This document shows, piece by piece, positions 1 to 64,000 of a stretch of 64,000 nucleotides of DNA. A program made the position numbers and the translations under genes. Location: NCBI GenBank assembly GCA_017506865.1, contig JAFCMP010000025.1, forward strand, positions 186,001 through 250,000. Reading direction: 5' to 3'. Below the pieces are notes generated by a model that had not been told where the DNA came from, did not search any database, and saw only the letters and a program-made list of their open reading frames with translations. Position 1 is the stretch's first letter. Every line of letters starts with the position of its first letter. The DNA is from Tribonema minus (Eukaryota > Sar > Xanthophyceae > Tribonematales > Tribonemataceae).

Positions 1-1597
1 CATACCTCTACCATATACCCTTGCAAGGTCTCCAAAACAGTTCAACTCTACAACACAAAGTTCAACTTGCCTAATACAAGTTTCACACGATGCGAGACAC
101 TTGACAGCTGATTGGCATATGACGTATTTGCCTGCGGGCTATGGCCGTGCACTCACTCGCCTCGGGCTTCAAGAGATCTAGCAGACATGTTGCTCAACAT
201 CTGGCCGTCAAAGAACAAAACTAATGCACCGCACTGTATACTGCCTATCTGAAGTTGGCATTGAAGTCTCAATACACTGCATGCTGCTTGCTTGCTGCAG
301 GACTTGGAGTACATTGTGGGTTCACTCACTGTGCTCGTCATGTGGCGCAGCATGTACGCCTACCTGTTTGGCACCGGCGATTAAACAGCACCGCTCTACA
401 CACACACCCAGTTAGCCTTCCACGTCTCCCATCTAGCGGCCGGCGACCACGTCTAGCTTTACATTATAATGTTACGGGTATACCACGCTTTTTATATGTT
501 TGGTCTGAGAGGGGCACCTGCGGCGTCGGCGGCGGCAGCATGACTGGGGTTGCAGTCAGGGGCGCATATAGCGCGCCCCGAGCCGCCCCTCCGTGAATTC
601 ATGAAAATGGCAGCCCTTCTGGTTACTGGTCACAGGTATACACGGCCCCTTGCGGGGGAGGTAGGGGGGAGGGGGGGGGGAGTGCTGACCGCCGCCGTTT
701 CCGCAGCTGTTGGCGGTGCGGCCCGTGCTGCATTTTCGGTACATGAACACTAGTAGAAGCATATCCTGCAAGGCGCCATCGTGACGTGTCTTGCTTCGTC
801 ATTCTTCAACTTGATGTTTGCTGTCGCTCGTGCGCTGCCTCGTGCCTGCATGCCAACCTGCGCGATGTGCAGCTTTGCAATAATCAGTGCGCACGCCAGT
901 GACACTTCACAATAAGTCTGGTCTTGCGTCCGCTGCTGCGCGGATAGCGACCGTTGCGAAGCCTAGGCCACGTCGCCGTCCATGCCTGTGGCAACTTCAA
1001 GTGGGAGCACTGGTGACTTGCCTTTGCTTACACCGCGTATGGCGCACATCACGTGCAGCATGCTGCCAACCAATGTACATGTAAGCAGTGCAAAGTTTTC
1101 ATATTTCAATGTCAACTGGAAGCGGCCCAGCTTCATCAAACGTGACACGCTGTTGCCGCAGCTAGTTTATTCTTCTCGAGTTGAATGTGCCTCACTACAC
1201 ATCACGAGTTTTTGTGTTGAGATCACTACCCACGCCACATGTTGCCGCGCGCATTTACCGGTCAGTGCGCCGCAGATTTCAAGCTGCACCAGCAATCGCA
1301 TCAATAGCGGCATGCACGTGTCTTGTCTGCGGAATTTGCACGCGGCGATTGCGCTTCTGTTAGCATGCTTGCAACTGTCATAATCACGAAATTCAGGCGT
1401 CATACGCGTACGTCAACACACAGTCAGGCAGACACTAAAATACACGGGCAACACCGCGACTGAGTTGTTCATTCAGCATCGATGCAAATCTGGCTGGAAG
1501 CCGCCGCCAAACACAACACCGCTTTTCGAAACAACGAATGCACAAACTTCAACTTGCAGCGGCTCATGCCAAACGGCGCTCTTCAAAACACGATCAG
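1..1597. other. no recognisable gene
   Basis: No reading frame here shows a recognisable domain or a coherent splice structure. It is the 3' flank of the ATAD3-type gene, which ends at 1702 on the minus strand. Short ORFs present look like chance frames. Confidence 0.5.
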
Positions 1598-1651
1598 CGC
1601 GTCTCTCTCCGGCGTAGACTCATCGCTCGCGACGGCCTCCGCCAGGGCGCA
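1598..1651 (-). repeat. echo of ATAD3 3' coding end
   Basis: About 53 bp nearly repeats 1711-1763, which encodes the last residues and stop region of the ATAD3-type protein. The copy lies about 112 bp further downstream of the gene, so the terminal coding end has been tandemly duplicated into the 3' flank. Confidence 0.75.
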
Positions 1652-1701
1652 CCCACAAGTTCAACTTGCAGTAGAGCATGCAAAGTGACGCCCCACGCGC
1701 A

Positions 1702-4700
1702 TCACGACCCGCGCGTCTCTTCCGGCGTAGACTCATCGCTCGCGCCGACCTCCGCCAGGCGCGTCACCTCCGGAGGCGCCCCGCCCCCCCCGCCCCGCCG
1801 TCCCCCCCCTCCCCCTTCCCCCCCACTCGGCGCAGCCCGCGCCGCCGCCGTCGCCGCCGCCGCCGCCGCCGATGCGTACAGCGAGCCGCGCTGCGTGCGC
1901 GCGTACTCGCGCAGCTTCCAGTCGACGACGGCGCGCCACAGCGGCGGCGTCAGTGCGCACGCGTCGGAGCCGTACGCGGCGGCCTGCGCGGCGAGCACGA
2001 GCTTCGCAATGTCGCGGCCGCTGAGGCCGGCGCTGCGGCGCGCGAGGTCGTCCGCGGCGGCGGCGTCGTAGGCCACGGCGGAGGTGTCGATGAGCCCCTG
2101 CGGTGCGATGGAGCAGCAGGGCAGCGACGTTGAGCACGCGCACTTACAAAAACAGTAGCGCCAACTGCAGTGTGCGCTGCAGCGCGCGAGGTCGGCCGCG
2201 GCGGCGCCATCGTCATAGCACATCGCGGCCGTGTTGATGAGCCCCTGCGGTGCGGATGGAAAACAGCGCTGAGCCTGAGTAGGCGCAATTGTAGACTACT
2301 AGTCGTACTATGAACGTGGATCTGCAACCGCTGGTGAAAAGAGCAGCACAAGGCTGCTGGTGGATGGTCAAAGCAGCGGCGATTGCAGTGCGCACTGCGG
2401 CGCGCGAGGTCGTCCGCAGCGGCGGCACCGTAGGCCATGGCGGAGGTGTCGATGAGCCCCTGCGGTGCAATGGAGCAGTGGGCGGCGATGCTGAGTACGC
2501 ACACTTCACAAATAGTAGTGCCAATTGCAACGTGCGCTGCGGCGCGCGAGGTCGTCCGCCGCGGCGACGTCGTAGGCCATGGCGGACGTATCGATGAGCT
2601 CAAGCGGTGCGATTGAGCAGCGGCGGTGATCCTGAGTACCATCTAGTACTGCGTAACAGTATGAGTGGACCAAGTTCCAGAGTACCTAGATCTAGTACTG
2701 CTGCATCAGTATGAGTGGACCAAATTTCGGAATCTTCGACCTTGGTTTGAAGACTCAGACGCATCTCTCAAGCGCAGCAGACCACCGCAAGTTTGGACAA
2801 ACGTTACGCCAGCTACATTTGGGCTTTGCGCAGTGGGTCGCTCGGCCATCAGACAAGTGGATTGCTGTTGAACCGGTCGAAGGCGCAAATGAAATGCGGC
2901 AGGGCAAAGTATGTTTGCCTTGCAGCAGCAAGTGAAAGGATATGTGATGACATGGATGCCTGTGATGCAGTTCAACTTCAAGTGGCCTTAAAGTTCAACG
3001 CTTGTCCTCCGCACTGGCCGTCAGCCCTTGTTGACACGCAAGCCGACGCACGGCGCCAGTGCACGTCGTGTACACAGAGAGCTGAAATGGCAGGGCAGTC
3101 AGTGCCGCGAGACACGCAACACGTACGCATGCAATGTAATCTGGCGCAGCCCGGCTTTGATACGGTATGTATGTCAGCTCGCACCAGCGACACATCCACA
3201 CACGGCCGAAGACACTATGCGGCAAGGCTCTGCTGCGCTGAGCACTGCGGTATCAAAGGGGTCAGTTAGGGCTAGGGTTAGGGTTAGGGCGAGATTTGGG
3301 GTTACTGTTACTGCTGCGCGGTGTGCCTCTCATAGAGCGTGTAGCACACATGCCCCACTTTGGGGGGCGCGCTCGCGTGCAGCTTTCGGTTAGGGTTTAG
3401 GGTTAGGGTTGGGGTTGGGTTAACCCTAACCCTAACCCATGCGACACATGAGTCATCACCTCTGTCTGTCCCATTTGAGAATGGCAGCGTAAGTGCATTT
3501 GCCAGGGCTGCGTGAGGGAGCCCAGTAAGTTGGGCTTAGGGTTAGGGTTAGCCGAACCGTGAGTCCCGTTTTGGGTCCCTACATCTCCACAGCGACGTTG
3601 TCAAGAAACGGCAGTCAGGACGCACCTGTAATGGCGCCCAGAGGCAGTTGTGGAGCCTCTGCAGCGAGCGTGTCAAGCACGGCGCAATAGGCCTATACTA
3701 AGAACATGCTACGCATTCAACGCGCCGCTATATACATGTCACAGTTACAGCGCACTTCTGCAGCAGCGCACAGCGCTGCGCCGAGCGCCGCTTTATCGAG
3801 TGGCGTGCCATGTGCTTCTCGTAAAGCATGACTCACACACAAATATGCACCGCTATGCAACAATCGGAACGCACCTGCGATGGCACCCAGAGCCTCCGCA
3901 GCAGCGAGCCGCGCTGTGTTGAGCGCTGCTGTATCGAGTGGCGCGCAATGTGCGTGTCGTAAAACATGTCGCACACGCATGTTCGCCGCCCATTTACCAG
4001 TAACAATCAGGACCGACCTGCGTTGGCGCCCAGACGCGGCCGCGGACCATCCGCAGCAGCGAGCCGCGCTGTGTTGAGCGCTGCTGTATCGAGTGGCGCG
4101 CGATGTGCGTCTCGTAGAACATGTCACACACACAGGGATACACTGCTATGCAACAGCCAGGACGCACCTGCGATGGCGCCCAAAAGCGCCCACGGAGCCT
4201 CCGCAGCAGCGAGCCGCGCTGCGTTGAGCGCTGCTGAATCGAGCGGCGCGCGATGTACGTGTCGTAGAACATGTCGCACATGCACATATGCACCGCTGTG
4301 TAACAATCAGCACACACCTGCGATGGCGCCCAGAGCCGTTGCAGCAGCGAGCCGCGCTGTGTTGAGCGCTGCTGTATCGAGTGGCGCGCTATGTACGTGT
4401 TGTAAAACATGTCGCACATGCGCCGGCGCTGGGCGCGCTCCGGCAGCGGCAGCTCTATCATATCGTCCACCCTGTTTAGCAGCGGCGTGTGAGCCATGGA
4501 GTCCTTGTTTGAGTAATTGAGTCGTTGGTGGAGTAATGGGGTCATTGCTGAGCATGACTGCGACTAACGTGGCCGAGCATTGTGCTGTGACCATGTCGCT
4601 TGCTCTTTGAGCGGACGTGTTTTGGAAGGATTCGAGAGTACGTGCGGTCACGCCAGCGCGAAATACGGCAATCATCTGACCTGAAGATAGCGATCACAAA

Positions 4701-7700
4701 ACCTTTGCTGCAAAAGCTTTGCTGCCAATGTCAGCCTGATCGAAGCATGGGGAAGGCATGCTGGCTGACATGGAGTACGTGCAGTGCAGACTACGTCGCT
4801 GCATAGCATGTCTACAATGGTAATACACCACACCGCCCGGCCTTCTCCCAGGGGCTTTATGAGTACAAATTCATGCGTACTGATTAATGCGTACTGAACA
4901 TGTCGCATGTATGTCTTCCAATGATGATCACCATACAGCATGCGTAGACCTTGTTCTGCCCCATGCCACGCAAATTGCTTACTGCACCGTTGGCAGTTTG
5001 ATCTGTGCTGGGCACTGCTAAACCTGGTGTCCACTAACCCTACCAATAACCCTAAATTTACATTCCAGTGTGATTCGCTTTGTGAAGCCCTGCAATTGAA
5101 GCTGATTATGGCTAGTTTATTCCATGCTCATCGTTGCGGCAAGGCTTTGGTGGCGAGCGTTCGTAACCCTAACCCTAAACCTGCCGCACGATCACAAACG
5201 CGTCTCCGGCTCAATACCAGCACCTATTACATGGGTGAAGTTGCATCCTCTCTGAGCCATACCGCCACATAAGGCCATGCACGTATAATGCATGCATGTC
5301 CAATGCCCTAATTCATGCTGAGCAAAGCTGACAGCGCGCGATGGGCACCCCCCTGACTTGGCACATGCAGAATTAGGGTTAGAGTTAGGGTTATCCACAA
5401 CGTTGACTTGGCCAGCGCATCAGCAGCACTGCAAGTCGCTGAACCGCAATCGACCAGCTTCTTGCCAGCAACACTTCACGCAGAGAGTACGTAACTGCGG
5501 CACGTACGTTATACTTCAACTCCAGCAGTACGTACAATCACGTGATCATCCAGGCGGAGCACTGTGCTTCCTGGAAACTTCTTGAAGAATACCTCTTGAG
5601 CGATGAGTCCTGAAGCACTATTCCTGAAGTGTCTTGACGCTGTGCATGACCGTTTCGTACACATTGCAGAAGTGCACTTCGACGCGCTTCGAAGCACACG
5701 TATGCAGACTACACATGGCAGTTGCACAGCTGCACGTGCCGCAGCGCTGTCCAGTATCGTCTCCAAGTCGCTCGGTTGGCTCTAACCCTAACCCTAACCC
5801 GAACTCTAATCCACCAAAAGTGTACACCTGCAAAGCACATACATCACTAGTTTTATTACACATACAGACAGACGGTACACATGGCAGTTACGCAGCTACG
5901 GCGTGCCGCAGCGCTGACCTGTCCAGTACGGCCTCCTCTCCAGGCCATACTGCTATACAGTGCACGCATAATGTATGCATATTCAATGCGCGCCCTGATT
6001 CATGCTGAGCAAAGCTGACAGTGCGCGATGGTCACCCCCCAGACTTTGGCAAAGGTTAGGATTAGGGTCACGGTGTTACCTAACCCTAGCCTAGCCCTAG
6101 CCCTCACTGCACAGCTACGCGTGCTGAGCACTGACCTGTCCAGTATGGCCTCCTCCAAGTCGCTCGGGCGGCTCGTCGTGAGCACCAGCATGAAGCGCGC
6201 GCTCGGCTCACTCGTGTGGTACAGCAGCGTGTTCAGGCAGTTGAGCGCTGCCTCTCCCATGCGCAACCGCCGTAACCGCCGGTCCCCCGCGCACGCCTCC
6301 GCCTCGTCGATCACCAGGACCATTCCTCGCGGACAGTTCCTGGCCCAGTCCAGCAGGCGGTGCAGCGCGCTCACGGCGACGTTGCCGAGCGGCGCGAGGT
6401 CTCCTCCGGACATTATCGCAAAGTCCAGGCCGCACAGCTGCGCGAGGCGCCGCGCGATGAGCGTCTTGCCTGCGGGAGGGGGGGGGTAGGTGTGTAGGTG
6501 ACTTAGGGTTAGGGTGAGGGTTAGACAGTCTCGCATGCCTCAGCCCTGGTAGCAAGAGAGCGCGTGGGCAGCGCTGCCATGTCTGTCTGGCGATGAGCGT
6601 CTCGCCTGCGGGCAAGCGACGGCGATGAGAGGGCAATGGGGGTATGTAGGTATATAGGGGACTTAGGGTTAGGGTTAGGACTACGTTATGTACACGTGCC
6701 TCAGCCTCGCTACCAACAGGGCATAGGAGCGCTGCCGTGTCCGCCCGGTGATCAGCGTCTTGCCTGCGGGGCGAGGGGCGGCAATGAGGGGCAAGAGTGG
6801 GTAGGTAGCTGGGGTAGGGGACAGTCTGGCAGGCAGCGATGCGACCGATTCAGCCCTGGAATCTACTCTTGCCTGCGGGTGACAGGAGGCAATGAGGGGC
6901 AGCAGCGGGCTTATTGGGTAGGTCAAGTAGAGGATCGTCTGGCATGCCTCAGCCCCGGTAACACGAGGGTGTGGGTAGCGCCGCCGTGCCTGAAGCCTGC
7001 CAGGTCCGTGCTGCAACTGCCGTCCGTAACTGCCATAACTGCAGCTTCAGTCCGCACGGCTCAGGCGGTCTTCGAAAGCTAGCTCGTATGCTGCATGGGT
7101 TACGCAGTGCTGTTGAAGGTGCCGCCCACCGGGCATAAATGCCAGCACTGTAACTGCCGCAACTGCCCGTAACTGCAGCTTCAGCTGCAACTGCCGTCCA
7201 TAACTGCCATGACCGCAGCTTCAGTCCGCATGGCTCAGGGAGTCTTCGATGCCCAGCTCATATGTAGTGCTGTTAAAGAGGGCTGCACATTGTCAGCAAT
7301 GTAACTGCCGCAACTGCCCGTGACCGCAGTGTCAGTCCGCGCAGCTCTGCGAGCCTTCGGAAACCACCTCTCGAAGCCGTCGAAGGCGCTGCACACTGGC
7401 CAATTGGCGATGTCAGCAGAGCGACGCGCTCTGACATGCCTTCACATGCTTTGAAGAGAGGCGTACTCGGTTCTCTGTTTGCAACAGGTAAAAGTCATAC
7501 ACTGTGCCTGGCAGATACATCAGCAATGCTGCGCGCCCCCTGCCATGCCTTTACATGCTTCAGAGAGTACTCACTGCAAAGTAGCACATGTGGTTCTCTG
7601 TTTGCAACAGGCAGAAACCCATACACAAGCCATACATGCAACCTGTGCCCGGCGGCCCATGCAGCAGCACGTGCCTCAGCGGTGCCCTCCGCCATTGTTC

Positions 7701-10700
7701 ACATGCTTGTGAGAGTACTTCAATGTAGCGCGTTTGGTTCCCTACTTGAAGGCAAGTAGCCATACATGCATACCTGTGCCGGGCGGCGCGTGCAGCAGCA
7801 CGTGCTCTAGAGAGTACTTCAACTGTAATTATCGGTTTGCAAAAGTAAGTATCCATACATGCATACCTGTGCCGGGCGGCCCGTGCAGCAGCACGTGCCG
7901 CAGCGGCGCCCCCCTCTCACGCGCCCCCCTCACCCCCTCCACCACCCCCGCCAGCCTCTCCTCCAGCGCCGCATTCACCACAACCCCCTCAATCCCCCCG
8001 CTGCCGCCGCCGCCGTCACCAAGCGCCGCCGCCGCCCGCCGCCGCCGCTGCCGCCGCCGCCGCCACGCCGCGGCCACAACACCCGGCACCACCCACGACA
8101 GCGCCTCCGCCGCCAGAGACCCCGAGCGCGATGTCTCGCGCACGAGCGCGGGCTTCGCAAAGTGACGCTCCGCAGCTTCCGCCGCGCCGCGCGCCGCCGC
8201 GCGCGCCGCCAGCGCCGCCGCCATGAGCGCCAGCGCCAGCAGCGCGGCGCGCGCGGCGACGGCGGGGTTCTCGAGCAGCGCCGCCGCGGCGCGCGCCGCC
8301 AGCGCGAAGAGCTCCGCGACGACGGCGCGAGCGCGCTCGCGGTCCGCTGCGCCCTGCGTCGGCAGCAGCGGCGCGTGGATGCGAATCAATACGTGGGCTT
8401 TCATGTGACTCTGCGTGGGCTGTAAGTGCGTTGCACAAGGGTCCAGTGATGTACTGCTGCGCTGCTGCGCCCGCTGTGCGGTGCCATCGACAATGAGTTC
8501 CATGACAATGGCGTGCGCGCGAGCACGCGGTCCCCCCGCGCCCTGCGCCGGCGGCAGCGGCGCACGGCGTGTGAACGCGCGTTGAAGCAATGTCACAAAC
8601 CAACCGACCTAGGCAAACGGCGAGGACAGGCTCCTCGCTGCACACAGCCGTTGCGCGCATCATTCAACCCTGCATGCATACCCCACCTGCGCAGCGACGC
8701 GCGCCAGCCCGATCCCCTCGTTCGCGCGCGCCGCCGCAGCGCTCTCCGACGCGTGCGCCGCCGCCGCCGCGCGCCGCACGTCCGCGGCAGCGCGCGCCGC
8801 CGCCGCGTCCGCGCGCGCCGCCGCCGCCAGCGCCGCGCGCTCCGCGCCGCGCCGCGCCGCCTCCATGCGCGCATCGGCGGCGCGCGCGTCGGAGGCCGCG
8901 GCCGCCGCAACTTCAAGTTGAAGTTGGGCACGGCGCGCGGCGACGGCGCGGACGCTGCGCGCCTCTGCAGCGCGTGTGACGTTGCGCGCCGCCTCTGCCG
9001 CCGCCGCCGCGCGCCGCCGGTGCTGCAGCCGCTCGCGCGCTGCCTCCACCTGGTGCGGGCGGCGGCGGTGGATTTAAAGAGTGTGCGATGTGCGCAACAT
9101 CGTGCAGGAGAGATTAGGGGGTGTTGTTTTGGCGACCTTCAACTTGCGGAAGGGAAGCATGCGCATTTTTTTGAGAAATGCCATAGCTAGAATCGCCGCA
9201 AACTGGCACACTACTCAACCTAGATTGATGTTGCCGTAATGCTTCGCCTCTGGGACACACTGGATGACGTGGTGCAGACCTTTCAAGGTTGCAAGCTGCC
9301 TTTTCTGAGTAGAGAGAGCTCACCTTTGGTCCCAACATAATGCTCCAAGAGCCAAAGGTGCATTAGGGTTAGGTTAGGGTTAGGGTTAGGGTTAGGGCTA
9401 AATGGCCTGCCCAGTAGTACTAATCCAAATGCAGCCACTAAACGCGTTCAGGCAGGCCGGTGCGCTCGCGTGCCGGGATGCTGGGGAGCCTTTGTTTGTG
9501 CTTTCAAGTACCTCAAGTATGAGAACAAATCAGATCATAACACAACTGTACGAGCACCGCATCTGCATTATAAAGCACCCTCGTTTGCCAGAACTCTGAA
9601 GCTCAGCGTAAGCACTTGCAGTCAGAGCCAGCTTGTGAACACTCAGAATCAGCATCCGCTGCGCTAGCTACGTGCGCTCCAGTTCAGTATTGCATGATTG
9701 TATCAGACACTTGTTGGCAATTCATTGGCTGTCTGTAATGCGTGTGGTGTGAGCTTTTCTCCACATCAGTCAAATCCTACCTCAACGTGTGACGTGCCTT
9801 CACGAGCACCTCTTGGCTTCACTTGAAGTATTCAACATGGGAGGTGCCGCTGTGAGCATCCCATGCATCTCGTGACCTCATTTGAGCGCTGCCTCAATGT
9901 TGGGCATGCCGTGGCAAGCACGTTATCCACGCACGCGCTGGAGTAGTGCCGCTTCGACACAGGCACAACGTGTGACACACTTTTACGAGCACCACGCATC
10001 GATGTCCGCCTGCTAGCATCATTTAACCGCCAATTCCACGTGATGTCCGCCTGCTAGCATCATTTGAATGCCACTTCAACGTGTGACGCACCTTTGCGAG
10101 CGCCACGGAATGCCCTGCCACTTCAAGTTGTGACGCACCTTTGCGAGCACCACATCCGCCTCGGATGCAGCAACCTGCCACTTCAAGTTGTGACGCACGC
10201 TAGCGAGCACCACATCCCCCTTGGATGAGACCTGCCACTTCAAGTTGTGACGCACCTTTGCGAGCACCACATCCGCCTCGGACGCAGCGACCTGCGCCAC
10301 GAGCTGCAGCTGCGCCGCCGCCTGCCACTCCTTCCCCTGCTCCTCCATCATCGCAATGAGGCGCGTGGTGACGCCGCTCGACTCGTGCTCGAGGTGTGCC
10401 ACCAGCTCCGTCGTATTGCTGCATATGTCATACATACACACACAGCATTCCTGCAGTTGTCAGCCATACATGCACATCGTTTCTGCAGTTGTCATACATA
10501 CACACACATGATTCCCGCAGTTGTCATACATACATACGCATTATCGCGATGAGGCGCGTCGTGACACCGCTCGACTCATGCTCGCGCCGCGCCACCAGCT
10601 CCGTCGCACGCCTGCAGACAATGTATGCACATGCATCATCGCGCGATGAGGCTCATTGTGACACCGCTCTACTCGTATGGTCGAGCTGCGCCACCATCTT

Positions 10701-12004
10701 GGTGGCCTCGCAGATCACACATACGAGCCATCACGCTCAGGGCATTGTGGCACCGCTCGGCTCAACTCAAGCCGTACCACCATGCCTTTTGACATTCCTG
10801 CACACATCGAGCATACATGGAAAAACAGCACCCATCACTGCAATAGGGATCGCCGACCGTACATGCAATACGACGATCTACTTCCAGGAGGACTACATGA
10901 TATACGTCGCCGCAATGGACAGCATTGCGACTGTCATACACGCACACAACAGGCTCGATCGTCATGATGAGGAGCTGTGTGACACCGCTCAACTTGTGCT
11001 CAGGGCGCGCCACCATTCTGCCAACTTCAAGAGATCGCTGCAGGAACGCAGCCCCTTACCTGCTATTCAGAATAATCAGTTCAGCCTCTCACCTGATGTC
11101 GTCCTCAAGTGCGTGTGCGCATGCCACGCTCGCCATGAATGAGAACGACTCAAAAGATCGTAGAGCTCTAGGTGACAAGGGATGAATAGCGTCGCCACTT
11201 CAAGAACGCAAGAGGTTGTGAAACGCCCACTACCTCGAGAATCACCTACTACCTCGAAAAACGCATTACTTTGCCCACTAGCTGAAAATTCGTGCTGAAA
11301 CTCACCTGATGTCTACTTCAAGTGCCTGTGCGCCTGCCACGCTCGCCATGAACAGCGGAGCCCAGTCCACCAGCGGGAAGTACTCAATGCGCGCCACGGT
11401 GCCATTCGGCAGCAGCACCGGCATGATGGCTCGAGACACAGCGGCTGGCATCAAGGCTTCCAGTTCCTCAGGCAGCACACCCAGCAGTCTGCGTCCTACG
11501 CGGCGATCGTACTGCCAGCCAGTCGCGCAAAGAACACAAATGAGTGCAGAAAGCACGGCAATGGAGGCCCAAGTTGAAGCTCAGATCATGGGATAATGGT
11601 TGAGATGTCGCACATGCCCGAGGGTCGAAGTTGCAGACCGGAAAAAGCACGAATGAGCGGGGCAAGCCCTGCGACGACAACAGAGGTGCCAGTTGCTCCA
11701 AGGTCGCTCCATTCACACAGCAGAACTCATCATATATGCGTACCTTGTATGTGTATCGCCGCAGTGCCGCCGACTGCAACAGCGCCACATCATCATTGAT
11801 CCTGGCAGATTCATGCACAATGTACGCGGCCCACGGATCCACCATCGCTTCGCCATTTGCGATGGATTGCGTCAAAGATCCTGGTGTCGCCAATTCACCC
11901 GGATCAGCTCCTGCAGCTGATGTCGGTGCACTGCATGGCAGCAGCAAGAATACGACTGAGCAGCAACCCCAATGCAATCGTCGTCGAACGCCTCTGCGCG
12001 TCAT
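1702..12004 (-). CDS. ATAD3-type AAA+ ATPase, 8 exons, 787 aa
   Basis: Exons on the minus strand, 5' to 3': 12004-11744, 11511-11306, 10418-10256, 9049-8687, 8353-7867, 6469-6136, 4471-4318, 2097-1702. All borders are GT-AG, and the total of 2364 nt closes in one frame. Residues about 160-330 are Ala/Arg-rich coiled coil, as in ATAD3. An Ala/Leu-rich hydrophobic stretch and the motif KPALVRETSR follow. The Walker A motif GPPGTGKT is split by an intron, Walker B is VLVIDEAEA, and DRVDDMIELPLP and LSGRDIAKL match the AAA core and C-terminal lid. ATAD3 proteins are inner mitochondrial membrane ATPases linked to nucleoids and contact sites. Oddities: the N-terminus (MTRRGVRRR then VVFLLLPCSA) looks like a secretory signal peptide rather than a mitochondrial presequence. 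The usual sensor-1 Asn is Ser (LVLTTSRP). Human ATAD3A is about 590-630 aa; this one has a longer N-terminus. Identity of the AAA part is secure; that exons 1-3 belong rests on phase and splice fit. Confidence 0.85.
2174..2640 (-). repeat. three echoes of ATAD3 exon 8 acceptor
   Basis: Copies of the exon 8 start plus its AG acceptor occur with equivalent borders at 2244, 2459 and 2601; the true border is 2097. Spacings are 147, 215 and 142 bp. Each copy retains an open codon-like frame (LARRSA preceded by a DTSAMAY-like segment) and an AG. They lie in the last intron, just upstream of the genuine exon. Confidence 0.85.
3265..3440. repeat. interstitial telomere-like repeats
   Basis: Two short runs of TTAGGG (3265-3296 and 3386-3420) are followed by CCCTAACCC in opposite orientation (3421-3440). 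They lie inside the last ATAD3 intron. Confidence 0.85.
3626..4283 (-). repeat. tandem echoes of ATAD3 exon 7 donor
   Basis: The 3' part of exon 7 and its GT donor (true border 4318) recur with borders at 4168, 4018, 3875 and about 3626, plus a degraded unit at about 3745-3835. The first two periods are exactly 150 bp, a multiple of three, so the nearest copies stay in frame with the exon. Each near copy encodes a CDMFYxTxIARxSIQQ-like peptide. Decay rises with distance from the true exon. Confidence 0.9.
5278..6068. repeat. direct repeat pair in ATAD3 intron 6
   Basis: The segment 5278-5393 matches 5961-6068: both contain an ATGCATGCAT-like word, the phrase CATGCTGAGCAAAGCTGACA, a C-run and then TTAGGG-like repeats. 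This is a roughly 110 bp duplication separated by about 680 bp. Confidence 0.75.
5735..5953 (-). repeat. two echoes of ATAD3 exon 6 donor
   Basis: Copies at about 5735-5783 and 5898-5953 repeat the exon 6 end (true border 6136), including the CTGTCCAGTA core and the preceding TCCAAGTCGCTCGG coding words. They are separated by telomere-like and unrelated intron sequence. Confidence 0.75.
6585..6930 (-). repeat. three echoes of ATAD3 exon 6 acceptor
   Basis: The Walker A exon start and its acceptor (true border 6469) recur near 6607, 6763 and 6872 with the word CTTGCCTGCGGG or close variants. Each is followed by similar purine-rich intron sequence (GGCAATGAGGGG). The copies lie upstream of the genuine acceptor in transcript direction. 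Confidence 0.8.
7640..7810 (-). repeat. echoes of ATAD3 exon 5 donor (P-loop half)
   Basis: Two copies of the exon end encoding HVLLHGPPGTG and its donor occur with borders near 7774 and 7643; the true border is 7867. Flanking CATACATGCA is shared. A third, weak copy may lie near 7502. Confidence 0.85.
8470..8560 (-). repeat. echo of ATAD3 exon 5 acceptor
   Basis: A diverged copy of the exon 5 start (encoding a QGAGGPRARA-like peptide versus QGAADRERARA in the true exon at 8353) with its CGCAG acceptor lies about 190 bp upstream of the real acceptor in transcript direction. Confidence 0.8.
9363..9400. repeat. interstitial telomere-like repeat
   Basis: A run of about six TTAGGG units with one shortened unit lies in ATAD3 intron 3. 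On the transcribed strand it reads CCCTAA, the acceptor-side orientation common in this window. Confidence 0.9.
10083..10253 (-). repeat. echoes of ATAD3 exon 3 donor
   Basis: Three copies of the exon end encoding EADVVLAK plus the following GTGCGTCACAACTTGAAGTG intron start occur with borders near 10199, 10139 and 10092; the true border is 10256. Spacing is only 47-60 bp. Confidence 0.85.
10538..11040 (-). repeat. four echoes of ATAD3 exon 3 acceptor
   Basis: Segments at about 10538-10616, 10637-10722, 10734-10795 and 10957-11040 are diverged copies of the exon 3 5' part (encoding TELVAHLEHESSGVTTRL in the true exon). Several keep the GTGACACCGCTC core and an upstream pyrimidine/AG-like border. 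Confidence 0.8.
11094..11150 (-). repeat. echo of ATAD3 exon 2 donor
   Basis: The sequence CACCTGATGTC through CGCTCGCCATGAA repeats the true donor side of exon 2 (11301-11352) about 210 bp further into the intron. Confidence 0.8.
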
Positions 12005-12257
12005 TGGGCAGGCAACCCAGCGCGAGACTTCAACGGTTTAAACTCAAACTGCAAATTGAAGTTTGTGTTTGAGAAGCACACGAGGTGTGGGGGAAGGCTG
12101 CCGATTGGCTGGCCAGCTTTGCTGATGAAGCCTTAAACAGAAGAGTCAGGCCACGAAGGGGGGTACGATCGCGTGTGTGCGAGGTCCTTGTGTTAGTGGG
12201 GGATCCGCTTCAGGCAGGAGGTGCTGGGTGCTGTGAGCAGCTTCCAACTCGCTCAAC
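12005..12257. promoter_or_regulatory. divergent promoter, ATAD3 / Sec5
   Basis: Only 253 bp separate the inferred start codons of the two divergent genes, so this spacer must hold both promoters unless there are undetected non-coding exons. A palindromic pair (CTCAAACTGCAAATTG with AAGTTTGTGTTTGAG) lies at 12043-12072. No TATA box was seen. Confidence 0.5.
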
Positions 12258-15200
12258 ATGCCTCTGCAGCCCCTGGATCCAGAGGAAGCAGGACGGGAGC
12301 TGCAACACTACCTCACCGCCCTGAACGCACCCAAGCACGTCTCCCGAGAGCGTGCTTTGAAGTCCTTCAAGGCCTTCGTCGAGGTGCAGGGGAACGAGTT
12401 TTATGATGACGACGTTGACACCTGGTTCAGAGGGGATGGGTACATGCACGGGCTGCTGGCGTGGTGTGGCGAGAGCAGCACGGGGACGGAAGGAGGGCTC
12501 AAGCGCACGGCCGCAACAGCCATAAAGACGCTGGGCTGGCTGGTGCACAGGAAGCCAGAGCGTGATGCGGAGGATGAGGAGGTGAGTTATTGCTGTGAGC
12601 ACTGCTGCAGCTGCGCGTTTTCCGCAGACCACTGTCAGTTTGATGCCGGCCTGAGCCTGCGCATCGAGTGCAATGCACAGGCCGCTTGGCTGCAAACTAC
12701 TGTTGGTCTTCGTCCGGCGCTTCAAGGGCAGGTGCGGCAGTAGATGAACCTGTGAAGTAAGCTTGCCAACAACAATGAAAACGTGTACGTGTACTGCTAT
12801 GAAAACGCTACGCGTGTGGCTCCATGCGGACAAGCGTAACATACAAGAGCACGCTACGCAAGTGTTTCCTGGTTGTGTTTCAGTCGAACATCCGGTTTCG
12901 TTTTGTGACAGAGTCATCGCAGAGTGCTAGCTGGGCTCACTCAAGTTTGTCTGCGCAAGGGCTGGCTTTCAGCATCTGCAATATGTGCACACTGAACGTG
13001 CTGCAGCTGCTCACCGCTCACGACGGCTAGCCCCTGGCGGTAGAGCGGTAGGTATTGGGTGATGAAGAGCGTTACGCTGTGCGCAATGCGCCGCTATCAG
13101 ACTCTCCATGTACTTGTTTGAGCATCCTCAGTAAGGCCATGTACTGTGGTGATACGCATGCACCTGAGGGTTACGGTTAGTGTCGGGGGGGGGGGGGGGC
13201 TCACATCCGTCAAGCATGCAAGCCGTTGCGCTTTGACAACGCGAACCGTCGCTGCTGCTGCGGCTTCCGCTGCTGCGATAACGTTGTCTCCGCCGCTCTT
13301 CAGCCGTGGATCCCGTGGGACGCAAACGGGCTGACGCTGAAAGCACAGTCGCGGTGGAGGCTCGGTCACTGTCATCCATGCGAGCAAGGCCAATGCACTT
13401 CAACTAAAGATTATTGAAGTACGGTGTGGTGTCGTGACGCGCCCACGTTTGCCTCTGCCGCCTGCTGCCATGTCACTGCATAACATTTGGCTGGGGCCGC
13501 CTGCTGTGCAATGTACTTCAAATACAGAAACTTGAAGTAGGGGTGGTGTCATCACGCGCCCATGCTCAGCACTGCCGCCTGCTGCCATGGCGCTGCAGAA
13601 CTATTGGCTGGGGCGCCTGCTGTGCATGCAATGCCAGTGTACTTCAACTACTTTGAAGTAAATGAACTTGAAGTAGGGGTGGTGTCTCAGGCACCCGCGT
13701 CACCACGGCCGCTGCTGCCGTGTCTCTGCAGAACATTTGGTTGGGGCGTCTGCTGTGCATGCCGGTGGACATGCTGCAGCAGATGCACCTGGACCTTCAC
13801 ATCCAGTCCAGCAAGAGCATCGGCGGCGAGCGCGGCGGAGACAAGGAGCAGGTATGTATGTATATACTTCACTAAAAAAGAAAGAAGAAGAAGGAAGAAT
13901 ATCGACAAGTAAAGGCAGGTCAGCTGCTCGCTGGCATTCAGCAAAGTTGCAGATTTGCTTTCTGTTGTACTTCAAACAGTATACTTTGAAGTAGTACCTC
14001 AAGAAGAACTAGCAGATCATCTGACCATCAAACAGTATACTTTGAAGTAGTACCTCAAGAAGAACTAGCAGGTCATCTGACCATCAGCACGACAGCAGAG
14101 TTGCAGATCAGCCATAAGCTGTACTTTCAGGAGTGTTGGCAGGTCACCTGGTCATCAGCATAGCTGCAAAGGTTGCACATTAGCTATGCTTTGTACGTCA
14201 AGAAGTGCAACTTGGTCAGCTGGTCATCGGCACAACAGATCAGACATGTATGGTTAGGGTTGGCAAAGTGCGTATATTTGGATTTTACATACCCCTATAT
14301 ATACGTACTTTTTATTAATTCTCGCTCAGGGCGCGAAAAAGCCCAGATGATTGGCATCTAGCTGTAAGGAATCTACATGTCGTATGACAGTCTGAAAGTG
14401 TCGCAACGACAACCACTCAAACGCCGCCGCCGCCAAATGGCATCTCGGGGTCCTCCCCTACGTCCTCCTCCATGTGCCCCCCCCCCCTGGATTCTGCCAT
14501 GTGTGTCATGACACGGCCAGAGTACGCCATGTGGAGCGCTGCCGACAGTGCCGAGCGTAAGCGCGCCAGGGCGATGCCCTTGAGAGCTTTAGGGCGCGCT
14601 CCTCCGGGCACTATATACGTACTTTTGGCGTATAATACGTATATACTGCGTACATTAGCGTATCTGACAAAGCCAAATCTCGCTACGGCGCTTTCCCGTC
14701 TTTGGATTTCTCTGAAACCAGGTGCATTCGAACAGGCTCAGGCTGCTGATTACAGACATGCAGACACTAGAAATAATTGCCTTCATAAAGTGATATCAGA
14801 GCAACACTTGAAGTATGGGATTTTCTTGAAGTTGGCCGAAATGCCAAAAGAAGCTTAATTACGGCCTGAGTGTGCCGACCGCATGGTGCCGCTGAAAAGC
14901 CGCACCTCGCCAGGGGGCAGCCTGTGCTCTGTCAGCATGAGCAGCGACTCCTTCCCTTCGTCCTCTTCCACATCACCGATAGAACAAGCCGTGAAGGCTC
15001 GTGCAGGCTCTGCTGGCGAAGTGCGAAGCTGCCTGAGCCACTGAATTGTCAAGTTCAGGCTGTGCAGGCGCCTTGTGTGGCTTAAGACCACCGCTCAGCC
15101 CTGCCTTTCCGCTTCTGGCCCCAAGATAGCCCTAGCCACCTTACCCTTGGCATGCGCTGGGCCACGGGCGACACTCGTGAGCACCACAGCGGTGCAAAAG

Positions 15201-18200
15201 CGTATACGCGAATATACGCCCCGTTTCGGCGTCTACGCGTATATATACGCGTATATACCAATATACCGTATATATACTATCTACGCATGTGCCAACCCTA
15301 TGTATGGTACTTCAGTACTTACACAGTAGCACAGCAGCAAGCTGCAGAGTCGCCATGGGTTGCGCTTCAAGAAGTGTAAGCACGCCAGCTGACCATTTGC
15401 ATAGCCGCAAAACTGCAGATTCGCATATGCAGCAGATCAGCAAAGCTTTTGCGCAACAGCAGGGAACGCACACCAGCTGCGGCAGCAGTGTTTGCGCCAC
15501 TGTAGGGGTGCAGATGAGGACTGACGTGCGTGCAGCATCGAGCAAGGACGGAGCTGTCAAACTTGCATGTGTGCTTGGGGGGGGGACTTTTCAGGGCTCC
15601 TTCACTACACACGAATGAATGCATGAGGAAACGAACGGATGAATCAGTGTGTGAGAAGGCATCCGTTGCTATCTTCGCTGCCTGCCATCACGATAACCGC
15701 TTGTTTAGAATGAGGGCCAATTGACCGCTGGTGCATCTGCTGCTGCTCGCTGCTGCAAGTGCCTGAGCACTGTGGCATCTGCTGCTGAGCGCTGTGGCAT
15801 GTATGTGCTGCTGAGCGCTGTGGCGTGTGCTGCTGAGCGCTGTGTGGCACGTGCTGCTGAGCGCTGTGGCATCTGCTGCTGAGCGCTGTGGCATGCGCTG
15901 CTGAGCGTTGTGGCATCTGCTGCAGCGCTCTGTGCTCAAGACTCCGTCCCGCAGGCATCAGAATTGCCCTGCGCGTTATTTCACAATGTATTAGATGGAG
16001 TACTTTGGACGGTCTAGCAGGCTGCCATGCCCCCCCCCACCCCCTAATTTGACAGTCACAGGTGTGGTGGAGACATTGGCGTGTACTCCCAGCATGGTGT
16101 GCTCTGGGCTGCCCCTCGCGTGCCATGCATGCTGGCATGTTTGTTAAGGGGGGCGGGTGGAGTGTTTTGTGATTCTGAAGTGCTTGTTAGGCGTGGCGCA
16201 CCTGACTGTCGTCTCCACTCTGTGCCTCTCCTACCCCTAACCCTAACCTTAACCCTACTTGCAGGCGTGCGAGCTGGCGAGCATGCTGCTCAAGGGCCAT
16301 AGGAATGCCGATACCGGCAACTCGGAGGAGATTGCCATTGAAGATCTGCTGCCGTCACCGCCGGCGCGTGTGGTAAGGGATTAGGTCATAGCCTAGGGTT
16401 AGGTAAGGACTTTTTTGGCTAGGGTTGGGTCAGAGAGGGGTAGCGTCAGGGGCAGGAGAGGAGTGGCGATGCTTCAAAAAGCGCACCGCCTGCGCGACTT
16501 AGAATTCGGGTCAGGGTTGGAGGTTATGAGGACTGAAGTATTTCACAGTGCAGCATTACATTGGGGCCTTTTGGTCGGGTTGGATTGGAATGCGTGTGGC
16601 GTGGGGTTAGCTACTAGCATAAGGCCACGTCGAGGCCTTCATTAGGGCTAGGTTGGGGTCAGGAGTACAGTGAATCCAGCGGCAGAAAGGGCTGGTGATG
16701 CTGCGCTGGGCAGGGTGAGGTTAGGTTGATGATGCTGCACATGAGCGCAGGGACTGATGTGTGCAACGGCGGCCTGGGCGATCTGTGCAGTGACCGGGTT
16801 CATTTTTGAATGTAATGTCACGTGTCTGCCTCTGGTTTAATGCAGACAACGCTCAAGCAGATGGGGTCATTACCAGGGCTAGGGTTAACGGCCTGGTCGC
16901 AGGACCGCGCTCAAGTGGCTGCAGGTGGCCGTCATGCAGCGCGCGTGCATACCGAGACCTTGCGCGAAATACGTGCTTGGGCTGTGATCTGTGCTTCTGC
17001 AGGATGTGCATACTTGAAAGCCTATCACATGATCCACAAGTGTTGATCCAACAACTTTTGGCGCACGCATGCGCGCGCGCGCTGCCCCTACCGCAGGAGT
17101 ACATCCAGTGGCTGCAGCAGTCGGCCGTCGGCAAGCGCATGGGTGGCGTGAACATCGCTATTAAGGCCTCCATCGTCAAGGACGAGAGCCCCGCGGCGGT
17201 GGCGCTGCAAGAGCAGATGACGACCAAAAAGAGGGGGTCCGCAACAGGGGGGGTCCCCACGGGGGACGTCGACCCCCCCGATCTGGACTCGGGGGGGTTG
17301 GCAGTTACGTGGAGCGAAGTCGACACGGCTCAGTTTGAGATTGAGGACGACTCAGGCGTGGTGGCGGTGGTCGCGGAGCCTGCCGCTGCGGGTGAGCGCT
17401 GCTGCTGACCTGGTGTTAGGGTTAGGGTCAGAGTCTAGGATTAGGGTTAGAATTAGGGTCAAAGTGAGGGCTATGTTTAGGGCTAGGACGAAGGGGTAGG
17501 GTTAGGGTGAAACAGGTCTGGAAGGTCAGGGTCAGGCTGAGGCTAAGAGATACGGCCAGGGTGAGGGGTAGGGTTAGGTGCAAATGGTCTGAAGGGTCAG
17601 AATAAAGGTTAGGGTGTAAGAGTTGATGCAGGCCTGGAAAGGCGGCGCAGGCGTTGCCAGAGCGCGCTGCGCGCGCGCCGCTGCTGCTGCTGAGCTGCAT
17701 CTGTTCTCAGGATCAGGGGTCAAGGTTGGGCTCAAATTCTGGCTCTGCAGCAACCCATTTAAAGAACTACACAATCGCGGGGGGGGGGGGGGGGGGGGGG
17801 GGCATACATGCATGATGTATACATAAGCATGATATCTGCAGAGTGGGGGGGGCATGCATGCATGATATATACATTTGGACCTGGACTTGACTCAGTGGAG
17901 GTGGCCGTCGCTGATATCCTGGTGCCCGGAGCCCGGTGGATGTGCACCCTGTATACCCCCTAGCACTCACCCCTAGTCTTAGTCGTGACGGTTTGGGGTC
18001 AGGTCAGGGTTACGATTGGGGCTGCTCCGAAAGCTGAAGCTAAGTGAACGTGGAGTGCGAGATGTAACTGCTTAAGAATTGGACGTGCTCCATGTCAAAC
18101 ACTATATCGCGTGTTGCGCTGCGTGTCGCCACCTGCGTGCGCAGTGGCTCGGCAGGGTAACCCTAACCCTAATCATGGAGTTATGGAGTCATGGGGTACT

Positions 18201-21200
18201 GCGTCACACTAGGCGGCTTTGCAGTTGAAGCGGCGCTAGGCGAGTATTTGCGGATCCTGCAACTGCAGGCGGAGGGTCACTACCCTGCGAAACGTAATTG
18301 AAGCCGGAATTGGCGTGGTTGCATGTTGATAAGCTGCGCTTGAGGAGGGGCGATGCCACTGGTCTATGTAGCAGCCCGCCGCCGCAGGCTCTTCTTAAGG
18401 CTAGAATAAGAATTATGGTTAAGATTAGGGTTAGGGGTCAAAGTTAGTCTTAGGCGCAGTAATACTCGAGCATCAACGCATGTGCCTCCAACGGTTTGCC
18501 TCGGGCGCGCATCCGACTCCACTCTACTCACTGTTACGACTCGACTCGACTTGACTCATCCGCCACTTACGGCCGCCTCGCTGCTGCCGCCGCGGCTCTT
18601 ATTAGGGTTAGGGTTACACTTAGGGTCAGTGTTGCTTTCAGACAGCCCGATGCGTTGCTTCACAAACATCAACGCCTCTGACCTTTAATGTACGCCTCGG
18701 GTGCCTCGTCGCTGCTGCCGCTCTTCGTAGGATTAGGGTTAGGGTCAGGGTCAGTTTCAGGCTGCCCAATTCAGCGCATGCGCCTCCAGTGGTACCTCAA
18801 GCGCGCATCTGACTCTACTCTACTCACTGCCATGACTCGACTCGACTCGACTCATCCGTCACTTACGGCTGCCCCGCTGCTGCCGCCGCGACACAGACGA
18901 CGTGCCCGTGAAGGACCCCCTGGGGCTCAGGTCGGGGGATCTGCGCACTTTTCAAGCTAACCTGTTCCGCCAGAACGACGCCGGCCAATCGTCGTCTTTC
19001 CTGAGGTCGCCTCTGCGCGGCTCACGCGACATGGGGGACGTCAGGGGGGACAAGAAGGGGAAGAATAATCAGGGGTACGTACGCTCTGCATGTGCATAGG
19101 GTATGTAGCGTGCGTATCATATTTCCTGGGGTCGTCTCTGCGTGGCTTGCGCGATATGGGGGACGCCACGGGGGACAAGAAGGGGGAGAGCAACCAGGGG
19201 TATATAGGTATGTGCGCTCTGAACGTGCATAGGGTATGTATCGTTCGTATGGTAGGCGTGTATGCTCTGCGCCTGCGAGGCCGCCGAGACGGCTACCAGG
19301 GACTGTCCTCCTTCATGTGTCGTGCTTCAACCTGTGCGCTCGGCACTGCTGACAATGAGAGCGTGGCGGGGCACTCACTTTAACCCTCACCCCTAACCCT
19401 AACCCTAACCCTAACCCTAACCGACAGTTGTCCCATCTGCAGGCGGCTGGCTCTGTGCGATTGTTACAGTGACATACATGCAGGCAGTGCAAAGGCGACC
19501 ACATGACAACAAGGAGTATTTGCTGTACCTGAAATGCAGGCATGCCTGCAGTTGTGCTGCCATTCCATTGCTTGAAGCACATGGGGGAGAGTCACAACTC
19601 GCTCAGTCGCTATGTGCAAGTGCTTCTGCGCAGCTCATTGCGTGGACACACGAAGGGGAGAACATATGATCATCAGAAGGGGCTGTTGACTGCCTACTTC
19701 AAGCGCTGCGCAGTTGCGCTGTTCGCTCCACCCCTGCGAGGTTGTACACCTGCATCACCTGACAATGTTAACATGACACACAACCCGCAAGTTTGATGCG
19801 GGTCTTCGCAAACACAGAACGCGGACAGTGCGTGGAAGACCAAAGACGCATATCTGGTGTGCCCATCTGCGCTTACCGAAGTCGACTCGACTCAACTGTC
19901 TTTGGAGGTTATTTTATTGCACATGGCACAAAACTTTTCAGGCACAATCAACTGCCCCTGTAGACCATGTGACGCGCCACTGAAGCTTTGTACTCATCAA
20001 TGCACTTCAACAGCATTCGCCCCCCTCAACTTCAAGTTGGAGCGCCCCAAAGCGCGCAACACCTGCCTGACTCGCCTTTGACTCGCCGGCTCTTTCTCAA
20101 CTCGACTTGGACTCTTGAACTCGGGAGCCATGCCTGCGTCCTGCGCCGTCTAACGCTCCACATGCGCATCAAACTTCAACACAAATTTCAACACAACTTT
20201 CCACTGCACCGTGCCGCGCTCATGACAGCACGTCAAACGCGATGTCTCAAGCATCCTGCAGAGTTTCTGGCACTGCGCAGTGTCCACGTCGCTGATACGG
20301 CGGGGGGTACAGGCAGCGGAGCATCGTCAACTGAGTTCAAGTTCAAGTATGGCAGTGGCCAGTCTGCAGCAAACCTCAAGGAGGCTCTCCATTGCGATTG
20401 TCTTATTGTTGCTTGCAGTCTGAGCCGCCTCCGGTGCAGCCGACCGTCACCCTAACCCCAACTTCAAGCCTGCAAACCGCCATAGGTGACGCCCCTTACG
20501 CCCCGCCCACCGCTGCTAACCCTAACCCTTATTCTTAACCCTAACGCAATGCGCGCCCCGCAGGTCCGGCAAGGGCGCTGCCAAGGGCGGCGGCGGCAAG
20601 TGGCGCAAGCGCGCCAAGCCGCGCTCCAAGTCGCGCGTCGCGGGCATGGACGACTCCAACGACGGCGCCGCCGCCGCCGCCGCGGCGTCCCCCAACCCCT
20701 TCGACGCCGCCTTCGACACGCCGCAGCCTGGCGGCAGCGCGGCGCGCGGCGGCAGCATCGGCGGCGGCGGCGGCGGCGCGGCGGGGTTCAGCGGCGCGGA
20801 GAGCGTCGTGCCGACGGACGCGGCGTTCGCGCCGGAGCTGTTCGTCGCGGTCGTGCACGCGGACGCGAGCCTGGCGGACGTGCGCAGCGGCCTCGCGCGC
20901 CTCGACGCGAGCCGCGCGGACCAGGCGGGCCAGCTGCGGCGCCTCGTCCACGACAACTTTGACGCGTACGTGCGCTGCGCGGACCGCATCGAGCAGTACG
21001 CGGCGCAGATCGAGACGGAGCTCGGTGAGTCACGTGCTTTGGTGTCTGTAAGTGAGATTGAAGTGATGTGTGCAAGCAGCCGCGGACCGCATCGAGCAGT
21101 ACGCGGCGCAGATCGAGACGGAGCTCGGTGAGCGTCACTTGTTGAAGTTGAGATTGAAGTTGAAGTTTGTGACATGCGCCTTGTGCACGACAACTTTGAC

Positions 21201-24200
21201 GCGTACGTGCGCTGCGCGGACCGCATCGAGCAGTACGCCGCGCAGATCGAGACGGAGCTCGGTGAGTCACATTTTCTGAAGTTGGTGTTGAGGTTGAAGT
21301 TAAAGTTCAAGTGCAGGCCAGCTGCGGCTGTTTGAAGTTGGTGTTGAGGTTGATGTTGAAGTTGAAGTTTGGACAGCTGCGGCGCCTCGTCCGCGACAAC
21401 TTTGATGCATAGATACGCCGTGCAACAAACAACACTGGTGAGCCTCAGCCATGTGATTCAGGATGATGGTGGAGTTAATAGTGGTGTTTAGGTTACCTGC
21501 CCACATCGACTCCGGTGAGTAACTCTACCAATGTTTGGGAGTGCCGCACATTGTGCTGCAGCACAGCAGCTTCTGCCTGCACACATTGCAACAATCAAGT
21601 GGCACCTGCTGAACACCATCACCGACACTTGAACCAACCCTAACCCTAACCCTCTAACCCTAACCCTAGAAAAGCCACTCATAGCAGTGCTCAAAATGGG
21701 ACCATCACCACTTGAGGAGCCCTGTTGACCACTTTGCTACCTCTTGTGGTTGAGAACTCCCGCAGAGTGATCACCTGCTCGTCTCAATCCACGCCAACAT
21801 CACTTCACACTTGAACTGGCAGGCACACGGTTCAGCTCCACCACAGAGTGTTCATCTGCTCATCTCAGCCCACGCCAACCAACTCCACTTCACACTTGAA
21901 CTCGCACTCTTGAACTTGTGCAGGCACGGAGGCGCGCCGCGCCGAGGAGGAGCGCGCCGCCGCCGCCACCGCTGCCGCCGCCGCCGCCGCCACCGCCGAC
22001 ACCAACAAGAAGGCCGGCCTGTCGCTGCTGCGCCAGGCTCTCAAGGCAGAGAGGGACGCCGAGCTACGCGGCGGCGATGCTGCTCGGCGCAGCAGCTTGG
22101 CGGTGGCGGCGGGTCCTGCGGGCGGCGGCGGCGGCGGCAGCGGTGGCGGCGGCGGCGGCGGCGGGCTTGGGAGCGTTGCGCACAGTCATCTGATCGAGCT
22201 CGCCAGGCTGGTGGAGGACGCGCAGGTGCGCTTTGACTGCGTCTGAAGTTGAAGTAGTACAATTCAGTGTGCTGCGTGCTGCATTTGATGCGGTGGTTGC
22301 CAGTGGAGGTGGCGGCTCGGTCGCAGTGGCAGCGCCGGCCGTTGCGGAGGGATGAACAGGGAGCATTGACCCATTGTACCACCCACTGATTGAGCGTGCT
22401 GGGCTGCCAAGGACACACGGGTGCACCAGCTGTACATGCGGGTCTGCTATACTTCGAAGTATGTGATTTATGCGCTGCTACTAGTGGACTTCATGCAACG
22501 GCAGTGACTTGCGAGTTGTGGTTGGGCTGAGACCGGCAAGAGTGAGCAACGCGGTAACGGCACCGGCACGCGCGCTGCCCTCCTCCCCCCCCCAAACGCC
22601 TTGGCCGAGCGATTTCACCAGACCCAATTCAGCCATCACCGAAAGCACCGGCCGCCTGCTGTCCTCATCAGCGATCAGCCGCCATGGCGCATCACGCACC
22701 CACGCGCCAAGGATGTTGAAGGCTCACACACTAAACCGAAACATGCACTGCGCGCGCGCGCGCGCATGCCGCAGAGCGAGGCCGGCCGCACCTTCTCCGA
22801 CCTCCTCGACAAGCTCGACAAGATGCGCCAGGTGCGCGCGGCGCAGCACCTCCTGCGCGAGCGCGGCGCGCTGCTGGACGCGCCCGCCGACATGCGCGCC
22901 GCGCTGCGCGAGGGGCGCCACCGCGACCTCGTCGCGCTCTACAAGGCGGCGCTGTCGGCGGCGGGGCCCGCGGCGGTGGCGGCGGTGGACCGCGGCGGCG
23001 GCGGCGGCGATGGCGGCGATGGCGGCGCAGGCAGCAGCATCGCGCAGCAGGTGGTGGAGGACGCGCGTGGCATCGCGGCGGCGGCGTGCGACGCGCTGCT
23101 GGACGTGCTGCGCAGCCCCGACGCGGCGCTCGCGGCGCAGGAGGCGGCGATAGAGCACCTGCGCGCGCTCGACCACCGCGGCGCCGCGGACCCGCTCGCG
23201 GCGTGCCTCGACGCGCAGACGGACCACTTCCTGCGCGCGCTGCGCGACATGCGCGCCGCCTTCACCGCCGCGCTGCTCGCCGCGTACACGGACGCCGCGG
23301 ACACGCACCGCGGCGGCGGCGGCGGCGGCGTGTTCAGCGCTAGCGCCTCCGCCGCCACCACTGCCGACACCACCGCCGCGGGGTCGCGGCGCCACCTCAG
23401 CTTCCCGCCACGCGACGGCAGCGGCGGCGGCGGCGGCGGCGGCGGCGCGCGGCGCGCCTCCGGCGGCCGCAGCAGCTACAACGGCGGCGGGGGCGGCTCC
23501 GACTCGGACGGCACGGACACGGAGGACTTCAGCAGCGCGCCGGCGACGCCGGTGCGGCGGTCGTCGCGCGCGTCCATCGGCGGCATCGTCTTCGACTTCA
23601 GCGCGCCGGACCTGCGCTTCTTTGACGAGAGCGACGACGAGACGGACGCTGGCGGCGGCGGCGGCGGCGCGCGGCGCGACGACTGCGACGACGACAGCGA
23701 TGACGGCGGCGGTGGCGGCGGCGGAGGCGGCGGCGGCGGCGGGGGGGCAGAGGAGCGCGGCGCGGCGGCGGTGGATGTCGAGGATGGCCCCGCGGATGAT
23801 GTTGACGCACTCACACACAGGTATGTATGCATGTAGTGTACTTGCTGCTGTAAGAGCCGTGGTTGCGCAGCCAGACGAGGCATATTGAGATGGGGAATTC
23901 GGCGATAGCTTGGGGGTGCCGTGCCACACCCGTCTGGTGTGCCGCGCTGCTCTGATGCCCTGACTTCCAAGTACTTGAAATACAAGACACCATGAAACGC
24001 CCCAGGGCGACGACACTTCAACATAAACACCACCACGACGCCCATCGCTCACAGCAGATAGTTCCGCATGTGCGCCACCGCCGCGCGGCCTACCCCTTGC
24101 CCTAACCCCTAACCCTGCCCCTGCCGCAGGATCTCGCTCGCGCGCCTCGAGCACATCACCAACCTCGCGCAGTGCCTCGGCTCATGGCTCCCGCACCTGG

Positions 24201-25159
24201 CGGTGCTGTCGGCGAAGCTCATTCGCGCGGACGCCACGCGCGCGCACGCCGTGCAGCGCTACGGCAGCGGCGGCGGCGGCGGCGGCGGCGACGTCTCCGC
24301 GCGCGCCGCGCGCCTGCTGCTGTCGCCGCAGTCCGCCTCCACGCTCGGCGGCGGCGGCGGCGGCGGCGCCAATGATGAGGACGCGCCGCCGGCGACGGAG
24401 ACCGAGCGGCGCCTCGCGGGGCTCTTTCGCGAGTGGCTGGAGAACAGCGCGCAGATCCTGCGGCGCGCCATGTTCGGGGAGCCGGCGGCGGGCGGCGGCG
24501 ATGGCGGCGGCGGCAGCGGCGGCGGCGACGGCGGCGGCGGCGCGGACGCGTACGACGGCCTGCTGTACTCGCCGACGTCGCACCCGGCGCTGGCGCACGC
24601 GCACGCGCACGAGCGCCACCTGCGCGAGGAGCTGCGCGGCGAGTACCTGCGGCGCGCGCTGCCGGCGCTGGCGGCGATGCACGGCGCGCTCGAGCGCGCG
24701 CGCGCGGACGCGGTGCGCGAGGGCGCGCGCATCCTGCGCGCGGGCCTCGCGGCGCTGGAGGCGACGCTGCGCGACGCGCAGGCGCTGTGCGTGGGCAACG
24801 AGCTCGGCGACCTCGCGCGCGAGGCGCTCGCGCTTCAGGGCGCCGAGACGTGGCAGCAGGGCGGCGCCGCGGAGGGCGGCGGCGGCACGCAGCTGCCGCG
24901 GCGCTTCCTCGCGCTCGCGGCGGCGCGGCTGCGCGGCGTCGCGGAGCTGCTGCCGGCGCCGCGCTGGAGCGGCGCGACCGCGACGGAGGGCCTCTCGATG
25001 GCGGTGTTCGCGTTCCTCGAGTGCCTGCGCGCGCTCGCGACGGAGGCGAGCGAGGGCGACGGCCTCGACGTCAGCGCGTCCGCGCAGCCGAACCTCAGCA
25101 GCAGCAGCGGCGGCGGCGGCGGCAGAGGCGGCGGCGGCGGAGGCGGCGGCGGCATCGGC

Positions 25160-25190
<31 letters not shown>

Positions 25191-27524
25191 ACGAGCGGCG
25201 GCTCAGCGCCACGCACCTGCTGCTGTGCCAGCTGGGAAACTGCTTGCTGGTCAGCGGAGCCGTGCTGCCGGAGGTGTGGGCGCTGGCGCAGGAGCTGTTC
25301 GGCGCGGACGCCGACGCGCTGCGCGTGGACCGCAAGGCCGCCATGGACCTGCAGGTATGTATGCGTATGCATACTTCAAGTTGAACTTGGTTGCTGGGTG
25401 AACGTGGTCGTGGACCGCGCCGGTATGAATACTTCAAGTTGAAGTTGTTTGCTAGGTGTGCGTGGGTTGTGGAGCGCAAGGCCGCCACGGACCTGCAGGT
25501 AGGTTTGGTGTGCATGCTTAAAGTTGAAATTTGTTGCTGGGGTGCACCTTTTCGCTGCCTCGGCGAGCTGCGGCACGTGGTGAGTAACCGCCGCCGTAGT
25601 CTGTACCCTAGGGTTAGGGTTAGGATCAGGGTTAGTACCCTGCCCTTGCCCTAACCTTGACGTGCTGACCCTTGCCCCAACTTTGACGTGCTGAACCTGT
25701 CGCTATACGTACATACCAGCACGTTGGCGGGTACTGACGCGATTAACGCACCCAATTCTCTGCTAAAAACTCCACAAATACGTGTCATGAATGGCATTGT
25801 TGAATACGCTCTTATTGTAAGCACCGGCTGGCTTTTACGCCGTGTGCCTGCCACGAACGCGCGCATCCGTTTCCAGACATGCGCATGCGAATGTATCACC
25901 GCAACCGGCGAGTGCTGGGGACGTCCACTGCCGTCTACAGATACTGCATCCCATGACGCTTCGGGTTGGGGTTAGGATTGGTGAATCACTTCCAGGCTCG
26001 TCCACTTCAACAGCGCGTGCCCCCCATGCGACAGACCCGTTGACCCCCCGCCCCCCTGTGTGCGTCGCACCCCCCCCCGCAGGGCAAGATCCAGGCCATG
26101 TACCTGCAGCGTGTGCGCAAAGATCTCATCAAGTGCATCAACGCGGGCTGGTGGGGCGCCAAGAAGCCGCTCGCCACTTCCGCGACCATTGCCGCCGCCG
26201 CCGCCGCCGCGCGCACCGCGCCCTACGCGACCGCCGTCGAGCGGCAGCGCGCGGCGCTCGCGGCGCAGCGCGACGGCCGCACGCTCACGCGGCGCGCCTC
26301 GCGCTCCGGCGGCAGCAGCGGCGGCGGTGCCAACTCGCCGCCGAAGGACGAGTCTAAGTCGCGGTCGCGCCTCGCGGGTGAGGCGCTGACGCTTCCGGGG
26401 TACCTGGTGAAGGTGCTGGGGGGGCTCGTGCAGGCGCGGTTAGAGGCGCGGGAGGCGTTGGGAGCGCTGATCTACCGCCGCGCGTCGCGCGCGCCGGACG
26501 GCCGCGAGCGCCCCGAGATCCTGTACAGCGACTTTGTGCTGCGCGACCGCGCTCGACAGGTAGGGCAGGGTTGCACAGAAGCGTACTTACATTTTGAAGT
26601 TGACTTCTGAGTTCAGGTGCCCCTTTTGTAGCGGTGTCTGTGTGCTCGGGATCGAGCTGACTCACCGCATGCCCCACAAATACGCCCTTCGCGCAGCAGC
26701 ATGTCATCATGTTGAGGTTTGCTTGCTCAAGACGCATTTCCTGGGTGCCGAATACGCCCCACACCCCGCATGTGTGTGGCCAAATACGTTTCCGTGCAAC
26801 CCTACTCAAGACGTATGCGTGGTCGCCAAACACGCCCCACATACGCCGTCTTTGTGTAACCGAATACGCTTCCGGGCGACCCTATCGACGACAGGTCATG
26901 GAGATTGTGTGCGACTGCGTCAACGCGCGCGTCGGCGGCACCGGGCAGCTCGGCCCCGTCCCCCTCGACGGCGCCGACGCCACCGAGACCGCCGCCAAGC
27001 TCGCCGAGCTCGAGTTTCTGCGCAATACGCTGTGGCGCTACCTGTCGTCGGCGACGGTGGCGCGCGTCTCGCGCTGCGTCGCGCGCGTTCAGAAGGGCTC
27101 CGCAGACGCCGTGCCGCCGCCGTTCCCGAGCAGCGGCGGCGGCGGCGGCGGCAGCGGGGAGCGCCGCGGCAGCGGCGGCGGCGGCGGCGACAGCAGGCGC
27201 AACAGCGGCGAGCGGCGCGGGAGCCAGGACAAGGCGGGCGGCGGCGGCGGCGGCGGCGCGCGGCGCGGCAGCGACTCGCCCGAGAACTCGGAGGAGGCGT
27301 ACCTGTTCCGGCAGGACTCGCAGGACGACGACGAGATGGATGGGATCGCAGTGCTGGTGCCGGGGTCGCGCGACGCGGGCAAGCGCCGCAGCAGCGTCGG
27401 CGGCAAGCCCTCGTTCGCGAGCGACGCGCTCGCGGCGGAGGCGCGCAGCATCGGCATCGGGCCGTTCCTCACGGCGTCGCAGCTGCAGGACCTCGCGCGG
27501 GTGTATGTGGTGTGCCTCAAGTAG
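12258..27524 (+). CDS. Exocyst complex subunit Sec5 (EXOC2), 11 exons, 1721 aa
   Basis: Exons: 12258-12581, 13732-13851, 16265-16372, 17097-17391, 18897-19074, 20564-21024, 21924-22225, 22775-23820, 24130-25354, 26083-26559, 26895-27524. All introns are GT-AG, and the 5166 nt form one frame. The Sec5 core starts in exon 6, residues about 425-495: FAPELFVAVVHADASLADVR, then LVHDNFDAYVRC, matching the conserved N-terminal helix of Sec5. Exon 8 carries the next conserved block (LREGRHRDLVALYKAA, the Sec5 RDY-type segment). Later exons hold helical CorEx-like rods broken by long Gly runs. Sec5 tethers secretory vesicles to the plasma membrane as part of the octameric exocyst. At 1721 aa it is much longer than animal or plant Sec5 (roughly 900-1100), partly through poly-Gly/Ala inserts at about 700-900 and 980-1300 and a 340-residue N-terminal extension I do not recognise. 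That extension could be a separate gene only if the perfect phase continuity is chance. Confidence 0.85.
13465..13630 (+). repeat. two echoes of Sec5 exon 2 acceptor
   Basis: Copies at about 13465-13512 and 13584-13630 repeat the CTGCAGAACATTTGG start of exon 2 through CTGCTGTGCATG; the true acceptor is 13731/13732. Each is followed by a GTACTTCAA...TTGAAGTA hairpin word that the true exon lacks. Confidence 0.85.
13974..14085. repeat. 56 bp tandem duplication in Sec5 intron 2
   Basis: Units 13974-14029 and 14030-14085 are nearly identical (one visible difference, AGCAGATC versus AGCAGGTC). Each contains ACTTTGAAGTAGTACCTCAA. Weaker relatives continue to about 14230 and near 15310-15430. Confidence 0.9.
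14417..14611 (-). mobile_element. retroelement 3'-end fragment
   Basis: The minus-strand frame encodes GIALARLRSALSAALHMAYS then RVMTHMAES, closely matching the end of the retroelement relic at 61100-61200 (GIALARIRSALLAALHMAYS). Such 'LRxxLSxALHRG'-like tails typify the C-terminus of some non-LTR reverse transcriptase ORFs. Only the tail remains here, antisense inside a Sec5 intron. Confidence 0.5.
15740..15935. repeat. minisatellite
   Basis: About eight imperfect units of roughly 20-27 bp with core TGCTGCTGAGCGCTGTGGCA lie in Sec5 intron 2. The same core word appears singly elsewhere in the window, for example at 27535 and 31630. Confidence 0.9.
17412..17590. repeat. degenerate telomere-like tract after Sec5 exon 4
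   Basis: Starting 20 bp after the exon 4 donor, the intron is built of TTAGGG and one-base variants (TTAGAATTAGGG, TCAGGGTCAGG). The G-rich strand is on the coding strand. Confidence 0.85.
18503..18596 (+). repeat. echo of Sec5 exon 5 acceptor region
   Basis: About 90 bp (GCGCGCATCCGACTC through CTGCTGCCGCCGCG) repeats 18804-18890, which directly precedes the exon 5 acceptor at 18896. A shorter partial copy lies near 18697-18720. Between copies sit TTAGGG-like repeats. Confidence 0.85.
19120..19205 (+). repeat. echo of Sec5 exon 5 donor
   Basis: This repeats the exon 5 end encoding SPLRGSRDMGDVRGDKKG and the CAGGGGTAC donor; the true border is 19074. Much weaker copies lie near 19590-19680 and 19720-19760. 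Confidence 0.85.
19380..19425. repeat. interstitial telomere-like repeat
   Basis: About six CCCTAA units in a row within Sec5 intron 5, C-rich strand on the coding strand. Confidence 0.9.
21078..21430 (+). repeat. echoes of Sec5 exon 6 donor
   Basis: The exon end encoding ADRIEQYAAQIETELG plus GTGAG recurs at 21078-21131 (over 40 bp identical, border 21127) and at 21180-21271 (longer copy starting at HDNFDAYVRC, border 21261). A third at 21372-21430 copies the earlier QLRRLVHDNFDA part but has lost the donor, and a scrap lies near 21314. The true border is 21024. Confidence 0.95.
21632..21672. repeat. interstitial telomere-like repeat
   Basis: CCCTAA units lie in Sec5 intron 6, about 255 bp upstream of the exon 7 acceptor and C-rich on the coding strand. 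Confidence 0.9.
21763..21835 (+). repeat. echo of Sec5 exon 7 acceptor
   Basis: CAGAGTGATCACCTGCTC through GGCAGGCACACGG repeats 21846-21931, which leads into exon 7 (acceptor 21923). The echo keeps the GCAGGCAC acceptor word. Confidence 0.85.
25402..25510 (+). repeat. two echoes of Sec5 exon 9 donor
   Basis: Copies of the exon end encoding VDRKAAMDLQ and the donor GCAGGTAxGT occur at about 25402-25441 (shortened) and 25464-25510 (border 25499); the true border is 25354. Each is followed by the intronic palindrome ACTTCAAGTTGAA or a variant and by TTGCTGGG. Confidence 0.9.
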
Positions 27525-28302
27525 AGGGGGATGAGCGCTGCTGCTGAGCGCTGCTGCTGGGGCTCGCGCTCGCGCGCTCGTTGCTCAGCGGCGGCGTCGC
27601 TGGCAAGGCCTCCCTCGCGCGTGCTTGCGTGAGTTAGCGGTCTGCTTACAATGTGGCGTGGGCGGGTGGCGCCGCCTGCTGTGGTACAGGGCTGGCAGCG
27701 GCAGGGCTCACACTGCGTGTTCGCGTGTCACTTGATGGTTGCTGCAGCGGAAACTTCTGTGGACGATGGAAGTACAGGCGGTGTGCCGTTTCCGATGTGC
27801 CATGGTTAGCGTACGCCTCGTTGTTGCGTGTATGCTTGAGGGTCATCACAGCCGCTGCCACATTCCCTGATGGTGATGAATGTATCCTGTTCTTAGGTCC
27901 AACAAGCACCTTGCTTGTATCCTTCTGCTATCTGTTCTGCAACGCAACACTCGATGGCTGTGTGTGATTTGCTGCATACAGACACATCTTCTGCAGTCAG
28001 TTTCCCGCCCATTGTGTCACCTCTAGAGTCCTAGGAAGCCCATGTTTGAAGGTTAGTAGCACCATGTAGTGGTTGCCAATAAAATTGTCACGAGCTCCTT
28101 TTCACTTCACGTTTCTCTACTTGAACTTCAACCACATATATACAACTTCAACCACCAACTTCCATCGTTGACTTTCGTGTTTGTTTGAGCCGCAAGCTCC
28201 TGCTTCTGTGCATAAGTAGACGCAGCGTTCTGTGTGCACCAGTCGCTCTCGCGCAGCCGCACCAAAAGATCCCTGCAGCAGCCGCCGCTGGGGCGAAGGG
28301 AG
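27525..28302. other. intergenic, Sec5 to methyltransferase
   Basis: No supported gene. It opens with a GAGCGCTGCTGCT repeat just after the Sec5 stop. AATAAA-like words near 28078 are weak candidate poly(A) signals. Confidence 0.5.
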
Positions 28303-28443
28303 AAAGTGCTTGCACTGACCACAGCCACTGACCACAGCCATCAAGTGAAGCAGAGATATACGCTCTGGGCAAAGTGCTTGCACTGACCACAGCCACTGAA
28401 CACAGCCACTGAGTGCAGCAGCACAGTCCTATACGCTCTGGGG
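28303..28443 (+). repeat. duplicated 5' leader of the methyltransferase gene
   Basis: Units 28303-28369 and 28371-28443 share AAGTGCTTGCACTGACCACA and end in TATACGCTCTGGG. The second unit abuts the start codon at 28445. This is the only 5' gene end in the window with an echo. Confidence 0.85.
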
Positions 28444-28444
28444 C

Positions 28445-31400
28445 ATGCCTAGAAGTCGAGAGTGGGCGTGGTTGGGAATGCTGCTATGCGCTCAGCGCAG
28501 GCTGGCGGGAGCGCTGTCAAGCACAGGCCCAGTCTTGGTTCGTGCCAGATCCCAGACACTGTGCCCGAGGTGCCATGCTTCGATGGTCGCCAGCAGCGCC
28601 GCTGCGAGTGCCGACACGTTGCCCACCGCAGCGGGCACAGGCAAATCATACCCCACGGTCACCATCGCCAAAGGCAAGGCCCGGCTGTTCTACGACGGCA
28701 ATCCCCTGGTATTCGGCGGAGCCGTGGCGGCGGTCACGGGGCGGCCGGCGCAGTGCGACGTAGTGGAGGTCAAGTCCGACGTCGGCAAGCTCATCGGCTG
28801 GGGCGTCTTCAACGCCGAGAGCATGTTCCGCGTGCGCATCCTGGCCTTCGCCTCGGAGGAGCCGCTCGGCGCGAGCCGCGACATCGGCTGCGTCGTAGAG
28901 GCGCGCGTGCGCACGGCGCGCGCCGCGCGCGCCGCCATTGGCCTGCCGAGCGCCGCCACCGACGCGTACCGCTGCGTCAACGGCGAGGGCGACAGGCTCA
29001 GCGGCCTCGTGGTGGACGTGTTCGGCACGACTGTGGGGGTTTCCAGCAGCGCGCTGTGGGTGGAGAGTCACAGGCCGGCGGTGGAGGCGGCGCTGCGGCG
29101 CGCATTCGGCGACGAATACGCCATTGTCTGGCGGCTCAGCGACGGGCGGCTGCAGCAGGACGGCTGGGTGAACCCGAATGCGGCGGCGAAGGCGGCGGTG
29201 GCGGCGGCGGCGGCGGAGGAGGGGCAGGGGGGCGAGGGGGAGGGGGAGGAGGAGGCAGCGGAGGAAGCGGGTGCGGAGCGCGCGGATGTGCCGCCGCCGC
29301 TGCAGATCACGGAGCTGGGGCTCAAGTACTACGTGCAGCCGCACATAGGGCAGAAAACGGTGAGGCAGATGGCTCATGCGCGTGTGCAGCAGCTCTGGCA
29401 GCCGCGTTGATGGTGCAGCGCAGTCCAGCTGTCAAGCATAAGTTGAAGTGCATGTGGCTGGAATGGTCATGTCAGACAGTCATCGTGGCCTTTGACTCTG
29501 CGGTGAAATGCTGCACTCTAGAACAGGCGGCGCGTCAACTGAGGAAGGGTGCACTTCAATGCAGGAATGCTGCGCGGCAGCACGTCTGATTCGTGGTTGA
29601 AGCATCTAACCTCAACTCTCTACTGTCAACCCAAACCCTCACCCCGCAGGGCTTCTTCTGCGGCCAGCGCGACGATGTCATGCGCCGCTCGATTAGCCCA
29701 ACCCTAAATCTAAACCCCTACTCGCAGTAAATGCAAACCCTCACCCTGAGTAGGTATCCTGATAACACCTAACCGAGACGACAAACCGCATGGCTTCTAC
29801 TGCGCGAGAACCGCGATGCCGTATGCTGCATGGCTCGCCCAATCCTAAACCTGAACTCCCTAATCCTTGCTGTAACTGCAAACCCTCAACCCCAACATAA
29901 TAACCTGACAAGCCCTAACCGTAACTGTAAACCCTCAAAATCCGCGCAGGGCTTCTACTGCGACCACCGCGCAGCCGTGTGCCGCATGGCCAACCCTAAC
30001 CCTACTTCATCTCAACTTCAAACCCTAACCCTACCCCTGTAAACCCTAATAAAAACGGCAAACCCTCGCTCCCGCAGGGCTTCTACTGCGACCAGCGCGA
30101 GAACCGCGAGGCCGTGCGCCGCCTGGCCGCGGGCAAGACCGTTCTCGACATGTTCTGCTACAGCGGCGGTTTCGCGCTGAACGCTGCTGCCGGCGGCGCG
30201 GCGGCGGTTACAGCGGTGGACTCTTCGCAGGGCGCGGTTGATGCGGGCGCCGCGAATGCGGAGGCGAACGGGCTGCGCGTGGCGTTTGAGAAGGCGGACG
30301 CGCTGAAGTGGATGGAGGCCGCGGTGGCGCGCGGGGAGAAATATGATATGGTTATCTTGGACCCCCCCAAGGTGCGAATATCAACTTCCGGTCAAACTCG
30401 CAAACAGACCTTGCAGCATTGTTACTTCATTTATTATAACAAGGTCAAAGCCAATGCCTTGACCTCGATGTTCGGATGGAGGCGGCGGTGGCGCGCGGGG
30501 AGAATTATGATATGGTTATACGGACCCCCGCAGGTGTGAATGTCAACTTGAAGTTGTATGTTGATCTTAAAGATGGAGTATATCTATACTTATATGCACT
30601 CAAATCTTAGAAGCATGAATAATGTTGAAATAATGTGGGGGTGTCTGATGGGGGCGGCGGTGGCGCGCGGGGAGATGCACGACCTAGTCGTTCTCATCCC
30701 CCCCAGGTGCGAATGCCAACTTCAAGTTATATGTTGCTGTTCAAGATGAAATACTTGCCAAGTATATTGAAGAATAAGCCCCTGTTTGCTTCTTGATCCT
30801 TACAAACTGCAAATTGCTCTTGCTGGCGCTCATCACCCATGTCATCTGAACGCTGCTGCCGTCGCCGCTGCCATCTGCGCACGCGTGCAGCTCGCCCCTA
30901 ACAAAGGAGCAGTGTTTACATTCAGCAATTTGTTACACCTAGATTCTTGCATTCTTACCGGGCACTGCTACACACCGCTGGTGCTCATCACCTATCTCAT
31001 CTGAACGCCGCCACCGCTCCCGCTGCCGCCGCGCGCGCGCAGCTCGCCCCCAACAAGAAACCGCTGTTTGCTTCTTAACCTCACGAACTACGCATTGCTA
31101 CCGCTGGCGCTCATCACCCATGTCATCTGACCGTAGCCGCCGCTGCTGCCGCCGCCGCCGCTGCTGCCGCCGCCGCTGCCGCCGCGCGCGCGCAGCTCGC
31201 CCCCAACAAGAAGTCCCTGCCGCGCGCGCTCGGCCGCTACCGCCGCATCAATGCCCTCGGCCTGCAGCTCGTCGCCCCCGGCGGCCTCCTTCTGACGTTC
31301 TCGTGCAGCGCCGCCATGACGCACGGCGGCGGGTTCGTGGACATGGTGCGCGGCGCGGCGCTGCAGGTGGCGCGCCCGGTGACGCTCCTGCGCGCGTTGA

Positions 31401-31480
31401 GCGCTGCCGCGGACCACGTCGTCAACCCTGCGTACCCCGAGGGCGCGTACCTCACGGGCGGCGTCTTCTTCTGCCCATAG
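28445..31480 (+). CDS. RlmI-like class I rRNA methyltransferase, 3 exons, 497 aa
   Basis: Exons 28445-29359, 30078-30371 and 31196-31480, all phase 0 with GT-AG. After a roughly 65-residue N-terminal extension (possible organelle transit) comes a PUA-like domain (KARLFYDGNPLVFGGAV). The linker domain follows (YRCVNGEGDRLSGLVVDVFG), with an acidic/Ala insert at about 245-285. The Rossmann methyltransferase domain has motif I VLDMFCYSGGFALNA at about 327-341, acidic VDSS, and motif IV DPPK at 400-403, exactly at the exon 2 donor. Exon 3 has LLTFSCSAAM and HVVNPAYPEGAYL, as in E. coli RlmI, which methylates C5 of a 23S rRNA cytosine with SAM. The bacterial family suggests an organellar rRNA target, but localisation is inferred only. 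Every border of this gene has echoes. Confidence 0.9.
29640..30005 (+). repeat. three echoes of methyltransferase exon 2 acceptor
   Basis: Copies of GCAGGGCTTCTACTGCGACC... begin at about 29650, 29791 and 29950; the true exon starts at 30078, so spacing is 128-158 bp. Copies 1 and 3 keep the AG; in copy 2 it is altered to CGCAT. Between them are CCCTAA-type repeats. Confidence 0.95.
30474..30735 (+). repeat. two echoes of methyltransferase exon 2 donor
   Basis: Copies of the segment encoding MEAAVARGEKYDMVILDPP with donor (borders 30533 and 30706; true border 30371) are each followed by the intron word TCAACTTGAAGTTGTATG or a variant. Spacing is 162 and 173 bp. Confidence 0.95.
30815..31075 (+). 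repeat. two echoes of methyltransferase exon 3 acceptor
   Basis: Segments 30815-30910 and 30979-31075 copy the 100 bp around the exon 3 acceptor (GGCGCTCATCACCCATGTCA, GCC/GCT tract, GCAG, CTCGCCCCCAACAAGAA). Both retain the AG border. Confidence 0.95.
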
Positions 31481-31514
31481 TTGAACTTCAACTGCCTGCA
31501 GTTGATCTTCAGGA

Positions 31515-31930
31515 GTGACGCTCCTGCGCGCGCTGAGCGCTGTCGTGGACCCCGCGTGAGCCGGACGGCGCGTACCTCACTGACGGCGTCTTCTTCTGCC
31601 CGTAGCAATTGAACTTTGGGGGTGACGCTCCTGTGCGCGCTGAGCGCTGCTGGGGGCCGCGTCGTCAAGCCTGCGCACTGGGAGGGCGCATGCCTCACGG
31701 GGGGCGGCGTCTTCTTCTGCCCGAAGCGCACACATTTGAACTTCAACTTCTAAAGGTGACGCTCCTGCAGATGCTGAGCGCCGTCAGCCCCTTGTAGTAC
31801 CTGGAGGGTGCGTACCTGAAGGGGGGGGGGGGGGTGCTCTTCTGCCCGTAGTGCGCATGCGTTGCGCACACGCACTTGAGGTTGCACTTCGGTAGGAAGT
31901 GACGCTTACGAGCGCTGAGGCTGAGTGCAA
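31515..31930 (+). repeat. tandem echoes of methyltransferase 3' coding end and stop
   Basis: The last ~100 nt of the ORF (GTGACGCTCCTGCGCGCG... TTCTTCTGCCCATAG) recur three times downstream, ending at 31605, 31726 and 31851 (spacing 125, 121, 125 bp). A truncated fourth begins near 31907. Copies 1 and 3 keep the TAG; copy 2 has AAG. Between units sit TTGAACTTCAACT-type palindromes. Confidence 0.95.
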
Positions 31931-33331
31931 CCCTTTGCGTACGCAGCGCGCGAACTGTGAGGCTCACAGACCACAAGGCATGGTCTCGTGCCTACACCGT
32001 GCCTGCACTGCAGGGGTGTGCGGTGACAGACACTGGCAGTGCAGGGACGCCGTGGCGGATGCTCAGCACCGCCACAGTGCTCAGCCACAATCGGCACACA
32101 CTAGGCCAATGCGAAAGTGACAGAGGGCATGTCCTCCGCGCAGCTGATCATCCCGTGACGCTCCAACATGTGAATGTTATACTACAGCACTCAGCGCGCA
32201 CTGCGGCAATATGATCTAAAACTGCGGCACGCAGCAGTTATCTCGTGCGCTGTCTCATGTATGTGTTGTTGCTGTCTGCGCATCATGCCGTTCGCCACTG
32301 TGGCTCGCATTGCTTGGCCATATTGGCTGTTGTTTTTGATGATGCTGTCTGATGACATGCGTAGTGGCCCAATCTCCCTGTACAGAAAGCCAGCTTCGGT
32401 CGTGAGTGCCTTCATCAGAGGCTGCTAGTGATCCCAAAGGCATTCTCACATACTTCAAATTAGCTGAATAGATGAGTACACCTGTTCCTCAGACACGTGC
32501 ATGCTAGCCGGCTGAGACCGCCTCCAGACTCAATCTGCTGCTTTCCCTCAATACATACCTCTCATGGTACACGTACTCATCTAGAAGTAGGTATCTTTTG
32601 AGCTGTTCCCAGTGTGCTTGCTTGCCACGTGCAAGGCTCCTCAGCTGGTAGCCGTCTTCTCGCTGACTAGCTTTGCAGCAGAGGCCAAGGTGTAGGCTGT
32701 ATACATTGCTGTAGGCTGTACATACACACTGTAGGCTGTATACACAGCTGTTGGTGACTGCGGCTCGCTCTTCTCGGGTATGTATTGAGTGTGTGCGGAG
32801 AAATGAGCGATCTGAGCCGAATTTTTATATAATATAGGGCTTGCCCTGCGCACTGCGGCATCCGCGACCCTCCATACTCTACTTTCTGGCTCACTACTTC
32901 GCTCACCGGGCGCCGCGCAGACCGAACAACAGTTTCAGTTTTGGCGATTAACGCGATGGCAGCCGGGTTCACTGCGACGACGCGCATTGCCCAGGGCCGC
33001 CCGAGCCGACCTTTGACCCCATGCCGTTCTGCACACGCAACGCGCGAGTGGCCCAGAGTGGAACCCCCACCTCACCGACTTCAAGTGCAACTGCAACTGT
33101 TCATTTTTTTTTGGCACTGTGCACCCGGTGTGTGGTGTTCGGGGCTCTTGCAAGGAGGGCATTTTGTACCACTCTGCCATGCCATGGCAAGCGTTGGGGG
33201 TGGATAACTCTTGAGGCCCTCAAATTGGCTGATCTTCTCGGAAGCTCGCTCCCAGCGTGCACGTGCACTCCAATCTCGGGACGCACCTTCGCCGGACGCA
33301 TCTGTTGGGGCTGGCGTGCGGACCAATATAT
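31931..33331. other. intergenic, no supported gene
   Basis: No domain-bearing frame was found. It contains the TGTAGGCTGTATACA repeat (32691-32748) and the promoter side of the gene starting at 33332. Confidence 0.5.
32691..32748. repeat. short tandem repeat
   Basis: Three imperfect copies of TGTAGGCTGTATACA with 19-21 bp spacing. Confidence 0.85.
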
Positions 33332-34178
33332 ATGCTTAAGCTGAGTTCTTCTTCGCTGCGCCACTGGTGTTTTTGTTCGCTGCGCCACTGGCACCGTGGG
33401 TGAGTTTCTCCTCCTGTGCGTGTTTTTTCTCCTGCTGTGGTGCGTGCTCTACCAGAGAGAGCTTCGAAAGTAGCAACCTGGCGACCTGCCTTCTGTAATC
33501 GCTCTTTGCGTCTCATCTGCGTGCAGGCTGGCCAATGGGGCCTCAGCGGCCGTGAAACTCTCGCCAGAGTCAGCTGTGCCTTCGTTCTATGAGCTGAAGG
33601 AGGCTCTTGCTGCGAACGCGAGTACAGTAACTGCCGGTGCCATCATCGTGGCAGGCGTAGCTTACGTAACTGGTAAGCTACACAAAGTTGATGTTTTGGA
33701 AAGCAATTTCAAGGCTGAGAGGGAGCTGAGGGAGGCTGAGAGGAAGCTGAGGGAGAGCCAGATCAAGGCTGCAGCCAGCGACGTGCACGCAAAGCATGGG
33801 GCCTCAGCGGCCGTGAAACTCTCGCCAGAGTCAGCTGTGCCTTCGTTCTATAAGCTGAAGGAGGCTCTTGCTGCGAACGCGAGTACAGTGACTGCCGGTG
33901 CCATCATCGTGGCAGGCTTAGCTTACGTAACTGGTAAGCTACACACAGTTGATGTTTTGGAGAGCAATCTTAAGGCTGAGAGGGAGCTGAGGGAGGCTGA
34001 GAGGAAGCTGAGGGAGAGCCAGATCAAGGCTGCAGCCAGCGACGTGCACGGAAAGCTGCTTGAGAGCCCGCTGAATTTTTTAGCGACTGATGACTACAAG
34101 CCACTTCAAGAGGCTCTGGCCGCCACGCGCCAGCGCACCTCTGAAGGTTCGCCAGATCAGCAGGAGAACAAAAGCTAA
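33332..34178 (+). CDS. duplicated TM + coiled-coil protein, 2 exons, 239 aa
   Basis: Exons 33332-33399 and 33527-34178; the donor GTGG|GTGAGT and acceptor TGCAG fit in phase 2. The first ~23 residues (MLKLSSSSLRHW...) are basic and lack acids, as in a mitochondrial presequence, and contain SLRHW twice. Two 87-residue repeats follow. Each has a segment beginning KLSPESAVPSFY, a hydrophobic helix (VTAGAIIVAGVAYVTG) likely to span a membrane, and a charged coiled coil (AERELREAERKLRESQIKAA). A unique 40-residue hydrophilic tail ends the protein. I do not recognise the family. The helix-plus-coiled-coil layout would suit an organelle inner-membrane protein, but this is inference. Confidence 0.7.
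33537..34055 (+). repeat. 261 bp in-frame coding duplication
   Basis: Unit 1 (33537-33797) and unit 2 (from 33798) differ at only a handful of visible bases, such as GAG/AAG and GTA/TTA codons. The duplication is therefore recent or homogenised, and it preserves frame. Confidence 0.95.
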
Positions 34179-35078
34179 GCTATTGCAGGTACATCCATGT
34201 TGGGGACAGCAGTAGAGGCATAGCGTCGGCAGCTGCTGCTGCTGCAACGCCAGTGAACTGGCGATGTTTTCGTGTGTTGGGCGTGCGTGCACCTAAATGG
34301 TACATGTTTCAAGTGGTCAACGATCACGCCCCACATATATTCCGGATACAATTCTGGTGCGTTGTCCGACCTGTATCGCGACTTGCAGCAGCCCAAGTTG
34401 TCCGCATATGGTGTTGCACAAATTATTCTCGTATCAAAAAGGGCCGCGAACGAGGCCGCCATCTTTGTGCAAACATCAAGCGTCTTTGGGCGGCAGCGCC
34501 ATGTCCGATCAATGCCGATACAGTAGTCTCAGGATATTAGGCGCGCGCCCCGCACGCGACCTCCGCTTCGCTCCGGCCGCACTCGGAACGCTGGCCGATA
34601 ATGAATATAATGAACATAAATCAGTAATATGCTTTGTGGCACATCATGGGGCATTCTCGCGCTCTTTGTGTGTAACAACAGGTAAGTGGGTGGTGGTAAG
34701 CACAGCAAAGGCTCACGTGAGACGGCAACGGTAACTGTTGTTTCAACTTGTTTGAGTCAATAATAATCACGTTGTGTAGTCACTCGCCGCCCCAGAGCTG
34801 TTTGATGCACGATGCGAACGTCCTCGGCACAGGACTTGCAAGTAAACACTGGCGTGACAGCTGCTGCTGCTGCGCCATGGTGGCGCAATGCTGCAGCAGC
34901 CATTTGTGCCATGGTGGCACGTGCGCATGTTGATCAGAGAAGCTGTCGCCAACCTCAGCTGAGACATACTGCGTGTGCAGAACGGGCAGCTTCGTGACAG
35001 CAAAAAGAGGCACCAGGCATGCCATACAGTAGGTATACGTCAAATCCCATACAGGCCCTCTGAACCTGGGAGGTTTAT

Positions 35079-35278
35079 CGGAACACCAATCTGAAAGGCT
35101 GCCTGCCTTGCCTGCCCTGCCTTAGGGCAGGCAGTACATTCTCAAAGTCCATCCTGAAAATACTTTTGTGGACAACGTGGAATACGTAATGTACACGTTA
35201 CAGTCACAGTCCCGTACAAAATTGTCGGGAACACCAATCTCAAAAGGTCGCCTGCCTTAAGGCAAGGCAGGCAGTCCC
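35079..35278. repeat. duplicated palindromic element
   Basis: Copies at about 35079-35135 and 35226-35278 share GGAACACCAATCT followed by CTGCCTGCC...GGCAGGCAG, which can fold on itself. The arms are CTGCCTGCCTTGCC-like with a CTTAGG or TTAAGG centre. Confidence 0.85.
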
Positions 35279-35705
35279 AGATAAACAAACAAGAATTTGC
35301 GTGCGCAATGAGAGGATATGAGCATGCGCCGTTACACTGAGCCACCGAATGGAACGATCCTTCTTGTCAATCTGGGGGTTTATGTGCACTAGCTCTACTG
35401 TTGCATGACTTTCAGTGATGCTATTTGTAACATTTGTCACAGTATATCCAGCCATGACCTATGCATGTGGCAAGAGGCGCAACGTCAATGACGGCCTACA
35501 CGGCCAACAGATGTGAACAGGATGTGGCTTGCGATTTATCATCCGAATACTGTGCGGCTTGAGGAAGCTTCAATCTGTAGTTTACGAACAGGTAAGGTTT
35601 GTAGTTTACCATGTATATCAACGCATTGCATATCTTTTTCAGCTTGAAGTTGAAGATTTGGTTTGAAACATCAGGTTCATGATTCATAAACTTCAAATTT
35701 ATGGC

Positions 35706-35741
35706 CTGGACCCGTGAGGTTTTGCATAACCTCACGGGTTC
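35706..35741. other. perfect 12 bp hairpin
   Basis: ACCCGTGAGGTT at 35710-35721 pairs perfectly with AACCTCACGGGT at 35728-35739 around a TTGCAT loop. There is no U-run after it and no flanking gene. Function unknown. Confidence 0.9.
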
Positions 35742-36385
35742 AAAGGTACTTGTTACCGTGCCAGATGGACAACTGGCAATGACAACACAAGAGAATGCGC
35801 CACGAAGCATGGCGCATGCTCATGTGTAGTACATTGTGTACAGCATGCATATCCACACACACTGGTCCATCGCATGTGTTGCGTACATGCATGTAGTGTA
35901 GAGGACGCATACATATGCATCAGCAACGACACAGAATACAGTAATGGAAGATGTTTCATGCTCTCTGCCTATACCAGAGGAGGCTGCAAGCATCAAGCGA
36001 ATGAGACGAGCCGCAACAACTGACAGGGCTTGCCCGATGGTATGGCAACATGCATTTCGCCTCAGAAGCAACAGAAGCGCACAAGTGCCCCCGTGTGAAG
36101 TGACAGCGCGGCCATAAAATAAACACCCCGCCGCGCCAATGCCCCCAAACAGACACCAGATACCCCTGCCCCCTGTACTGGCAGCATCGCTCTACAAGCG
36201 CGCGTAGCTAGCTCACACGACACAACAGCAGTCCTTCACAGCAAAAACGGTTTCCTACAAGTACACCTGAGACCCGGTACGCGGCACCGGCGGCCGCGGA
36301 AGAAAGCAGTATCCGGAGGGGGGGGGGAAGAAGGGGGTCCTGTACACTGCACCAAAAAAACAATGCGCGTCATCACCGCCTACGC

Positions 36386-39300
36386 CTACGCCTGCGCCAG
36401 CCCTGGTGCGCTCGCAGCAGCAGCCTCCGACCACTTGCACGCGTAGCGCCGCGGCTGCCCGCGCACGACGCTCTCGCCGTGCCGCAGCACCTCGAACGCG
36501 CCGCCGCCGCCGCTGCCGCCGCCGCCGCTGCGCGCTGCCGCCGCCGCCGCCACGAGCTCGCGCGGCGCGTCCGCGTAGCCCTCCCACGCGAGGTGGAACG
36601 TGCCCCAGTGGATGGCGACGCTGCGGCGCGCGCGCACGTCTGCTGCAATTTGCAGCGCCTCGTCCGGAGCGCAGTGCTGAGGTGGCAGCGGCGGCGGCAG
36701 CAGCGGCGGCGGCGTTCAGATGAGATAGGTTGAGATAGGTGATGAGCACCAGCGGTGGCAGTGCCCAGTTAGAATGCAAGGATCAAGGTGTAATACATTG
36801 CTGAATGTAGACGCGCCTCTTTGTTAGGGGCGAGCTGCGCGCGTGCGCAAATGGCAGCAGCGGCGCCTGCTGCTGCCACGCTCCGCCAGGCCAGCCGTGG
36901 CACAGAGAATGACAAGGCCCGGAGAACTTCTTGCAGGGGTCGGACGATCAGCACACAGCCATGAAGGGCAAGGGGAAGCAAAGGGCGGTTTCGGACCTCG
37001 TTGACCTCGCGACGGACGAGGAGGACTAGACGAATGTTAAGGTGATCTGACCTTCCAGTGAGTCTCCGCAGGTCTGCTGCTTTCGAGTGAACCTTCGCAA
37101 GTCCGCCATTTGCATCACTCCAATGTCACAACAGCTGTGAATACAGACATGCATTTCATTGACAAACCGCACAGCTAGCCTATTTGTGCTTTCATGCCGA
37201 CTGTGCGCCACCATTGCCTCTCACTTGCTTTGCACACTTAATATCCCATACTGAAACGTCCATGAAAGCAGCCACACAAACGCACAAATGTGTCCGCCGG
37301 CACACGCCGCCGCCGCGCTCTCGGCGGCCGTCGACGGCGCGGGCCCAGAGCCAGTGCTGCGCGGCCATGGGTTGAGGTTAGGTTAGGGCTAGGTTAGGGT
37401 TAGGGCTAGGCTAACCTGCGCTGCCATGAACGCGCGCGGCGCGTACGCGCCGATGGGCAGCGCGGCGACGTCGAAGGGGCCGTAGCGCGCGCCAATCGCC
37501 TCGTGCACGGGCGCGCGCGGGATGAGCGCCGTGTCCGCGCCAAAGTAGAAGCGCTCCTCCTGCTGCTGCTGCTGCTGCTGAGCGCTGTTGCTGCTGCCGC
37601 TGCCGCCGTTGGAGATGGCCGCGTAGCTGCACCACAGCGATGTGTTGCGGTCCCACGGCGTGCGCGAGGACCAGTGCTGGCTGGGCAGACAGACCACCTG
37701 AGCGGTGGGCACAGGGGGGTGGGACGAGAAAGGGGGGGGGGGGGGGGGAGCACCACAACCAGCACAACACGTTCACTGTCATGGTGCAGGGGTGTAGGGT
37801 GTGAGAGGGCGCAGGCAGTCGCCGCAGCGCCTCGCTCTTTGCGGCATGATGTTGCAGTCCAGCACTGTTGAAGTTTGGATGGGGTGGTCTGTACTAATAC
37901 AGGCGACTGCCAAAGTGGACAAGGAGTGTTAGAGTATATGAAGTTGATGTGTCTATGGGGTGCTGCGGCGTGTGTATGTACCACTATTCATCAAGCAAAA
38001 GTGCACATGATGATAAGGAATGAGCACACGTGCCAATAGTTTGCGCGTTCTTCAACTCTGGCAAAACAATCAATTATGACGATGCAAGGTTCTCAAATGC
38101 AGCAACTTTTTTGGTCAACGAACAGGGCTGACAGATAAAACCAGTGTGCTTGAGTGTGGAATGTGCATGCACACGCCTACATGGCACCCTTCACATCTCT
38201 GAGGCGCGCGATTGCCCTTGAAAGTTGTAATGAATCAACAAAAAAATCAGCAAAAAAATTTTGCGGTGCACCAATGAGCGCTCTGACTTGAGGAGCTTGT
38301 CTGCAGAGAGGCGCACGTGGGCTTGCCACAGCTATTGGCATGCGAGTGCACATGTGTGGCAGCTACAACACCAGTAACAGTAACAGGCCTGCTATGCACT
38401 ACGATAGGCTTGTGTAACGTCAAAAAGGGACATCACATTAACCCTGTGATAACTCCATGCAATTGCACGAAACCCTTGTGTCTCCACTGCAACAAGACCT
38501 TCTGTACTGCCACACCTAACTTAACCCCATTCATTATACGGCACAAGACATGATACCCCTGTGCCACACGGGGACGCCAACAGTTTCGGCAGTTTCACCT
38601 TGAAGTCATCCGACAAGGGGAGCACGTGGTCCCACCAGCTCATCTCCACGCAGTGGTCAATCCCCGCCCCCCGCATCCACCGCTTCACCCCCTTAGGAAC
38701 GATCCACAGTGGCGCGTTCCCTATCTCCTGCACCGTCTCGTAGCACAGGTGGTCGTAGTGGTTGTGCGAGAGCAGCACGAAGTCGAGCGGCGGCAGCTCC
38801 GACACGCGCATCGCGGGCGGCGTGTAGCGCTTCGGGCCCGCCCACTGCACCGCGCTGCAGCGCTCGGCGAAGATGGGGTCCGTGATGAAGTTGACGCCCC
38901 CCATCTGGACGAGCAGGGTAGCGTGGCCTATCCACGTGACGCGCATCGCGTCGCCGGCCCTGTGTAGAGCCGCAGGGGCAGGAGGACATGAGGCAGAACT
39001 TTTGTCAAGTGGAGATGGAGGGCTCTATGGTAATCCAGCGCTGCGTTGGTGAAGTTGACGCCCCCTATATGGACGAGCAGGGTCGCGTGGCTATCTACGT
39101 AACGGGCACCGCATCGCCGGCACTGCACAGCAGCAAGAAATCGAGGAGGCAGTACAGCGTATTTGAGAGCGGTGTAGGAATATTATTGGGTCGGCGATAA
39201 AGTTGGAGCCCCCCATCTGGATGGGGGCGTGTCGTAGCCAGCCCTGCGTCTGGCAATACATAGCTTAAGCAGCGTTGTTGTACTTCAGATGTGACTTATC

Positions 39301-40476
39301 ATTAAAAAACCAAGTGCCATTTGCAGTTTCAGCGCATGTGCGCAAGGTCTAGCAGTGGCAATGCTCTGGCATACACAGAGGGTCCTGGTTCCCCGAGCCC
39401 ATGACAATAAGCCTGTCCCCTCCTTTTGCTGATTTATTCCATGCTGCTTTCAGGCTGATGAATCGACTTGCCATCACAAAGGGCTTTGGGACAACCGGGT
39501 CGGTGCATATGCATGACCTTGCTGATTCAATGGGAATTGCAGTAGCAGTAGTGCGCTCCTAAGATTCACTTGAATTCAATAGGCACATATTGTACACAAC
39601 TCATCCACGAGTACAGAGCGGGCCACTCGAATGTTCAGCCCCGAAAACAATTCTTCAGACCAAGATCAGCCATCACCGCTGACCTGCAAAGGCGTAGATC
39701 ATACACGAATGCGCGCTGTACCAAAAGTCAGCCCGCTTCAGACAGGTTGCACAACTACGATGTAGAGGTGCGCGAGTGCAGCATGTGCGGTGCAGCAAAA
39801 GCATGTTGATCGCCATGGATCAGATCATGCATCATGCAGCACGAGTATTGCTGATAGCCTTGAATTGGCACAATGACACAAGTACGCACCCATCCAGGGT
39901 CTATAGTGGCCACCATCATGTGCCTCAGCCGTCCCACGAACATTCCACCACGGAGCGGGATGGTTCAACTGCGGCAACTTCGTCGGGTACCAAGCAGCTC
40001 ACCTGTGCGAGTGTATGGCAGCGTGGTCCACTTCAGCAAAGGGAAGATCAGCAGCCACTTGTGCAGGCGTCGGGTAAGGAGGTTGCGGGTGCCTCATGAG
40101 GTCCCACATTTGAGCCGGACTTTTGTCTGTCGAGCCTGGTGCCCAGGGGTTGTCAAACTTGACTTTGCCTCCCGCCAACGCCTTCTCCAGCGGCCGGAAG
40201 GCATCCAGGGTGGGGTCAGGATCGGCGACAACCTCCGGCAACCGCCGCGTCGCGCTCACTGCAGCACGGACGGCCAGAATCGCGTATTCTTCATTGTGTG
40301 CATGACATTCGTGATTGGTGTGTTGGTCATGAACGTCCTGCATCTCGCCACCCTACACGTGCGGCAGAGTGACACCTGAACAGGGTGAACATAATGCATG
40401 CTCCGATGGCCTCACCTGCTGGGTTTCTCGCCGCTCCCAGCGAAAGCATTGACCTCAGAGATCGAATCGCCGACAT
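36386..40476 (-). CDS. NAPE-PLD-type metallo-beta-lactamase phospholipase D, 5 exons, 416 aa
   Basis: Exons on the minus strand: 40476-40416, 40258-40003, 38959-38599, 37697-37416, 36676-36386. GT-AG borders and phases close to 1251 nt. Exon 2 has the family N-terminus (KFDNPWAP). Exon 3 has TWIGHATLLVQMGGVNFITD and the metal-binding HxHxDH motif as LSHNHYDHL. Exon 4 has QHWSSRTPWDRN, a poly-Gln run, FYFGADTAL (the family Asp is kept, with GAD in place of the usual AGD) and GPFDVAALPIGAY. Exon 5 has ARRSVAIHWGTFHLAWEGY, a Gly/Ser insert, then VLRHGES. The family hydrolyses N-acyl-phosphatidylethanolamine to N-acylethanolamines using a di-zinc site; human NAPE-PLD is 393 aa. The short first exon (MSAIRSLRSMLSLGAARN) resembles a mitochondrial presequence. 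It is divergent from the gene at 40699. Confidence 0.9.
36715..36860 (-). repeat. inverted trans-copy of methyltransferase intron 2 / exon 3 echo
   Basis: The reverse complement of this stretch aligns with 30885-31010. Shared words include GCAGCTCGCCCCTAACAAAG, ACATTCAGCAAT, TGCATTCT and GGTGCTCATCACCTATCTCA. It sits in the last intron of the NAPE-PLD-type gene, beside that gene's exon 5 acceptor. Confidence 0.9.
37369..37412. repeat. telomere-like repeat at NAPE-PLD exon 4 donor
   Basis: TTAGGG and variants on the plus strand abut the donor, so the intron itself begins GTTAGCCTAGCCCTAACCC on the transcribed strand. Confidence 0.85.
39045..39240 (-). repeat. two echoes of NAPE-PLD exon 3 acceptor
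   Basis: Copies at 39049-39125 and about 39189-39240 repeat the segment encoding GHATLLVQMGGVNF and its acceptor side; the true acceptor is at 38959/38960. The first keeps HATLLV and GGVNF codons; the second is degraded. Confidence 0.9.
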
Positions 40477-40698
40477 TTTGATGACTTTGAAAGCTGCAAT
40501 CCGCAGCCGGAGGCTCCAAGCGGCTGTATAGACCACGACCCTCAACGCGATGTTAAAGCAAGTATGGCCTCGCTCAGGGCCGCCGAGGGCACCACAATGG
40601 AGGTTCTCTCCTTCACACGCGAATGACCCTCTAAAGCGGGTTTGAGGTTGCGCTTGAAGTTCGCCCCAGAGTGTTGAAATCTTTGTCAAATAGCCACC
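40477..40698. promoter_or_regulatory. divergent promoter, NAPE-PLD / plastid membrane protein
   Basis: The two inferred start codons are 222 bp apart on opposite strands. No core motif was recognised. Confidence 0.5.
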
Positions 40699-41442
40699 AT
40701 GCGCCGACGGCTGTCACGGTCGGCTTCATGCGCTGTCATGACCATGATGGCAACCTCTGCTACCGCACCGCCCGTCCAGGCGTTCATTATTACAAGCGGT
40801 GGCCTTCATCCTCTGCCACTGGCCAGATCACCAGCGTTGCTGAGGAGGCACAAGATGACGTTGGCAATGATATTATCCCCCGTGGCAGAGTCTGCATCTG
40901 CGGTAACCCTGGTGCTTGAAAGCCCCACTGCCTCCTCACATGCCCATGACTTGATAGACAGCGTCATGTCGAGCCCGGTTCCCATCGCAGTAGGGGCGCT
41001 GGTAGTGGTGATGGCATTGGCGTCTGCCATTACCAATGCGCTGGGCAAAGCTGCCGAGGTAACAGCAAAGTCAGTCAAGTCGACCGCTCTCTCTGAAGTC
41101 CCATTTGACGCCTGGCTTCGCCTGCTGGTGTGCCTGCTGATAGATGCAGGCGGCGATTCGTCTTACGCGCTACCAGGGCCGTTAGGCAATCTGTCAGACC
41201 TATTATACGCACCGCTGGAGGCCTTTATACTCTCCAAGGTATTTCCAGGATCCGGCAGGGTCGCGGGACTTGGTTTTCTCGAGGAAATTCTTCCTTTTAC
41301 AGATGCGCTGCCTACCGCCACCATAGCGTGGGTTCTGGAGACCATCTACCCGACCAGCCTGCCGAGCAGGCTTTTGGGCCTGGACAAGCGGAGAGCGCTG
41401 TATGAGGCGGACAAGGGCAAAGCGCGCCAGGACAAGAAGTGA
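40699..41442 (+). CDS. plastid-targeted membrane protein, intronless, 247 aa
   Basis: A single exon begins at an ATG in good context (GCCACCATG). Residues 1-29 form a signal peptide (SRSASCAVMTMMATSATAPP) ending VQA with Phe at +1 (FIITSGG), the ASAF-type plastid signal of stramenopiles, followed by a Ser/Arg-rich transit region. Hydrophobic segments lie at about 95-115 (PIAVGALVVVMALASAI) and 135-150. The C-terminal third (GFLEEILPFTDALPTATIAW) looks conserved and resembles hypothetical plastid proteins of algae and plants, but I cannot name the family. The basic tail RQDKK is soluble. Unlike its neighbours, it has no introns, echoes or Gly runs. Confidence 0.8.
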   Translation: MRRRLSRSASCAVMTMMATSATAPPVQAFIITSGGLHPLPLARSPALLRRHKMTLAMILSPVAESASAVTLVLESPTASSHAHDLIDSVMSSPVPIAVGALVVVMALASAITNALGKAAEVTAKSVKSTALSEVPFDAWLRLLVCLLIDAGGDSSYALPGPLGNLSDLLYAPLEAFILSKVFPGSGRVAGLGFLEEILPFTDALPTATIAWVLETIYPTSLPSRLLGLDKRRALYEADKGKARQDKK

Positions 41443-43357
41443 GCGTATCCTCGGTTGCGATGCTGCGGCCGGGCCAGATGACACAGCATATGCAGAGCAT
41501 GCCGCTGCATGCATGCAGCAACACATGGTGACACGTTACCACTAAAGGCTTGTTCTGTTGTGTCTCTGTTAGAAGAGGTGTCATGTTGAATGCCGACTTC
41601 AGCAGATGTAGGCGCCGATTGGTGCACTGCCGTGATGTGGTCTTGGCAATCTCGGCCTTCTCAATGACAACAACAAAATACATGTGCACAAATGAATGAC
41701 TTCTTGGCGGCCTCTTGTGAACTGGCATTCGTCCTACGCAACTGGTGTCACTTGTGCTGCTGGCACCATTCATGTCAGTGTATGAGCTTTTGCCAATCAG
41801 GGGGGGGCGCCTGTGGCATGCATATCAGACCAGCCTATCACTCATGCGCATGTGCGGAGAGCACGCGCATCCCGCATCACCTCCCGCCTTTGCGGTTACA
41901 TGCACCCCCAACCAGTGATGTGGCCAATAGCACGACGCCCATCAGCGCATGCAATGTCCCCCACACTGCAGGGCGTGGCGCCGTTGATCAGGCATTCGTG
42001 TCGTGACTGCTGCGTAGTTCGAGCACAGGAACAGGCTTGCCCGCGTGATGTGAGATGACAGGAGCGAGCAGCTGCAAGCCACAAGCCACAGCCAGGAACA
42101 GCATGAACAAGCAGAACGCCATCTCTTGCCAAAGACACCTTGCAGATGAATCATGAATCTGAGATGATGCTACACAGGTGACTGATCCAGACAATCCGAG
42201 CACAGGCACTCACCGAGCAAAAACAGCTGGAACAAGCACACCAGTGTCGGCGGCCGTCTCTCACGAAAGTTACCTTGCAGATGATGCTACACCAGCGACT
42301 CAAGTCTTGCAGACAGTCCCAGCATAGACACTTACTGAGCACGCAGCACACAACATATGGCCAGTGATCAGGTTTGACACTGCAAGCATTGTATTGGCTC
42401 AGTCCGCGCAGCAGTCGTCTTTTCCGTTGACGGTATGAACGATATTCTACGCAGCATTATGTGCAGCTACATGGCCATATATTTGGCGCCGCGCCAAATA
42501 CGCCGTGCGGCACAGCGACTTGGCGTCATAGCAAAGAGCGCACCGACACATGCAAGGCCGCAGACATTGCGGGGCCGTGGCGCTTGTGGCCAGGTATGGT
42601 GTTGTGCACATGGGCACCTGAGGTTGGGCACACGCGCCGTGCCACTGATCAGAGCGGTATGATGCCACACCACACCCAGCGTTGCACATTGCCGTGCACG
42701 CGTTGGCAGTGACCGCTCACAACGCACTGGCATGTCTGTGCCAACATTCTGCTGCGCTGATTGCCGGCCCGGGGTGTTTGATGCTATGTAGCACAGGTGG
42801 CGCAAAACAGCAGCAAGCGGCTGCAGTGGCGGTTGCCAGTGTTTCCGCGCACGCCGGTATAGATGAGCCCTTGTGCCACCGCACGAGCGCAACCTCGTGC
42901 AAGCCTGCAATCGGTGGCGCCTTACGCAGGCAGAAGCTGCCCCCTTCGGCCCTGCGACGCACAACCTTAGTGTGCGGTCCTCTTACACGCACTCTGCTCC
43001 ACATTGCGAAAAACATCACCATTGAATCGAGTAAATGCTACACACCAATTTGCCCTCTTTCGGCGAATGCCAAGTTCCCAAGAACCGCTTTGCAAGGCCT
43101 GCATGCATGTCCTGTGATGTCGCTGGATTGAGCGCAGCTTGTGGCTTCACTGAGTTTGACAGCCACCTGGGCCGTAATTCCGAGACCTGGAGGCACGTGT
43201 GTGGAGGCACGTGTGGGCACAAAACAAACCCTGAATCCTTCCAAACTTCAACCTCTCCCACTTCAAACCACCCCTACTTCAAAGTCTCCAAACTTCAAGC
43301 CCGCTCCCTGAAGACAAGGCCCTTGGGAAGAGCGACAGGGCAGCGCCTCCTGATGTC
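41443..43357. other. intergenic, no supported gene
   Basis: No recognisable exon. It contains a diverged tandem duplication at 42085-42345. Just upstream of the sulfotransferase there is a cluster of TTCAA words (43238-43300). Confidence 0.5.
42085..42345. repeat. diverged tandem duplication (~130 bp unit)
   Basis: Both units carry, in order, an AGCA(G/A)GAAC...AACAAGCA-like word, AC(C)TTGCAGATGATGCTACAC, GACTxxxxCAGACAxTCC and GAGCACAGGCACTCAC / AGCATAGACACTTACTGAGCA. The form resembles exon-edge echoes, but no exon could be identified. Confidence 0.7.
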
Positions 43358-44779
43358 ATGTTGTCGCCCGATCGGTCCAAGTCCAAGAACTCTCGAGCGT
43401 GGCGACGGCGGTGTCGCGTGTACACCTACGGGTGTGGCTGGCTGCTGCTGCTGGGCTTAGGGGCACTGCAGCTGCGAGGTCTGATCTGGGCCACCAGCAA
43501 TGGCAGTGCAGCTCCTTCGGTGCCGCTGGGCGGTGGCCAGCAATCTGGCACTGGTGGAAGCGATGGTGCGCTGACTGAGCTGCAGAAACAGCAGCAGCTG
43601 CTGCAGCTGCGGCAGCAACTGAGCAGTCCGGCGGTGAGGGGCGGCAGTCATGACGAATATACCCACTCGTCGACGGACGAGTTCGGCAACGCAGGCAAGG
43701 CAACATCAGCGGAGGGCGCAGCAGACGCAACAGACTCTGGAGAGACAACGGGGACGACAGAGACAGAGGAAGGTGCCGCTGCTGCTGCCGATAAAGCTGT
43801 CGCCACCGACGCCCCCGTCACCACGTCCACAGCGGAGGCAGCAAAAGCGCAGCACCACGACAGCAGCACACCGGCGGCGACAGCCACGCCGCTGCGCGAG
43901 CCGCTCGCTCGATACGACCTCAGCCTCCCGGGTTCTGCTCTGGTCGCGGTGCACGTGAGCAAGACCGGCGGCACCACCCTGGACCACGTCCTGCAGAAGG
44001 GGGTGGGGGGGCGGGGGCTGGGGCCGGGCGTCGCGCAGCTCCAGCCCGACTGCGTCCTCGAGAAGTGGATGTACTTTGCGTGGCGCGAGATGCCCATCAG
44101 CGAGCGCTTCAACTACACGACGTGCCAGATCGTGTCGGGCGAGGTGGACGCGTGGACGCTGCGCGCCTGGGTGGGCGAGCCGGAGACGACGCCGCCGGGG
44201 GACCGCCGCAAGCACCTCGTCACGGTGCTGCGCGACCCCTACGCGCGCCTGCTGTCGCAGTTCGACCACAACACGCACTGGGAGAAGGCCAAGATGGCGG
44301 AGTGCGCGACGCTGTATGACGTGCTCGAGCCGCGCTCGCGCTGCGTCGCGCGCCTCGCCGCCGCGCCCGGCAACATCGTCGACAAGTACCGCAGCTGGCA
44401 GGCCGCGAACGTCGGCGATGCGGCGCACCTAGCCTCCACCTTCTCCTTCTTCGGCCTCACGGAGCACTTCTTCGCGTCGCTGTGCCTGCTGTACTACACG
44501 TTCCGCGACGCGCCGCGCTTCGAGCGCCTGTGCGCGCGCGGCGCCGCGGGCGCGGCCCTCGTCCCGCGCAAGAACCGCAAGGACCCGCGCTTCAACTACA
44601 CGGAGGCGGCGCGCAACGACGTGGCGCTGCGCGAGCGCTGCCGCGATACGAATGCCGCGGACTTTGCGCTGTACGACGCTGCGGCGGCGCTCTTCCGCGC
44701 GCGCGTCGCGGCGATGGAGGCGGAGACGGGGATCAGCGGCTTTCTGCTGGAGGAGCCTAGCGGCGTGGAGGGGGGGTGA
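43358..44779 (+). CDS. Golgi-type sulfotransferase, intronless, 473 aa
   Basis: Type II membrane topology: a basic cytosolic tail (SKNSRAWRRRCR), then one membrane anchor at about 26-43 (YGCGWLLLLGLGALQLRG) and a ~150-residue Ser/Thr/Gln-rich stem. The catalytic domain begins with the 5'-phosphosulfate loop HVSKTGGTT at about residue 199. The 3'-phosphate motif is VLRDPYARLLSQFDHN at about 288-303. Both bind PAPS. FNYTT and FNYTEA are N-glycosylation sites. The layout matches the heparan/chondroitin-type sulfotransferase family; a substrate among algal sulfated polysaccharides is plausible but not shown. The upstream in-frame region offers no better start. It is intronless, unlike most neighbours. 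Confidence 0.85.
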   Translation: MLSPDRSKSKNSRAWRRRCRVYTYGCGWLLLLGLGALQLRGLIWATSNGSAAPSVPLGGGQQSGTGGSDGALTELQKQQQLLQLRQQLSSPAVRGGSHDEYTHSSTDEFGNAGKATSAEGAADATDSGETTGTTETEEGAAAAADKAVATDAPVTTSTAEAAKAQHHDSSTPAATATPLREPLARYDLSLPGSALVAVHVSKTGGTTLDHVLQKGVGGRGLGPGVAQLQPDCVLEKWMYFAWREMPISERFNYTTCQIVSGEVDAWTLRAWVGEPETTPPGDRRKHLVTVLRDPYARLLSQFDHNTHWEKAKMAECATLYDVLEPRSRCVARLAAAPGNIVDKYRSWQAANVGDAAHLASTFSFFGLTEHFFASLCLLYYTFRDAPRFERLCARGAAGAALVPRKNRKDPRFNYTEAARNDVALRERCRDTNAADFALYDAAAALFRARVAAMEAETGISGFLLEEPSGVEGG

Positions 44780-46700
44780 GGGGAGGCTCGCGGAGGGTGA
44801 GCCTTAGGCAGTGCTCAACGAGGGCACTTCGCCTTACGTCAATGGACTTGTCAGCAGCAGCCTACAGCGGCGCCTGCCGTCAGATGGGGGGGCTGCGGTG
44901 ACGGAGGCGGAGACAGCGGTGCTGCCGCGGGAGCTGAGGTTGGGGCGAGTGGTGGGTCAGCGAAGCTCGTACCTAGGACTGCTATCCCTAGCCTCGGCAG
45001 TGGGTGACCCGCAGCACAGCGTGCGCGCTGCTGCGGCTTCCTGCTGTGGGCTCTCGGGGGGTGCCAGGCGCAGGGCTGTGACGCATGCGCAGCAGCGCCG
45101 CTCAAAGCACTGAGTCGTCGTCAGCGCAGCCCGGGCCAGCGTCCTGCAGCGGAGCGCCTCGAGCTGCGCACAAGCGCTGTTGTGGCGGACATGCCAAGGA
45201 GCTTAGGGTGCCCCCCGACCGACGCCCTGCACCTCGCTACCCCAGGCGAGGCACAGGCGCTGCCAGCAGCGCTCCGCGGCGCGCGTCGCGGGCATCGCGC
45301 TGGAGCGTCCATGCTCAGGGCTCAGCGTGTTGCGCGAGGGCAGCGCCCGCGCGGTGCTGAGCGCTGTGCCGAGTGCGCACCGCAGCGTGCGCGAAGGTGC
45401 TTTGCGGCGACGGAGGCGACGGAAGAGCGGCGGCAGCTGCACTGTGTGCCCCGACGGGATGGGGGTATGCTGGTACGCACATGCGCAGCAGTGCACAGCG
45501 GCCCCCCCCCTCTAGTCGGAGCGGGCATGCACGCTGCACTTCGGTGTGAGTGGCGGCAATGGCGGCGGTGGCGGCGGCAACGCTGGCCGCGCTGCCGTGT
45601 CAGCAGGTGCACTCGGCAGCAGTGCTCAGCAACTGGGCGCTCAGGCGGGGGCGGCGGCACTGGCGCAGCGGCAGCGGCAGGGGCTGCGCGCGGGCGCACC
45701 CGCTTGTCAGCAGCGTTCCGCCGGTGGCGCGCGCCAGCGCACGTGGTGCGCGCCAGCGCATGGCGCGCACCATCTTTCCTCTGCAGGTGGCGGGCGCGCG
45801 CGCTCTCTGCACGCTGCCGCTTGCGCACGCGGGCGCAGGACGCGGATGCCGGCGCATCGGCGCGGGGAGGCAGCAGTGCTCGGCGGCAGGGGGTCAGCGA
45901 CAGCGTGCGCGGGCAGACGACACGGGCGGTCGGGCACAGGGTTGCTTTACGCAGGATCAACCGACCGTCGCCGGAAGCGGCGGTTGCTGGTGCGTATATA
46001 CATACCCCCCCCCCACACACGCTCCGCTTAACCCCCCCACCACACACACACACACACCCCATTTACCACCCCCCCCCCCCCTTCCCGGCTGCGGAGTGCT
46101 CCAGTGGACGGCTAGCAGTAATGGCGTAACGGCAGGCGCGCATGGGGGGAGGGGGGGGGGGGCTCGGAGCGGTGCTGCTCTTGCTGCACCAGCAGCTAGT
46201 TGTGTTCAGCTGATGCAGCCTTGGAGGACGGAATTACACCAGATTCGACGCCGGCGGCAGGTTCAGACTTGCCGCCACACCGCAAGCTCGCTTGCAGTTC
46301 ATGTACATATATCCGCTGTTTGTACGTATCTTTGTCATCGTGGGCCGTTTTACTTGTTGCTGTGTCTGCAGTTCCGTTCTCACCTTTCGTTGGTGCAGCA
46401 AGGGTCGCAGTGAAGGCCCTCGAGGCACCCCCTGTCGCTGCGCCGTGTGACTCTTGCATGCGATGGCCAACCGTGCACAAGTAGGGTTAGGGTATGAGGT
46501 GCACTGCGGTACATTAGTCAATGGGCGTGCAAGTGTGCTCACACAAGCGATGGTTGTGCGCGGTGCTTTTGGCACAGCCTCGAAAGATATGTTCATGTCA
46601 TCGGCAGCAGAATTCATTTACATCACGGAGTAGCAAGCGTGCTCTGGCTGAAGGATGTGCATCTCGCCATTCATGGTGCATTGGGGGTAGGCTTTGATAT
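44780..46700. other. GC-rich region with no supported gene
   Basis: Long frames exist on both strands but are compositional (Arg/Ala-rich, no domain). Weak similarity to the sulfotransferase 3' coding end (GAGGCGGAGACxG words near 44899 and 45270-45320) hints at decayed 3' echoes. C-runs and CA repeats lie at 46005-46085. Confidence 0.45.
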
Positions 46701-46736
46701 GGTATTGAAATAAATACTGCGCACCTGAAGGCGTGC

Positions 46737-46874
46737 GACAAGCGTTGCCATATGTGAAGCACGCCCCAACGACTGCATTAAGTCGCTTGCAGTGCGCACT
46801 GTCACAGCACCAACAACTTTGCTGTGGCTGTCCATATCAATGCAAAAGACATGTTGACTGCCTTGACTGACCAC
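46737..46874 (-). other. possible exon of unknown gene
   Basis: The minus frame encodes HVFCIDMDSHSKVVGAVTV followed by RTASDLMQSLGRASHMATLV, which has a natural amino-acid composition and ends at a CAG|GTGCGC donor-like site at about 46723. No family was recognised and no partner exon established; it may belong to a decayed element. Confidence 0.25.
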
Positions 46875-46905
46875 TCTTGATGATGCTTAATGTCAAGCCA
46901 CACAG

Positions 46906-47086
46906 CATGGCAGCGGATGTCCCTGAATGACTGGTCGCTGTCGCAAAGTGTGTGATGGCGCTCTGAACAGCCGTGGAGCATCACTGGCAATCATGGAACA
47001 TTTCCATAGAGTGATGTTGTACGCAGCATAGCAGCGGATGTTGCTGCATGACAGATTGTTGCCGCAAAGCGTGCATAAGGCAGCCT
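46906..47086. repeat. diverged ~60 bp duplication
   Basis: Segments 46906-46965 and 47026-47086 share AGCAGCGGATGT, CTGxATGAC, GTxGCTGxCGCAAAGxGTG. They flank a CACTCTATGGAAATGTTCC-like spacer. Origin unknown. Confidence 0.7.
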
Positions 47087-47527
47087 GCATAATCGCCGCA
47101 CATTCCGGCACAAGGTCTCAGACACACTTATATTGCGGTGCCCGTGAATGGGGCGGACCCTGTCTGCCGACGCGCCGCATTGGACATCATGGTAACTGGA
47201 AGCGCATGAACCAGAAGAATAAATTGTTTTGCGCACATGTCAAAGGCAACCAATCTTGCCATTGGCTGCCTCTGGTGTAGTCACGCAGCTACGGAGTCGC
47301 TCACAGTGGTAGACTCATGCTTACCACGTGCAGGATGCCTCAATGCGGTGACCATGCAAATGTCCTGACACAGAAGCACTGATTTGGCATGCATCTTTCT
47401 CGTGGAGCACCATCAGTTCGCCTAATAGTAGCTCCTGACTGCGCAGAGAAACGTACAAGGAATGGCGATACACATGCGCTGCGCTGAACAGGCTGTACTT
47501 GGAAGTATATTGCGCGCCGCACCGGCG

Positions 47528-49161
47528 TCACGACGCCAAGTGTATATGGCAGATGTTCTCTATCAACGCGCGGTAGTCTATCAGCCCGTCCTTCTGCCCG
47601 TGTGAGAGACAATCTGCCAGTTGCACCGCCTCCTCTTTTGCCATCCTTTCGCCGAGGCCGTATTCCGTCAGAGCCTGAACGAGCACCCCCTTGTGCACCT
47701 GTACGCCGAAACGCGCACACAGGCGCCTGTCAGCGGAAATGGCAACTGGTCAAGCTTGTTCAGTAAATGTGATGCATTGACTGTAGTGCGGGGCAGCTAG
47801 CACACTGGTCCTTGCCCAAAAAATGCCATGCATGAGGAAACCTTTGTCAGAGGATTTGTTCCCCAGCTCATTCCTGGCCGTCTTTCTCCTGGCCTTACAT
47901 TGCACTGTCACAGCCTGACTGACAGGCTTTGTACGGTACTTGTACATGCAAGCACGCTGGCTTTCTGCAGTGAACGAGACGACAGGTCTCAATCCGTAGG
48001 ATGCCGACGACGAAAGAGGAGCCTTCGTGGCGACAAGGTCTTTTTTTTTTTCCGAGCTCGCTCCAAACTGTAGCACCTGCAGGTTTCCACACTGTTGCAT
48101 AAAAATGGAAGATGCCCTTAGAGGCTGGTGTGTGACGACTGGGGCGACCATGCCGCTGGGTCTCTAGGCCGGTACCAGCCCAGTATCGAGCACAGGCCCT
48201 GTGCGCCTGTAGGGTGCAGTAGGATATGTGGGTATGGGACCTTTGATAGCGCCATCTATCCAACACAAAGATGTTGGAACGGCTTGTGGAATGCTATGTC
48301 TGAAGGGCTGCACTCAGACATGACTGACAGCGTGTTTGGTGCGGACATGATGCTCAAGGGAACGCGCCTTTTCCAATCAAAAGGGTGCGCACAGGCACCA
48401 CACCGCATGTGTGCTCCATGTTCCACTTCCCTGACCCACTTGAGAGCAATGGCTGCTCAACGCCTGCATCCACTCGCTGTTGATGCGGCCGCGCATGCCA
48501 CCTTAGTCTTCGTAGTTGTGCTCGTTTGATGCCACAGAGATCGGCAAACCATGACATGGCAAAAATTCTTTGGCTGCCTGCGAAGTGCACAATGCGGCCT
48601 GCTTGCTTGTAGGAAAATTGACGAGCTCTGGTGGTGTATCCTAGTTGCATTGAATGCAACGGAATAATCACTCAGAGCAGTCTTGTGCTCTAGTTGTCGC
48701 GCACCTTGCCTCTGTAGTCTGGGTGCTCGAACATCTTGAAGGCATCCAGCATGTCCTGCTTGGTATAATGTGCAGCATCCACAACCTTGCGCTGCATGGC
48801 ATAGCAGAACTCGGGGAAGCTGATGACGCCATCACTGTCCTGATCGTTGTCGCCGAGCCAGTACTCAATTTCCGTCTCGCTCACTATGATGCCCAGCCTG
48901 CGCAGCATGTCCATGAGCTCGTCCTTCTCTATGCTGCCACCACCATCGGTATCCGCCATGTCAAACAAGAATTTCAGCTCCTGCATCTCGCTGGTCCTCG
49001 TTGCAGCCTGGGCGTGCGTGGAGCATAAACCATAGCGTTTCGTCATGCCGTGTTCGGCTGCAGCAGCATGCAGTCGTCAGGACACAGCATCAGAGTAAGG
49101 AAGCTGGTACTATGTTGCGTAGCTGCTGGCTCACCTCATCCTCCGTTAGCGCAGCGGCCAT
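47528..49161 (-). CDS. EF-hand (calmodulin/centrin-like) protein, 3 exons, 166 aa
   Basis: Exons 49161-49135 (MAAALTEDE), 49007-48705 and 47698-47528, all phase 0 with GT-AG borders. EF1 loop DTDGGGSIEKDE and EF2 loop DQDSDGVISFPE have canonical Ca2+-binding residues at positions 1, 3, 5, 9 and 12. The C-terminal pair (HPDYRGKVHKGVL and GQKDGLIDYRAL) keeps the helix pattern but lacks the acidic ligands, so only two sites should bind Ca2+. It ends NICHIHLAS. The size and four-hand layout fit the calmodulin/centrin superfamily; the exact role is unknown. Its introns contain no exon echoes. It is divergent from the gene at 49344. Confidence 0.85.
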
Positions 49162-49343
49162 ACTGCACGATGATTCGTTCACGTGCTGTCTGCTTACTGC
49201 GCTGCACTGCACAGCACTGCACGCACGCACTGGTACTTGCGCAACACTTTCTTTCTTTCACAGTTACGTTGAAACCGTAAAAACCGTCTTGAACTTTGAA
49301 CTCTTTTTTCAGTGCTCTTGCTGTACATACCTGTACAGGTAGC
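49162..49343. promoter_or_regulatory. divergent promoter, EF-hand / unknown gene
   Basis: A spacer of 182 bp lies between inferred start codons, including a GCACTGCACAGCACTGCACGCACGCACT repeat region at 49201-49229 and a T-rich stretch. Confidence 0.4.
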
Positions 49344-49959
49344 ATGCGTGACTCGCGCCGCCAGCAGTGCCAGCAGGAGAAGACAGGTAGGCAGCCGCAA
49401 CAGCGATGGCGAAACGGACGGCATCACAGCTCTTCTGCTGCAAGCCCTAGAAAAAAGGCCAAGGCACCCGAGGACGAGGGACTGGCAGACTTCTTCAAAG
49501 TGCTGGCGGTGGTGGAGGCTGGACAGGTGCCCAGGCCGAAGTTCACTCGCCGCCCTCCGGTAGATGCATATGCCTGCAAGCCGGCTCCCTTCAAGAGGCA
49601 GCCGCTTCCCAAAGACAGGGCCGAGCTTGTCTACAACTTGTCTTGCAAAGAGCTGCCGCCTCCCGACCCCATGAACTACTGCTGGCATCGCCAACATGAT
49701 GAAGACGCTTCATACAGTAGAGAAGAGCGAGGCGTCACAGCCGAACGACAAGGGGGCCATCAGGTACGAGATCCTGGCGCCGCCACTGCTGCAGTGGTTC
49801 GCAGCAGTGGTCGGCAACGTGCTGCGGAGAATCCAAGACGCGATGGGCAGCAGCCTTGGTGGAGTGGAGAGCAGCATCACCTACTGGACACAAGATCATC
49901 ACTGTTGTACAGGGAGCTCGCTACAAGCGGGCGTGATCGATTCAGCTGTTACGCAGTAG
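49344..49959 (+). CDS. unknown protein with an internal frame change
   Basis: From the ATG at 49344 one frame runs through a basic low-complexity start (SPRKKAKAPEDEGLADFFKV) into a protein-like segment (PKFTRRPPVDAYACKP, ELVYNLSCKELPPPDPMNYC). After about 49685 the coding character shifts to the +1 frame: IANMMKTLHTVEKSEASQPN, then YEILAPPLLQWFAAVVGN, ending at 49959. A single-base indel, assembly error or unrecognised tiny intron would explain this. No family was recognised. Confidence 0.4.
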
Positions 49960-51637
49960 AGTTGAGGTTGCACACAGCTCGCGACAACAAGCACCACCAA
50001 GCGCAGCCGATCGCGAGCGCACCATGGGACGATGGCGCCAGGCCTTACACAGCGGACACGTTGCGTGTAGCCAGCAGCCTGTGTGGCGGTCAGTCTGCTC
50101 TTTGTCGACCGTACGCTTGCCGCACACACACCGCATAGGCGTGGCAGTGCTCCACAGCTGCACTGACCCAACTCAATAGAATCAGTTGCAGCATGTGTCA
50201 TCTCTTCAATGCCGTTTTCCCCTGCTTTGACACAGCGCTGCTGAAGCGTGTGCGATGTTGTCGCATGCACCGCCGCCGCGCACACACACTGCCATGGCAC
50301 AATTGCAGTTCTGTGATCACCGCCAGTGTTGCTATATAGCATCATGACTATACCCCCTATTGTGCAGTGTTGTTGCAAGCACCGCCGCCGTGCACACACC
50401 AGCACAACACAGATGCAGCTCTGTGGCCACTGCCAATGCGTGGTAGAAGTATGCTGCTAGCATCATGAGCATACCCTGTGTCGCACCCGCCCCCCCCCCT
50501 TCCCCCCCCGCTGAGCACTGCGCAGCAGGCTGAAGCAGTACACCCTCCAAATGCCTCAGGTTATGCAGTGTGCAGCACTCCACAGGTGGCAAAGGCAAAG
50601 CAGGTATGGGAAAGCAAGCTCGGCAAAGCAGGGCATGGGAAAGCAAGCATGTGAAGATGATCATCATGCTGCTTGCACATTGCTGCAGTGACATGCTCTT
50701 GGGTCAACTTGAACCACATGCCCATTGTAGCAGGTGTGCTGTCTCGTCGACTCGCATTTAAGTTGCAAAAATCAGACTTCGTGGTCATGCCGGCATGCTC
50801 TGTCTCATGTAAAGCATGATGGCATGCGATGTCGCAGATGGTGGAACACACTCGAGTGGTTCACATCTGGCACTGCACAACCACTTTGAATCACGATTGT
50901 CATCAGCTGATGCATACATCATTGCGCCGCTAGGGCTTACCGTTGTGACTGTCGCGCATTTGGTTGGCCTTGTTTTGAAATTCAAGTCGTTGCCAAGTGC
51001 TGCTGCAAATTGCAGCAAGCCTGCGCTTTTGCTGCTGCGAACAGCGGCAATCGAGCCTACCAGTACTAAGCCAATTGTGGTGCCTTCAGCACACACACGT
51101 GTACTTGGTGACCAGTGCGAAGCATGACTTTGAGAGTTCAAGTAAGGCCATGAATGCCTGCAGGAGAATTTCAATGGTGAAAGCTTACGAAACTTGCCCT
51201 AGGTCGAGTGAGTGGACTACAGTGCTCAGCACAAGTTCTTCAAGTTGATGTGACTGTGACGGGAACAAATACGAACTTCAACGGAACACCGCAAGCTTGA
51301 AGTGTATTCGGCATCAGGTGTCGAACTACCTATACATCGGCGAATATTATGATTCTACATGCGCAATACGTCACACGTATACAACTGAAGTATTGGCAAG
51401 CCGCAATCTAGGACTAACATACCTACCCCTGTATGAGCTGCCCCAACCGTTTTTGAAGTTCAGAGTGCCGCTGCAAACGCAAGAGCTAGCTAAAGTGCTT
51501 TAGTTGCCGCCTGCTTTACGCACAGGGCGTGTGCAGTCGATGTCCTGGTGCGACGCGCCCCCGGGGCCCCTCTTAGGCTTCATGGCCCTTTGCCTAACGC
51601 CCATCGAATGACCCCCTCCCCCTCGTACCCACGGGCA
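49960..51637. other. no supported gene; duplicated segment
   Basis: Nothing coding was identified. It contains a ~120 bp diverged tandem duplication (50250-50485) and lies between the frame-disrupted gene and the 3' end of the repeat membrane protein. Confidence 0.5.
50250..50485. repeat. ~120 bp diverged tandem duplication
   Basis: Both units contain TGTTGTxGCAxGCACCGCCGCC, GCACACACxxxC, CAGxTCTGTG and TAGCATCATGAxxATACCC. Confidence 0.8.
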
Positions 51638-54600
51638 CTACTGGAGCAGTTTCGCGACTTGTCCAGGCGACGCGAGGTTCTTGTACACGTTGCCATGTCC
51701 GGGCTTCCGCGGCGGAGGCAGCCCCAAAGAATCAGCAATAGCCGTCACCGACATGCGCTGAGCACTGACGCCGTCGGCAGCGCCAGCGCCAGCGGCGGCG
51801 GCAGAGGCAGCAGAGGCGGGCGGTTGCCCACCGCCCGGCGCAGCAGCAGCAGCGCCTGCCGCTGGCGCTGACGCGTACGCATGCTTGCGCCGCCGCCGTC
51901 GCCGCCGCACGCACAGCACCAGCGCCGCCGCCGCCGCCAAGACGGCGGCGCCAATGCCTGCGGCGGTCGCGATGCCCACCGTCGTGAGTGCGCCATTCCG
52001 GAAGAAGACTTTGATGATGCCGCCGCCGCCGCTGCCACCGCCGCCGCTGCTTGCGGTGCCGTCAAGCGTCACCGCTGCCGCCGCCGCGGCGCCGCCCCGC
52101 CCGCACATCCCGCTGCAGCGCGCCGCCGCGCCGCCGCAGCACGGCACCGCGGCGTCGCACGCCGCGCCCGTTTCCGCGCACACAGCGGCGGCGGTGGCGC
52201 CGGGGCCCCAGGCGGCGCGGAAGACGCGCGCGCGCACCGCGGCGACCGCGCCGCCGCCGCCGCTGCTGCCGCTGCTGCTGCTGCTGCTGCTGTATGCTGC
52301 CACGAAGGCGCCATCAGCGAGGGCGGCAAGGGCAACGTCTGTCTGATCGCCGGCGCTGTCGGCGTCGCCGTTGATCGCAAACTCGAGCAAAACGCGTTCG
52401 ACAGTGGCGTCGGGCGCGCGTCGGAAGACCTGCGCGCGCCGCGGCAGAGGTCGGCGGGTGAGCGCGACAGGCATTGCATCGGGGTTGGGCATTGCATATC
52501 AGCTGTACAAGTGCGACAATGTACAGATCCAGAGTTTTCTGTATATGTTCACGGTCGGCACTTGTGATACATTTGCTCTTCAACTTCAACTGCACCCCAT
52601 CAACACCTGGATATTTGTGATCTGCCTCGCAAACACGTGCGCTGGAGCTGCGCATGAACACATTCACGGTCATGAAATTCATGAACTGCGACGCGAATCC
52701 GTGTGCAGCTGCCAGGTCCCTGCTGTCAAGTCCAAACGGCAAGTGTGACAGCGCATTGCACATGGCACACTTGCTGCACTGCAGCCCATGTGTATGCATG
52801 TGCACTTGCCATGCTACTTTCCCCTACCCCGGAGCATGCAGTATACACCTACAGCGTGCTGGGCATTGCATAGTACTTCTATGCAGTACTTGACTGCTCA
52901 TAGAAGTAGATCTTAAGTATGCAGTATACGGTCAGAGGTACAGCAATTATGCAACTTTGCAGTACATACCTGCCCATAGATGCCAAATACGCAGTGTACA
53001 TCCAGAACCACAGAGATTGTGCAACGCATATTGCCCATAGATGCCGGCGCTAAGCACTACACGCCTAAATTGTATCATGCGACCCTTCCCCTAACCCGAA
53101 GCACTTCGTTGAAGTATGTAGTATGAAGCTACAGTGTATTATGCAGTACAGACATACCTGCCCATAGATGCCGGCACCATCGCCGTCCTGCCCCCCCAAG
53201 CTCGTCCACGCGATCACAAACGCGCCTTTGTTGTAACTGCCGCTGGCAGCGCTCAGGCTCACAACCGCCGGCGCCATACGCGCCCTCGCCGCCGCCCCGC
53301 TGGTATTCGCCGCGAATGGCCTCCCCTTGAGGCCGCCCGCAGCGGTTACAATCTGCGCATTTAGGGTTAGCGTTAGGGTTCGGATTAGAGTCAGGGTCAG
53401 GGTTAGGGTTAGGGTTAGGGTTAGGGTTGGGGTTGAGGTTAGGGTTCGAGGACGCCCGCAGCAATTACAAACTGCGCGCGCATCGTCAAAGTGGCAGCGC
53501 TCAACAGATGGCAGTGACTGCAGATTTGCCGCAGCGCACTCATTTGACACGCAGCGCCTTCGGCAGCGCCCGCAGTGATTGCGACCTGCGCGCTCGACAC
53601 TAACCCTTCCCTGACCCTAACCCCTAACACTAGCTGCTGCTCGCCGCGAATGGCCTCCCCTCGAGGCCGCCCCCGGCCGTTACAATCTGCACTATAGGGG
53701 TACCATAGGGTTCGGGTTCGGGTTCGGGTTAGGGTTAAGATTAAGGTTGGGGTGAAGGTTTAAGGGACACCCGCGGCAGTTCCGGTATGCGCACGGGTTG
53801 CCACAGCGGCAGCGCTCAGCAGATGGTGTGGTGTTGAGCACTGAGTTGCGGCAGCGCACCGAGTTTTACGCACGGCGCCCTCGGGAGCGCCCGCAGCGGT
53901 GATGGCTTGCGCGCTCGTGATAGACCTCAGGTGCTGAAAAGCTTGCACACAGAAGTCTTTGGGCTCCTGTGGATATATGTGGTGGCACTGCTGGACTCGT
54001 GGCCAGTTGCCGCAGCAGCGGCGACCACGATTATTGGTGGAAGCATTTGCGGCTAACCACACCTTGTCACCTACATGGAGTATGATCTTTTGATTCGTTT
54101 CCATGACGCTTTTGTCACACCTGTCACCTAGAGCTCTACGATATTTTGATTCGTTCCCATAAACCCTATCCCTAACCTCAACCCTACCCCTAACCCTGAC
54201 CTCAACCTTGACCTTACATTCCAACCCCGTGACTCTAAACAAGCAGCGGCGTCAGCAGATGGTAGTGAGCACTGACACGCAGGCGCACACTGCCACCATC
54301 GGGTGTGCTGTGGCAGCGATGAAAGTGCGCATGCGTGATCGCGCTAGCAGCAGCGCTCAGCAAATGGCGGCGACGAGCACTCACCCGCAGGCGCTTACTG
54401 CCACCGTCGGTGAAACGCAGGCGCACGCAGCCACCGTCGAGTGTGCTGAGGCAGCGACGATTCGAGTATGCATGAGCGCACCAGCAGCAGCGCTCAGCAA
54501 ATGGTGGTGAGCACTGACGTGGAGCTGTGACATGCTGCCCGCGATAGCGCGCGCGCAGAGCTGCGATGGTTTGCGCGCTCGTGTGATGAGCTTAGGGTTA

Positions 54601-56303
54601 GGGCAGCGGCACTCAGAGGAAGCTGGATGAAGTTCTTACTGGCTTACTGCTATTACTGTTCTTGCTGGTCTTAGTACTCGGTATTGTTTTTACTGGACTT
54701 GCTACACCTGTTGAACTGCTCACCGCCCATAATTGTGGGAATGAGATGCGAGCCGTCGCGGCGAAGTTGAGTGTGGAATTAGTGCAAGCCGTGTGTTGAC
54801 CACGTGCTCGAGCCTTCTCACCTGCCCATGCAATGACTACGTATTCATCCATGTCTGCTCACCTGCCCATAGATGTCGGAATGAGATGCAGCTGCCTAGG
54901 TCATATAGGAAGTATATATGTTGAGTGCAGGCCATCATGGAATCAGTGTAAGCCTTGGCATTACCACCTGCTTATGCTCACCTGCCCACAGATGTCCACA
55001 ACATGAGTGCGAGCCATGCAATGACTGCAACTCCGTGCCTGCTCACAGGCCATACAATGACTACATATTCATCCATGCCTGCACACCTGCCCATAGATGT
55101 CGGAATGGGATGCAAGTCATGATAGAAGTACTGCAAAGCATGATGAGTGCAGGCCATCATGGCACCAGTGCACGCCATGGAATAACTACAGCTTCATGCC
55201 TGATCACCTAGCCATCAATGACAATATGTCAATGCCTGCACACCTGCACATACAATGACCACATGCTCATGCCTGCTCACCTGCCCATAGATGTCGGTGC
55301 CAGCGCGCGCCGCGGCGGACGCGCCCGCCCACACTACCACATACGCCCCATCGCTCAACCCCGCCACTCGTGGCAGCGCGTTCACAGCCACACCCGCCCC
55401 CCGCGACACCTCAACAACGCCAGCGCCGCACGCTCCCGCCGCCGTGCACGCGCGCGCCACCACGGCGCTCAGACCCGCGCCTCCGCTGCCGCTATCCGTT
55501 TGTCGTGGTGATGTCTGCCACGCCGCTGCGAAGCCGCCGCTCGGCAGCGCGCACACGCTGGGCGCATCATTAGTAGTTTCGCTCTCCGCAGCAGTGCTCA
55601 GCTGTATTGCTGCACCGACGGGCACGGCCGCTGCATCGTAGAGCTGTGCGTAGACGGCGGAGTCCGGTCCGCCCGGAGCGTAGCCGCGCCACACCACCAC
55701 GAATCCGCCGCCGGCGAGACCTGCCACTGCGGGGTCGCGCTGAGCATCTGCCTCCGCACTTACTGGGAACTGCTGCCCAATTGCGCTGCCGGCATCGTCG
55801 AACAGCTGCGCGTGCACGCCCCAGCTGCCGCCGATGTGCAAGCTCTGCCAGACGGCGACGAAGCCACCCTGTGCGAGGCCGGCCACCTGGGCTCGCTCCT
55901 GGCGACCCTGGTAGGGCGTGCTGACCTGGAACTGGTCCACTTGTGAGCCTGCGAGGTCAGCTACTTGTCCGACTGACACCGTCTGCTCGAGATTCTCAGC
56001 CACGGCCTGCCAGACCGCAACGTATCTGCTGCTGCCGGCCAATGCCGCGATGGCAGGGCGCGATGCGGCCGCCCCACCACCGCTGAGAGACCAGGAGTTG
56101 CCCAACAAGGTAGTCAACAGTCTAACTTTGCTCTTTCCTCTGAGCACCTGTCTCGCATCTACTGCAGCGACTGCACCAGCAGAGTCAATGGCAACGTGTT
56201 GCTGTTCTCTGTCAGCACCGGCAGCTGCTGCTACGCAGACCGCCGCAGTCAGCAGGGCAAAGGCCCACGCTGAGATCAGCATCGCCCGAGATCGTCCTGT
56301 CAC
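51638..56303 (-). CDS. type I membrane protein with DGxFVVxW repeats, 3 exons, 669 aa
   Basis: Exons 56303-55281, 53352-53158 and 52429-51638, all phase 0 with GT-AG. A signal peptide (AMLISAWAFALLTAAVCVAA) precedes about seven 45-65 residue repeats. Each has VAxLxDGxFVVxWQS, then an Asp/Gly turn and IYGQxFDAAG-like strand (GGFVAVWQSL, GGFVVVWRGY, GAYVVVWAG, GAFVIAWTS, GAFVAAYSS). Similar repeats are common in secreted bacterial proteins and probably form beta-propeller or beta-solenoid blades. Exons 1 and 2 both end exactly after IYGQ. A Cys-rich patch (CCGGAAARCSGMCG), Gly linker, membrane helix at about 555-578 (GIATAAGIGAAVLAAAAALV), Arg stop-transfer run and an Ala/Gly-rich cytosolic tail follow. 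A cell-surface adhesion or receptor role is inference. Confidence 0.75.
52968..53045 (-). repeat. echoes of repeat-protein exon 2 donor
   Basis: Copies of the IYGQ-encoding end and donor (CATACCTGCCCATAGATGCC and TATTGCCCATAGATGCCGGC) lie at 52968-52990 and 53025-53045. The true border is 53158. Confidence 0.85.
53358..53440. repeat. telomere-like tract at exon 2 acceptor of repeat protein
   Basis: TTAGGG and variants on the plus strand begin 6 bp from the acceptor. On the transcribed strand the intron ends CGCTAACCCTAAATGCGCAG, giving CTAAC words about 17 and 23 nt before the AG. Confidence 0.9.
53450..53920 (-). repeat. five echoes of repeat-protein exon 2 acceptor
   Basis: Copies of the exon 2 start and acceptor (true exon end 53352) lie near 53450-53482, 53565-53600, 53655-53695, 53760-53800 and 53870-53920. 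They share GCCCGCAGCxGTTxCAA/ATG..TGCGCGC. The copy at 53655-53695 also repeats the upstream coding GAATGGCCTCCCCT. TTAGGG variants lie between. Confidence 0.85.
54818..55265 (-). repeat. cluster of echoes of repeat-protein exon 1 donor
   Basis: At least five copies of the exon 1 end plus donor (CTCACCTGCCCATAGATGTCGG; true border 55281) lie near 54818-54850, 54855-54890, 54978-55000, 55086-55110 and 55237-55262. They are interspersed with shared words such as CAATGACTACATATTCATCC and GCAGGCCATCATGG. Confidence 0.9.
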
Positions 56304-57584
56304 GCCAGCTGTCTATCAAACTATATTAGTTCGACGCCTGAGCGCGAGCTGATGAGAAACGGCCCTTGAGGGACTCTGTGAAATGTATGAGCCGGATCGC
56401 ACCCCACCTCCCTTTAGCGGTTACGAAGTAACGGTTTTGTGGTTGGCTGCTGCTGGCTGCCCTCTGACAGGTGATGATGTTTGGCCTAGTGTCTGAGGAG
56501 AGGCGCTACCTTTTCGACGCTTACAGAGCGCAAGGTTCCTGCTGCATCTTCTGGGTTATTTGTCGATGCCCTTAAGTACTGTGACTGGCATGTGCAACTT
56601 CAACTATGGCAGTGCGCCCTTGGCGACTGCGACTACTTATCAAGACCATGAAGGTGCCATTCCCTGTGAGTGCAAAGCAATGAAGCAAATACGTCAATGC
56701 AGCGGGCACAATTTCATGCACAATCTCTTTTCGGTGTAATCTCAGAGCCATGGCAGTCTAGTGGAATGGTGAGCTGGAGTGTGCGCCACTGGGCAGATGC
56801 CGTACTTAACGCTGACAGCTTGCCAATGGCTACCTAAACTTGGAAAATTTCATGTCAAGCGTACAATTGCGCGTTGCTGCCGACGCACAAGCACAAGCCA
56901 ATGGCAGGCAGACACTAAAAAAGGGACATGATTGTAGCAAGCGAAATGCACTCAACATCCAAATTACACAGATTTCGGTATGCACACACCACTCAAATGA
57001 AGAAATGCACAGGGGGCGGGCTAAGGAGCGGGCTGCGCTTTCAATGGACCTTTGGAACTCGGAACAAACTGCAATGGCCGGTAGCCTCCGAGAGCCTCGT
57101 ACTATGCTCTGCCACGATGCTACCACTGCTGTACAGTGACTGCTGACCCACACTGGCTGGTGGCGTCTACATTATCAAACGACTTCTGCACTGCTGCATG
57201 GCAGCAGACTCTTGTTTGCAAAGGGTAGCTGTGCAATCTCAGGCTGGAGCACTGCGATGCGATGTGGATGACGCAGGCAGCTGGGAAGAGGGCCAGCATC
57301 GCAAATCAGGTACTGGTATCCAAACTGCTGCCATGGGTACTGCCCCCAGTCAGCCACGCAATACTTGGTAACCAAGCCACAATTGACAATTGCGTGCATG
57401 ACAGGGGGTCCATTCGCAAGCAAAGTGCCACACAAAAGCCTACTTCTATCACCTAGTGGAAGTGTGGAGATGCCGGTGGTGCGCTGCCCGTAATCAGTGC
57501 CAGAACCCTCAGACAGAGAGCTATCTGGTGCCTTCTATCAGACAATTGTTAACAATTTCACTGCTGGCAGCGCATCCTTGAACT
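56304..57584. other. intergenic, no supported gene
   Basis: This holds the promoter of the repeat membrane protein (right side of its start at 56303) and the 3' flank of the EGF-like gene. No domain-bearing frame was found. Confidence 0.5.
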
Positions 57585-59379
57585 TCACGCCACATGGCCT
57601 GCAGGCGAGGCAGTGGGGGCGGCGCTCGGCGAAGCAGATGGCGCAGCCGTGTCGCTGGTTGTGCTGGTGCCAGTGGTCGTGCCCCACATGCTGCTGGGAC
57701 ACCAGCTGCACGTGAGGCTCGAATAGAACGCGGGGCCGAGTTTGTGGATTTTGTGCGCGCAGCGCGGCGGTCTCCAGCCCTTGTGGCACTCACACTCATA
57801 GACTCCTTCATCAGCAGTTGCGGCAGTGGGGTGGGGTTTCCACGTGCAGGCTCCATGCCCGCTGCACCCCTGCACGTCACTCTGCCTGTTGAAGCACGCG
57901 GCGGCGTCGCAGTAGATGCCGTGGAAGCCCTCGGCGCAGGCGCACTTGCCACTGTCAGGGTTCCCCTTGCCCGCAGGCATGTAGTTGATACCGTTGTAGT
58001 AGGCGGGGTCGTAGTGGCCGTGAACCACGGGGCCAGGGTCATCACCAGTGCCTGCAGTCATAACCAAGTTTAGCACACAAGACATATTGGAGCAGAATCA
58101 TCATGAAAGAACCCTTAAGGCAGCAACAATTGCCCTGGTGGCCACCTGCGCTGCGCAGCTTCAGCAAGCTCATGGTTGAACAGCAAGTCTACTCGCGCTA
58201 AAGTTTGCTGGAGGCACCGGTGGATGCGGCAGCTGACGGCTGATGAGTGCGAGCGTCGTGCCCAGCGCTGCGGGATTGGCAATCTGACGTCATATGCAAA
58301 CACGCCGCTGTAGCGGTCTGCGCTCGCTCATCTTCAAGTTGCCACTTACTTGGCATCATGGTTTCCATGCATCTTAATGTGTGACACTGTCTGCCGGCCT
58401 CAATGCCTACACTGACCGCACAGTTGTGCATGCAAATTTCACTGTTGAAGGACCTGCCTCTGCCCCGCTGTTCACACAAAATATCGTGCAGATTCTCACT
58501 GACAGTGTTCTGCCACGTACCCTGACAAATGTCATCTGTCAAACGCTGTTCAAACAAAACATTGTGCATGCAGGTTCTCACTATTCTGCAACACGTACCC
58601 TGACAAATGTCATCCGTGCAAGCCTTATCGCACTGTGTCCAGGTGTCGCCGTACTGGTCGCCGTACGCCATGCACCTCTCGTCGGGGGCGCAGCAGACAA
58701 CGTCAGAGTCCAGGCTTTCGTAGGCGCTGACGCTGAGGCCGCTGCTGGTTGAAGGTGGATGCTGGGAGTTGTTCTCGTGGCCACATGGGTCTTGGCCCTG
58801 AGGGCAGGTGAGATCTTTGGGGAAGAGGATGCAAGGGGGTTCGCCGCCGTCGTCACTGCAGTAGATCCCTGAGCCACTGCTTGGAGACAATGCGCGCACG
58901 CAGACAGCAGCTGCTGGTGTGAGCCGTGTGTGGATCCAGCACGCCAGGCGATCGCGCTCATCCGATGAGCCCTTGAGCCGACACTTGAGTGAGGGAAAGG
59001 TTGGGGGGCAATCCATATGCACCTGGCATGATCTTGATTGTGCAGGGACAGCAGTTGGCAGAGCGGGGTAGCGCAAAGCTCCTCAAGAGACGTCAGGCGC
59101 CTGATGCGTAAACACTGCAGTGGGGCATCAATTGGATGTGTGCATCCGAGAGTCTGCATGAGAGTGACAGCATATCATCACGATGTCGAGTATTCAATTG
59201 TACCCCCTATAGACTTGCGATCACTGACAGCACGCCATTTGCAAGCGACCATTGGCACCACTCACAGGATTTCCGCCCCACAACAGCTGGCCTTCAAGTT
59301 GATGAACTCCGGATGGGAGGGATTCGGGTCTCGGCAGACGTTTGCTGACGACATGCTTGATATGCCACAGACCAGGCAC
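57585..59379 (-). CDS. EGF-like, Cys-rich extracellular protein (5' end not resolved)
   Basis: Three exons fit in frame: 59379-59266, 59032-58599 and 58051-57585. The first begins in phase, so at least one upstream exon is missing from the model. Exon A has a CRCLVCG...CRDPNPSHPEF Cys cluster. Exon B has CQVHMDCPPTFPSLKC, GIYCSDDGGEPPC, VVCCAPDERC and CDKACTDDICQG. Exon C has KCACAEGFHGIYC and CSGHGAC...YECECHKGWRPPRC, a clear EGF-like module, then a Ser/Thr/Ala-rich tail. Cys spacing indicates a secreted or surface disulfide-rich protein. No membrane helix is visible in this part. The acceptor of exon B (TCAAG) is the weakest join. An alternative +1 frame at the 3' end (HGCAICFAERRPHCLAC) is possible but would need another splice. 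Confidence 0.65.
58500..58545 (-). repeat. echo of EGF-like gene donor
   Basis: CCACGTACCCTGACAAATGT repeats the exon end at 58592-58611 (CACGTACCCTGACAAATGTC, encoding DDICQG with its donor) about 80 bp into the intron. TTCACACAAAATATCGTGCA and TTCAAACAAAACATTGTGCA also pair up beside the two copies. Confidence 0.85.
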
Positions 59380-60112
59380 CTGCAATGCACGCAGTTCGAC
59401 GGTCGCGGCAACGGAAAAGGCACACGCGAGCTGAGGGGGCAGGTCCTATATACCTTGATAAAATATACGATGGGTTGATGTGCGAAGAGGCTTTCGAAGT
59501 AAGTTCGCCAATAAATGCACATAAAATGCACACTTCAAAACTTTGCAGATTGTGCATCACACTGCTAAGAACCACCTGTGGTTCACATCACACTGTTTGC
59601 CGTAGTGCATTTCTGTAAGATCATTTCTGTACCTCTTATCACAGCAAACTCCGCCCTCTTGGCCAGTCAGCCCATTGCAGTTGGCTTGTTCAATAATTAC
59701 CACTCGCAACCTCTAGAGCAGCTGCTAGGCACCAGGCCTCCACCAAATATGAGCGCATTGCACGCCTGCTGCTGCTGCTGCCGTACTGCGTCTTGCGCTG
59801 TGCCTGAACACGACGCTAAAATTCTGCTGCCGCTAATACACTGCACTACGTGGGTGGGTGCTCTCTCTCTGGGTGATCTCCCTTCGGCATTTAGCCGCCG
59901 AGTGGCTCTCGCTTGACAGGAGACACACACTGCCTGCCGGCTTGCGGATGCGGATGAGGTGGACATGCACCGATTATCTGCAACGATTGCCGCAGTGCAT
60001 GCAGCGTACGCCAAACACTGACACTTGATGCACTTCATCGGCATTTAAGACAAACTTCAACTTGCCCCAAGTGCCATACAGTCATACTCATACAGTGGAC
60101 TCAGGTGCCCAC
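59380..60112. other. no supported gene
   Basis: This is probably where the missing 5' exon and promoter of the EGF-like gene lie (minus strand). No signal-peptide exon could be chosen with confidence. Confidence 0.4.
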
Positions 60113-61262
60113 ATGCGCCGCTGCACACAAGGGCTTAACGTCACGCGACACAACTTGATCGCAGACGCGCTCTTTCAGCTGCTGGTGGCCCACCTCCGCG
60201 GTCTCGACCGGGACACCCTTGCCCCCTTCCGCCGCTACGCGGCGCGCCACGGGTTCAACAATTTCATGGACATCGTCCGACTTCGGCTTCTGGCGCCGCC
60301 GCACCTCCCTCGCGCTACAGCGCGCGCTCACACGTGTCGTGATCGACAACTGGAACGCAGTCATTGCCCCTGATGGCGACGTCAGCGCTTACCGCCGCAT
60401 CGCACTATTGCAGGTGCCGCGGCCCTCTCCGGCCAGCGCCGAACCGCCTGCCCCTCCGTAGATGTAGTTATTGCAAGCCCGATTTATCGTGTGCTAAGCC
60501 CATGCGGTCCAGGACATAATATACAACTTCAACTTCGATGGTGGTGCGGGAGGTAAGCGCGCTCTCCATCGATATGGAGAGGGCAGCACACACACAGCAG
60601 GAAATCGCCGGACGGCAGTTTGCACGCGCGGCTCTTTCAAGCACCACCGCGTCAAGGCACATGATACCATCGTGCACAACGTCAAGCGCGCCGCGCCACG
60701 CAGCGCATCCTGCGGCAGTACCTCTCAAAAGACAAGGCTGGTCGACGAGGGTTATATGCCATTCCTGGCATCTCCAGGGGACCGCAGGATGGACATCGTG
60801 CTGCCTGCCGAAGCCTTTCCGGCCACCGGCTACGACGGCTCGGACGTGAAGCGTCAGCTGCCGCTCACGGTGGGCGTCACTTGCTTCAGAGGCACAAGGG
60901 GACTGCAGTCGCGGCGGCGAAGACTGCAGAGGATTCCGAGTCTCAGAGCTGCTGCCGCAGCCAAAAGGCCAAAGCCATCATGGCCGGTATCGCTACAAAC
61001 TTGACCCTTTGGCAATCGCCGGTCAGTTGGCAGCATCGGGGCGCAGGGGCGGAAGCTGCTGGAGGCTGTCGCCATGGAGTGTGCCCGGAGCAGCCAGTCA
61101 TGTAGCCCCATAGGCATAGCACTGGCGCGCATCCGCTCAGCTCTGTTGGCAGCGCTCCACATGGCGTACTCTTTGCGTGTTGTGACGCACATGGCGAACT
61201 CGGAGCGAAGGGGGGGCAGATGGACGAGGACTTCGAGGGGGGAGAGATGCCATGATGTGACG
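60113..61262 (+). mobile_element. decayed non-LTR retroelement 3' end
   Basis: Broken frames in order: GLNVTRHNLIADALFQLLVA; FKHHRVKAHDTIVHNVKRA; LVDEGYMPFLASPGDRRMDI then VLPAEAF; PLTVGVTCF; a KAIMAG segment; GRKLLEAVAMECARSS; and GIALARIRSALLAALHMAYS. The order HD-rich 'RHDxLVxxLAR', 'RxxDIVLP', 'VDVT', then a basic C-terminal helix is typical of the region after reverse transcriptase in some retroelement ORFs of algae and oomycetes. At least three frame changes are needed, so it is dead. No RT catalytic domain is present. A tail fragment of a relative lies at 14417-14611. Confidence 0.5.
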
Positions 61263-61441
61263 ATGTTGCTCTGAAGTGATCGGCAATGCGCAATGAGACA
61301 CTTCCAAGGTGTTCACAAGACATATGACGATTCTGGTCTGCAAGCTGCAGGATCATCCACCATCTGGGCTATCTCGCAACCTAAAAGAAATTCACAATGC
61401 CTGAGTGCACAGGGCCTCATACTGGATAGAGTCATCGGTTC

Positions 61442-61479
61442 GTGAACATTCACAGCCTGTTTGTGAACATTCACAGCCT
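61442..61479. repeat. direct repeat with internal palindrome
   Basis: GTGAACATTCACAGCCT occurs twice, 21 bp apart. GTGAACATTCAC is itself a near-perfect palindrome. Confidence 0.95.
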
Positions 61480-62068
61480 AGAGCTCTTACAGCAGGCGCC
61501 GTGTGCCTGATGGGGCCTCGCCATCAACTTGGACACTTTGTTGGATTGAACTCGGGGAGGCGGAGGTGTAACGAAGTTCTTGAAGCAACTTGTTGAACGG
61601 ACACCTTACTGCAGTCATGACGCAGAGGTCATGGTGCATGCATCGACATGCATGCTGCAGTGCTAGTAGCATCTATATATAGCTGTCATATATGATATAC
61701 CTCTAATTAAATATATATACTATACCTACATATATGTATAGAGACTGCCAGTGGCTCGAGCCGATCGGAGTCCTTCAAAGACTACCTTTTAAAAAGCCAA
61801 TATAGAGAGCACAACACACTTGAACGTTTGATGCGGTAATCGGGTGGTGTATTGACGCCAAATATGAGGGAACAGTTTAAAATAGAGAGGTTGTGACCTT
61901 TCTATGACTTCACGGTTCTGCCTGCATTGTATCCAGAGTTACGACATCTACATGCATTCCGATTGCCCGTGGTGTCGTGGTGTCGGCTGTACACAGCTGC
62001 TGGAAGAATCATGTGTGAAATATCACAGGGCCGTTGTCACACACTTGGCTAAGTGTCTTGACCTCCCC

Positions 62069-62153
62069 AGCTGACTTGTGACTCAAAGTTGAATCGAGTC
62101 AGTCGAGTTCACACCTCTCAGAACAGCTGACTTGTGACTAAAGTTGAACCGAG
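62069..62153. repeat. 30 bp direct repeat upstream of plastid gene
   Basis: CAGCTGACTTGTGACT...AAAGTTGAA then CGAGT occurs at 62069-62099 and 62124-62153, 216-300 bp before the start codon at 62369. It could be a duplicated regulatory element. Confidence 0.8.
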
Positions 62154-62368
62154 TAAAGACTAGTGAGTCACAACTCTCATCTCTGTCATGGTGTGAGGCG
62201 CTGAGAAGCTTTCGTGTGCTAGCTAGATTCAGTGGCGCGACGAGGAGGTTGTCTTGACGCCGCTGCATCACAGGCGTCCTGATAGTCTCCGCCGGCTGCT
62301 GCCGCAGATCCTCTACTCTAGCTAGCTGACCACAAAAAAGCAGCTTGTTCAACTCGGTCAGCGCGGCC

Positions 62369-63235
62369 ATGCTTCGCCTGCTAACGGCGTTGCTGGTCAC
62401 GTCCGGCACGGCGGGCTTTGTCACGCCAGCCGGTAGCGCGACAGCGCTGACTTCAAGCAGCAGCTGCTTACTAGGAGGCAGGCAGGAGCATTGTCATCCG
62501 CGCAGACAACGCAATGGGTTGACCGTCATGCAGCAGACGTCGGACAGCAGGTAAGGTGCTGGTGGTGTACTGCCTGGGTCGGCTTCTTGCTCACTTTGCC
62601 GGCAGCTGATTCTCTTTTGCAGCAGCTGCGGCAGCTGAAGACAGGCTTCACGAGTCGCAGCAATCGTGCAATCCTACACGTGCGGCCCCGCGACTCTCCC
62701 GAGCATAGTTTGTGTGCGCATTGCACTTCAACAAGCGCGAAGCTGATGTGCAAGTTGCTGCATAGATGTGCTGGTACATTGTCCTGCTGTCGTCTGCGGA
62801 GCATTGCAACCAGGACCTCTGCACGTGTCTAGTGTAAAGCCACAAGCTCGCAGTTTCATGATGACAAGGCGCCCGATTTTCACTATCTGCTCGCCAGTCA
62901 TAGACATCAAAACCTTTGACTCATGTCACCAACAGAAGCCATTCTCATAGACCATATAGCAAAAGCACCCCAAATATCTTTTAAACTTCAAATCCCTGCA
63001 CTCACTCAGGGGCCCACGACCGCCAAGAGGGGGTCCAGGGGACCGTGGCCCAAGCGGCAGAGGTCCACAGAGCCGGCCAGGTGGACCTGGTGGCCGAGGA
63101 CCAGGGAGCGGCGATCCTAGGAGAGGGGGCCCGGGGGGGGGGCGGGGGGGGGGGGCGCCATACCGCCCTGGTGGTGGCGGCGGCGGTAGCGTGTTCACTC
63201 TGCGGAATCCGAAGGAGCTGATTCGGCCACCGCAG
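62369..63235 (+). CDS. Gly/Pro-rich plastid-targeted protein, 5' exons (continues past window)
   Basis: Exon 1 is 62369-62550 and exon 2 is 63010-63235; the AG|GTAAGG donor and CAG acceptor join in phase 2, and exon 2 ends at a CAG|GTGAA donor. The start (MLRLLTALLVTSGTAG then FVTPAG) is a signal peptide with Phe at the predicted cleavage site, then a Ser/Thr-rich transit region, typical of stramenopile plastid import. Exon 2 encodes RGPRPPRGGPGDRGPSGRGP, a Gly run, and SVFTLRNPKELIRPPQ. Such Gly/Arg/Pro N-terminal extensions occur in plastid translation factors such as IF-2 and in RNA-binding proteins, but no catalytic domain lies inside the window, so the identity stays open. The later part is beyond 64000 or in unrecognised exons. 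Confidence 0.55.
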
Positions 63236-64000
63236 GTGAATTATCCGTGTGATGTCTCATATATATCGGCGCTGTTTCAGTGTACCTAGAAGCTGTGTAG
63301 GCTGACTCTGCGCCAGCCAACCTGACGATTGGTGATCAACAGGTTGGCTGCCAGAACTCATGGCATACATAAGCCCTGAGGACTAAGGTACATCAGTTTG
63401 TTCACTGGTTGTGTGCGAACAGCTATGGATTCACCGTCGTCGCATGTGCTTCAGCTTCAGTAGCTTGCTGTAGTCATACGTGCGACGTGCACACAAGTAG
63501 CTGCGCTGTGCCTGGCATACCCCGTGCGGCCGTTGCCTATGAACGATACCCTATGTTGTCATCTGTTTGGTACTGTGCTATCTTCTGTCCATCATCAGAC
63601 TGAGCTGCGGCTTCGAAGTGCAGCATTGTGCATACATCAAGTAATGCCGCTACTGTACAGACATGGTGTATGCATATGTATGCATCGTGAAGGGTGCTAT
63701 CTTTGAAACTGAGCTTTCAGCAGCTGTGCTCCTGACTCTTGCAATGACTAAGTTCAACAATATACGCAAGCACGCTCACAAGTGAAGGCGGTGTTGGTGC
63801 CGCTATACAGAGTCATGTCCTCTGCATGCACACATACTCTGTGGCAAGCAATGTAGCGCATTGCGGCGGCGCATTCCACAGCGCTCAGCAGCAGCGGGAC
63901 ACAGTGCAGCCAGTACATTTGCTGCTGCCTCTCTCAGCATCAGTTTGTCTTCTTGCTGTCGCCGGCCAGATGTGAGATGTGCTGCGCTGGGTGATTGCGC
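63236..64000. other. probable intron of the gene at 62369
   Basis: It follows the exon 2 donor and shows no confident further exon before the window ends. No repeats of note. Confidence 0.4.

What the first reader, a model, noticed from the sequence alone, without database searches (positions are those of the whole stretch)
1598..58545. Exon-edge 'echo' arrays: tandem partial copies of exon borders across many genes
In five spliced genes here (ATAD3, Sec5, methyltransferase, NAPE-PLD, repeat membrane protein) and probably a sixth (EGF-like), exon borders are accompanied by one to five diverged copies. Each copy contains 20-100 nt of exon edge, its splice site and adjoining intron. Donor echoes lie downstream of the exon and acceptor echoes upstream, so introns consist largely of copies of their own borders. 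Most keep the GT or AG. Spacing is commonly 100-175 bp, often near 140-150. The copies are diverged, so they are not an assembly artefact. I know of no named feature class for this; tandem exon duplication normally copies whole exons. Inference: repeated local duplication at exon/intron borders drives intron growth and supplies alternative splice sites.
Basis: seen in the sequence. Interest (0 to 1): 0.92.

Follow-up and report, generated by a model that had tools for sequence, protein, structure and literature searches.

The report
Decaying copies of exon edges
In the genome of an unnamed alga, short stretches of DNA are often duplicated next to themselves, so that many introns carry one to five decaying copies of the edge of their own exon, splice site included; the copies look like mostly neutral leftovers, but many of them are strong decoy splice sites.

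Summary
In 30 homology-defined introns, 16 of 60 borders have local direct copies of exon edge, splice site and intron (33 copies); GT/AG is intact in 30 of 32 readable copies. Direct copies mark 24-27% of 60-nt windows, reversed and inverted controls under 1%. In 22 coordinate-chosen loci, 23 of 59 duplicate families touch a coding edge, 9.6 expected by random placement.

Best reading: frequent small tandem duplication (median spacing 144 nt), tolerated where the outermost splice site still works, then decaying about neutrally. Differences by codon position are 0.066/0.065/0.139, as expected if only the true exon is constrained; against this, 0 stops were seen where 3.4 were expected (P=0.03).

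It is not splice-specific: a CDS end, intron interiors and DNA without coding calls are copied too. In the samples border copies exceed uniform expectation 1.4-2.4 fold; better detectability may explain part or all. The window shows no clear excess. Introns are not 'largely' border copies (12.5%). The organism was not identified; no RNA or relatives were available.

The parts
7629..7914 (-). ATAD3 intron 2: donor border at 7866/7867 (exon ...GPPGTG|GTATGC) with an echo 224 nt downstream (7629-7690) and a related copy at 7754-7805
   Evidence: pairs of 90-96%; junction; exon 43/48, intron 13/13
5705..6155 (-). ATAD3 intron 3: donor border at about 6135/6136 with echoes 217 and 392 nt downstream
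3757..4421 (-). ATAD3 intron 4: donor border at about 4317/4318; tandem units of about 150 nt holding exon edge, donor and intron (echoes at +138, +300, +443 nt)
   Evidence: (3886-4418, period 150, 3.6 copies, 80% matches)
2000..2639 (-). ATAD3 intron 4: acceptor border at 2097/2098 (CGCACCGCAG|GGGCTC) with echoes 148, 360 and 504 nt upstream; the last has lost its AG
8300..8570 (-). ATAD3 intron 1: acceptor at about 8353 with one echo 189 nt upstream
20928..21411 (+). Exon 20568-21023 (assigned to Sec5 by inference): 3' edge with donor echoes (21081-21301, 21342-21411); best pair 95 nt at 96.8%
   Evidence: Sec5 match lies in the ORF at 22508-23833
29632..30128 (+). Methyltransferase intron 1: acceptor at 30077/30078 (CCCGCAG|GGCTTC) with echoes 140 and 427 nt upstream
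30310..30748 (+). Methyltransferase intron 2: donor at 30371/30372 (CCCAAG|GTGCGA) with echoes 164 and 336 nt downstream
30770..31209 (+). Methyltransferase intron 2: acceptor at 31195/31196 (GCGCAG|CTCGCC) with echoes 153 and 281 nt upstream
31378..31785 (+). Methyltransferase CDS 3' end, stop codon included, with diverged copies about 124 and 243 nt downstream: an echo with no splice site
38883..39125 (-). NAPE-PLD-like gene: acceptor at 38959/38960 (CTACACAG|GGCCGG) with an echo at 39047-39125 (86%)
13391..13762 (.). Array (117-118-nt period) that touches no coding call
53299..53917 (.). Direct copies at about 315-334 nt that touch no coding call
33535..34056 (+). Exact head-to-tail 261-nt (87-codon) duplication, 97% identical, inside an open frame (33474-34175)

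Best explanation
The echoes are the visible trace of frequent small local tandem duplications (adjacent copies a median of 144 nt apart, 106 of 136 spacings below 220 nt). A unit inside an exon usually damages the protein and is lost. A unit inside an intron is harmless. A unit that straddles an exon edge is also nearly harmless, because the outermost copy still carries the intact exon edge and a working splice site while every further copy becomes intron. Repeated events build arrays and lengthen the intron; substitutions and frame-breaking indels erode the copies. Shown here: the copies, their direct and local character, their position on the intron side, a pattern of change close to neutral, and the association with longer introns. 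Inferred: that the exon-proximal site is the one spliced (from protein homology only), and the molecular cause, most likely repair of staggered breaks with fill-in, or replication slippage; some of the youngest copies are exact head-to-tail tandems.
For: Direct 23.6% vs reversed 0.55% and inverted 0.27% of 3295 windows. Echoes at 16 of 60 gold borders, 33 copies; none outside the intron when 1.6 kb on both sides was searched. True-vs-echo divergence 0.090 in the exon part (1648 bases) and 0.170 in the intron part (1343 bases), ratio 0.53, as expected if only the echo drifts in the exon part and both copies drift in the intron part. Codon positions 36/549, 36/552, 76/547: 1 and 2 equal, 3 doubled; 10 of 13 exon-part gaps are not multiples of three. 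GT/AG intact in 30 of 32, in line with the 0.874 expected from drift at 0.065 per base (P=0.42). Same process away from splice sites: CDS end, intron-only families 14 of 37, no-coding families 33 of 59 in samples. Introns with echoes longer, P=0.0024. Young pairs that are exact or near-exact tandems: core/spacing 98/98, 185/183, 112/118, 261/261 nt.
Against: A uniform neutral simulation under-predicts border families: border to intron-only 0.42-0.82 in five settings, observed 23:14 over 30 introns, 15:7 in CCT genes, 8:7 in the window genes. Window coverage at borders is 0.31-0.38 observed, 0.08-0.24 simulated with border copies fully tolerated. In samples the near-gene excess persists at detectability factors 1.6 and 2.0 (P=0.004, 0.019), not at 3.0 (P=0.15). 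No changed codon of the echoes is a stop (0 of 125) where uniform drift expects 3.4 in 529 codons (P=0.03); biased mutation or weak constraint could explain it. Several 94-98% pairs share a core of only 0.3-0.6 of their spacing, so not all are clean tandems. Echoes are clumped by gene (C135+C5 8 of 22 borders, C279+C235 0 of 24 by the strict test; 12 of 22 and 2 of 24 by the loose test); the P of 0.0012 rests on a grouping made after seeing the result. Echo-echo pairs keep the exon-derived part better than the intron-derived part (0.866 vs 0.768); repeated copying off the true exon could give this but was not modelled.
Confidence: 0.68

Rival explanations
1. Border-targeted duplication: some process linked to exon edges (exon sequence, chromatin, or transcription/splicing intermediates) makes duplications start at exon borders more often than elsewhere.
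For: Border families 23 vs 9.6 expected by random shift in 22 coordinate-chosen loci; near genes 23 vs 15.4-17.0; border to intron-only 15:7 in CCT genes vs 0.42-0.82 simulated; in samples coverage peaks at the coding edge (0.165) and is about 0.10-0.12 from 40 to 400 nt out.
Against: No clear excess in the window (10 vs 6.7 by shifting, 10 vs 8.5-11.6 near genes) and no edge peak there; copies with a conserved exon partner stay recognisable longer, which inflates border counts; a CDS 3' end and no-coding DNA are duplicated too.
Confidence: 0.2
2. Functional echoes: the copies are kept because they act as alternative splice sites, decoys or regulatory elements.
For: 21 of 32 echo sites score above the 95th percentile of random intronic GT/AG and 11 of 32 at least as high as the true site; GT/AG intact in 30 of 32; 0 stops where 3.4 are expected.
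Against: Equal change at codon positions 1 and 2 and only a doubling at position 3; site retention no higher than drift predicts, P=0.42; 10 of 13 exon-part gaps break the frame.
Confidence: 0.07
3. Intron birth by tandem genomic duplication: these introns were themselves created when an exon segment was duplicated, and the echoes are relics of that birth.
For: The published model makes introns out of duplicated exon edges (PMC3443670, passages; PMC4974935, abstract).
Against: Echoes repeat one border with its adjoining intron, donor copies after the donor and acceptor copies before the acceptor; birth from an exonic duplication would put the copy of the downstream exon edge next to the donor and the reverse. 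Age of the introns was not tested.
Confidence: 0.03
4. Introner or other mobile element bearing exon edges.
For: One echo unit of the methyltransferase (30852-30999) has an inverted 85% copy 6 kb away in the NAPE-PLD intron.
Against: A 439-nt stretch with the methyltransferase donor and its echoes finds only itself in the 158-Mb genome (a search that skips very common words); the arrays read consist of their own gene's sequence.
Confidence: 0.02

Closest known systems
[quoted passage not shown]
   Same: A tandem duplication crosses an intron-exon boundary, so that splice signals and exon edge are copied and part of the duplicate becomes intron.
   Different: There one event made a new intron; here several genes carry arrays of up to five copies inside an intron, and copies range from near-identical to strongly diverged.
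Tandem genomic duplication model of intron gain (review PMC3443670, passages seen); Drosophila cases (PMC2891723, abstract and outline seen)
   Same: Local duplication supplies new GT and AG sites.
   Different: The model duplicates an AGGT-containing exonic segment and yields a new intron between copies; here the copies sit within introns and no new intron was demonstrated.
Small tandem duplications from fill-in at breaks by CST-guided Pol alpha-primase (PMC8355091, abstract and outline seen)
   Same: Produces small tandem duplications, the kind of event inferred here.
   Different: Shown at induced breaks in cultured human and mouse cells; nothing here tests the enzyme or the break.
Minisatellites
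   Same: Some arrays behave as one, e.g. 150-nt period, 3.6 copies at 3886-4418.
   Different: Most families have two copies (62 of 97), often strongly diverged, and some include exon sequence.

Membership tests
Local tandem duplication (neutral) | Copies direct and local | tested here: met
   Direct vs inverted 0.236 vs 0.0027 of 3295 windows; median spacing 144 nt, n=136
Local tandem duplication (neutral) | Copies head-to-tail without spacer | tested here: inconclusive
   Several young pairs exact or near-exact tandems, but for the 26 pairs of at least 93% identity the median core/spacing is 0.56
Local tandem duplication (neutral) | Copies drift without constraint | tested here: met
   0.066/0.065/0.139 by codon position; 10 of 13 exon-part gaps frame-breaking. 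Against: 0 stops, 3.4 expected, P=0.03
Tandem genomic duplication intron gain | New intron created between the two copies | not testable with these tools
   No relatives of this genome are held
Tandem genomic duplication intron gain | Duplicated segment carries usable-looking GT or AG | tested here: met
   30 of 32
Tandem exon duplication | Whole exon copied with both splice sites | tested here: not met
   29 of 33 border echoes end within 100 nt of the border on the exon side (median 48 nt); 4 reach the 100-nt limit of the probe and are not bounded. Whole-segment repeats exist elsewhere (L009)
Introners | Same element in many unrelated introns genome-wide | tested here: not met
   One unit (439 nt) searched: only itself found in the own genome; other units not searched
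Functional alternative splice sites | Conservation beyond drift | tested here: not met
   GT/AG retention P=0.42; codon pattern; the lack of stops (P=0.03) points weakly the other way
Functional alternative splice sites | Use in RNA | not testable with these tools
   no transcript data

The most novel reading that the evidence does not exclude
Duplication is aimed at, or starts preferentially from, exon/intron borders in this lineage, so that introns grow outward from their own edges and genes keep regenerating near-perfect decoy splice sites, forcing the spliceosome to rely on something other than local site strength.
Probability: 0.2. Interest if true: 0.85.

Novelty: new variant of a known kind. 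Interest (0 to 1): 0.6.

Why it matters
Border-crossing duplications are reported as single cases in the papers seen; here 16 of 60 tested borders carry them. One genome could then test two things: how introns lengthen by local duplication, and how splicing picks the right site when up to five similar sites, 11 of 32 of them scoring at least as high as the real one, lie within several hundred bases. Because exon copy and echo start identical and only one is under clear selection, each pair is also a natural neutral clock for coding sequence.

Tried and rejected
An ab initio gene finder (codon usage plus splice matrices) over-predicted and after tuning recovered 3 of 21 known junctions; it was dropped, and codon-score segments were kept as approximate coding calls. 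Echo-echo divergence was first expected to be equal in exon-derived and intron-derived parts; it is not (0.134 vs 0.232). Interstitial TTAGGG tracts as source of the duplications: 2 of 33 clusters lie in duplicate copies, no more than the 8.6% coverage predicts. Organism: light-harvesting proteins gave no clear lineage in the PDB search; an rRNA search did not complete twice and was not repeated. Comparison with other eukaryotes was not possible (no relatives held). Papers: searches; among the listed titles and abstract beginnings I saw no description of arrays of exon-edge copies, but the library lacks most subscription journals.

Limits of the data. The stretches (20; 2) were chosen by coordinate without having seen them; one (L004) is on the window's own contig and the two are on contigs known to be long. 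The four CCT genes in the counts (4 of 10 loci) were fetched after the HMM table had shown echo-like matches in C135 and C5, so they are not blind; C51 was fetched because of its echo and is in no count. Gold introns: 23 CCT + 7 window; one stretch of C5 (between HMM positions 70 and 155) was not modelled, two junctions were set by hand (C135, C5) and two have imperfect profile spacing (C135 187/193, C279 441/447). One C135 acceptor was 3 nt off and corrected from then on. One search covered only the intron for echoes; one search searched both sides. Low-complexity pairs were filtered; 5 of its 97 families had merged into a single interval. The kinesin table (132 matches) was read by eye.
Full report
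WHAT THE GENOME IS. The window is contig C25:186001-250000 of a 158-Mb, 554-contig assembly. It has four U2 snRNA matches, 92 light-harvesting protein matches and two short rbcL-like fragments with a stop each that by eye, from memory, look like the red-lineage form. I take it to be an alga with a red-derived plastid; the lineage was not resolved.

THE OBSERVATION. Self-comparison of the window gives 68 pairs at E<=1e-4, most of them direct and within 700 nt. To test borders I needed exact exon ends. Seven introns (ATAD3, methyltransferase, NAPE-PLD-like) were placed in the window by homology, reading frame and GT/AG, and 23 introns in four CCT chaperonin genes on other contigs by profile coordinates. 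In and around these 30 introns, 60-nt windows have a direct copy within 1 kb in 23.6% of 3295 cases at score>=44, against 0.55% for the reversed and 0.27% for the inverted neighbourhood. With a strict border test (alignment reaching at least 10 nt to each side), 16 of 60 borders have 33 echoes; 8 of 46 for the CCT genes alone, which were not chosen blind. With a looser window test it is 12 of 30 donors and 10 of 30 acceptors, reversed null 0 of 60. When 1.6 kb on both sides was searched, all 33 border-spanning copies lay in the intron. Independent sign at protein-profile level: in the TCP1 search 3 of 10 loci show repeated partial exons sharing one edge (C51, C5, C135), and by eye two kinesin loci do (C511, C246).

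NOT ONLY BORDERS. In 22 stretches picked by coordinate (220 kb), 59 duplicate families were found: 23 touch a coding edge with a copy outside it, 33 touch no coding call, 3 are coding only; random shifting within each stretch expects 9.6, 46.2 and 3.2. In the window it is 10, 25 and 3 of 38 against 6.7, 26.0 and 5.3. Coverage by copies in the samples is 0.051 deep in coding calls, 0.165 in their last 40 nt, 0.144 in the next 40 nt outside, about 0.10-0.12 from 40 to 400 nt, 0.08-0.09 to 480 nt and 0.047-0.049 beyond; in the window it is 0.00, 0.23, 0.23, 0.17-0.29 (40-440 nt) and 0.08-0.10 (beyond 480 nt), so no peak at the edge there. The methyltransferase CDS end, stop codon included, is copied beyond the gene (31378-31785): an echo with no splice site.

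NEAR-NEUTRAL DECAY. If the true exon edge is constrained and the echo is free, the exon part should differ by one unit of drift and the intron part by two; observed 0.090 and 0.170 over 1648 and 1343 bases. Within the exon part, codon positions 1 and 2 should show only the echo's drift and position 3 also the synonymous drift of the true exon; observed 0.066, 0.065 and 0.139. Of 13 gaps in exon parts 10 break the frame. GT/AG survives in 30 of 32 echoes, in line with drift at 0.065 per base (expected 0.874, P=0.42). One result points weakly the other way: none of 125 changed codons is a stop, where uniform drift expects 3.4 (P=0.03). The copies are strong decoys all the same: 11 of 16 donor and 10 of 16 acceptor echoes exceed the 95th percentile of random intronic sites, and 11 of 32 match or exceed the true site.

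HOW MUCH BORDER EXCESS. Simulated uniform tandem duplication with constrained exons, free echoes, indels and deletions predicts border to intron-only families of 0.42-0.82 in five settings; observed 23:14 (all 30 introns), 15:7 (23 CCT introns), 8:7 (window introns). A first simulation with border copies fully tolerated gave border coverage of 0.08-0.24 at intron-interior coverage of 0.24-0.40, against 0.31-0.38 observed at interior coverage 0.26. Restricting the permutation to near-gene positions and weighting for the longer visibility of exon-partnered copies, the samples give 23 border families against 15.4 (w=1.6, P=0.004), 17.0 (w=2, P=0.019) or 19.8 (w=3, P=0.15); the window gives 10 against 8.5 (w=1) to 13.4 (w=3); both together 33 against 26.0-28.6 at w=1.6-2 (P=0.03-0.12). 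I read this as a modest excess that better detectability may or may not fully explain.

INTRON GROWTH AND CLUMPING. Introns with border echoes are longer (12, mean 1184 nt) than those without (18, mean 600 nt; P=0.0024), though longer introns also offer more room for copies; border echoes make up 12.5% of the 24,995 intron bases, up to 58% in one intron. Echoes are clumped: 8 of 22 borders in C135 and C5, 0 of 24 in C279 and C235 by the strict test, 12 of 22 and 2 of 24 by the loose one. The P of 0.0012 rests on a grouping made after seeing the result.

MECHANISM. Adjacent copies are a median of 144 nt apart (n=136). Among the youngest pairs several are exact or near-exact head-to-tail tandems (98, 183, 118 and 261 nt spacing); others share only part of the unit, and over the 26 pairs of at least 93% identity the median core/spacing is 0.56. 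Tandem duplication followed by erosion is the simplest account. Break repair with fill-in is one known route to such events (PMC8355091, abstract); it is inferred here. A published potato case shows that a tandem duplication can cross an intron-exon boundary (PMC4974935, abstract).

VERDICT. The most likely reading is local tandem duplication, close to neutral, made visible at exon edges by the constancy of the exon copy; border targeting remains open.

Noticed in passing
window, e.g. 3277, 3396-3423, 6502, 6662, 9373-9385, 19390-19408, 53402-53414; also L005, L010, L017, L018, L020: Interstitial TTAGGGTTAGGG tracts: 33 clusters (57 hits, 27 in the window) in 284 kb, 0 in one first-order Markov draw. 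They are not concentrated in the duplicate copies (2 of 33).
   Followed up: partly
30852-30999 (+) and 36731-36873 (inverted): An acceptor-echo unit of the methyltransferase (reads ..AQLAPNK..) has an inverted 85% copy 6 kb away inside the NAPE-PLD-like intron.
   Followed up: partly
14496-14611 and 61081-61195: A second distant inverted pair, 79% identical.
   Followed up: no
33474-34175: In-frame exact tandem duplication of 261 nt (87 codons, 97%) inside an open frame, possibly the coding counterpart of the same process.
   Followed up: no
L009 (C5:250001-260000) 6055-7861: Repeated coding segments in a row, resembling tandem exon duplication.
   Followed up: no
L035, L038 versus L036, L037: Echoes are clumped by gene: two CCT genes have many, two have none or few depending on the test.
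   Followed up: partly
about 20660-29260: Long GGC/GCC runs in coding frames (poly-Gly/Ala) in the Sec5 and methyltransferase region.
   Followed up: no
C334:714136-714324 and C112:516888-517037: Two rbcL-like fragments, each with an in-frame stop, on large contigs; perhaps plastid DNA insertions.
   Followed up: partly
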